From assembly GCF_017874475.1 (NCBI RefSeq), contig NZ_JAGGLO010000014.1, forward strand, positions 1 through 36,910: a stretch of DNA of 36,910 nt. Direction: 5' to 3'. Below, in pieces: positions 1 through 36,910 of the stretch. Both the position numbers and the translations under genes were made by a program. Position 1 is the first letter of the stretch. The number at the start of each line of letters is the position of its first letter. This stretch comes from Anaerococcus degeneri. Its GTDB lineage: Bacteria > Bacillota > Clostridia > Tissierellales > Peptoniphilaceae. The notes under the pieces were generated by a model that saw only the letters and a program-made list of their open reading frames with translations, was not told the DNA's origin and searched no databases.

Positions 1-1239
1 TTCTAACTCCCATTTTGTAGATGAATAATCTTCTTTTAGTTTTGCATTTTCATCTTGTAATCTTTTTAATTCATCTTTAAGCTGAGTAATTTCTGCTATT
101 AGTTCATCATTGTTAGAATTTTTAAGTTCCTCAATTTCTTTATTCAATTGGGCAATCTTATTATCTTTATCTCTAATCTCTTCTTCTAGCTTAGACTTTT
201 CTTGTTTTAGTTTTTCTCCATTATCTTTGCAAGATTCTAACTTTTTCTTTAATTCATCTATCTTTGATTGGTCTTCTTGTTTCTTATCATTTAAGTCTTT
301 GATCTGATTTTCTAAGTCCTTAATGTTTTTAGTTAAATCATCAATCTTATTGTCCTTTTCATCAATATCTTGCCCTGTTAAATCTGTTTGAGTATCAATG
401 GAATATTTATTTGGATTGTAAATAGTCATCTTTCCTTGATACATATCATTGTTATAATCAAATTCAAGTTCTACACTATCTACATTCTTATCAAAGACAA
501 ACTCTCCATTTTCATACCTCAATCCATTAGGAATAGATTTGAATCCTTGATTTCCCTTGAAACCAAAATGATTTTCGTAAAATGGATTTTGTTTTGGTCT
601 ATATTCAACTTCTTGATTATGGAATACTCCCTTACTGTTAATATTTGGATTGCCTAAAACTTTTATAGTATGCAATTTATTTCTTGAAAAAGCATACTGT
701 TCAATTGTCTTCACAGACTTCGGTATAGTTATTTCTTGGAGGTTATTTCTTTCAAAAGCATTATGTTCAATATTTACCAAAGTATCAGGTAAAGTTACTT
801 CTCTAAGTCCACAATTGAAAAATGCTAAACCACCAAGATAAGTTAGACTATTTGATAGTTTTACCTCGTCTATACTTGCTTCGTAAAAGGCAGCATAACC
901 TAAATGCTTAACAGAATCAGGAACAATTACTTTATCCCAATGTTTTCCACGTCCAAATTCTCTTTTATATCTAAGTTCATCGTTTGAATGACTTAAAGAA
1001 TAATTTCCATTTATAGATTTCGTTCCTTCAGGAAATACTAGAACATTTGTCTTTTCTTTCTTTTCTAAGCCCTTATCACTAAAGGCGATTATATTTCCCT
1101 TAGAGGAATACATAAAATCATCTTCCGTCCACTCTACCTTATAATCTGTACTTGCATATACAGGACTTACAGCCACTATATTCACTAGACTTACAAGTAG
1201 CATTATCACAGCTAAAATTCCACTTGTTATTTTTTTCAT
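1..1239 (-). CDS. BspA-like leucine-rich repeat surface protein, partial
   Basis: At least 413 residues, open at the left edge of the window. The product opens with a signal peptide (MKKITSG, a hydrophobic stretch, cleavage near PVYA-S). Residues of about 90-210 form LRR_5/BspA-type repeats with recurring I/V-P-x-S-V and L-x-x-I units such as EVTLPDTLVNIEHNAF and EITIPKSVKTIEQYAF. From about residue 300 the sequence becomes a Lys/Glu-rich coiled coil. BspA-type proteins are exported and often act as adhesins. The ATG overlaps the stop of the upstream DUF4315 gene as ATGA, with GAGGAAA as ribosome site inside that gene, so the two are translationally coupled. A role in cell contact during mating is inference. 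The C-terminus and any cell-wall anchor are not visible. Confidence 0.8.
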   Translation of the reverse strand, partial: MKKITSGILAVIMLLVSLVNIVAVSPVYASTDYKVEWTEDDFMYSSKGNIIAFSDKGLEKKEKTNVLVFPEGTKSINGNYSLSHSNDELRYKREFGRGKHWDKVIVPDSVKHLGYAAFYEASIDEVKLSNSLTYLGGLAFFNCGLREVTLPDTLVNIEHNAFERNNLQEITIPKSVKTIEQYAFSRNKLHTIKVLGNPNINSKGVFHNQEVEYRPKQNPFYENHFGFKGNQGFKSIPNGLRYENGEFVFDKNVDSVELEFDYNNDMYQGKMTIYNPNKYSIDTQTDLTGQDIDEKDNKIDDLTKNIKDLENQIKDLNDKKQEDQSKIDELKKKLESCKDNGEKLKQEKSKLEEEIRDKDNKIAQLNKEIEELKNSNNDELIAEITQLKDELKRLQDENAKLKEDYSSTKWELE

Positions 1240-1493
1240 AAATTTTCCTCACTTTCATTTGTATCTTTTCTTTTAAGTTCTTGTCTTTCTCTATTTTCTT
1301 CTTCCTTATTTTTTCTAACAATAAATAAAAATTCATCAAGAGATATTTTTTGACTTCGAAATTCCTTGATGACCTCTAAATTTTCTATTTCTTCTTGTTC
1401 CTCTACTAATAACTGAAGTTCTATTTCAATTTCTTCTTTTTTCTTTCTTAAATTCTTCTGTTTTTCTATGTTTCTGATTAATTTTTTATTCAT
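1236..1493 (-). CDS. DUF4315 family protein
   Basis: An 85-residue, highly charged protein that is almost entirely coiled coil (repeated Lys/Glu heptads to about residue 40), followed by a short Leu-rich segment (SLDEFLFIVRKNK). This composition and layout match DUF4315, a small protein of unknown function found in conjugative transposons next to the NlpC/P60 peptidase gene, as here. A clear AAGGAG precedes the ATG, and 20 bp separates it from the peptidase gene stop. Its own stop overlaps the ATG of the LRR gene. Confidence 0.75.
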   Translation of the reverse strand: MNKKLIRNIEKQKNLRKKKEEIEIELQLLVEEQEEIENLEVIKEFRSQKISLDEFLFIVRKNKEEENRERQELKRKDTNESEENL

Positions 1494-1513
1494 AGATTTT
1501 TACTCCTTCCCCC

Positions 1514-4477
1514 TTATTTTGGTCTACCAAAGGAATAAAAGTGATTTTTCCAATATCTTGAGTTTATACTGGTATATTGGATAGGATCTCCTGCATGGAG
1601 CATCATTCCATTTCCGGCATATATCCCTACGTGAGAAATTGGCGTACCGGAATTATATGTGCCTTTAAAGAAAATAATATCCCCAGGTTTTGCCTCGCTT
1701 GGAGATATTGGATTACAATAGTTTTTATAAATAAGCCAAGCTGTAGTTCTTGGCATTCTCTTTACACCAGACTTTGTAAATGACCAACATACAAAACCTG
1801 AACAGTCAAAGTTAGATGGTCCACTTGCTCCAAACACATATCTTTTGCCTATATGTTTTTCTGCTTCATTAAATAAGGCTTTGGCAGTTTCAGAATCAAA
1901 AGCAAGACCGGGATTTCCAAAGTTTGGATTGTCTATAATCTCTCCCAAGTTCCCATAGCTTGATCCAAAATATCCACTCATATTTCCCTGACTATCAAGT
2001 AATGCTAAATAATGAGCCATATTTGTTTCATAGTTTGCAAATTCTTCTCTTGCTATTTCATCAATACTTTTCTTTTTTATAGTTAAGGTTAGAATTCTAT
2101 AGATATATGGATTTCCTTCACTGTCATATTTTGTAATAGACTTTGAAGTATATTTTTTCTCATACATTTGATTAAATAGTTTTTTTAATTCCTTTTGTAT
2201 CTCTTCAGCTGACTTAATCTCTCCATATCTTGCTGTTAAATAGCTAAAAAGCTCGTGTAGATCATGACCAACAGAATCTCCTTTTATATGATATTCATCA
2301 TAATTTGGATAATTTTCTTTAATACTATCTATTTCATCTTGTAATGCATATTCATAACTTGTAAATTCATTATTAATATCCATTAAAACTTCTTCTTTTG
2401 ATAGATAGCTTGTAGCTATAACATTACTTGTTAATCCTGAAGTAAGACTGCCAACATTGCTAATTCCTTGAAATAGCATAAAAAAAAGTCCTAAAATACA
2501 AAGGGCAATTAAAATTTGCTTATATCCTTTGTTTTTTAAAACTTCCAATGTTTTCTTTCCAATATTAGCGAAAGATTTCTTTATTCTATTTACTAAACCT
2601 TCCCCTTGTTTTTTCCTAAAATCTCTCTGAAACTTCTTTTTCATAAAAAATCGATTCAATTTATTAGAGTTTTGATAAGCTTTAGTCTTCTTCAATTCTT
2701 CAAAATTTCTTTGAAAGAGGAGTTTACTTTCTTTCTTATAAATTTTTCCTTCTAAAGATTTTATTTTTCTTTGAGTTTTTAAAGGTTTTTTTCTTCTAAA
2801 ATGGCTAATTTCTCTACCTACAACTTCGGTAGTTCTACTAAGCTTATAAGCAGCGTTAACGCCTGCATTATCATCTTTCCCACTATATAGATAGTTTGCC
2901 GTCATAGCACTCGCAAAAGTAATAGGTTTTTCTAAACCCGCTTTTTTTGACTTTTTCTTATCCTTAATTAACTCTTTTTCCTTTTTATTCTTTTTCTCAT
3001 ATAGTTTTGATACTTTATCTTCCTTTTTATAAAACTTATCTTTTTCACTTTTGTTATCTTTTTTAGAATGGAATTTAGTTTTATTTTTTGTATCTACCTT
3101 ATTTTCTTCAGATACATTTTTAGAATCCTGTACTTCTTTTTTTGTCCTGGTGTATTCTTTCTTTGAATCAAAGTTGCTTTTCTTTATAGTATTATCAAAA
3201 GCGTCTTTTATTTGTCTTTTCTTTCCCTTGTTTTTATTAGAAATTCCACTATGATTTAAATCAAGTTCATCTACTTCAAGATTCTCATTTTTTATTACGT
3301 TTTTTTCCTGTTTGAAAATTTCTTTTTTCGTGCCTATTTTTTCTTGATTCTTTTTATTTATATTATATTTATCTTTATTTTTTTCAGATTCACTTTTAAA
3401 TCCTTCAGATAGGCTATCCTGTCTAAATTTCCCACTAGAAACCCTACCTATTAGCATATTTTTTTCTTCTAAATTTCTAACTTTGACTTTGAAATATTTG
3501 CTATTTTGTTTTTTATTAGTATTCAGATCTTGAATTATTTTTTTATCTTCTTCATTTGCCTTATATGATAAGTCTTTTCTTCTAAACTTCCCATTTAAAG
3601 ATTTTAATTCTGCTTTTTCCCCTTTGTCCTTAAACTGACTTTGAGATCGATAAAGTTTTTTTAAGGTGTTTTTTTGAAAGCTTTCTTTCCCTTTATTACC
3701 AAGAATAGAAGAACCATCCCAATTTTTTCTTTGCACATCAGAAGATGGTAAATACTTATAGTCATCTCTTGTGTCCCTATATGATACATTGCTATCACTA
3801 AAGTTCATGTCATAGCGATCTATGACACCATCATTATCTGAGTCCTGCGATAAGGGATCATATGTTGAACTTACCTCTCTATTAAAATTCTTATCTTCTT
3901 TTCTAAATTTCCTTATTTTTTTCTCTGGCACATCATTAAAACTTTCATTCTCAACGTTTTTCTTCCATTTTAAATTACTATTCCCCTTGTAATTTTTTTG
4001 GGGAGAAGTGCTACTTTTTAAATTAGAGCTAGTTGAATTTGGTCTATCATTAAAATCTTCTTTAAAGTTACTTAGCCTGTATTCTGTTTCTTGCCCGTAA
4101 TATTCACCATATCTACTTTCCTCATTTTCTTCCATTTTTCTATGCTGCTGTTGTGAATATTCTGGCTGATATTCATTATGATAGAAAGTTTCTGAAAATT
4201 TTTCCTCATGGTTTTTTCTTTGTCTTCTTCCTCTATTTGACTTATCTTTTTCGTTGAGTAAATCCTGACTATTTTCTTGCAAATGAGATGAATAATACTT
4301 AGAGTCTTCAGCATTATTGTCTATGTTGTTCTTGCTTTTTTCTTTATTAATTTCTTTTTTTGAAAAATCTGATGGTCTCTCTGTACTACTGGATTTTTCA
4401 TTGCTTTCTTCTTTCTTTTCTGATATAAGCTTGGTCTTTGGTACATCTCTTGGGTTTACTTTCCCTTTCTTTTTCAT
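1514..4477 (-). CDS. CD1108-family conjugation protein with C-terminal NlpC/P60 (C40) peptidase
   Basis: A 987-residue protein likely to open the peptidoglycan for the transfer channel. Residues 1-520 are low-complexity, Lys/Glu/Ser-rich and probably disordered. Within them, near residue 210, lies an Asp-rich segment DSDNDGVIDRYD that resembles a thrombospondin type 3/EF-hand-like calcium loop. Around residue 525 is the family signature TFASAMTANYLYSGKDDNAG. A transmembrane helix (QILIALCILGLFFMLF) lies near residue 675. The C-terminal 130 residues form an NlpC/P60 domain with catalytic Cys in FDCSGF, His in ISHVGIY and a third polar residue in MLHAGDP. The ribosome site GGAGG lies 6 bp before the ATG. 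The protein is long for its family because of the N-terminal tail. Confidence 0.85.
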   Translation of the reverse strand: MKKKGKVNPRDVPKTKLISEKKEESNEKSSSTERPSDFSKKEINKEKSKNNIDNNAEDSKYYSSHLQENSQDLLNEKDKSNRGRRQRKNHEEKFSETFYHNEYQPEYSQQQHRKMEENEESRYGEYYGQETEYRLSNFKEDFNDRPNSTSSNLKSSTSPQKNYKGNSNLKWKKNVENESFNDVPEKKIRKFRKEDKNFNREVSSTYDPLSQDSDNDGVIDRYDMNFSDSNVSYRDTRDDYKYLPSSDVQRKNWDGSSILGNKGKESFQKNTLKKLYRSQSQFKDKGEKAELKSLNGKFRRKDLSYKANEEDKKIIQDLNTNKKQNSKYFKVKVRNLEEKNMLIGRVSSGKFRQDSLSEGFKSESEKNKDKYNINKKNQEKIGTKKEIFKQEKNVIKNENLEVDELDLNHSGISNKNKGKKRQIKDAFDNTIKKSNFDSKKEYTRTKKEVQDSKNVSEENKVDTKNKTKFHSKKDNKSEKDKFYKKEDKVSKLYEKKNKKEKELIKDKKKSKKAGLEKPITFASAMTANYLYSGKDDNAGVNAAYKLSRTTEVVGREISHFRRKKPLKTQRKIKSLEGKIYKKESKLLFQRNFEELKKTKAYQNSNKLNRFFMKKKFQRDFRKKQGEGLVNRIKKSFANIGKKTLEVLKNKGYKQILIALCILGLFFMLFQGISNVGSLTSGLTSNVIATSYLSKEEVLMDINNEFTSYEYALQDEIDSIKENYPNYDEYHIKGDSVGHDLHELFSYLTARYGEIKSAEEIQKELKKLFNQMYEKKYTSKSITKYDSEGNPYIYRILTLTIKKKSIDEIAREEFANYETNMAHYLALLDSQGNMSGYFGSSYGNLGEIIDNPNFGNPGLAFDSETAKALFNEAEKHIGKRYVFGASGPSNFDCSGFVCWSFTKSGVKRMPRTTAWLIYKNYCNPISPSEAKPGDIIFFKGTYNSGTPISHVGIYAGNGMMLHAGDPIQYTSINSRYWKNHFYSFGRPK

Positions 4478-4486
4478 ATATACCTC

Positions 4487-5452
4487 CTATTTCATATTTT
4501 TCTCTATCCTTTCTTTAGCTATTTGACAGTAGTCTTTGTTTATGTCAATTCCAATATATTCTCTGTCCATCCTAATAGCTACCATTCCAACAGTTCCTGA
4601 ACCCATAAAAGGATCAAGAATTAAGCCTTTTTTAGGACATCCTGCTTTTATACAAAGTTCTACCAGTTTTGGTGGAAATACCGCATAGTGTTTTCCTTTA
4701 AACGCACTGGTGTTAATAGTCCAAATATCTCTATTGTTTCTAAACTTAGGGACATTATCTCCTATATATTCTCCATACTCTCTTGCTTCATTTATGCTCT
4801 GTCTTTTAGCTCCTGTGCCTTCTTGTAAATACTTATTATTATTTCCCCTTGCCCTCATATATCTTTTTTTGCTTATTTCTTTTATTGGTTCTTTCATAGC
4901 GTCAAAGTTATAGAAATACTTTCTTGCTTTTGATAGTAGGAAGATATGTTCATAGGATCTTGATGGTCTATCTCTACAAGACTCAGGCATGGCATTTTCC
5001 TTATGCCAAATAATATCACTTCTTAAATACCAACCGTCCTCTCTTAATTTTAAAGCTAGTTGCCAAGGTATCCCCATTAAGTCTTTTGCCTTGTAGCCAC
5101 TGAGTTTTTCTGTAATAGACTCTTTTTGACCACTTCTTCCTTCTATGTTTTTAGGATCTTTATATTCTTTTTTGCTTCTTGTGCCTGCATAAGAATCTCC
5201 AATAACTATCCAAAGTGTTCCTTCTTTTTTTAATACTCTTTTTACTTCTCTAAAGACTTCAATTAATTTATTTAAATATTCCTCCGGACTTTCTTCTCTT
5301 CCAATTTGTCCTTCTGCTTTATAATCTCTAAGTCCATAATATGGAGGAGATGTAATACAGCAATCAAATGTTTTATCTGGAAATTCCTTTAGAGCAGAAA
5401 TTGCATCTAAATTAATAATATAGTTAGTTTTTAACTTCTCTCTGTCTATCAA
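4487..5452 (-). CDS. Orphan site-specific DNA methyltransferase (TSPPY class)
   Basis: A 321-residue DNA methyltransferase that would transfer a methyl group from SAM to adenine N6 or cytosine N4. Motif [13 protein letters not shown], lies near residue 34. The SAM-binding motif [12 protein letters not shown], lies near residue 282, so the order is IV-then-I (beta class). The end, [15 protein letters not shown], fits the usual motif II/III region. The start appears to be TTG, with GGAAGG about 8 bp upstream, inside the 3' end of virB4 (29-nt overlap). No restriction endonuclease gene is adjacent, so it more likely protects the element or alters host methylation than forms a restriction system. 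The exact target base cannot be read from sequence. Confidence 0.8.
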
Positions 5453-7919
5453 TTTCTATCCCTTCCTTTAATTCTTCTGGTTTAGTTGTCATTAACTTAT
5501 ACAATTTGGTATCTTTAGGAAAGCTATCTACAAAAGGTACTATTGTGTTTCCGTAGAATAGTAATCCCTCTCCCTCATTGGAATTTGTTACGTAGGATAA
5601 CTGATAAAGAGATATATTTAACTTCTTCGCTAAAATTTCCCTATCACCACTAGCTTGATTAAGCATTAAGATAAAATCTGTGTTATCAAATATATTTTCT
5701 ATTTCAGGACTGGCTAAAAGGTCCTTTACATTTTGTGTTAATCCTGTTGGAATCCCACCCCATTTTCTAAATCTTTTCCAGATTTCTATGGAATATGAGG
5801 CTGTTTGTTCTTCTCTTAAAAGCAAATGGAATTCGTCACAGTAATATCTGGTTTCCTTCTTATTCCTATTAATAGTTACTCTGTTCCATACTTGATCTTG
5901 AACAATTAACATACCTATTTTTCTAAGTTGCTTTCCTAATTCCTTAATGTCATAGCAAAGAATTCTATTGCCTGTATCTACATTAGTCCTATGGTTAAAT
6001 ACATTAAGACTACCTTTGACATAAATTTCCATTTCTACTGCTAATTTTTTCCCTACCTTTTCTTCTTGTTTTAAAAGTAAATTATATAAATCTTCTAAAA
6101 TTGGCATGTTTTCAGGAATAGGATTGTCGAAGTAATTCTTATATAATATTGGAAGGCATCTATCAATTACTGAAGTTTCTTCTGCACTTAACCCTTCCTT
6201 TCCTACTACAAGTTCAAACAGTGAAAGAATAAAGTCAGACTTTAAAGATAAGGGATTGTCTTCATCGGCATAGTCTACATTTATATCCAACGGGTTTATA
6301 TAATCCTTACTTGTTGGCGATATTTTTATAACTTCTCCACCTAGTGCCTTAGTTAAATTTCCATACTCCCCTTCCGGATCACATATAATGATGTCATCTT
6401 GTGTGATTAAAAAAGCATTGGTAATTTCTCTTTTAGCCGAAAAAGATTTACCACTACCAGGCGTTCCAAGTATTAAACCGTTTGGATTCTTTAAAAGCTT
6501 TCTATCTGTCATAATGATGTTACGACTTAAAGCATTTAATCCGTAGTATAAGCTCTCTCCTTCTAAGCACAGCTCTTCTGTTGTAAAAGGAATAAAGACT
6601 GCTGTAGAGCTAGTTGTAAGTCCTCTTTTTATTTCGATTTCATTTTTTCCAAGTGGCAGGGAGGAAATTAGTCCTTGTTCCTGTCTATAGTTAAGATTTT
6701 TCAATACACAATTATGTCTACCTGCTATTGAATTTAGTTGAAAGATTATATTACTCAATTTCTTTCTACTTTTTTCCATATTTGTAAACAAAATAGTTAT
6801 GACAAACATTCTCTCATTATGATTTTGAAGTTCTACTAACAGTTTCTTAGCATCATTACCATAGGTAATTAAATCGCTTGGAAGAATATCAATATCATAT
6901 CCTGATCTTATAGCCTTCTTATTTTCTTCAATTTTCATTTTATCCAAGTCTGTTATTTTTCTTTTAATCATCTTTATAGCTTCTGTTTGATCAATGGAAT
7001 TTATATGAAATGTTACAATCATATTTTCTTCAACTCCTAAAAATTCTGATAATAATCTATCTGATAATTCAGGTGCTAGAATTTGTAGAAAGTTTACTTC
7101 TCCAAAGTATTCTCCAATTTTAAATTGATTGTTAGATGAAAAGTTAAATGATGCTGGTACTATATAATCCTTAGTAGATAGTCCACTATATTTTAGGTCT
7201 TCAAAGGAAAAAACAAAATTCTTATTCGGATTTAATATATCGTGAATAACCTTTAACCTTTCATATCCACTTAATACATAAGCTTTTACTCCCATCTGCT
7301 TAAAGTTATTTAATATATCCATTTCCATTCTTTCAAGTCTTGTAGTTGCCTCTTTTAAATCTTGTGCTTGTAAGCTAAAGGTGATATACATATATTTAGT
7401 AAGTCCATTATTTCCTTTTTGACTCTGATTTTTTAGCATTTCCCTGTACTCTTTTCGTATTTCATTATATGAATCGTTTCTATCCGGAACATTGATATTT
7501 TTTTCTACTTCTTCATTTTTTCCTATGCGATTAATATATGAAAGTTCTATATCAACACTTGGATCAAAATAGTTTAAAAAACTTGAAAATTCATTAAATA
7601 TACTTTCCTTATCTTCTTCTGTTGAAAGCTGGTAGTTAATATCTAAAAAACGTATCATTTTATTAAATTTGTTCTTCTCAACTTGGCAAATCCCATTTCT
7701 CAACATTCTTAAATAAGGGATTGTTTCCTGAACGCTCTTTTTCTTCTTTCCACCAAAAAAGGAAAGCTTCTTTTTGGGCTTTCCTTTTTCTTTAGAAATA
7801 TTTGCTTTTTTCATCTTTTTTTGACTTATACTAATGCTTTTTAAATCTTCTTTTTGTTTTTTTAAATTTCTTTTTTCTTGATTTAATTTTTTCTGTTGTT
7901 TTTTCTGTATTTGATTCAT
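5424..7919 (-). CDS. virB4: VirB4-like conjugation ATPase (CD1110 family)
   Basis: An 831-residue ATPase that powers assembly and substrate movement in the type IV secretion channel at the inner face of the membrane. The N-terminal 60 residues are Lys/Gln-rich. Walker [16 protein letters not shown], lies near residue 485. Walker [12 protein letters not shown], lies near residue 695, followed by a Gln-rich sensor region ([10 protein letters not shown]). The length is normal for the family. The ATG overlaps the prgI stop (ATGA), and the 3' end overlaps the methyltransferase gene by 29 nt, so translation is coupled on both sides. Confidence 0.92.
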
Positions 7920-8254
7920 TTACTCCTTTCCTTTCTTTGTTTCTTTATATCATAAATACATTCTGTCTTGTATATCCTTATACTTGTCTGTCTTTTCTTA
8001 TCTATAATATACTTTAAATATTTTTCAAAATAGATCCCGTCCTTTTCATAAAGAGTTGCAAATATTATAGGAAAAGACACACCTATCATAATTAACATAG
8101 ATAGGTCATTAGGAAGCACTTTTTTTACCATTAAATATACTGGAAAGCCTATTAGACCTGCAATTGTAAAGCCAATTAATTGTCTTTTTGTTAGATTTAG
8201 AGCTACCTTTGTTTTTACTTTTGTTAAGTCCTTTGGGACATTTACATAAGCCAT
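7916..8254 (-). CDS. prgI: PrgI family conjugation membrane protein
   Basis: A 112-residue protein with the PrgI signature start AYVNVPKDLTKVKTKVALNLT, then two adjacent transmembrane helices (about residues 27-45 and 50-67) and a cytoplasmic tail. PrgI/TcpE-like proteins are VirB3-like membrane components that pair with the VirB4 ATPase. Its gene is directly upstream of virB4 and overlaps it by 4 nt. The start overlaps the upstream stop by one base (TAATG). Confidence 0.88.
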   Translation of the reverse strand: MAYVNVPKDLTKVKTKVALNLTKRQLIGFTIAGLIGFPVYLMVKKVLPNDLSMLIMIGVSFPIIFATLYEKDGIYFEKYLKYIIDKKRQTSIRIYKTECIYDIKKQRKERSK

Positions 8255-8514
8255 TATTCTAAACCCTCTAAGTAAAAGCCATATATATCTTCTCTGTTCA
8301 GATCTTCTAATGATTTTCCCATATTCACTGCTATTTCTAAGACTTTTTCATTCGTTTCTTCTCTATTATCTAAAACTTCCAATGTTTTTCTTATAATCAT
8401 TCTATTTTGTATTTCTCTTGTAATATATCCCCCTATTAAAAGTATTGGGAGTCCTATTGTTCCAAGTGTTTTTAAATTAATTTTTTTGTCCTTTTTTCTT
8501 CTAATTTTCATCAT
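8254..8514 (-). CDS. Small membrane protein of the tra operon, unknown function
   Basis: Eighty-six residues. A very basic start (MMKIRRKKDKK) is followed by one transmembrane helix (TLGTIGLPILLIGGYI, about residues 16-31) and a soluble tail. The tail ends in an acidic segment (LNREDIYGFYLEGLE). I do not recognise a family. Two ATGs stand in tandem; AAAGGAG is better spaced for the second, at 8511. Its fixed place between virB6 and prgI, with one-base overlap to prgI, suggests a minor structural part of the channel. Confidence 0.7.
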   Translation of the reverse strand: MMKIRRKKDKKINLKTLGTIGLPILLIGGYITREIQNRMIIRKTLEVLDNREETNEKVLEIAVNMGKSLEDLNREDIYGFYLEGLE

Positions 8515-8528
8515 CTTCTCCTTTTTTA

Positions 8529-9392
8529 TTAATGAGCATTTAAAATTGATTTTGCAATACTTCCTGATTTCATCATAGTTATACCAAGTATTAAGGTGTA
8601 TCCTAGTAATTCAAAAATACTTTTGTGTATGTCTGATATATTTAAAGTCTTAACAAGTACGGCATAAATTCCTACGCATATAAGTAGGAATAAACCTTGC
8701 AAGCCAAGTGCGAAGAGCCCTCTTATATAGTTTGTTCCAATACTTCCCCATTCTTTATTGCCCATTGTGGCAAAAGGTATGGCGCAAACTGAAGTATAAA
8801 TATATATTTCTATCATCCTGCCGTATAGAATAACTGTAATTAGTATTGATATCCCTTGAATTATCATCTTTACAATTGATGTCTCTAGTACTATAGTCAT
8901 TAATTTTCCTATTGACTCTCCTTTTAGGCTATCTACCATATTAGCTATATCACCTGGAGAAACTTTTGCACTAGCATTTGCCACACCTGCTGCCTTTCCT
9001 ATTAAATTCTGTGCCACATCAAATACTGCCATAGAAAAGTCAAAAGCATGAGATACAAGCCATACTGCTATCCACATTTTTATCATATATTTAAAAAAAT
9101 CAAAGGTATCTGTGTCATGCATATTATTTTTGTTCATTACCATTTGAATTAATTCAATACATAGTACAGCCGTTATGATAAGACCTGCTATGGGAAGTAT
9201 AACATTTTCTGAAATAGACTTTATGAAGTGGAAAACCTCCGAGTTCCATCCACTCGGAGTCTTTCCTACCTCATTTGCTATCGTTGATACTTTATCATTT
9301 ATATCAAGGAGCATTCCGCTTAAATTTTCCTTGATCATATCAATAAGTATCTCCGAAAAAAACTCTTTGATCTTATCTACTATATTAAACAT
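8529..9392 (-). CDS. VirB6/TrbL-like conjugation membrane protein (CD1112 family)
   Basis: A 287-residue polytopic membrane protein. An amphipathic N-terminus (about residues 1-50) is followed by five or six hydrophobic segments, for example VILPIAGLIITAVLCIELI, MWIAVWLVSHAFDFSMAVF and ISILITVILYGRMIEIYIY. It would form the inner-membrane pore of the secretion system. It lies between maff2 and the small membrane gene, the usual CD1112 position. No Shine-Dalgarno is seen before the ATG, and only 1 bp separates it from the maff2 stop, so it probably depends on translational coupling. Confidence 0.88.
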   Translation of the reverse strand: MFNIVDKIKEFFSEILIDMIKENLSGMLLDINDKVSTIANEVGKTPSGWNSEVFHFIKSISENVILPIAGLIITAVLCIELIQMVMNKNNMHDTDTFDFFKYMIKMWIAVWLVSHAFDFSMAVFDVAQNLIGKAAGVANASAKVSPGDIANMVDSLKGESIGKLMTIVLETSIVKMIIQGISILITVILYGRMIEIYIYTSVCAIPFATMGNKEWGSIGTNYIRGLFALGLQGLFLLICVGIYAVLVKTLNISDIHKSIFELLGYTLILGITMMKSGSIAKSILNAH

Positions 9393-9393
9393 T

Positions 9394-9609
9394 TTATTTT
9401 AACACGTTTGCTAATAGCGGTATTAGTTTTAAACCTATGAGTACAATTCCCCCTCCAGCCATAAGCTGCTTAATACCTTGAGATTTAGCACCAGGGTTGT
9501 CATTCCCATAACCTTCCATCAGGTTGATAACACCCCATGCTCCAAGCCCTGCACCAATTGCTGTAACTAATATTTTTAATACATTTACTGCTTGTGTAAA
9601 AAATTCCAT
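9394..9609 (-). CDS. maff2: Maff2 family membrane protein (VirB2-like)
   Basis: Seventy-one residues with two hydrophobic helices separated by a polar loop (GYGNDNPGAKSQGIKQ), the typical Maff2 pattern. These small proteins sit just before the VirB6 gene in Tn1549/CTn-type elements and have the look of a pilin-like or channel subunit. The exact role is unproven. The ATG abuts the ssb stop (TAAATG), and its GGAGG lies within the last codons of ssb. Confidence 0.88.
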   Translation of the reverse strand: MEFFTQAVNVLKILVTAIGAGLGAWGVINLMEGYGNDNPGAKSQGIKQLMAGGGIVLIGLKLIPLLANVLK

Positions 9610-9933
9610 TTATATTTCCTCCTCTTTTTCTTCTTTTTCAATTTTATTTATGTGCTTTACTATAAAATTTTTAAATGTCTTGTCTTCTTTTTTTGTTTCC
9701 TTAAAATATCCAAAAATATGGATGTATTCTCCACTTTTAAATTCCTTCACACTTTTTGCCTTTTCTCCGTAGAGATTACAGTAGATATATTCTTTTTTAA
9801 CCTTTCCTTCTTCTTTGTTCTTTCTAACTATTGTGAAGTTAGCTACCTCTTTTTCTCCTTCCTTTGTATCTATTGCAGTTGTTTTTATTTCTCCTACTAG
9901 ATTTCCATTAATATTTAGCATTTCTCTTTCCAT
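9610..9933 (-). CDS. Single-stranded DNA-binding (OB-fold) protein
   Basis: A 107-residue protein with OB-fold features of the Ssb family: N-terminal NINGNLVGEIKTT, central VANFTIVRKNK, then YIYCNLYGEKAKSVKEFKSG and HIFGYF. It is shorter than cellular Ssb and ends in an acidic Glu-rich tail. It probably coats the transferred strand in donor or recipient. AAAGGAG lies about 9 bp before the ATG. A strong intrinsic terminator lies immediately upstream, so operon transcription must read through or start inside the short gap. Confidence 0.75.
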   Translation of the reverse strand: MEREMLNINGNLVGEIKTTAIDTKEGEKEVANFTIVRKNKEEGKVKKEYIYCNLYGEKAKSVKEFKSGEYIHIFGYFKETKKEDKTFKNFIVKHINKIEKEEKEEEI

Positions 9934-9961
9934 TTGTTCTATCTCCTTTATTCCATAAAAA

Positions 9962-9985
9962 AAGCGATAGTTTTCTCTATCGCTT
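9962..9985 (-). terminator. Intrinsic terminator or attenuator before the tra operon
   Basis: A perfect 9-bp stem (9962-9970 with 9977-9985, loop of 6) is followed on the minus strand by a run of seven T. It stands only about 30 bp upstream of the ssb start, with no promoter between. It could therefore attenuate transcription entering the conjugation operon. Confidence 0.75.
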
Positions 9986-10024
9986 CTACTTCTAATTCAT
10001 TAATATTTCATTTTTCTCTGTATC

Positions 10025-10057
10025 TTATTTTTTCGGCTCATCTCGTATATTTTTCAT
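10025..10057 (-). CDS. Possible 10-codon leader peptide
   Basis: AAAGGAGG, an excellent ribosome site, stands just before an ATG that opens MKNIRDEPKK and a TAA. It lies between the abiF terminator and the hairpin before ssb. It may be a leader peptide working with that hairpin, or the truncated remnant of a longer gene. No homolog is recognised. Confidence 0.35.
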   Translation of the reverse strand: MKNIRDEPKK

Positions 10058-10081
10058 TCTTCCTCCTTTGGGCATAAAAAA

Positions 10082-10105
10082 ACACCGAAATGTTTTTTTC
10101 GGTGT
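10082..10105 (-). terminator. Intrinsic terminator after abiF
   Basis: A perfect 9-bp stem, ACACCGAAA paired with TTTCGGTGT, is followed by a T run on the minus strand (10081 downward). It closes the abiF transcription unit 19 bp after the gene. Confidence 0.8.
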
Positions 10106-10123
10106 AGATTTCTCTATTTAATT

Positions 10124-10987
10124 TTATGGTTTTAGTAATTCTTTCCAGTTTTCTATAAAGCCAACATGTCTTAATTCAATATTTTCATATTTTGATATTA
10201 GTGCTGTTAGATCATGATAAAATTTTTTGTAATTTTCTTCTTCAGAAACTATTTTAAGATTAACTAATGTAGCAAATATTGTATTGTTTGAAATATTATT
10301 TTTTAAATATTCTTTATATAGCTTTGGTGATTTTGTAAGCTTTGCTCCATATAGCCTGCCATAATGGGCACATATATTTCTTATATAGGCAAAATTTTCT
10401 ATCCAAGATTCAAAGTAATGGTAGTCTGTATGAAAGACTTTTGCAATTTTACTTTTATCTTCATTTTTCATATTCTTATACATTTTAGATAAAGTTCCAA
10501 AACTTGCTACTTCTATCACTGCATAGAGTGGAATTTCTCCACCTTCATAATTGTCTTTAAAGTTTTTTATAAATGGTGAGCGTCTATTTCTTTTAACTTC
10601 CCTTGCTAATTCTTCTAGTACCCTTTCTTGTTCCTTTTGTTTCTCAAAATTATTCATATCTTTATATGAAAAGTTCCCATATCTTAAAGAAAAATAGTTT
10701 GTGATAACTGCTCTTAAAGAAACTTCAATATGCTCTATTGTTTCAAATATAAGCTGTCTAAGTTCTCTATCAAATTTATATAAACTTACAATATCTTCAA
10801 AACTTGTTCCTGATATATATCTTCCATCTTTTTTTAATGTGATACTATAAGCTTTAATCAGCCTATAATAGGATATTCTTCCAAGAATTTTCTTAGCATA
10901 AGTTTTATCTTCTACTAAAAGTCCTAAGTCTATTAAGTTTTTTACTTGATTTTCTATACTAATCGGTTCTTGATGAATTTTTTTCAT
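10124..10987 (-). CDS. abiF: AbiF/AbiD-type (Abi_2) HEPN toxin
   Basis: A 287-residue Abi_2 family protein. The N-terminal region (SIENQVKNLIDLGLLV, then GRISYYRLIKAY) is typical of AbiD/AbiF. The C-terminal half holds RNICAH (about residue 208), an R-x4-H motif of HEPN ribonucleases, followed by YGRLYGAKL. Members give abortive phage defence, and AbiF-type proteins are related by recent work to the ancestry of Cas13. The start was taken at 10987, which has AGGAG 6 bp upstream. An in-frame ATG 39 bp further up lies within the structured leader RNA and has no ribosome site. The gene has its own promoter and terminator, so it is an independent cargo unit inside the ICE. Confidence 0.85.
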   Translation of the reverse strand: MKKIHQEPISIENQVKNLIDLGLLVEDKTYAKKILGRISYYRLIKAYSITLKKDGRYISGTSFEDIVSLYKFDRELRQLIFETIEHIEVSLRAVITNYFSLRYGNFSYKDMNNFEKQKEQERVLEELAREVKRNRRSPFIKNFKDNYEGGEIPLYAVIEVASFGTLSKMYKNMKNEDKSKIAKVFHTDYHYFESWIENFAYIRNICAHYGRLYGAKLTKSPKLYKEYLKNNISNNTIFATLVNLKIVSEEENYKKFYHDLTALISKYENIELRHVGFIENWKELLKP

Positions 10988-10989
10988 TT

Positions 10990-11052
10990 TTTCTCCTAAA
11001 ATCAAATGACCCGACTTGGTCCGCATTGTTAAGAGGCGTGTCGGGTACTGTT
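10990..11052 (-). ncRNA. AbiF-type structured RNA upstream of the Abi_2 gene
   Basis: Transcription from the promoter at 11059-11087 would start near 11052. About 5 nt later comes ACCCGAC (11046-11040), which pairs with GTCGGGT (11015-11009) over 7 bp. The enclosed 24 nt contain a CGC/GCG inner pair (11036-11038 with 11022-11024). Structured RNAs of this kind (the abiF motif) are known directly upstream of Abi_2 genes and have been reported as RNA antitoxin-like partners. Match to the covariance model was not run. The assignment rests on hairpin, promoter and neighbour gene. Confidence 0.6.
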
Positions 11053-11058
11053 GACATT

Positions 11059-11087
11059 ATTATATGTTATAAAATATTTTTTGTCAA
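11059..11087 (-). promoter_or_regulatory. Consensus promoter for abiF RNA and abiF
   Basis: TTGACA (11087-11082), a 17-bp spacer and TATAAT (11064-11059) match the sigma-A consensus exactly. It is one of the strongest promoters in the window, as would suit an abundant RNA partner. Confidence 0.85.
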
Positions 11088-11143
11088 GTATTTCCTTTTA
11101 ATCTTTCCTAAATATCTATCTTACTTCTTATTTAATTTTAAAT

Positions 11144-11944
11144 TTATTCATCTAGTATTTCAACTACCATGCTCTCTTTTAACTTAACCTCATCTTTTCT
11201 CTGTAGGTATTTCTCTATGTCAAATATATTTCTCTTGTCATAATCTTCAAGGAACTTATAATTCTTATGTTTGGTTATATCAAATTTATCTGAAAGAAAT
11301 GGTCTAACTCCTCTTAATTGGTAGATACATTTCCCACCATCCATTACAGTTATTTCATCTTGGCTCATTAATTCTTTTCCAGTTTTTTGATAGTTTAAAC
11401 CAAAACTCTTTTGATTCGATCTTGTTTCTGATGTATTATATAGGTCTATTGTTTCTTTTCCCAAACTTTCAGATAATTCTTTTAATGTTGTTCTTTCTTT
11501 GCCTCCTAAAAATAATGTAGAATCACAATTGCCAACTATGGTATCGGCATTATCTTTATAGATACTTTTTAGTTGTGATTGTGCTTGTAATATTATACAA
11601 GCTGATATTTCTCTACTTCTAATAGTTGCTATCAGCTTTTCAAACTTTGGAATTAAGCCGATATTTGCAAATTCATCAAGTAGGCATCTCACATGAATAG
11701 GAAGTCTTCCGCCATATTCGTCATCTGCTTTATCACATAATAGATTAAATAATTGTGAGTACATTATTGATACTACAAAGTTAAATGTATCATCTGTATC
11801 CGATATTATTACGAATAAAGCTGTTTTCTTTTCTCCAAGTGTATCAAGTTCCAGTTCATCTTCTTTCATTAAGTCCCTAAGTTCCTGAATATCAAATGGA
11901 GCAAGCCTTGCTCCACAGGATATAAGGATTGATTTGGCAGTTTT
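11144..11944 (-). pseudogene. virD4: virD4 coupling protein, 3' part (266 codons)
   Basis: The fragment reads KTAKSILISCGARLAPFDI, then ELELDTLGEKKTALFVIISD, the Walker B region VRCLLDEFANIG and the RecA-like motif CIILQAQSQL. These are diagnostic of the T4CP VirD4/TraG ATPase that brings the relaxosome to the channel. The reading frame continues upstream of the first Met to 11944. There it joins foreign sequence with a stop 4 codons further on (TGA at IME1's end). The matching upstream half ends at 26424 with KYKLAAG. Joining the two at the shared GA restores KLAAGKTAKS in frame. Confidence 0.9.
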
Positions 11945-11957
11945 TCCTGTAACAACT

Positions 11958-11963
11958 TGTCAA
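11958..11963 (-). promoter_or_regulatory. -35 half of a circle-joint promoter (IME1 end)
   Basis: TTGACA at 11963-11958 points outward from IME1. If the element circularises at GA, a 17-bp spacer then leads to TAGAAT (26419-26414) at the other end, facing tnpX1. A promoter formed by joined ends is known for tnpX of Tn4451/Tn4453. In the integrated state no -10 follows it in virD4. Confidence 0.6.
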
Positions 11964-11970
11964 GGACTTT

Positions 11971-12156
11971 CTAATCATTTTTATCGACTTTTTGATGTTT
12001 TTCTCTCTCCATTTCTCTAATCATTATGCGTTTTAATTTGTCTTGCATTGTTTCCGTTGCATTTTCATTAAAGTGAACAACAACCTCATAGGTTGCTTTA
12101 CCAATTTTCTTTATGGTTTTTGTTCCCGTATTCTGTTCATTTTTATTTTCGTGCAT
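11971..12156 (-). CDS. tnpW: TnpW-like transposon protein
   Basis: Sixty-one residues. The core KKIGKATYEVVVHFNENATE followed by TMQDKLKRIMIRE is the TnpW pattern (x-IG-x-TY-V-x-V-x-F, then ET-x-x-DKL). Tn4451-family elements carry it, function unknown. It lies 26 bp from the element end. AGGAGG precedes the ATG. A strong terminator hairpin stands between it and the upstream gene. A second TnpW-like gene is partly present at 36774-36910. Confidence 0.75.
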   Translation of the reverse strand: MHENKNEQNTGTKTIKKIGKATYEVVVHFNENATETMQDKLKRIMIREMEREKHQKVDKND

Positions 12157-12186
12157 ATATTTTTCCTCCTGTTTGTTTCGATAAAA

Positions 12187-12220
12187 AAGACGATTAGATT
12201 TTTAATTTTCTAATCGCCTT
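12187..12220 (-). terminator. Intrinsic terminator
   Basis: A 12-bp stem (12209-12220 with 12187-12198, one G-U pair in the minus-strand RNA) is followed by CTTTTTTAT. It ends the replisome-organizer transcript and stands about 30 bp before the tnpW start. Confidence 0.75.
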
Positions 12221-12314
12221 TAAAGTGTCATATTTATATTTTTATTATATCTGGCATACTTTGATACCTTTTTAGACTTAAAGTCTTTAATAGTGGCTTT
12301 CCACCTCTTTTTAT

Positions 12315-13049
12315 CTATAAAGATTCGCCTATGTCATAGTTCATTTTTTTATTTCCTCCTTGATGTCTTAGTTTTTCTTTGTCTTCTTCATACCATTTTA
12401 AGATTGTCGCATAGTGGTTTTGATAGGTCTTACCACTGCTTTCCATGTATCTGGATAGTTTATTTATCATTATTTCTGTGTGTGAGTTTAATTTTTCTTT
12501 TAGATTTTTATATTCTTCTTTGCTTAGCCTTACATTTTTGTATTCTCCATAAAAGATGGGGGTGGACTTTTTATCTTTTTCTATCTCTCCCTCTCTCTCT
12601 TTATCTATCTCTATATCTTTCTCTATCTCTATCTCTTGTCGGACATGGGTTGGACTCATTAAGGACAATGTCCTCTGTTTATTTTGTCTGTATCTTCTTT
12701 TTTTCTCTGCCCAGGCTGTTTCTGATCCGATTAAGTTTGGTATTTCAGTTAAATAGTATTCATCATTTTCTGTTACAACTTCTAATAAGCCTTGGTTGAT
12801 TAAATAATTAACTGTAACCATTACATCATCGTCTGTTTCATCTATGGTTAGTGCTAACTCTTTTATAAAATCACTTTCTACTCCGTCATAATATAGTTTG
12901 CCCTCATCTTTTAGACTTAGTAATAAAAGTTTGAGGTAGATTATCGTGTAGGTATCTCCTCCCGATATTCTCCTTAGCCTTTTTATCCTTTTGTCTGTGA
13001 AAAATTCTTCTTTTAATTTTATCCAATAATATCTTTTGTTTGTTGCCAT
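12315..13049 (-). CDS. Phage-type replisome organizer, N-terminal domain protein
   Basis: A 244-residue protein starting KRYYWIKLKEEFFTDKRIKR and containing GGDTYTIIYLKLLLLSLKDE, the pattern of the phage replisome organizer N-terminal family (winged helix, DNA binding). A basic linker and a Glu/Lys-rich repeat (about residues 145-160) precede a C-terminal region (YKNLKEKLNSHTEIMINKLS). Such proteins open origins and load helicase. In an IME it suggests replication of the excised circle. AAAGGAG lies before the ATG, and short direct repeats lie just upstream. Confidence 0.75.
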   Translation of the reverse strand: MATNKRYYWIKLKEEFFTDKRIKRLRRISGGDTYTIIYLKLLLLSLKDEGKLYYDGVESDFIKELALTIDETDDDVMVTVNYLINQGLLEVVTENDEYYLTEIPNLIGSETAWAEKKRRYRQNKQRTLSLMSPTHVRQEIEIEKDIEIDKEREGEIEKDKKSTPIFYGEYKNVRLSKEEYKNLKEKLNSHTEIMINKLSRYMESSGKTYQNHYATILKWYEEDKEKLRHQGGNKKMNYDIGESL

Positions 13050-13059
13050 ATCTGCTCCT

Positions 13060-13097
13060 TTCTTGATTTTCGATAATCGAAATTCTTGATTTCCGAT
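13060..13097. repeat. Two 15-bp direct repeats before the replisome organizer
   Basis: TTCTTGATTTTCGAT (13060-13074) and TTCTTGATTTCCGAT (13083-13097) differ at one base and repeat at 23 bp. A TCGAT/ATCGA palindrome falls between them. They overlap the leader of the replisome-organizer gene and could be its operator or part of an origin. Confidence 0.5.
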
Positions 13098-13145
13098 TTT
13101 CTTAAATTCTGGACTTCTGCTTTTCGGAAGTCTTGTTATTGTATT

Positions 13146-13174
13146 TAAGGGTGTAACTTTTCGTTACTCCCTTA
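13146..13174 (-). terminator. Hairpin at the 3' end of the pcfB-like gene
   Basis: TAAGGG and GTAAC pair with GTTAC and CCCTTA across one mismatch, loop TTTTC (13146-13157 with 13163-13174). It includes the stop codon of the pcfB-like gene. There is no T run, so termination is uncertain. Confidence 0.4.
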
Positions 13175-13699
13175 GATTTCTCTGGTCATATCTTTTTTGT
13201 TTGGTTTTACTTTTTCCTTTACTTTCCTTTTTACTTTTTCTTTTGCCTTATCCTTGTTCTTGGATAGGTCTTTGTATTTCTTTATTTGCTTTAGGATACT
13301 TTCCTTTTCTTTTTTATTTTCTTTGGCTATGACTTGCTTAAAGGCATATTCCATTACTTTTATATCTTTGGCTTGGAAAAATACTTCATAGTTTTTAGTT
13401 TCTTTGTTTTTCATTACTGAAAAACTTACTCCAAGTTTGTTTAGTTCTTTTTTTAAGTCTTTGAGGTCGCTTTGATCTATGCTTATATTTTCTAGTTGTC
13501 CTTTTTTATATAAGTCTTTTATTTTCATTTTATCTCCCATAAGACTTTTTAAGTTTCCATTTGCTTTTTCTAAGGTATCATTCATCTTTTTTCTTATTTC
13601 TTTTTCAAGATTGATTGATTCTTTTGCTGCCTTTATTGTGTATGTTATTATGGTTTGTGCTGCTTGACCTGCTTCTTTGCTTATTTCTTCGTTTATCAT
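13172..13699 (-). CDS. PcfB-like (DUF3801) relaxosome accessory protein
   Basis: A 175-residue protein. The centre (LKDLKKELNKLGVSFSVMKN, then NYEVFFQAKDIKVMEYAFKQ) matches DUF3801/PcfB, the factor that links relaxase to the VirD4 coupling protein in pCF10-type systems. The C-terminal 45 residues are Lys-rich. In ICEs pcfB normally stands just before virD4. Here the IME carries its own copy, which may adapt its relaxosome to a helper's coupling protein (inference). Confidence 0.7.
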   Translation of the reverse strand: MINEEISKEAGQAAQTIITYTIKAAKESINLEKEIRKKMNDTLEKANGNLKSLMGDKMKIKDLYKKGQLENISIDQSDLKDLKKELNKLGVSFSVMKNKETKNYEVFFQAKDIKVMEYAFKQVIAKENKKEKESILKQIKKYKDLSKNKDKAKEKVKRKVKEKVKPNKKDMTREI

Positions 13700-13730
13700 G
13701 TTTTCTCTCCTTTGTTTGAAATAAAATAGA

Positions 13731-13760
13731 GAAGTATAGGCTTTAATTTTTCTATACTTC
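13731..13760 (-). terminator. Hairpin before the pcfB-like gene
   Basis: A perfect 9-bp stem, GAAGTATAG with CTATACTTC, loop of 12. On the minus strand it is followed by CTCTATTTTATTT, a weak T tail. The 120 bp beyond it up to 13881 show no gene with a convincing start. Confidence 0.5.
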
Positions 13761-13881
13761 CCTTTGCTTGTTTTTATTTTATTGTTCTTGGTGGTGGAAT
13801 GCTTTATTTTGATGTTTTTATATCTTTCTTAGGTCTTTGTACCTTTTATTGTTTTTCTGCTCTTATTTTGCTTTTCCACCT

Positions 13882-14055
13882 TTAGTAGTTTGTGTGTGTT
13901 CTTTTGTCTGATAGATAGTTTTTCATGTTGGAATATATAATCTGTATTTCCTCATTGTTCATTGATTTTATTTCTTCTGTGCTTTTGTAGGTTTTATATG
14001 TTCCATCTTGATCTGCTTTTATGAGTTCATTTATTATCTCTTGCCTTTTATTCAT
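13882..14055 (-). CDS. Small hypothetical protein (57 aa)
   Basis: An uninterrupted 57-codon frame begins MNKRQEIINELIKADQDGTY and ends THTNY. GAGGAGG lies 8 bp before the ATG, and a TATAAT hexamer lies about 30 bp further up, just after the relaxase gene. The product is hydrophilic and helical with no recognised family. It occupies the post-relaxase position that holds cargo genes in IME2 and IME3. Confidence 0.55.
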   Translation of the reverse strand: MNKRQEIINELIKADQDGTYKTYKSTEEIKSMNNEEIQIIYSNMKNYLSDKRTHTNY

Positions 14056-14128
14056 CTCTATTACCTCCTCGATCTGCCTTTATTTTCTTGGTCATATTAT
14101 AGCTTGGATAAGATATTTTTACCAGGTC

Positions 14129-15769
14129 TTATCTTTCTTGATTTTTGTAATAGTCTTTAGTCATTTGTCTTTTTTTATTAAAACTATCACTATCTTGCTT
14201 ATACTCTTTTATCTTTTCTATGATACTTTCTTTTTCTCCTCTCTTGATTGCCTTGTCAATTTCAATACTTAGGTCTATGCCATAATCATCATTTACAGTC
14301 TTAGCTGCATATTTGATATGATTGATATTTTCGTATTCTTCCTTAATAGATTGAGCTTGTTTATTTAGCTTAGTAATTTCAATTTCAAGACTTTGTATAT
14401 CGCTTTGCCAATTTTTAGATTTAATAGCTGATGAGCCTGTTATTTTTTCAAGGATTGCCCTTGCTCTTTTATATTTATCTATCTCGTCTTTATGGGAATT
14501 GTAAAAGCTGTCTTTGAATAGGGATTTACTGTTCCATTCCTCAAAGACTTTTTTGTTATCCTTGATGATGTCCGCATAGGCAAAGCATTTATTTAAGTTT
14601 TCTATTCTTGTGGTTTTCGCCTTAATGTCTTGACTAATCTTCTTATTTTGGGATTGTAATGTGCTTATCTTTTCTTGTAGGTCGGCTATGGTTTTAAGAT
14701 TGTTGTCTTTCAGATATATTCTTGCTTTGGAAAATCGTCTTAGGTCTGCACCTATCTTTTTGTTGCTTGCATAGGGATTTAACTTTCTTGCTTTTTCTCC
14801 CTGTAAGTCATAATAAATACTGATGTACTCATAGAGATTAAAGAGTTCCGCCTTGTTCTCATATTCTTCTTTTTTCTCCTGTTTGTATTCATCATATTTT
14901 ACTTGCAGACTTCCAAGTAACGAGCCTATCCAAGACGTAAGTTTGGATAGCTCCTCTTTTAATTTTCTAAATTCTAAATTCAAGGCGATGATTTTTCTGT
15001 TTTGGTTTCCTCTCTCTGTCTGTATGCCTTTTTTCTCCATCTGATAACTGCTTGTGCCTAAATGAATTTGCGGGAGTTCTTCTCTGCCTTGTTCTTTAAA
15101 GGTGCGTGGATCTATCCTTTTATTTATGTTGTTTCTTGCCAAGTATTCGTTTGCTTTCTTTGAAAAGTTTTCTCTCCACTCTTTTGCTTTGTCAGGTTCA
15201 TTCCAATCGTTCAAATTTACTTTTCTTGATTTATAGTTTCCACTTTTCAGTTTTATCTTTTCTCCGTTTTCATCAAGGATATATTTTTTTCTGCATTTCG
15301 GTTTCCAATTCCCTTTTTTGTCTATTTCTCTAAGGGTAAGTAGGATATGGGCGTGTGGTTGTTCTTCATGATCGCTTGCCATAGGATTATGAATATTACA
15401 GTCTGCTATCATACCTTTAGAAGTAAAGTTTTCTTCTATAAATTCGCTGATTAACTTTATTCTGTCCTGTTCATTTAATTCTCTTGGAAGTGTAAAGAGC
15501 AGATTTCTTGCAAGTTGTGAATTTTTACTTTTTTCGATTTTCTCAACTTCATTCCATAGGTATTCTCTGTTTGAAAACTCTTTCGGGATATGTTCCGGCA
15601 GAAATATTTTTGAGAATACAAGGTCTTCTTTTTTAGAATAGTCATGTGTTTTTCCATAGTATTCATCTTGTAATTTATCTCTTGCATTGTATGCAGCTTT
15701 TGCAATCACGCTATGCCCTTTTGACCTTGCCACAATATCTACATGGGTATGCAAACTTTTGATTTCCAT
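14129..15769 (-). CDS. MobA/MobL (MobQ) relaxase of IME1
   Basis: A 546-residue relaxase that would nick oriT and lead the strand into the recipient. The N-terminal 200 residues hold the MobA/MobL signatures: VIAKAAYNARDKL (candidate catalytic Tyr), NREYLWNEVEKIEKSKNSQL, and the metal-binding PHAHILLTLREI. The C-terminal half is coiled coil. AAAGGAGG precedes the ATG. It is related to but clearly distinct from the two relaxases at 28310 and 34026, which resemble each other much more. An oriT-like region lies directly upstream. Confidence 0.9.
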   Translation of the reverse strand: MEIKSLHTHVDIVARSKGHSVIAKAAYNARDKLQDEYYGKTHDYSKKEDLVFSKIFLPEHIPKEFSNREYLWNEVEKIEKSKNSQLARNLLFTLPRELNEQDRIKLISEFIEENFTSKGMIADCNIHNPMASDHEEQPHAHILLTLREIDKKGNWKPKCRKKYILDENGEKIKLKSGNYKSRKVNLNDWNEPDKAKEWRENFSKKANEYLARNNINKRIDPRTFKEQGREELPQIHLGTSSYQMEKKGIQTERGNQNRKIIALNLEFRKLKEELSKLTSWIGSLLGSLQVKYDEYKQEKKEEYENKAELFNLYEYISIYYDLQGEKARKLNPYASNKKIGADLRRFSKARIYLKDNNLKTIADLQEKISTLQSQNKKISQDIKAKTTRIENLNKCFAYADIIKDNKKVFEEWNSKSLFKDSFYNSHKDEIDKYKRARAILEKITGSSAIKSKNWQSDIQSLEIEITKLNKQAQSIKEEYENINHIKYAAKTVNDDYGIDLSIEIDKAIKRGEKESIIEKIKEYKQDSDSFNKKRQMTKDYYKNQER

Positions 15770-15824
15770 TGTCTTTTCCTCCTTTATCTGTTTTCAATTT
15801 TGGGATTTTACTATCCTAATGTTC

Positions 15825-15890
15825 AGGTCGTATCTTCGCTCCCTTTTTCAAAGGGCGCAAAGATACACCGTTTGACTACGGTGCTTTGCG
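15825..15890 (-). other. oriT candidate of IME1 (IncQ/RSF1010-like)
   Basis: On the minus strand an inverted repeat CACCGT/ACGGTG (15883-15866) is followed at once by GTATCTTTGCGCCCTTT. The layout, inverted repeat then TGCGCCCT, is that of MobQ nick regions (TAAGTGCGCCCT in the IncQ family). Beside it lies a long hairpin, GTATCTT-CGC paired with GCG-AAGATAC. The rest of the 15770-16083 gap holds further GC-rich hairpins (for example GGGGG/CCCCC at 15957-15972) and no gene. Confidence 0.65.
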
Positions 15891-16083
15891 TTCCTGCGGA
15901 AAGCTTATAGCTCCGCTAAGGAAACGAAAACGCTAAAGCATTTTTATTTGTTCAAGGGGGCTACTCCCCCTTAGACCCCTGTGAACTTTGTTTTTTGTAG
16001 ATTTTTCAAATCCACAAAAAAGCAAAGTGTTAAAATGTTCTCACTTTGCTCCATCTCAGTTTCTAATACATTTTCTGTTTTCC

Positions 16084-16458
16084 TTATTCTTCCTCTGTCA
16101 GTTCTTCAAAATCATCATTTGCATTTTCCTCTTTAAGATTTGGATTTTCTTCTAAAGAGATTTCTTTTTCTTTTAAATGAATTTCTGTAAGTTCTTTTAG
16201 CTTTTCTCTATTTCGATTATCGGAAAGTACATAATCTAAAAAGGCATAGATTAAATCATTGTCGGTACTTTCTTCTGCTCCGGTTATCTGTTTTTCAAAT
16301 TTCTCAAACACGCCTCCTTTTTCTACTTTTCGTTTCGTGTCCGCCTTTCTTTTTAGCTGTGATTTCTTTTGTCTTAGTTGCTTAATTTTGTTTTCTACCT
16401 GTTCTTTTTTCTTAGTTTCTTTTTCCAACTGGCTCATTACATTTTCTAACTCTTTCAT
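16084..16458 (-). CDS. DUF3847 family protein (relaxosome accessory candidate)
   Basis: A 124-residue protein: a coiled coil over residues 1-45 (Lys/Gln/Glu-rich), then RKVEKGGVFEKFEKQI and a helical segment, and a very acidic tail. This matches DUF3847, whose gene regularly stands before MobA/MobL relaxase genes, as it does three times in this window. A MobC-like role at oriT is likely but not shown. GGAGG lies 7 bp before the ATG. Confidence 0.7.
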   Translation of the reverse strand: MKELENVMSQLEKETKKKEQVENKIKQLRQKKSQLKRKADTKRKVEKGGVFEKFEKQITGAEESTDNDLIYAFLDYVLSDNRNREKLKELTEIHLKEKEISLEENPNLKEENANDDFEELTEEE

Positions 16459-16495
16459 TTTTCATTCCTCCATTTCAATATTGTTGTGTTCCAAA

Positions 16496-16522
16496 CAAAG
16501 AAAGGCTAAGCACCTTTCTTTG
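16496..16522 (-). terminator. Hairpin between sigma-like gene and DUF3847 gene
   Basis: A perfect 10-bp stem, CAAAGAAAGG with CCTTTCTTTG, loop of 7. There is no T run on either side, so it may stabilise or process RNA rather than terminate. Confidence 0.4.
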
Positions 16523-16544
16523 ATACTTAACCTTTCATCATTTT

Positions 16545-16961
16545 TTAGATTTTATCTTCTAAAATCTTTCTTAGTTTTTCTAAAATTTGATCCCTCCTTT
16601 GTCCGATTGCCTGATGTGTAACTTTCTCTTTTCTGCTGATTGACCTAAGACTTTCTTCTCTGTAGAAGATGGCTTCCATTAACTCTCTTTCTTCTTTTGT
16701 CAGTGTAGCTAATGCCTTATGCAGTTCTTCAATTTGCATTTTGACTTCTACAATTTTTTCTAAGTCTATTTTTTCATCTATGATGTTATCTACAAAGTGT
16801 CCATCATGATCTAATGATGAAAATGGAATAACTCCATACTTGCAATCCTTTTTCTGAAGATATTTTTCATGCTCTGTTATCTTCCAATAGGCTTTGTAGA
16901 CTTCTTCACTTATGGGTATAGCTTCCCCTTTGACATAAAGGTAATATTCCTTATTAGGCAT
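16545..16961 (-). CDS. Sigma-70 region 4-like DNA-binding protein
   Basis: A 138-residue protein. The N-terminus (YYLYVKGEAIPISEEVYKAYW) is typical of short mobile-element sigma-like proteins. The C-terminal third (ALATLTKEERELMEAIFYRE, then SLRSISRKEKVTHQAIGQRR) is a region 4 helix-turn-helix. There is no recognisable region 2, so it is more likely a regulator of element genes than a full sigma factor. AAGGAGG precedes the ATG. It leads the DUF3847-relaxase group and is separated from the iron genes by a terminator. Confidence 0.75.
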   Translation of the reverse strand: MPNKEYYLYVKGEAIPISEEVYKAYWKITEHEKYLQKKDCKYGVIPFSSLDHDGHFVDNIIDEKIDLEKIVEVKMQIEELHKALATLTKEERELMEAIFYREESLRSISRKEKVTHQAIGQRRDQILEKLRKILEDKI

Positions 16962-17013
16962 TGTGTTATCCTCCTTTTTAAGTTCTCTGTTTTGCTTTTT
17001 GAGAATAAAAAAG

Positions 17014-17046
17014 GAGGACTTCTACACTTTGACGTAAAAAGTCCTC
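17014..17046 (-). terminator. Terminator after the iron-uptake operon
   Basis: GAGGACTT (17046-17039) pairs with AAGTCCTC (17021-17014) on the minus strand, followed by CTTTTTTATT. It separates the feo/ABC block from the mobilization genes. Confidence 0.75.
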
Positions 17047-17078
17047 TCGGCTTAAAAACTAATATTTTATATGATTTT

Positions 17079-17183
17079 CTATTTTGTTGTTTCTGGTAAA
17101 GTGTTATTGCTACGTGTAAGCAATTCCAAGCATAAAAAATGATAAATATATCTTATGTGAATAACAAAATTTAGTGTTTTCAT
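17079..17183 (-). CDS. Possible 34-aa small membrane peptide downstream of feoC
   Basis: ATG with GGAGG 8 bp upstream opens a 34-codon frame, MKTLNFVIHIRYIYHFLCLE and a polar end. One hydrophobic helix is possible. It lies between feoC and the operon terminator. No family is recognised, and it may be chance. Confidence 0.35.
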   Translation of the reverse strand: MKTLNFVIHIRYIYHFLCLELLTRSNNTLPETTK

Positions 17184-17247
17184 TATTTATCCCTCCATTG
17201 CTTAGCTACATTTTAACCTCCATTCTTTGATTCTGTACTTAACCAAA

Positions 17248-17481
17248 CTACTCTTTTACAATCCAAATATCATCTTGATTAACAACACAATTCGAGCATC
17301 CCGAACATTGACTTTGGCATTTACTTGTTGCAGACCTTTTAGTTTTTACCAAATATCCATTATTTTCGAGATATTCAATTTTCATTTTTACACTATCTAA
17401 ATCCTCACCTGTCAGTTCAACAAGTTCTTGCAAAGTGCAAGTCTTTTTCTTTTTCAATACTTCTAATAGTTGTATAAGCAT
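17248..17481 (-). CDS. feoC: FeoC-like winged-helix protein with Cys cluster
   Basis: Seventy-seven residues from the ATG at 17481, chosen because AAGGTG lies 8 bp upstream. A GTG three codons earlier overlaps that site. A winged-helix half (LLEVLKKKKTCTLQELVEL) is followed by a Cys cluster, CQSQCSGCSNC, able to bind an Fe-S cluster as in FeoC. It lies 12 bp after feoB. It may regulate the operon or protect FeoB. The Cys spacing is tighter than in enterobacterial FeoC. Confidence 0.75.
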   Translation of the reverse strand: MLIQLLEVLKKKKTCTLQELVELTGEDLDSVKMKIEYLENNGYLVKTKRSATSKCQSQCSGCSNCVVNQDDIWIVKE

Positions 17482-17493
17482 ACTTATCACACC

Positions 17494-19515
17494 TTAAAAA
17501 ATCAGTAGTCCAATATGATATGCAACACAAGATATAATTAGAGCCGATAATATATAATACAGTGCTATTTTTATCGTCCATTTTTTTGAATGTGTTTCTT
17601 GTGCGGTAGCTGCAAGAGCCATCAAACAAGGCATATTGAAGAAAAAGGCAAAAGTAAATGCTAAGGCTTCCGGCTTTGAAATCATTGTCAACATATTATT
17701 GCTTAGAATAGCGGTATCTACTGTCCCTTTAACCTCAACTGCATGCCATATTCCTGAAGAAGTAAATAATGATGCCATTACTCCTAATGCCGATTCTTTT
17801 CCCATTGCAGAAGCAACAAAAGCCATAAATAATTGCCATGGTAACCCAAACAATTTTGTTACAGGCTCTATAAATGTTCCTACTTTATAAATAAGGCTGT
17901 TAGCTATATTTCCATCAGGCGTATAGGCAAGAATCCAAAATATAACAGAAATAAGGATAATGATACTCAATGCCCTTTTCAGTACATTTCCCATCCTATT
18001 CATTACAGAAGAAAGTAAATTTTTCCAATGTGGCTTGTGATATGGTGGAAGTTCCATAATCATTCCAAAATGTTCACTTCCCTCATAAAGCGATTTTCTG
18101 AAAATCCTATATGTGATTAGTAAATGTAGAAAAGCAACTGCAAATAGGCTTAATATCACAAATACTGCCTGTTTTCCGAAGAATGTTCCTGTAACAAGCC
18201 CGACTACTCCCCATGTTGACCCGCAAGGGACTACCCAAGATAATGCAATCGTCATAACCCTCTGTCCCCATGAATCAATTACTCTCGTTCCTGTGATTCC
18301 ACCTATATTACAGCCGAAACTTAACAAGAACGGCATAATTGCTTTTCCTTGCAATCCTAATTTCGACATAGTGTTGTCAAAGACATAGGAAACTCTTGCC
18401 ATATATCCTACATCTTCCAAGAATCCAAATACTAAGCTAATTCCCAATACATAACTTGCCATTTGCAATGCAAAAGTAATTGCAGTCATTACGGCTCCAC
18501 ACAAAAGTGAAATCAGCCAATTTGATACTCCAATGGCGACAAGCCCCTTTGCCAACAATGTTGATATTTTAGGTATAACAAACCCAAATAACCCCATTAG
18601 CGGAAATCCGATGAGCATAGAAGCAACTAATCCTAAAATGATAACTCCGATAGCCATAGGTTTTCCGAAAGCTTTACTTGTGGCTATACGATCAAATTTG
18701 CTTCTCTTAAATACTCTCTTTTTCTGAATAACATTTGCATTGATAAGTTTATCTATCCATTCAAATTTACAATTACCGGTTATTAAATTGCCATTTTTTA
18801 TGCTTTTTAATACGTTCTCTATTTCTTCAAATTCGACTTTTTCAACATTATCTTTTACTAACGCAATTACTTTTGCATCCTGATCTAATAATTTTCCGAT
18901 AATCCACGACTTTGAAAATACACCTATACCTTTATCAGGGATATGTTTTTTTAATAGCTTATAGTTATCTCCAACAATATTTTCATATGCCCTTTCTAAA
19001 TTTTCGTCAGATAAAATTTTTCCTCTATCTGAATGCTCCAGAAAAGCATAAAACTCTTTGTATTCCTTTTTATCTGCCGCAACGATAGGAATGACAGGTA
19101 TATTCAAGGATTTTTGTAACCCCTTTATATTTATATTTTTCCCTTGACTTGTAGCAACATCCATCATGTTCATGATTAAGACAACCGGAATATTTATTCC
19201 AATGTAGTCAGAGAGCATAAATAGACTTCGATTTAATTGTGAAGCATCTGCCATAATAGCAATTAGGTCTGCGTTCCCGGTTTCTATATATTCTCTTGTT
19301 ATAACTTCTTCCTCTGAATTTGCTGATAATCCGTAAGTTCCTGGTAAATCCACAATCGTATAATTGGTATCTTTATACGAAAATTCGCCTTCTTTTTTCT
19401 CAACGGTTTTACCCGGCCAATTTCCAACATGTTGATTTGAGCCTGTCAACCCATTAAACAAAGTCGATTTTCCAGAATTAGGCTGCCCCAGCAAAGCAAT
19501 CGTTATTTTCTTCAT
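17494..19515 (-). CDS. feoB: Ferrous iron transporter FeoB
   Basis: A 673-residue membrane GTPase that imports Fe(II). The N-terminal G domain shows G1 GQPNSGKST, G3 DLPGTYGL and G4 NMMD. The membrane domain carries the two Gate motifs, LSFGCNIGGITGTRV (around residue 400) and NMPCLMALAATAQE near the C-terminus. The length is normal. It lies 3 bp after feoA, with GGAGG inside the feoA end. It is one operon with feoA, feoC and the two ABC genes upstream. Confidence 0.95.
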   Translation of the reverse strand: MKKITIALLGQPNSGKSTLFNGLTGSNQHVGNWPGKTVEKKEGEFSYKDTNYTIVDLPGTYGLSANSEEEVITREYIETGNADLIAIMADASQLNRSLFMLSDYIGINIPVVLIMNMMDVATSQGKNINIKGLQKSLNIPVIPIVAADKKEYKEFYAFLEHSDRGKILSDENLERAYENIVGDNYKLLKKHIPDKGIGVFSKSWIIGKLLDQDAKVIALVKDNVEKVEFEEIENVLKSIKNGNLITGNCKFEWIDKLINANVIQKKRVFKRSKFDRIATSKAFGKPMAIGVIILGLVASMLIGFPLMGLFGFVIPKISTLLAKGLVAIGVSNWLISLLCGAVMTAITFALQMASYVLGISLVFGFLEDVGYMARVSYVFDNTMSKLGLQGKAIMPFLLSFGCNIGGITGTRVIDSWGQRVMTIALSWVVPCGSTWGVVGLVTGTFFGKQAVFVILSLFAVAFLHLLITYRIFRKSLYEGSEHFGMIMELPPYHKPHWKNLLSSVMNRMGNVLKRALSIIILISVIFWILAYTPDGNIANSLIYKVGTFIEPVTKLFGLPWQLFMAFVASAMGKESALGVMASLFTSSGIWHAVEVKGTVDTAILSNNMLTMISKPEALAFTFAFFFNMPCLMALAATAQETHSKKWTIKIALYYILSALIISCVAYHIGLLIF

Positions 19516-19518
19516 ATC

Positions 19519-19743
19519 TCAAAGTACCTCCATCATTATTTTCTCTGCCTCTATCTTATTGACAGCTATCATCGTATCTCTACAATAAATGAGAATAGGT
19601 TGCTTTTTATAATTCTGGATAACTTCAACATCGCTTCCGACAGTTATTCCGATAGATATTATTCTGCTTTGAAAATGTGTATCACCAATAATTTCAACAA
19701 CTTTACCTTTTGTCTTTTCTTTCAAAGTACTAAGCCTCTCCAT
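19519..19743 (-). CDS. feoA: FeoA, SH3-like partner of FeoB
   Basis: A 74-residue FeoA: core KGKVVEIIGDTHFQSRIISI, then GITVGSDVEVIQ and CRDTMIAVNKIEAEKIMM. FeoA is a cytosolic SH3-like protein needed for FeoB activity. The ATG overlaps the end of the upstream ABC gene by 14 nt, tying ferrous uptake to the ABC pair. Confidence 0.9.
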   Translation of the reverse strand: MERLSTLKEKTKGKVVEIIGDTHFQSRIISIGITVGSDVEVIQNYKKQPILIYCRDTMIAVNKIEAEKIMMEVL

Positions 19744-21478
19744 AACTATTCTCCTTTATCATCCACTTTTTCGCTCTTTCCTGTGTATTTACCATTTCAT
19801 AGTAATGTCCTTTTTTTCCATAAAGTTCATTATGATTTCCTTGTTCTTCAATTCTTCCGTTATTTATCAAAATAATTTGATTAGCGTTTTTAATGGTATT
19901 CAATCTGTGAGCAATAACAAAAACTGTCTTTCCTTGCATTAAATGCTCCAAAGCATTATTGATTTTAGCTTCATTATCAGGATCAAGAGAAGCTGTAGAT
20001 TCATCCAACAAAAGAATTGGTGCATCCTTCAGAATCGCTCTTGCAATAGCAATCCTTTGTCGTTCACCGCCGGATAATGTACTTCCTCCATCTTTTATTT
20101 CCGTTTCATATCCATCCTTCATTTTCAAAATAAATTCATGGCAACAAGCTAATTTTGCAGCTTGATAAACTTCTTCCTTTGTTGCATTAGGTTTTCCAAC
20201 CCTGATATTGTTATAAACAGTATCGGTTAACAGTACATTATCTTGAAAAACCTGACTAACATATTTAAGCAACACATCAGGTTTTATGGATTTTATATTT
20301 TTTCCACCAATTATAATTTCTCCACTATTTACATCCCAAAATCTTGCAATCAAATTAGCGATTGTAGTTTTTCCTCCACCGGAAGGACCAATTAAAGCTG
20401 TAGAAGTTCCTTCTTTTGCTTCAAAAGAAATATTGTTCAGAATCGTTTTATTTCTATCATAAGAAAAATTTACATTCTTAAATTGAATATCAAAATTTTC
20501 TAATTCAACTTCATTTTCAGAATAAGGCAATGGCTTCGTTTCATAAGCTTTCTCAAGATTACTTGCAGCTAATTTCAAATCTTTCAATAGTCCATAGGAA
20601 TGTTGAAAGGCAATAAGAAGTGCAGATAATGCTAAACTCATAAGCATAAAAGCCACAAACTGTTCAGTTCTAACACTACCATTTATAAGCAAATATCCTC
20701 CTATAAGAAGAACTATCGGAAGCAAAAAGTTAACTGTGATAAAGTACATACTTGTAGGTAACGCCATTTTCTTTTCTGCGTTTACGCTTGTCTTTCTAAC
20801 ATTTTCAAGTGTATTTATCATTCTTTCAAAATGTTCACTTGTCATATTAGCTGACTTAAACGCTTTCATACCTTGAATGTACTCTAAAATAATAGAAATC
20901 ATCTTAGAATTTAAATTTCTTTTTCTTGCCCCGTATTTTTCTATCAATTTGTTGCCCCATATCAACATAGGATATGCGATAAGCAATACTAAACACTCTA
21001 ATAATGCGAGCTTCCAATCGATAAAAAATGTGCCTAATAAAATCAATATTGCTGTAACTGCCGTTTTAATAACCGATGGTAAAGTGTGCGTTATGATCAG
21101 TTCAAAACTACTCAAATCCTTTGTAAGAGTTGATAATAGATAACCACTACTATTTTTTTGGAAATGACCAAGGCTCAAACTCCTATAATGATTTGCTAAA
21201 TCCAAACGCATATCTCCACACATTTCAGCTCCTCTTGAAAAGCTCAAATAGTATGCATGCCTATAAATCAGTATCCTTGCAATCATACTGATGAAACATA
21301 TTACCGTATATTCTATGATTAAGGTTTTAGTTAATGTATTTTGCAATATATTAACAACGGTAAAATAGAGCATTAAATACAAAACAATGCTTCCTATCGA
21401 ATCAATAACCATTAGAAAAATCGGTAAATACAATTTTTCTTTTTTATCTTTCAGAAGTGTTCTAATAATCTTAAGCAT
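19730..21478 (-). CDS. ABC transporter, fused membrane-ATPase subunit 2
   Basis: A 582-residue exporter-fold half-transporter: six membrane helices in residues 15-300, then an ATPase domain with Walker A GPSGGGKTT, signature LSGGERQRIAIARAI, Walker B ILLLDESTASLD and H-loop IAHRLNT. The start at 21478 has GGAGAGGGGG upstream; a GTG two codons earlier is less likely. It overlaps the partner gene by 8 nt. Pairs of this type with an AraC regulator resemble the YbtPQ/IrtAB group that imports iron-siderophore complexes despite the exporter fold. The link to feoAB supports iron, but the substrate is inference. Confidence 0.85.
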   Translation of the reverse strand: MLKIIRTLLKDKKEKLYLPIFLMVIDSIGSIVLYLMLYFTVVNILQNTLTKTLIIEYTVICFISMIARILIYRHAYYLSFSRGAEMCGDMRLDLANHYRSLSLGHFQKNSSGYLLSTLTKDLSSFELIITHTLPSVIKTAVTAILILLGTFFIDWKLALLECLVLLIAYPMLIWGNKLIEKYGARKRNLNSKMISIILEYIQGMKAFKSANMTSEHFERMINTLENVRKTSVNAEKKMALPTSMYFITVNFLLPIVLLIGGYLLINGSVRTEQFVAFMLMSLALSALLIAFQHSYGLLKDLKLAASNLEKAYETKPLPYSENEVELENFDIQFKNVNFSYDRNKTILNNISFEAKEGTSTALIGPSGGGKTTIANLIARFWDVNSGEIIIGGKNIKSIKPDVLLKYVSQVFQDNVLLTDTVYNNIRVGKPNATKEEVYQAAKLACCHEFILKMKDGYETEIKDGGSTLSGGERQRIAIARAILKDAPILLLDESTASLDPDNEAKINNALEHLMQGKTVFVIAHRLNTIKNANQIILINNGRIEEQGNHNELYGKKGHYYEMVNTQERAKKWMIKENSYGEA

Positions 21479-23237
21479 TTGCACTTACCCCCTCTCCAAA
21501 GTAATCTTTTGTGTATGTGTTCCACATACTTTCATAGACCCCTTTTCTTTCTAAAAGAGTTTTATGTGTTCCAACCTCTACGACTTCCCCTTCATCAAAT
21601 ACAACAATTTGATCTGCATTCTTAATAGTATGCAAACGATGAGCAATCATAATGATTGTTTTATTTTTCAACAAGTTTTGAAGTGCTAACTGTATCTGGT
21701 ACTCATTTTCTATATCTGAATAGGAAGTTGCTTCATCAAAAATAATAATTGGAGAATCTTTGAGTATTGCTCTAGCGATTGAGATTCTTTGTTGCTGTCC
21801 ACCTGACAATTTCACCCCTTGATCCCCGATTCTTGTCTGATATCCATTCGGTAAACTCATAATAAAGTCATGAATTTGTGCTGCTTTTGCAGCCTCAATA
21901 ATCTTATTTTCATCTGTATCTGTTCCCATACGAATATTCTCATAGAGAGTGTCCTCCAAAAGAAATACATCTTGAAAAACAAATGATGTAATGTCCATCA
22001 AATTATCTATTTTTAATTCATTGATCGGTATGTCGTTAATTTTAATTGCTCCACTTGTTACATCCCAGTACCTCCCAATCAATTGTGCAGCAGTTGTCTT
22101 GCCTGCACCGGAAGGTCCCACAAAAGCATTTATTGTATTCGGTTTTAAGGATAAATTTATATGTTGTAATGCTTTATTTTTTGTTTCTTCATCGTCATAG
22201 CTGAAAGTAACGTCTTTAAAATCTATTTTCATACACTCATTCTTGTTTATGATTTTTGTTCCGTCTTTCAATTCATCCATATCCATTATTTTTTTTATGT
22301 TATCCAATCCGCTTCCAAGCTCCATAGATTGCATAAAGATTGTTACCATATTTAAGAACGAAACAAAAAAGCACATTGTAAGCATAATAAATAGCAAATA
22401 GGATGTTGCTGATAAAGAATTTCTCAAAAAGAAATATCCTCCGAACGGCAATGTAAATAAGATTGCTGAATCCAAAACCACTAAGGTTATTGATAAAGGA
22501 TAGCAAGAGCTCATACACATCTTTTTCCAACAAGTAATATACGCATTCAATGAGCTTCTATATTGTTCAAATTTTTCTGCTGTTAAATGATACATTTTTA
22601 TTACAGGCATAGCCTTTATAAATTCGTTTGCCGAAGCATTTAAATCAGCAATATCTTCGGATAGCTCCGTTGACATATCCGGATAATTTTTCATTAGCAT
22701 CATAGGAATTCCTAATCCCAAAATCATAGGAATAAGCATAACAAGTGCCATCATCCAATTTAATTTCAACATGAAAATGAACATAATAACCGGAACAACT
22801 GCTGCCTGAGCTAATTCCAAAGTGCTATGAGCCAAAAAATTTTCAACTCTATCTACATCATCAAACAACAATGTTTTAATTTCTCCGGGGGCATGCTCTT
22901 GAAAGAATCCCAAATTAAATTTTGAAATATGATTTACAACTTTCAGCTTAATTCTGTGTATTGTGTTAAAAGCTGCTGTATGAGATAAAATGCCCGCAAA
23001 GGACATTAGTATTGCTTGCAAAACAGCACTTATAATTCCTATACCTGCCCACATTAAAATTTCTGTATACGAAATATTCTTCTGGAATATCATTAGTAAT
23101 ATCTTATAAACTACAAAATAAGGAACTAATGATAAAGCCGCAGAAATGACAGATAAAAACATTCCTAAATGTAGCTTTTTTCTCTCATCTTTTGCTAATT
23201 GGAATACATAAGATATCCCTGTCTTCTTTTTTTCCAT
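21471..23237 (-). CDS. ABC transporter, fused membrane-ATPase subunit 1
   Basis: A 588-residue half-transporter with six helices and an ATPase domain: Walker A GPSGAGKTTAAQ, signature LSGGQQQRISIARAI, Walker B IIIFDEATSYSD, H-loop IAHRLHT. The D-loop reads SYSD instead of the usual SALD, while the partner keeps SLD. A heterodimer with unequal ATP sites is therefore likely. First gene of the operon, with a promoter at 23290-23317 and the AraC gene divergent. Confidence 0.85.
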   Translation of the reverse strand: MEKKKTGISYVFQLAKDERKKLHLGMFLSVISAALSLVPYFVVYKILLMIFQKNISYTEILMWAGIGIISAVLQAILMSFAGILSHTAAFNTIHRIKLKVVNHISKFNLGFFQEHAPGEIKTLLFDDVDRVENFLAHSTLELAQAAVVPVIMFIFMLKLNWMMALVMLIPMILGLGIPMMLMKNYPDMSTELSEDIADLNASANEFIKAMPVIKMYHLTAEKFEQYRSSLNAYITCWKKMCMSSCYPLSITLVVLDSAILFTLPFGGYFFLRNSLSATSYLLFIMLTMCFFVSFLNMVTIFMQSMELGSGLDNIKKIMDMDELKDGTKIINKNECMKIDFKDVTFSYDDEETKNKALQHINLSLKPNTINAFVGPSGAGKTTAAQLIGRYWDVTSGAIKINDIPINELKIDNLMDITSFVFQDVFLLEDTLYENIRMGTDTDENKIIEAAKAAQIHDFIMSLPNGYQTRIGDQGVKLSGGQQQRISIARAILKDSPIIIFDEATSYSDIENEYQIQLALQNLLKNKTIIMIAHRLHTIKNADQIVVFDEGEVVEVGTHKTLLERKGVYESMWNTYTKDYFGEGVSANA

Positions 23238-23289
23238 TAGTTATTCCATCTCCTTTCATAATTGTTAGCCGTATCTAACTAACTACATT

Positions 23290-23317
23290 CATTATAAAGC
23301 TAATTTTTTATAACTCA
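23290..23317 (-). promoter_or_regulatory. Promoter of the ABC-feo operon
   Basis: TTGAGT (23317-23312), 16 bp, TATAAT (23295-23290) on the minus strand. An imperfect GTTAG/CTAAC dyad lies just downstream (about 23265-23283), a possible operator. No typical 19-bp Fur box was recognised by eye. Confidence 0.65.
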
Positions 23318-23385
23318 AAATCTAACTATGAATTTTGATATTCCTTGTAATCCCTTTATTTATAAGCTTTTTATCAGTATTTCTA

Positions 23386-23432
23386 TTTACATTTTTATAA
23401 ATTTGTGATATAATAAAATAAATTTGTGATAT
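23386..23432 (+). promoter_or_regulatory. araC-type gene promoter with 15-bp direct repeats
   Basis: TTTACA (23386-23391), 17 bp, TATAAT (23409-23414). ATAAATTTGTGATAT occurs twice (23397-23411 and 23418-23432), exactly 21 bp apart or two helical turns. The first copy covers the spacer and the start of the -10. Two direct repeats on one face of DNA are what an AraC-family protein binds, so autoregulation is likely. Confidence 0.7.
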
Positions 23433-23453
23433 TAAAAGAGGTGAGTAGAATTG

Positions 23454-24425
23454 ATGGATAGAACAGTTATTGATTATTTAACAAACTTAGTACATGACGC
23501 TCCTTTTATTCCTGTTCCAACTTTATCAACCGAAAACAAACAAATCTTTAAAATAGATCCCCATTTTGGCAAAGGTACTTTTCGCATACTAAAATTTGAC
23601 AGCCGTTTAATTCTAATTTTAATTGCTAACTTTACTCCAAATGAAACAATGGAGAAAATAACCGAAGTATCTGAAAAGTATTTAGAGATTAGCCAATTTG
23701 AAACAGAAAGCAGTTCATTTAAAGTCGGTGGCAGAAAGTTAAATAATGTAGAAAAAGGTATATATTGTTACTTAAATACAGAAAAGAAAACTTATACCTA
23801 TTGTGAGGCAAATAAGCCTGTAAAGTTTACGAAAATAATCCTAACCAAAGAATACTTTGATACTTTCTTAAAATTAAAATATGATGATTTTGAATATGAA
23901 AAAGCAAAGATTCTTAATTCTTATTTGTTAAAAACTCAAAATTCTCCGCAGTTGAATTTTATATTTCAACAGATAAGAGAATCCCAAGCTGAAGGAAAGA
24001 TTTTGCCTTTATATTTGGAAAGCAAAGTTATGGAACTATTATCTATCATAATTACAGAGTTAGAAGAAAAGGAAAAAAATATATCCGTTGTCTTAACTAA
24101 AAAAGATAAGCAAAATCTGAAAAGGGCTGTATCAGCTATGAAAAAAGATTTATCGGTTCATATTGACGGACTTGAACTCTCTAAAATTGCTTTAATGAGT
24201 CCTGCACGATTTCAATTAGCTTTTCGCAAATACTACGGTGTTCCTCCCTACGAGTACTTAAAAGAACTAAGGCTTAATAGGGCATTATTATTGCTGAAAA
24301 ATCCCGAGTATAAAATATCTACGATAGCAGAAAAAGTTGGCTATACACACACAGGACATTTTGCTAAAATATTCAAATCAACTTATGGTATCACACCAAG
24401 TAAATATAAAAGTATGCTTAACTAA
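23454..24425 (+). CDS. AraC-family transcriptional regulator
   Basis: A 323-residue regulator and the only sizeable plus-strand gene in the window. The N-terminal 200 residues form a sensing domain with no clear match. Residues 220-323 hold two helix-turn-helix units (LELSKIALMSPARFQLAFRK and ISTIAEKVGYTHTGHFAKIF), ending in the usual YGITPSKYK. The ATG at 23454 has AGAGGTGA 9 bp upstream; a TTG one codon earlier is possible. Divergent from the ABC-feo operon, it most likely controls that operon in response to an iron-related ligand. Confidence 0.88.
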   Translation: MDRTVIDYLTNLVHDAPFIPVPTLSTENKQIFKIDPHFGKGTFRILKFDSRLILILIANFTPNETMEKITEVSEKYLEISQFETESSSFKVGGRKLNNVEKGIYCYLNTEKKTYTYCEANKPVKFTKIILTKEYFDTFLKLKYDDFEYEKAKILNSYLLKTQNSPQLNFIFQQIRESQAEGKILPLYLESKVMELLSIIITELEEKEKNISVVLTKKDKQNLKRAVSAMKKDLSVHIDGLELSKIALMSPARFQLAFRKYYGVPPYEYLKELRLNRALLLLKNPEYKISTIAEKVGYTHTGHFAKIFKSTYGITPSKYKSMLN

Positions 24426-24460
24426 AGAAATTTATCCCAATATTATAAAACATAAATTTA

Positions 24461-24483
24461 GAGCGTGTAATTTTTACACGCTC
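24461..24483. terminator. Convergent hairpin terminator
   Basis: A perfect 10-bp stem, GAGCGTGTAA with TTACACGCTC, loop TTT, lies between the convergent araC-type and tnpX1 genes. It includes the tnpX1 stop codon. T tails are short on both strands, so it may act weakly in both directions. Confidence 0.6.
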
Positions 24484-26327
24484 TCTTTAAATGATTCCTT
24501 GTTTTTATAATCCTTCATCAGTATACCTGCCCTTTTCAAAACCTTTAACTTCTCCTGTTTTTTCTGTTCTCTCCTTTCCTTATACCTTTCCTCATACTCC
24601 TGTTGTTTTCCATTTGCTTTACGCTTTAGATAATTTTGATGAAGTCTGTCTCTTCTCTCATTAATTTTTCGTTCTTCTTCCTCAAGTTTTGATCGTTCTT
24701 CTTCGCTTAACTCTTCTTTTGGCACTTCATAATTTCCTATGAAGTTAAAATATATTTCTATCTTTTGCTTTGATGTCTGACTTCCTTTTCTATCTCTTTC
24801 GTGTACGATAATTTTTTCTACAAACTCATTTATCATTGTAGTTGTAAGTTCATCAAAGTTTTCATAACGACTGATAAGAGATATAAATTTTCTTGCTCTG
24901 TCTGTTTCTTTTTCATATCTTGAAACCTGCTGCTCCAAGTCCTTAATTTCTTTACTTAAAGCTACCTGCTCCGTTTCATATTGATTATTAAGGATTTCAT
25001 AGCGATTATTCGGTATTTTATTCAGGATCATATCTTCGTAAATTCTGCACATCAGTCGTTCGAGTTCCTGAAGTCTGTTTTGGCTTTCCGTTAATCTTAT
25101 CTTTTCCTTTTCTATCTCTATTTTTTCTTTTTCTTCCATTTCATTTTGAATGGAACGGATAAAGGCTTCATTATCTTCATCAAGGTATTTTTTAATGTCT
25201 TTCAGTGTTTCCCTAATAAGGTTTAAGACTACTTCCGCTTTTATTCTGTGTGCTGATGGACAAAGCATGCCACAAGGTGTTTTAGTATAGGCACTGCAAG
25301 TGTAATAGGGTATATTTTTGTAATTGCTCGTTCTATGAACATACATCTTGCTCCCACAATCTGCACAATACATCAGTCCTGTGAGTGGGTGATATTCTCC
25401 CCAACCGTCAGGATACCTTTTTACATTTCCCCTTATCCTTTGCACATTATCAAAGGTTTCTTGGTCTATGATGGCTTCGTGAGTATTTTCAAAGATGAGC
25501 CAATTATCTTCGGATACATATTTACTTTTCTTATCCTTGAAATGCTTTCTTGTTTTAAAGTTAACTGTATGCCCTAAGTATTCTTTTTTCTTTAAGATAC
25601 TTGCAATTGTGGAGCTACACCAACGATAAGGATATTCAAAGTTTTTGCTTTGATGTAATCCATATCCCAATTTTTTCTGATGATAAGCGGGTATATCTAT
25701 CTTATCCGCTTCCAGTATCTTTGCTATTTTGTATGGTCCTGCTCCGTCCATTGTAAGATTAAATATTCGTCTTACTATCTCGGCTGCTTTTTCATCTACA
25801 ACCCACTTATCTTTGTCTTTTTCATCTTTGATGTAGCCATAAGGTGGAGTGCTTGCCGTATGCTTTCCGCTTTCTCCTTTTGATCTAAATGTAGATTGTA
25901 TTTTTCTTGAAGTATCTCTTGCATACCATTCATTCATAATATTTCTAAAAGGGGTAAAATCATCTTCTCTGTAAAAACTGTCTACATTGTCATTGATAGC
26001 AATCAGTCTTACGCCCTTTTGTCTTAATATCTCCATACATTGACCGACTTTAAGATAATCTCTGCCGAGTCTACTCATATCCTTTACGATGATACAACCG
26101 ATATTTCCAGTATTTACTCCATTCATCATTTCCATAAAGCCTGGTCTATCAAACTGTGTCCCGCTTATTCCGTCATCTGTAAAATGGATGATGTTGGTTA
26201 AATTATTCTTACTTGCATATTCTTCAAGGATTTTCTTTTGATTAACGATTGAGTTACTTTCTCCTTCAAGTTCATCATCTCGACTTAATCTCTCATAGAG
26301 TGCTGTTATCTTTTCAAAATTCCTCAC
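24474..26327 (-). CDS. tnpX: TnpX/TndX-like large serine recombinase of IME1
   Basis: A 617-residue recombinase that excises and inserts the element. The N-terminal resolvase domain has ALYERLSRDDELEGESNS with the catalytic Ser in RLSRDD, then VKDMSRLGRDYLK. A recombinase domain follows (IVRRIFNLTMDGAGPYKIA), then a zinc ribbon (MYCADCGSKM ... CSAYTKTPCG), a coiled coil, and DUF4368 near YFNFIGNYEVP. The start is GTG at 26327 with AAAGGAGG upstream. It lies about 100 bp from the element end, as in Tn4451. This family crosses over at GA, matching both IME1 junctions. Confidence 0.92.
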   Translation of the reverse strand: MRNFEKITALYERLSRDDELEGESNSIVNQKKILEEYASKNNLTNIIHFTDDGISGTQFDRPGFMEMMNGVNTGNIGCIIVKDMSRLGRDYLKVGQCMEILRQKGVRLIAINDNVDSFYREDDFTPFRNIMNEWYARDTSRKIQSTFRSKGESGKHTASTPPYGYIKDEKDKDKWVVDEKAAEIVRRIFNLTMDGAGPYKIAKILEADKIDIPAYHQKKLGYGLHQSKNFEYPYRWCSSTIASILKKKEYLGHTVNFKTRKHFKDKKSKYVSEDNWLIFENTHEAIIDQETFDNVQRIRGNVKRYPDGWGEYHPLTGLMYCADCGSKMYVHRTSNYKNIPYYTCSAYTKTPCGMLCPSAHRIKAEVVLNLIRETLKDIKKYLDEDNEAFIRSIQNEMEEKEKIEIEKEKIRLTESQNRLQELERLMCRIYEDMILNKIPNNRYEILNNQYETEQVALSKEIKDLEQQVSRYEKETDRARKFISLISRYENFDELTTTMINEFVEKIIVHERDRKGSQTSKQKIEIYFNFIGNYEVPKEELSEEERSKLEEEERKINERRDRLHQNYLKRKANGKQQEYEERYKERREQKKQEKLKVLKRAGILMKDYKNKESFKESV

Positions 26328-26413
26328 TTTTTCCTCCTTTCTCTTAATTTCTTAAATAAAAAAGAATTAAGAAGTACATATTTCACTAAAACAGTGATTA
26401 AGTGTTCTCCTTA

Positions 26414-26419
26414 ATTCTA
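26414..26419 (-). promoter_or_regulatory. -10 half of the IME1 circle-joint promoter
   Basis: TAGAAT at 26419-26414, 5 bp inside the GA junction and upstream of tnpX1. In the circular form it would stand 17 bp after the TTGACA of the other end (11963-11958). Confidence 0.6.
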
Positions 26420-26423
26420 TTAC

Positions 26424-27077
26424 TCCTGCTGCAAGCTTATATTTCTTATATTGCTTGACTGCAAAGTGCGTAGGCTCTTTCTTTTCCAATGCTTCAAACA
26501 GTCTATCAATGGGATTCATATAGGTTTCATCATCTTCTCTGACTTCTGAAGCGTCTATCATATCCAGTAGTGTCGCAAAGTTCTTTTCTTCTCTTGGAGC
26601 TTCATAGAAGATATATCCGATAAGAGCTGTATAATAGAGCTTTTCGGCTTTCACCCAAAAATCTTCTCCTGCTTTTTCTCCCTCTCCCTTAGTGTTCGCA
26701 ATAATTGTCTGCACCAGTTTCAGTATGTCTTTTTCACTTCTGATGTAAGCGAATGGATTGTACTTCATGCTCTTTTTGAAGTTGATGGTATTTAAGATTT
26801 TTATCTCATAGCCATTATCTTCAAGCATCTTGCCACACTCAATGACTATTGTTCCTTTAGGATCTGTTACACAATATGAAGAGTGCATTTGCATTAGGTT
26901 CGGTTTTACATAAAATCTTGTCTTTCCTGAACCAGAACCACCTATAACAAGTACATTTTTGTTACGAGCATAATTTGGATTTGCAGGTCTGCCATTCATA
27001 GTTAATCGTTCTGTTTGAGTAAGCAAAATATTGTTTTGGAACTTTTCATCCACATACGGCTCTATATCTTTTCTCGT
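26424..27077 (-). pseudogene. virD4: virD4 coupling protein, central part (218 codons)
   Basis: The frame reads TRKDIEPYVDEKFQNNILL, Walker A VIGGSGSGKTRFYVKP, SYCVTDPKGTIVIE and so on to KYKLAAG, where IME1 cuts in. It begins straight after GGA of a Trp-Gly pair. IME2's end lies upstream, with an in-frame TGA seven codons before this point. An open frame from an internal GTG (27053) continues into IME1 to 26367, but this is not a true gene. Together with 11144-11944 it gives most of VirD4. The first roughly 100 codons (membrane anchor) are missing from the window. Confidence 0.9.
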
Positions 27078-27152
27078 TCCCCAGGAAGCGTTTTGTCAAG
27101 TACCTTTTTATATTTATGGACGCTCTTTCTGTAAGCCGTATTAACTTTTAAG

Positions 27153-27196
27153 CAAAGAAAAACAGTAAACCTTTTTTGATTCACTGTTTCTCTTTG
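27153..27196 (-). terminator. Cargo-cassette terminator 1 (after eamA-type gene)
   Basis: A 17-bp stem with two G-U pairs in the minus-strand RNA (27196-27180 with 27169-27153). The core AACAGT..ACTGTT is shared with the three other cassette terminators in the window. T-rich after the stem core. Confidence 0.75.
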
Positions 27197-27250
27197 TTGT
27201 ATTATGCTTATTTCTTAACGGTTATATAAGTTAAGCCATTTTCCAATCAT

Positions 27251-28261
27251 TTATGTGTTTGCATGAGAATGACTGTGTATATGCATAGGGTTAAATATAA
27301 AATGTCTATGCTCATGCGAATGTACTACTTTTCCGTGCTTATGCTGGTGGGTATGGACATATCCATTATATATTTTTTCGTTACCAAGCGTATCTTTTAT
27401 CATAATCAATGTGCTGATTATCATAATGCCGAGGGCGATATAAAATTTTACTGTTGGTCTTTCACCCAAAATAATAAAACTAAATCCCACTCCTAAAAAT
27501 GGTGCTATAGAATAAAATGCACTTGTTTTTGCTGCACCCAAGTTCTTTTGTGCCATAATATAAAAATTTATACTTAAACCATATGCCACAAAACCAAGTA
27601 ACATAACCGCAAGTATATATAGTATTTCAGGTAGATGTTCTCCAATGATAAAAGCAATAACAATACTGCCAATACCCGAGAAAATTCCTTTTATTAACAC
27701 AATTTCCTCAGAACTTTTATCACTTATACTTCTTGTACAATTATTCTCAATCCCCCAACAAATACAAGCACATAAAACAAACATTGAACCTTTATTCAGT
27801 GCTAATGCTTCCATCCCCTCAAAGCTAAGAATGACGCTTGATAAAAGTACAAGGACAATAGCAATCCATAATCTTTTAGAAATTTTTTCCTTAAAAATCA
27901 AAAGGGCAATGACCGATGTTGCAACAATTTCAAAGTTATTAATTAACGAGACATTAGCAGAATTTGTATTGGCAATGCCAAACATCAGAAATATCGGTGC
28001 TGCTATATCAAGAACAACCATTGCAATTGTATAAGGTAAATCATTTATATTAAGCCATTTTTCGTCAGTCAATTTGTTTTGAGTTTTCTTTATTCCAAGT
28101 AATATCCCAATACCAACACCTGCTCCTAAATACAAAAAACCGGCAAGCATTGTCGGAGACACATTTGCTAATAATATTTTCGATATTGGTACATTGATTG
28201 CATATAATGCTGCTGCTAATATTGCAAAAAATGTAGCTGTTTTATTTTTACTCAGTGTCAA
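27251..28261 (-). CDS. EamA/DMT-family transporter with His-rich C-terminus
   Basis: About 336 residues. Ten hydrophobic helices form the two EamA repeats (for example ISKILLANVSPTMLAGFLYL and ILYILAVMLLGFVAYGLS). The C-terminal 35 residues are strikingly His-rich (VHTHQHKHGKVVHSHEHRH, then HIHSHSH), which suggests metal binding. EamA proteins export metabolites. The start is uncertain: an ATG at 28303 overlaps the TATAAT promoter, so I prefer a TTG at 28261 near AAAGGGGG; a CTG at 28255 would be better spaced. The gene follows the relaxase stop and ends at the cassette terminator. Confidence 0.8.
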   Translation of the reverse strand: MTLSKNKTATFFAILAAALYAINVPISKILLANVSPTMLAGFLYLGAGVGIGILLGIKKTQNKLTDEKWLNINDLPYTIAMVVLDIAAPIFLMFGIANTNSANVSLINNFEIVATSVIALLIFKEKISKRLWIAIVLVLLSSVILSFEGMEALALNKGSMFVLCACICWGIENNCTRSISDKSSEEIVLIKGIFSGIGSIVIAFIIGEHLPEILYILAVMLLGFVAYGLSINFYIMAQKNLGAAKTSAFYSIAPFLGVGFSFIILGERPTVKFYIALGIMIISTLIMIKDTLGNEKIYNGYVHTHQHKHGKVVHSHEHRHFIFNPMHIHSHSHANT

Positions 28262-28285
28262 AGCCCCCTTTCTATCTTTTTTAAT

Positions 28286-28294
28286 ATTATACCA
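28286..28294 (-). promoter_or_regulatory. Cassette promoter, extended -10 (eamA-type gene)
   Basis: TGGTATAAT on the minus strand, 16 bp beyond the relaxase stop. The same extended -10 word occurs before the cargo genes at 30977 and 33944, and a variant before 36699. Confidence 0.65.
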
Positions 28295-28309
28295 TTTTTT
28301 CACTTAGTT

Positions 28310-29770
28310 TTATAGGTCTAACTCATTCCTCTTTCCCTGTGATAGTCGCTTTTCGTGTCCCTCTATTTGCTCTATACAGGTTTTAACTTTTTCAGCCTGT
28401 TCAACTTCTTCTCGTATCTCCAATATTTGACTGTATAGGTTCTTTTTCTCTTTCTTCAAAGTGGCAAGTTCTGATTTCCATTTACTGATGGCTAAGGTTT
28501 TACTTTCTCCTAAATGGTCTTTCAAATATTTCTTAGCACTTTCAAATAAAATAATTTCTGCCGTATGCTCGTTATAAAAATTCCCCTGTTTGCTTTTCTT
28601 TGTCTTGGTATAGGCTTTGTAGGTGTCCTTATGCTTCAAATATTTTTCTGACTGGTCTATGAGTTTTGTTTTATCATCAACTTTCTTTTCGGTATCTTTT
28701 AAGGCTCTTGTGGTCTTGTAATTCTTATCTCGTAAGGTAACTATACTTTCTTTTAGCTGGGATAATGAAGTGATATTTTTATCTTTGAGTAGCTGATAAC
28801 TCTCAATATATTTTTCTAAATCAGCATTATTCTTATCTGCATTTTCACGGATAAGATTTTCAAAGATTGACTGCAAATTTTCTTTGAGTGGGAGGGTGAA
28901 CTTTGTATTTTCATTTTCTGTATTTTCTTCTTTTCCAATTCCCCTTATCCAATTTAGCAATGCCTTTATTCTTCTTGAGATTTCTTTTAATATCTTGTTT
29001 TGATGTATGATTTCTCTGTTGATGTATCCTCTGTCTGTGGATATGCCTTTCTTTTCCATTTGTGTTGCTGATACTCCTAAATGAATGGTCGGTATTTGTT
29101 CTATTCCTTGCCTTAGATAAGAGCGATGATCCACTTTCTCCTGTATGCTGTTTTCTTCAAGATATTTGTTTGTGATATCTGCCCATGCTTTTCGCCACTC
29201 TTCTGCTTTGTCTTGCTCATTCCAATCTGTTGTATTGATTTTTCGTGTTTTGTAATTTCCATTTTTGAGTTTTACTTTTTCTCCGTTTTCATCAAGGATA
29301 TATTCCTTTTTTGATTTTGCTCCCCATGTTGTATCCTCGTTTAGTGGTCGCATGGTAAGTAATATATGACAATGTGGGTTTCCATCATTTTTATCATGTA
29401 TTGCAATATCGGCACACATACCTACTTTTACAAAATTTTCTTTTACATATTCTCGTACAAGATTTATTTGTTTCTCTCGGTCTAATTCTTTGGGTAAGGC
29501 TACTTCAATTTCTCTTGCAAGTTGTGAGTTTTTACTCTTTTCTATTTTTTCAACACTATTCCATAATGTCCCTCTATCTGAAAATTCCTGTGGTGCATTT
29601 TGTGGTAAAAGAATTTCTGTATGGGCTATTCCACCTTTTCTTGTAAAGTCATGGACTATACCGTCATATTCGTTTTTTATCTTCTCGCCACTTCGATAGG
29701 CGGAAGCTGCTACTGCACTTTTGCCTTTACCTCTTGAAATAATCTTTATGCAAAGATGATATATCGCCAT
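28310..29770 (-). CDS. MobA/MobL (MobQ) relaxase of IME2
   Basis: A 486-residue relaxase from the ATG at 29770, chosen because AAAGGAGG lies 9 bp upstream; an earlier ATG overlaps that site. Signatures: KGKSAVAASAYRSGEKIKNE (candidate Tyr), NSVEKIEKSKNSQLAREIEV and the metal site NPHCHILLTMRPL. The C-terminal 250 residues are mostly coiled coil. It is very close to the relaxase at 34026, with scattered differences mainly in the C-terminal half. An oriT stands upstream and a cargo gene follows. Confidence 0.92.
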   Translation of the reverse strand: MAIYHLCIKIISRGKGKSAVAASAYRSGEKIKNEYDGIVHDFTRKGGIAHTEILLPQNAPQEFSDRGTLWNSVEKIEKSKNSQLAREIEVALPKELDREKQINLVREYVKENFVKVGMCADIAIHDKNDGNPHCHILLTMRPLNEDTTWGAKSKKEYILDENGEKVKLKNGNYKTRKINTTDWNEQDKAEEWRKAWADITNKYLEENSIQEKVDHRSYLRQGIEQIPTIHLGVSATQMEKKGISTDRGYINREIIHQNKILKEISRRIKALLNWIRGIGKEENTENENTKFTLPLKENLQSIFENLIRENADKNNADLEKYIESYQLLKDKNITSLSQLKESIVTLRDKNYKTTRALKDTEKKVDDKTKLIDQSEKYLKHKDTYKAYTKTKKSKQGNFYNEHTAEIILFESAKKYLKDHLGESKTLAISKWKSELATLKKEKKNLYSQILEIREEVEQAEKVKTCIEQIEGHEKRLSQGKRNELDL

Positions 29771-29834
29771 AGTAAAAAACCTCCTTTCCATTTTCTGATA
29801 TGGTTATGGTGGAGATAGATAGAACTTCCTAAAA

Positions 29835-29860
29835 AAATCGGATAGCTTTTTATCCGATTT
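29835..29860 (-). terminator. Terminator between oriT and relaxase gene (IME2)
   Basis: AAATCGGATA pairs with TATCCGATTT over 10 bp, then TTTTTTT on the minus strand. It lies about 65 bp before the relaxase start, so it may attenuate relaxase expression. The same hairpin recurs in IME3. Confidence 0.7.
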
Positions 29861-29969
29861 CTTTTGGGAAGTACACAAGGGGTAGGAAATTTATTTCCGT
29901 AGGGGAGTGTAGCTCCCCTGTATCAGCGTTAGCTGATATGCTCTCTGCAAGAGCCTTCGGAGAACGCAC

Positions 29970-29998
29970 ACACCCTTTAGGGTGTATAAGTGCGCCCT
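29970..29998 (+). other. oriT of IME2 with IncQ-type nick core
   Basis: The inverted repeat ACACCCT/AGGGTGT (29970-29976, 29979-29985) is followed by ATAAGTGCGCCCT (core at 29987-29998). This equals the nick core TAAGTGCGCCCT known for RSF1010/R1162-type MobQ oriTs; cutting there falls between G and C of GCG/CCC. A second short repeat, CCCTTG/CAAGGG, follows. The core is on the plus strand, opposite to the relaxase gene. The remaining 29771-29969 stretch holds GC-rich hairpins and no gene. Confidence 0.8.
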
Positions 29999-30011
29999 TG
30001 TCAACAAGGGA

Positions 30012-30332
30012 CTATTTCTCTATCTCTGTTTCTTCCTCTTGTATTTCTGTAATTTTGTTTTCGCTTTGTTCTCGCTTCTCTATGATTTTTAAGATTTTTT
30101 GATTGATTGCTTCTTTGATAGTTGAAAATGAGATTAGTTGATAGAATTCATCTTTTGTAAAATCCTTGCTTTCGGTAAAGATACTTTCAAAGACTGCTCC
30201 TTTTTCATAAAGCCTTTTATCTCTCTTTTTTCTTTCTTCCTGTTTCTGCTGACTGATGAGCTTTTTTCTTTTGTTTTGTAACTGCTTAATTTCTTCTTCT
30301 GCCATTAAAATTTTTTCATCTATATTTTTCAT
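30012..30332 (-). CDS. DUF3847 family protein of IME2
   Basis: A 106-residue protein from the ATG at 30332, preceded by AGAAAGGA; an ATG 11 codons earlier lacks a ribosome site. It has an N-terminal coiled coil, a basic stretch QKQEERKKRDKRLYEKGAVF, then ESIFTESKDFTKDEFYQLI. It stands just before oriT and relaxase, the usual place of an accessory nicking protein. Close relative of the product at 35756. Confidence 0.75.
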   Translation of the reverse strand: MKNIDEKILMAEEEIKQLQNKRKKLISQQKQEERKKRDKRLYEKGAVFESIFTESKDFTKDEFYQLISFSTIKEAINQKILKIIEKREQSENKITEIQEEETEIEK

Positions 30333-30370
30333 TTTCTGTTTTCCTTTCTTCGTAATTTTGAGCAAAGAAA

Positions 30371-30402
30371 AAACAGTAAACCATTCTTTTTGTTTACTGT
30401 TT
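30371..30402 (-). terminator. Cargo-cassette terminator 2 (after clbS-like gene)
   Basis: AAACAGTAAAC pairs with GTTTACTGTTT over 11 bp and is followed by a T run on the minus strand. It is the same core as the other cassette terminators. Confidence 0.8.
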
Positions 30403-30458
30403 CGTAAGTTGATATATTATTACTTGTATTTAATTATTTTACTTCGACAAACTGAGAT

Positions 30459-30977
30459 TTATAGTACTATCTTCTTCCATTTTCTGATTTTTGTTCTAAA
30501 AGATCCAAAAGGTGCAACCGTATTTACATGAATAAACTTATATACCTCCCATACTGCTATTTTAGTCGCTTCATCAGCCCATTTTTTCATATGCGGTTTA
30601 AACAATTCTTCCTCACTTAACGAATCAATCATTGCATAGATAGAATTAATATTTTCATTTAATTTGGATTTCAACTCTTGTAAGGATAAATGAGCGTAAG
30701 TATCCGTAAACCACTGATATAATTCACCAAGTTGATTCCATTTAAATTCGTCCGATGGTGTCTTTACTTTAAGTCCCTTTCTTTCATCTTTCTCCCATTT
30801 AAGAAGTAAGGTTGTCCATCCCACTTGATAAGCAAGGTTTTCTGCGGGAGTTCTATCAACTTCATCAACTCTCTTATCTTTTAAGGTTTCTGGTATATTA
30901 TCAAATTCTGAAATATATTTTTTAAATGTTTTATTTATTTCAGTCTTGAGTTCTTCTTTATTTTCGTATGTTCGCAA
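30459..30977 (-). CDS. ClbS/DfsB-family four-helix-bundle protein
   Basis: A 172-residue protein, start TTG with GGAGGTGA upstream. KRVDEVDRTPAENLAYQVGW and WEVYKFIHVNTVAPFGSFRT are features of the ClbS/DfsB (DUF1706) family. ClbS protects its host from colibactin, while most members are uncharacterised. It sits between tnpX2 and the DUF3847 gene as a cassette with its own TATAAT promoter and terminator. A protective role against a small toxic compound is inference. Confidence 0.8.
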   Translation of the reverse strand: MRTYENKEELKTEINKTFKKYISEFDNIPETLKDKRVDEVDRTPAENLAYQVGWTTLLLKWEKDERKGLKVKTPSDEFKWNQLGELYQWFTDTYAHLSLQELKSKLNENINSIYAMIDSLSEEELFKPHMKKWADEATKIAVWEVYKFIHVNTVAPFGSFRTKIRKWKKIVL

Positions 30978-31025
30978 AAAATCACCTCCACAACTTCTTA
31001 TTTTTCTCTCTGAATAATTAATAAT

Positions 31026-31034
31026 ATTATACCA
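31026..31034 (-). promoter_or_regulatory. Cassette promoter, extended -10 (clbS-like gene)
   Basis: TGGTATAAT, directly after the tnpX2 stop. It shares AAATGGTATAATATTA with the eamA-type cassette. Confidence 0.65.
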
Positions 31035-31037
31035 TTT

Positions 31038-32708
31038 TTAAGCCAGTTTTTCTATCTCCTCTTTCTGTGGCACTTGACAGTTGCCTATAAAGTTAAAATA
31101 AACATCAACCTGTTGTTTTCTGTTTTTGCCTTTTCTTCCCCCTGTCGCTTCGTGGACTACTACTTTTTCAATATACTCGTTTATCATTGGTACTGTCAGT
31201 TCCTCAATATCTGTATACTTTTCTATCATTTTTAGAAATTTATCGGTGTCAACTTTCCTCTGATGATAGCTTTCTATTTCTTGTTCAAAATACTGTATTT
31301 GTTTCTCTAAATCTTGTTGCTCCATATCATAGGTATTAAACAATCTATCAAAGTGTTTTACAGGAATTTTCCCAAGTGCATGGTCTTCATATAGCTTTGT
31401 AATAAGGGTTGTTAGTTCTGCATTTCTTGATGACAGTTTTTCTAACTTCTCTTTATCTCCTTGATACTTTTCTTCTTTTTTTTCATCGGATAATCTATTC
31501 ATCACTTTTAGAAATTCTTGCTTTTCGTCTTTGGCAAAGTCGGTTATTTCTTTGATTGATTTTAATAGAATTTCATTCACTGTTTTTACTTTAATATAGT
31601 GCATACTGCAAGTGCCTTTTCTGTGTCTATAATGTTGACATACAAAAGAGTAATCACTATCATATTTCTTTTCTTTGTGTTCTGCCGGCTCTCTGTAACT
31701 TAACTTTCCTCCACAATCTGAACAGATTAAAAGTCCTGTAAAGGGGTGTGATGTTGTTCCATACTTTGGACTTCTTCTCACTGTTTTTCTTAACCTTTGT
31801 GCGTTATTCCATGTTTCTTCATCAATGATTGCTTCATGGGTGTTTTTGAAGATAATGAGTTCATCTTCTTTCGCCTTTCTTCGTTTTTTGGTTTTGTAAT
31901 CAAGGCATATTGTTTTACCAAGTACGGTGTGTCCCATATATTCTTGCTTTTCTAAGATATAGCCTACTGTGGTCGGTGTCCAAAAATACGGGTCTTCTAT
32001 TCCTCTTTTCTTGGAGCTATGATTATTTTCGGGATAATGTATTTCTGCATAGGCTGATGGGATAAGGACTTTATCTTTGGTTAGTATATCTGCTATCTGT
32101 GTTACTCCATATCCCTCTATTACAAGTCTGTAAATGCGTTTTACGACCTTTGAACTCTCTTTATCGACAAGTAGCTCCTGTTTGTTCTTAGGGTTTCTAT
32201 AATAGCCGTATGGTACGCTTGGTGATACTCTTTTACCCTCTTCCATTCTTGCTCTGAAGATGGATTGTATTTTTCTTGATGTATCTCTTGCATACCATTC
32301 GTTCATGATATTTAGAAATGGGGTAAAGTCGCTTTCTGCTTGTTTCTCACTATCTATTCCGTTATTGATGGCGATAAATCTTACTCCCTTTTCTTTGAAA
32401 AGTATTTCGGTGTAAAAGCCTACTTTGAGGTAATCTCTGCCAAACCTACTCATATCTTTTACTATCACAGTAGATACTTTGTTTTCTTCTACTGCTTTTA
32501 TCATCTTTTGAAATCCCTCTCTATCAAAGGTTGTTCCGCTTACTCCATCATCGGTATAGTGATAAATATTTATAAAGCCGTTTCTTTTTGCATAGCTTTC
32601 AAGTAGCTGCTTTTGATTGGTGATGGAATTACTTTCTCCTTGCATTTCATCATCACGACTTAAACGCTCATAAAGGGCTGTTTGTCCTGTTCTTTTCATA
32701 TTTGACAC
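31038..32708 (-). CDS. tnpX: TnpX-like large serine recombinase of IME2
   Basis: A 556-residue recombinase. The resolvase domain has ALYERLSRDDEMQGESNS (catalytic Ser) and VKDMSRFGRDYLK. The zinc ribbon is LICSDCGGKLSY with a later CQHYRHRKGTCSM. A coiled coil and DUF4368 (PMINEYIEKVVVHEA, then VYFNFIGNCQVP) follow. The start is GTG at 32708 after AAAGGAGG. It resembles TnpX1 across its length but differs clearly and is about 60 residues shorter at the end. It sits 55 bp from the GA junction. Confidence 0.92.
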   Translation of the reverse strand: MSNMKRTGQTALYERLSRDDEMQGESNSITNQKQLLESYAKRNGFINIYHYTDDGVSGTTFDREGFQKMIKAVEENKVSTVIVKDMSRFGRDYLKVGFYTEILFKEKGVRFIAINNGIDSEKQAESDFTPFLNIMNEWYARDTSRKIQSIFRARMEEGKRVSPSVPYGYYRNPKNKQELLVDKESSKVVKRIYRLVIEGYGVTQIADILTKDKVLIPSAYAEIHYPENNHSSKKRGIEDPYFWTPTTVGYILEKQEYMGHTVLGKTICLDYKTKKRRKAKEDELIIFKNTHEAIIDEETWNNAQRLRKTVRRSPKYGTTSHPFTGLLICSDCGGKLSYREPAEHKEKKYDSDYSFVCQHYRHRKGTCSMHYIKVKTVNEILLKSIKEITDFAKDEKQEFLKVMNRLSDEKKEEKYQGDKEKLEKLSSRNAELTTLITKLYEDHALGKIPVKHFDRLFNTYDMEQQDLEKQIQYFEQEIESYHQRKVDTDKFLKMIEKYTDIEELTVPMINEYIEKVVVHEATGGRKGKNRKQQVDVYFNFIGNCQVPQKEEIEKLA

Positions 32709-32762
32709 GAGAATTACCTCCTTTCCAAGTTTTTATTATTTTCTCTGTCCCTATGAGGTTAA

Positions 32763-32987
32763 TCCTTTAGGATCTGTTACACAATATGAAGAGTGCATTT
32801 GCATTAGGTTCGGTTTTACATAAAATCTTGTCTTTCCTGAACCAGAACCACCTATAACAAGTACATTTTTGTTACGAGCATAATTTGGATTTGCAGGTCT
32901 GCCATTCATAGTTAATCGTTCTGTTTGAGTAAGCAAAATATTGTTTTGGAACTTTTCATCCACATACGGCTCTATATCTTTTCTCGT
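32763..32987 (-). pseudogene. virD4: Duplicated virD4 fragment (75 codons)
   Basis: It codes TRKDIEPYV through the Walker A motif to CVTDPKG. The stretch appears base-for-base the same as 26853-27077, while the elements on either side differ. It ends at AAAGGA, where IME2 starts, and begins after CCTGGGGA, where IME3 ends. Its length, 225 bp, is a whole number of codons. Confidence 0.88.
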
Positions 32988-33069
32988 TCCCCAGGAAGCG
33001 TTTTGTCAAGTATCTTTTTATATTTATGGACGCTTTTTCTATAAAGATTTTTAGCTTTTAGACAAGAAA

Positions 33070-33101
33070 AAAACAGTAAACCTTTTTTGATTTACTGTTT
33101 T
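33070..33101 (-). terminator. Cargo-cassette terminator 3 (after methyltransferase gene)
   Basis: AAAACAGTAAA pairs with TTTACTGTTTT over 11 bp, with a T run on the minus strand. Same core as the other cassette terminators. Confidence 0.8.
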
Positions 33102-33140
33102 GCTGTTAGTTTTATTAAAATTTATTAGTTAGATATTGGG

Positions 33141-33944
33141 TTAGAAACTCAAATGTATAATTTTTGTTCTGTTTAACTTATCTGCAAAATACATATATAT
33201 TCTTGTTTTTAATTTCAATCCCTTACAATGCTTTAATGCTCCATCAAAAAAGCCTGTAACTCCTACTAACCCTGTATTCGTGCAGCTTGCAAATTCTTTT
33301 GGGTCATCTACGCTAAAATACATTTGTGCGTCTTCATTTCCCGTTTGTTTTACATATTTATTAGCAAGCTCTAATCCCTTGGAATTTGTTGCGTCAAATA
33401 TCAATTCTCCGTTAGGAATCAATGATTTCATGCCCTTAATCATATCTACAATTTTTTCTTTATCAAAATATTGATATACTCCTGCAACTACAATCATTGT
33501 CGGCAAAGAAGTATCTATTTCTTTTATCCAATCAAGAGTAAACATATCCCCTGCTATCAATCTTTCATTATCGGCATTTCCTAATACTTTTTTTCTTAGT
33601 ATTATGACATCCGGCAAATCGATTTGATAGAAATTAACTTTAACATTTTTTATGCGATTATATGCTGTTTCCAATCCTGCTCCTAAAAAGACAATATTAC
33701 ATTCCTTGTTTTTTTCGATGAAACTAATAATTTTTTTGTCCATCGTTTGTTGTCTGCAAACACTTGCCATATAAAAATATTCAGTAGTATTACTTTCTAT
33801 ACTGTTTGTGGGTATATGTTGTTTTAAGGATAATGCTTTTTCATCATAGAAAAAATCAGGAAATTTTTCAGACGCATAAACTCTTGCTATAAGAGGAATA
33901 TATAGAGTATCTGCAACACCACTAAGCAACTCATTTTTGTTCAT
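33141..33944 (-). CDS. SAM-dependent methyltransferase, LCM-like
   Basis: About 267 residues from the ATG at 33944 (AGGAGG 9 bp upstream); an ATG two codons earlier is closer than usual. The fold is a class I methyltransferase of the leucine carboxyl methyltransferase-like group: N-terminal LLSGVADTLYIPLIARVYAS, SAM-binding NIVFLGAGLETAYNRI, acidic residue in NFYQIDLPDVI, and VVAGVYQYFD. Substrate unknown; relatives act on small molecules and polyketides as well as proteins. It fills the cargo slot after the relaxase gene. Confidence 0.75.
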   Translation of the reverse strand: MNKNELLSGVADTLYIPLIARVYASEKFPDFFYDEKALSLKQHIPTNSIESNTTEYFYMASVCRQQTMDKKIISFIEKNKECNIVFLGAGLETAYNRIKNVKVNFYQIDLPDVIILRKKVLGNADNERLIAGDMFTLDWIKEIDTSLPTMIVVAGVYQYFDKEKIVDMIKGMKSLIPNGELIFDATNSKGLELANKYVKQTGNEDAQMYFSVDDPKEFASCTNTGLVGVTGFFDGALKHCKGLKLKTRIYMYFADKLNRTKIIHLSF

Positions 33945-34001
33945 CTCCATGTCCCTCCTTTCTCATTTTATTTTGCAAGTTATGTGAAACTAATTATTTT
34001 C

Positions 34002-34010
34002 ATTATACCA
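34002..34010 (-). promoter_or_regulatory. Cassette promoter, extended -10 (methyltransferase gene)
   Basis: TGGTATAAT lies 16 bp beyond the relaxase stop, the same distance as in IME2. The flanking bases after it differ, so divergence begins at or near the -10. Confidence 0.65.
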
Positions 34011-34025
34011 CTTTCCCACTTAGTA

Positions 34026-35486
34026 TTATAGGTCTAACTCATTCCTCTTTACCTGTGATAGTTGCTTTTCTCGTTCCTGTAACTCCTCTATACAGGTCTT
34101 AACTTTTTCAGCTTGTGCCACTTCTTCTCGTATCTCTAATATTTTATTGTATAGGCTCTTTTTCTCTTTCTTCAAAGCGGCAACTTCTGTTTCCCATTTG
34201 GATATATTCAAGGTCTTACTTTCTCCTAAATGTTCTTTCAAATATCTCTTTGCACTTTCAAATAAAATAATCTCTGCTGTATGTTCGTTGTAAAAATCTT
34301 CCTGTCTGCTTCTCTTTGTCTTGGTATAGGCTTTGTAGGTGTCCTTGTACTTCAAATATTTTTCTGATTGGTCTATGAGTTGTGTTTTTTCATCAATCTT
34401 CTTCTCGGTATCTTTTAAGGCTCGTGTTGTCTTGTAATTCTTATCTCGTAAATTAGTAATGCTTTCTTTTAATTGATTGATATTTGTAATGTTTTTCTCT
34501 TGTAATAGCTGATAACTTTCAATATATTTCTCTAAGTCTGCATTATTCTCATCTGCATTTTTACGGATAAGATTTTCAAAGATTGACAATAAATTTTCTT
34601 TGGGTGGGAGGGTGGATTTTATATTTTCGCTCTCTGCTTTTTCTTCTTTTCCTATTCCTCTTATCCAATTTAGCAAGGCTTTTATTCTTCTTGAAATTTC
34701 TCTTAAAATCATATTTTGATGTTTGATTTCTCTATTGATATTTCCTCTGTCTGTAGCTATACCTTTCTTTTCCATTTGGGTTGCTGATACTCCTAAATGA
34801 ATGGTCGGTATTTGTTCTATGCCTTGTCTTTGGTAAGAACGATGATCCACTTTGTCCTGTATGCTATTTTCTTCAAGATACTTGTTTGTAATATCTGCCC
34901 ATGCTTTTCTCCATTCTTCTGCTTTGTCTTGTTCGTTCCAATCGGTTGTATTTATTTTTCTTGTTTTGTAATTGCCATTTTTTAGTTTTACCTTTTCTCC
35001 GTTTTCGTCAAGGATATATTCCTTTTTTGATTTTGCTCCCCATGTTGTATCTTCGTTTAATGGTCGCATGGTAAGTAGGATATGACAATGTGGATTTCCA
35101 TCATTTTTATCATGTAGGGCAATATCGGCACACATACCTACTTTTACAAAATTTTCTTTTACATATTCTCGTACAAGATTTATTTGTTTCTCTCGGTCTA
35201 ATTCTTTGGGTAAGGCTACTTCAATTTCTCTTGCAAGTTGTGAGTTTTTACTTTTTTCTATTTTTTCAACACTATTCCATAATGTCCCTCTATCTAAAAA
35301 TTCCTGTGGTGCATTTTGTGGTAAAAGAATTTCTGTATGTGTTATTCCTCCTTTTCTTGTAAAGTCATGGACTATACCGTCATATTCGTTTTTTATCTTT
35401 TCGCCACTGCGATAAGCGGAAGCTGCTACTGCACTTTTGCCTTTACCTCTTGAAATAATCTTTATACAAAGATGATATATCGCCAT
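34026..35486 (-). CDS. MobA/MobL (MobQ) relaxase of IME3
   Basis: A 486-residue relaxase from the ATG at 35486 after AAAGGAGG. Motifs as in the IME2 enzyme: AVAASAYRSGEKIKNE, KIEKSKNSQLAREI and NPHCHILLTMRPL. Its length equals the IME2 relaxase. The N-terminal 220 residues are almost unchanged, while the coiled-coil part carries most substitutions (for example TLPPKENLLSIFENLIRKNA against TLPLKENLQSIFENLIRENA). Confidence 0.92.
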   Translation of the reverse strand: MAIYHLCIKIISRGKGKSAVAASAYRSGEKIKNEYDGIVHDFTRKGGITHTEILLPQNAPQEFLDRGTLWNSVEKIEKSKNSQLAREIEVALPKELDREKQINLVREYVKENFVKVGMCADIALHDKNDGNPHCHILLTMRPLNEDTTWGAKSKKEYILDENGEKVKLKNGNYKTRKINTTDWNEQDKAEEWRKAWADITNKYLEENSIQDKVDHRSYQRQGIEQIPTIHLGVSATQMEKKGIATDRGNINREIKHQNMILREISRRIKALLNWIRGIGKEEKAESENIKSTLPPKENLLSIFENLIRKNADENNADLEKYIESYQLLQEKNITNINQLKESITNLRDKNYKTTRALKDTEKKIDEKTQLIDQSEKYLKYKDTYKAYTKTKRSRQEDFYNEHTAEIILFESAKRYLKEHLGESKTLNISKWETEVAALKKEKKSLYNKILEIREEVAQAEKVKTCIEELQEREKQLSQVKRNELDL

Positions 35487-35550
35487 AAAAGAAAACCTCC
35501 TTTCCATTTTTCGGTATGGTTATAGTGGCGATAGATAAGACTTCCTAAAG

Positions 35551-35576
35551 AAATCGGATTGCTTTTTATCCGATTT
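35551..35576 (-). terminator. Terminator between oriT and relaxase gene (IME3)
   Basis: AAATCGGAT pairs with ATCCGATTT. The T tail on the minus strand is interrupted (TTTCTTTAGG), so it is weaker than the IME2 copy. Confidence 0.6.
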
Positions 35577-35686
35577 CTTTTGGGAAGTACACAAGGGGTA
35601 GGAAATTTATTTCCGTAGGGGAATGTAGTTCCCCTGTATCAGCGTAAGCTGATATGCCCTCTGCTAAGAGCCTTCGGAGAACGCGC

Positions 35687-35715
35687 ACACCTGTTAAGGT
35701 GTATATGTGCGCCCT
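35687..35715 (+). other. oriT of IME3 with IncQ-type nick core
   Basis: Inverted repeat ACACCT/AGGTGT (35687-35692, 35697-35702) followed by TATGTGCGCCCT (35704-35715), one base from the IME2 core. Same place and strand as in IME2. The rest of 35487-35755 holds GC-rich hairpins and no gene. Confidence 0.78.
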
Positions 35716-35755
35716 TGTAAACAAGGGACTATTCATCTATGTCCGTTTCGTCCTC

Positions 35756-36049
35756 TTAGCTTTCTATATTTTGATTTTCTGTTTCTTCTCTGCTTTCTAT
35801 AATTTTTAGTATTTTGAGATTTGCTTCTTCCTTACGAATTAAAGATGTAATCAACTGATAAAATTCATCTTTGGTTAGATTTTTACTTTCGGTAAAGATA
35901 CTTTCAAAGACTGCTCCTTTTTCATATATTCTTTTATCTCTCTTTTTTCTTTCTTCCTGTTTCTGCTGACTGATGAGCTTTTTTCTTTTGTTTTGTAACT
36001 GCTTGATTTCTTCATCTGCCATTAAAATTTTTTCTTCTATGTTTTTCAT
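35756..36049 (-). CDS. DUF3847 family protein of IME3
   Basis: A 97-residue protein from the ATG at 36049, with AGAGGA upstream. It shares QKQEERKKRDKRIYEKGAVF and FTESKNLTKDEFYQLI with the IME2 protein, but its C-terminus diverges and ends earlier. Accessory role at oriT inferred from position. Confidence 0.75.
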   Translation of the reverse strand: MKNIEEKILMADEEIKQLQNKRKKLISQQKQEERKKRDKRIYEKGAVFESIFTESKNLTKDEFYQLITSLIRKEEANLKILKIIESREETENQNIES

Positions 36050-36087
36050 TTTCTCATTTCCTCTCTTTCTAATTTTGAGCAAAGAAA

Positions 36088-36117
36088 AAACAGTAAACCT
36101 TTTTTGATTTACTGTTT
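36088..36117 (-). terminator. Cargo-cassette terminator 4 (after membrane-protein gene)
   Basis: AAACAGTAAA pairs with TTTACTGTTT, followed by a T run on the minus strand. Same core and same position before DUF3847 as terminator 2 in IME2. Confidence 0.8.
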
Positions 36118-36165
36118 CTGTGGTAATTTTTATTAAATTGTTAGTTCTACAAACTGGGATTTGTT

Positions 36166-36699
36166 TTAGTTATCTCCCATTTTCTTTAATTCCATATGTA
36201 ATACACAAGCAAATACCATCTCAATAATACATGCCGCAACAGCAACCGTTGTGCCGTTTAATGCACATCCTAAAATCAAAGAAATCATCGGAATGGAAAT
36301 TGCAGCAACTGTATATCCCTTTGATTGATACAACCATGAATATGGAAATAAATGTGCTCCAAACACCATAGCGTATACCATAATCATCTTTTCCGGAACC
36401 GCACTAAACACCCACATAACGATTAATAAATAAACCATTTGATTTAAGGTGAAAATGAAGCCTAATTGTCCAAGTGGATTTTGTTTTGAAAAGATATCCA
36501 CCTTTATAAGTTTACCAATTAGCCAAGACAGCGGTAATAATGGGCATGAACAGCAAAACACCAATAAATTTTTCATATTCATATTGATATCTAAAATTGA
36601 CACAAGTACTATCAGAAGCCATATAATCACCGATGCCATGATAAATGGTAATCCTTTTTTCTGCTGAATTGCAATTTCTTTTCTTAATTTATCCATCAT
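36166..36699 (-). CDS. Small polytopic membrane protein, unknown function
   Basis: About 177 residues with five hydrophobic segments (for example FIMASVIIWLLIVLVSIL, MVYLLIVMWVFSA, AAISIPMISLILGCAL). It resembles a family I recall as DUF7010, function unknown. Starts at 36699 or 36696, since an upstream in-frame GTG overlaps GGAGGAG. It is the cargo cassette between the TnpW-like gene and DUF3847. Confidence 0.65.
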   Translation of the reverse strand: MMDKLRKEIAIQQKKGLPFIMASVIIWLLIVLVSILDINMNMKNLLVFCCSCPLLPLSWLIGKLIKVDIFSKQNPLGQLGFIFTLNQMVYLLIVMWVFSAVPEKMIMVYAMVFGAHLFPYSWLYQSKGYTVAAISIPMISLILGCALNGTTVAVAACIIEMVFACVLHMELKKMGDN

Positions 36700-36743
36700 T
36701 TTCTCCTCCACAAATTCAAATTTGTTTATCTATATTGACTAAT

Positions 36744-36752
36744 ATTATAGCA
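36744..36752 (-). promoter_or_regulatory. Cassette promoter, extended -10 (membrane-protein gene)
   Basis: TGCTATAAT, 22 bp beyond the TnpW-like stop. It shares AAATGnTATAATATTA with the IME2 cassette promoters. Confidence 0.6.
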
Positions 36753-36773
36753 TTTTTTAGTTATTTTTTCTAC

Positions 36774-36910
36774 TCACTCGCTACTATCTCCTTTAGAATG
36801 TATTACCTTGAATAACTTATCTTGAAATGTTTCCTTGCTCTTTTTATCAAAATATATCTCTGTTACAAAGGTCTTTCCATTTATCTTCTTTGTAAGAATA
36901 CCATCAGGCT
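36774..36910 (-). CDS. tnpW: TnpW-like transposon protein, partial
   Basis: The last 44 codons are visible; the start is beyond the right edge. LTKKINGKTFVTEIYFDKKS and ETFQDKLFKVI follow the TnpW pattern. It is diverged from the copy at 11971 and lies in the middle of its element rather than at the end. Confidence 0.7.
   Translation of the reverse strand, partial: PDGILTKKINGKTFVTEIYFDKKSKETFQDKLFKVIHSKGDSSE

Follow-up and report, generated by a model that had tools for sequence, protein, structure and literature searches.

Insertion of IMEs into the coupling-protein gene traG/virD4, possibly with excision upon induction of conjugation, has already been published (PMC5357655 and PMC5704250, in the available parts of their text), and IMEs of the same class are known in traG, maff2, snf2, and rumA according to the accessible portion of a further report (PMC13214566). 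An interrupted virD4-like gene has also been found on a plasmid, for which the available sections mentioned no IME (PMC9673590). The window analyzed in this study, a stretch of 36,910 nucleotides from Anaerococcus degeneri (contig NZ_JAGGLO010000014.1), contained a VirD4 coupling protein together with PrgI/VirB4/VirB6-type transfer genes (Pfam), the gene set of a host ICE of the Tn5252 superfamily (a name taken from papers), although this contig covers only part of that ICE. IMEs were inserted at specific internal sites of the coupling-protein gene, as in the traG/virD4-targeting class. The features were as follows, in which s1, s2, and s3 are the integration sites at Trp127, Lys202, and Gly346 of VirD4, respectively.

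1..11026, minus strand: ICE genes downstream of virD4 (PrgI, TrbL/VirB6, VirB4-like ATPase, NlpC/P60, DNA methylase, Abi_2, and others; Pfam)
11144..11947, minus strand: virD4 C-terminal piece, s3 core to stop (PF12696 and PF02534, Pfam; allele type T18; nearest loci L059/L029, 97%)
11946..11947, minus strand: s3 core GG, right end of IME-A
11948..26424, minus strand: IME-A in site s3 (Pfam; recombinase 91-97% to others at s3)
12315-13049: replisome organizer of IME-A (Pfam)
13172-13699: DUF3801 of IME-A (Pfam)
14129-15769: MobA/MobL relaxase of IME-A (Pfam)
16545-16961: sigma-like gene of IME-A (Pfam)
17494-19515: FeoB of IME-A (Pfam)
19730-21484 and 21471-23237: two ABC transporters of IME-A (Pfam)
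23451-24425, plus strand: AraC-type regulator of IME-A (Pfam)
24474..26327, minus strand: large serine recombinase of IME-A, recA clade, the s3 clade (Resolvase, Recombinase, Zn-ribbon, DUF4368; tree)
26425..27083, minus strand: middle piece of virD4, extending from s1 to s3, the s2 inside it being unoccupied (AA core 26857-26858; allele type T8)
27084..32766, minus strand: IME-B, a hybrid with s2-type left end and recB recombinase, and s1-type right end
27251-28303: EamA-type transporter of IME-B (Pfam)
28310-29791: MobA/MobL of IME-B (Pfam)
29923..29943, no strand: approximate point at which identity switches within IME-B (the sequence to its right is near-identical to that of rec1-type elements from four other genomes)
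30459-30977: DUF1706 of IME-B (Pfam)
31038..32708, minus strand: large serine recombinase of IME-B, recB clade, the s2 clade (Pfam; tree)
32767..32993, minus strand: virD4 s1-s2 piece (227/227 bases identical to 26857-27083)
32994..36910, minus strand: right part of IME-C with s1-type right end; the contig stops before its recombinase
33141-33950: LCM-type methyltransferase of IME-C (Pfam)
34026-35507: MobA/MobL of IME-C (Pfam)
36166-36711: DUF7010 of IME-C (Pfam)

The three virD4 (T4SS-DNA_transf) pieces on the minus strand that had been predicted were all present, and each of the three elements possessed its own relaxase gene (MobA/MobL), as also proposed. IME-A and IME-B had their own serine recombinase inside the contig; that of IME-C lies beyond the edge, and complete s1 elements elsewhere carried rec1. 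The final bases of the contig matched the end of another contig of the same genome (C16), a repeat that breaks the assembly there. VirB4, VirB6, and PrgI were absent among the proteins searched in 11948-36910, small frames aside. No resistance family was named above the cut-off among 30 proteins of the window (Pfam) or among 10 of these (8 cargo proteins and 2 recombinases; NCBIfam), both being general family libraries not dedicated to resistance; the ABC pair of IME-A scored 166-186 bits vs tet(46) cut-offs of 1250 (NCBIfam).

The original prediction regarded the virD4 pieces as one coupling-protein gene hit three times. This history was rejected because the 227-bp s1-s2 stretch occurred twice, in both the middle piece and the piece between IME-B and IME-C, and because the C-terminal piece belonged to another allele: when 98 loci were compared, the six nearest intact virD4 genes were 97-95% identical to the C-terminal piece and 93-88% identical to the middle piece, with no overlap between the two sets. 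Two virD4 alleles are joined across IME-A. All three virD4 copies found in the source genome were disrupted.

IME-A had a matched pair of s3 ends, and the left end of IME-C was outside the contig. On the other hand, IME-B was the sole mismatch among the left-right end pairs matched by pattern (n=50): it combined a Lys202-type left end and integrase with a Trp127-type right end, with a sharp switch in identity near 29.93 kb. When aligned with the rec1-type element of G042, which recurred nearly unchanged in G003, G140, and G116 (2-3 differences), IME-B showed 113 differences in approximately 0.5 kb before the switch and 3 in approximately 2.8 kb after it (aligned positions). The corresponding parts of IME-C and IME-B were only 89% alike, which is too low for a simple sister exchange, and two different s1 elements or a later replacement must therefore be assumed. 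Two further hybrids were found on one contig of G067, within a composite of 21.6 kb that also contained two fragments of virD4 (s1-s2 and s2-s3) and was located outside any virD4 gene; the first of them was outside the end pattern (its s1 end being CTCTCTGGGG) and was read by eye, while the third hybrid (recA to s2 end) spanned two fetched regions.

The search of related virD4 genes that had been suggested yielded 83 insertions, all at the same three codons and each with the recombinase clade of its site: 16 at s1 (rec1), 20 at s2 (recB), and 47 at s3 (recA). They spanned Peptoniphilaceae, streptococci, Lachnospiraceae, and others in the regions sampled. Site labels on the recombinase tree changed two times, the minimum possible; its input was reduced from 134 to 130 rows by removing two recombinases that lay at the edges of contigs and two loci that were duplicates, and recombinase hits shorter than 350 amino acids or with more than two stops were discarded. 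Distant members (rec1, 73-74%; recB, 44-61%; recA, 57-59%) also kept this rule. Against the reading preferred below, eight close recA or recB recombinases were located outside virD4. A triple stack in a single virD4 was found in G126, with four gene parts of one allele type on one contig. Selection of the sites for extreme DNA conservation was considered and rejected: the 41-bp windows were at percentiles 62, 34, and 73 of 1796 windows (P 0.27), those of s2 and s3 being centered one codon too far downstream. At the protein level, the conservation percentiles were 98th for s3, 49th for s1, and 42nd for s2.

The bases common to the left and right junctions were TGGG (s1), AAAGG(A) (s2), and CAGG(A) (s3), and the two ends differed at the bracketed A in some single loci. 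The most likely crossover cores, as read from these junctions, are TG, AA, and GG, respectively. Narrowing with distant relatives placed all three at codon positions 1-2 of Trp127, Lys202, and Gly346, which bears out the proposed identity of codon phase (an agreement expected by chance alone in 1 of 9 cases). Breakage at GGA held for the virD4-side ends (GCA-GGA, AAA-GGA, and TGG-GGA), but not for the shared bases, which differ among the sites, or for the left ends at s1, which read TGG-GTT. The shared bases, together with the variable A, were also incompatible with the crossover at GA originally assumed, and pairing of any two ends in frame cannot be assumed if their central dinucleotides are different. 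As for exceptions, two of the 18 s1 junction pairs were false motif hits (G126 and G128), and three of the 22 s2 pairs lacked the common AA: two were again false motif hits (G020 and Anaerotignum), and the third (G064) had T at the first base of the left end, which fits only if this base changed later. Extension to the right, which was expected to reach Trp-Gly of virD4, was successful in part: two contigs of the same genome (C15 and C5), either of which may join the window, ended in SARW|G followed by the left end of the s1 element. The s1 recombinase gene was not found in the source assembly.

Frequency was only readable from a survey of the genus because the other regions had been chosen for such recombinases or for broken virD4. 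Of 41 virD4 loci in 31 Anaerococcus genomes, 21 were occupied at one of the three codons (hand count) vs none of 38 VirB4-like control loci, supporting the real target preference originally suggested. The 17 s3 insertions of this survey were all confirmed by junction sequence. Counted among the 41 loci were a gene with a frameshift and another interrupted by contig ends; a decayed copy (G046 C1:1024417), short fragments, and two relatives at 41-42% were not counted. Among the control loci, 36 were full length, one was split by an apparent frameshift, and one ran into masked bases.

The virD4 allele type changed across 5 of 48 occupied sites vs 4 of 293 free sites (P 0.0037); this excess was not significant among broken loci alone (5/48 vs 2/87, P 0.097). 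Opposite switches were found on one 1.2-Mb contig of G144. Some allele switches joined close types.

We consider it probable that virD4 has three att sites, each with its own integrase clade, and that homologous recombination between co-resident IMEs built the hybrid and the duplication in the window. virD4 of Tn5252-like ICEs would offer separate attachment sites to rec1 (s1), recB (s2), and recA (s3), and independent entry would result in up to three IMEs per gene. Homologous recombination is the agent inferred since the mobilization module is homologous and several ICEs are present per cell. A recB element may have supplied its left half and a rec1-type element its right half to the hybrid, with the junction near 29.93 kb; this would have doubled the 227-bp s1-s2 piece and given the order IME-C, s1-s2, IME-B, in which both right-hand ends are s1-type. 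This order of events is a putative reconstruction, and coupling function would presumably be lost while virD4 is occupied. The s1 integrase may excise either IME-C by itself or the whole stretch from IME-C to IME-B as one composite, while IME-B would be unable to leave alone.

Successive entry of three IMEs into one virD4 of one ICE at in-phase GGA codons, with ends pairing in any combination in frame, appears highly improbable. The number of elements and pieces, their common direction, the agreement in codon phase, and the clean triple stack of G126 are as this history predicts, but the second s1-s2 copy, the different allele of the C-terminal piece, cores other than GA, and the unlike ends of IME-B are not. 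A route by integrase action alone, in which IME-C (s1) and a recB element (s2) left together as a circle that included s1-s2 and reintegrated at s1 of a different virD4, is very doubtful to a similar degree: the part order comes out the same and IME-C and IME-B each adjoin s1 at their right-hand end, but an s2-type right end is predicted for IME-B, in which it is actually s1-type, and the identity switch falls within the mobilization module. This route is possible just as a later step.

Misjoining of short reads from two IMEs or ICEs, in the shared mobilization module (IME-B) and in IME-A, is an unlikely explanation, but carries more weight than these two. The genome is a draft in which contigs end in repeats, the s1 recombinase gene is missing, the mobilization module is common to the elements, and absent contigs could hide the parental s2 end. 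On the other hand, a parental recB element should show an exact s2-type right end, and none was found elsewhere in the source assembly; moreover, a similar hybrid was present in the single-contig G067, and the opposite allele switches of G144 were on one contig. Recombination between co-resident IMEs remains our preferred reading. A tentative extension is that stacked IMEs might act as a recombination platform that swaps halves of co-resident ICEs and breeds composites with virD4 segments as portable homology, which would spread as units bounded by the ends of one integrase.

The three serine integrases, each with a mapped site of its own within a single conserved gene, constitute a natural set, and make it testable how elements that depend on a coupling protein afford to break it. 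The present results also suggest that stacked IMEs are a driver of exchange among ICEs, a point relevant to the diversification of conjugative elements in human-associated anaerobes and streptococci. A literature search (PMC5704250, PMC5357655, PMC3158075, PMC7168690, PMC12479173, PMC13214566, and PMC9673590, each as partial text) yielded no account of duplicated virD4 pieces or of three clades with three sites. As far as this search goes, the rule of three sites, the stacking of elements, and the hybrids that carry virD4 fragments appear to represent a new variant.

The streptococcal traG IMEs, such as IME_Sco1050_traG_site1 and _site2, are alike in the large serine integrase, relaxase, and insertion in the coupling gene, and also use more than one site per gene, with integrases that share a specificity mostly falling into one family (PMC5357655 and PMC5704250, available parts). 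They differ from the present elements, which occupied three sites, each with its own clade, formed triple stacks, and included a hybrid accompanied by duplication of part of virD4; the streptococcal sites S1 and S2 may be among these three. The conjugative element Tn6103 of Clostridioides difficile R20291 also harbors three mobilizable elements (Tn6104, Tn6105, and Tn6106), two of which lie in the same ORF; these elements share ABC transporters, sigma-like genes, and mobA/mobL with IME-A (PMC3158075). A 2-bp repeat and a circular form were shown for Tn6104 (PMC3158075), while, unlike in the window, duplicated target pieces or hybrid ends were not mentioned in the accessible text of that paper. 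The IME_SNF2/IME_PPI hybrid of Streptococcus suis likewise arose by recombination between two IMEs in genes of one ICE family; however, unlike IME-B, it involved two different target genes, and the sections available did not mention capture of a target fragment (PMC7168690). Tn4451, with TnpX, is similar in its large serine recombinase and 2-bp crossover sequence (PMC5704250 and PMC3158075, in part), but uses numerous GA sites, whereas each clade in this study had a single main site and the cores were not GA.

Contig C14 (36,910 bp), which constitutes the entire window, is one of 31 contigs in a 2.17-Mb genome. From high to low coordinates, virD4 pieces, IMEs, and ICE transfer genes were arranged on the minus strand in the following order:

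32994-36910, minus strand, right part of IME-C (runs off the contig)
32767-32993, minus strand, 227-bp virD4 piece
27084-32766, minus strand, IME-B
26425-27083, minus strand, 659-bp (middle) virD4 piece
11948-26424, minus strand, IME-A
11144-11947, minus strand, virD4 C-terminal piece, followed by ICE transfer genes

A MobA/MobL relaxase gene was present in all three IMEs, in agreement with the original prediction that these elements carry their own relaxases, and large serine recombinases were encoded in IME-A and IME-B. On the other hand, the proposal that a single virD4 gene had been cut by three IMEs was not supported, because the 227-bp piece was present twice (32767-32993 and 26857-27083 were identical at 227/227 positions), and the middle and C-terminal pieces belonged to different allele types (T8 and T18, respectively, according to types defined on 88 distinct intact genes). 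Among the 98 loci compared, the nearest were L042 (93%) for the middle piece and L059 and L029 (97%) for the C-terminal piece, with no overlap between the two lists of the six nearest intact genes; the C-terminal parts of T8 and T18 within this genome were 79% alike. All three virD4 copies in the genome (C14, C16, and C17) were occupied, no intact virD4 of the same kind was found in it besides these copies, and C23 carried a distant TraG-type gene. Downstream of the virD4 stop, an abiF RNA match (11009-11045; 38.1 bits, gathering 37) was located immediately upstream of an Abi_2 protein gene (10124-11026, minus strand), a candidate abortive-infection unit of the ICE.

Regions around recombinase matches were fetched from the family (53 of 130 genomes had a match), to which were added matches in the phylum (21 of 398 genomes) and broken virD4 genes of named genomes (38 searched). 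Insertions in virD4 were found at Trp127 (s1), Lys202 (s2), and Gly346 (s3), numbered after P0002 (intact 612-residue frame), and 83 of the 130 recombinases in the tree lay in virD4: 16 at s1, 20 at s2, and 47 at s3. Since the site label changed only twice on the tree, the minimum for three labels, no clade (rec1, recB, and recA, respectively) was seen in the site of another. Distant members kept their sites: rec1 at 73-74% identity (G213, a Lachnospiraceae isolate), recB at 44, 48, and 61% (a Lachnospiraceae isolate, Anaerotignum, and Dorea), and recA at 57 and 59% (G064 and Dorea). Insertions were also found in Streptococcus anginosus J4206 (s1), S. pseudoporcinus and Atopobacter (s3), and Peptostreptococcus anaerobius (s2 and s3). 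Eight of the 47 recombinases outside virD4 were close recA or recB members (at least 86%), and the left flank ended in AGG in the seven for which it was read. In two other Clostridia (Pseudoflavonifractor and Eisenbergiella genomes), virD4 was broken near residue 240-263 (L387, starting at residue 263, and L388) and no matched recombinase of the three clades was found there; the interruption may be a group II intron.

The predicted repeated choice of virD4 as a target was borne out by occupancy: among 41 virD4 loci with the C-terminal part in 31 Anaerococcus genomes, 21 carried an insertion in at least one of s1, s2, and s3, 18 were intact, one was frameshifted, and one was split by contig ends. 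VirB4-like loci (n=38) were full length in 36 cases, with one apparent frameshift split and one running into masked bases. An occupied copy was present in 16 of the 31 genomes, seven of which also had an intact copy. Three recombinases were stacked in one virD4 in G126 (four gene parts of one type on one contig), and in G016 and G144 (last gene part beyond the contig).

Left and right junctions were aligned in codon register. At s1, TGGG was common to 15 of 16 true end pairs and TG to one distant pair; at s2, 19 of 20 pairs shared AA at codon positions 1-2, mostly AAAGG or longer, distant relatives narrowing the core to AA (the first A was absent in the exception, G064); at s3, GG was common to 20/20 pairs. 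Assuming that the core is fixed within a clade, TG, AA, and GG, respectively, are the most likely cores given these alignments, each at codon positions 1-2. The original prediction of crossovers at in-phase GGA codons was thus retained for the phase, but not for a GA core: all 15 pattern-found left ends at s1, every one within virD4, had TGGGTT; the base after GG at s2 matched the element on the left side and the host on the right side; and GA at s3 was ruled out by C17 of G000 and by Dorea.

The left end of IME-B was of the s2 type and was followed by a recB recombinase, and its right end was of the s1 type; this was the sole mismatch among 50 left-right pairs by end patterns (19 s3, 17 s2, and 13 s1). 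Compared with a 5,998-bp rec1-type element that was near-unchanged in G042, G003, G140, and G116 (2-3 differences), IME-B differed at 113 positions in ~0.5 kb before position 2900 and at 3 in ~2.8 kb after it. This switch, at ~29.92-29.94 kb of the window (130-150 bp before the relaxase gene), fell in a module common to recB and rec1 elements. The window order, with its two copies of s1-s2, would result from a single crossover if one partner were an ICE carrying an s1 and an s2 element in a stack and the other a different ICE carrying an s1 element. As an origin of the hybrid, simple exchange between sisters was less fitting, because the module shared by IME-C and IME-B was only 89% alike and their cargo differed.

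Cargo and border features of the IMEs were as follows:

17494-24425, IME-A: FeoB, two ABC half-transporters, and an AraC-type regulator (possible iron-related cargo)
30459-30977, DUF1706 (no role assigned)
33141-33950, LCM-type methyltransferase (no role assigned)
36166-36711, DUF7010 (no role assigned)
27146-27191, 30356-30403, 33048-33130, and 36066-36146, 45-80-bp terminator-like repeat at cargo/module borders (also on C16 and C22)

The DUF1706, methyltransferase, and DUF7010 genes belong to the two small IMEs (IME-B and IME-C). Related small IMEs seem to exchange cargo such as these three genes, and the repeat might aid cargo exchange via homologous recombination.

A second hybrid case was found in G067 (one-contig genome), as a 21.6-kb composite within non-virD4 flanks: recB with an s1 right end, virD4 s1-s2, recB with an s2 right end, virD4 s2-s3, and recA with an s2 right end. 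Its outer ends were a matched s2 pair, and the only further virD4 content was one 67% match to residues 468-607. In the relative G066, these two flanks enclosed a decayed 1.5-kb recB element (L341, 3853-5400; L232/L282 for the composite); therefore, the composite may have formed by growth within an element already in place rather than arriving whole.

Among broken loci in which both neighboring virD4 parts were typable, the allele type changed across 5/48 occupied and 2/87 free sites (P 0.097); adding intact genes (2/206) brought the free sites to 4/293 (P 0.0037). Two loci on one contig of G144 had opposite s2 switches (T18 to T16 in one, T16 to T18 in the other), the pattern expected from a reciprocal exchange, and some of the other switches were between close types.

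Since an occupied virD4 cannot yield whole VirD4, transfer that depends on that coupling protein is expected to be switched off. According to a proposal by Coluzzi and colleagues, IMEs of this kind exit upon the induction of conjugation (PMC5357655). IME-B has no matched partner end and, therefore, is predicted to be unable to excise by itself; the s1 integrase could remove either IME-C or all of the DNA from IME-C to the far end of IME-B. A co-resident intact ICE, present in seven of the 16 genomes with an occupied copy, could also serve.

In the passages covered by the literature searches, a rule of one clade per site across three sites, a comparable occupancy figure for virD4, and captured virD4 pieces were all absent, and these appear to be new within that scope. 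Three mobilizable elements in a single ICE have been described (PMC3158075). IMEs in traG of Tn5252-type ICEs were reported at two sites in one gene (PMC5357655, PMC5704250), whereas three sites, with one clade each, were found here; similar to IME-B, a hybrid in S. suis joins two IMEs belonging to one ICE family (PMC7168690).
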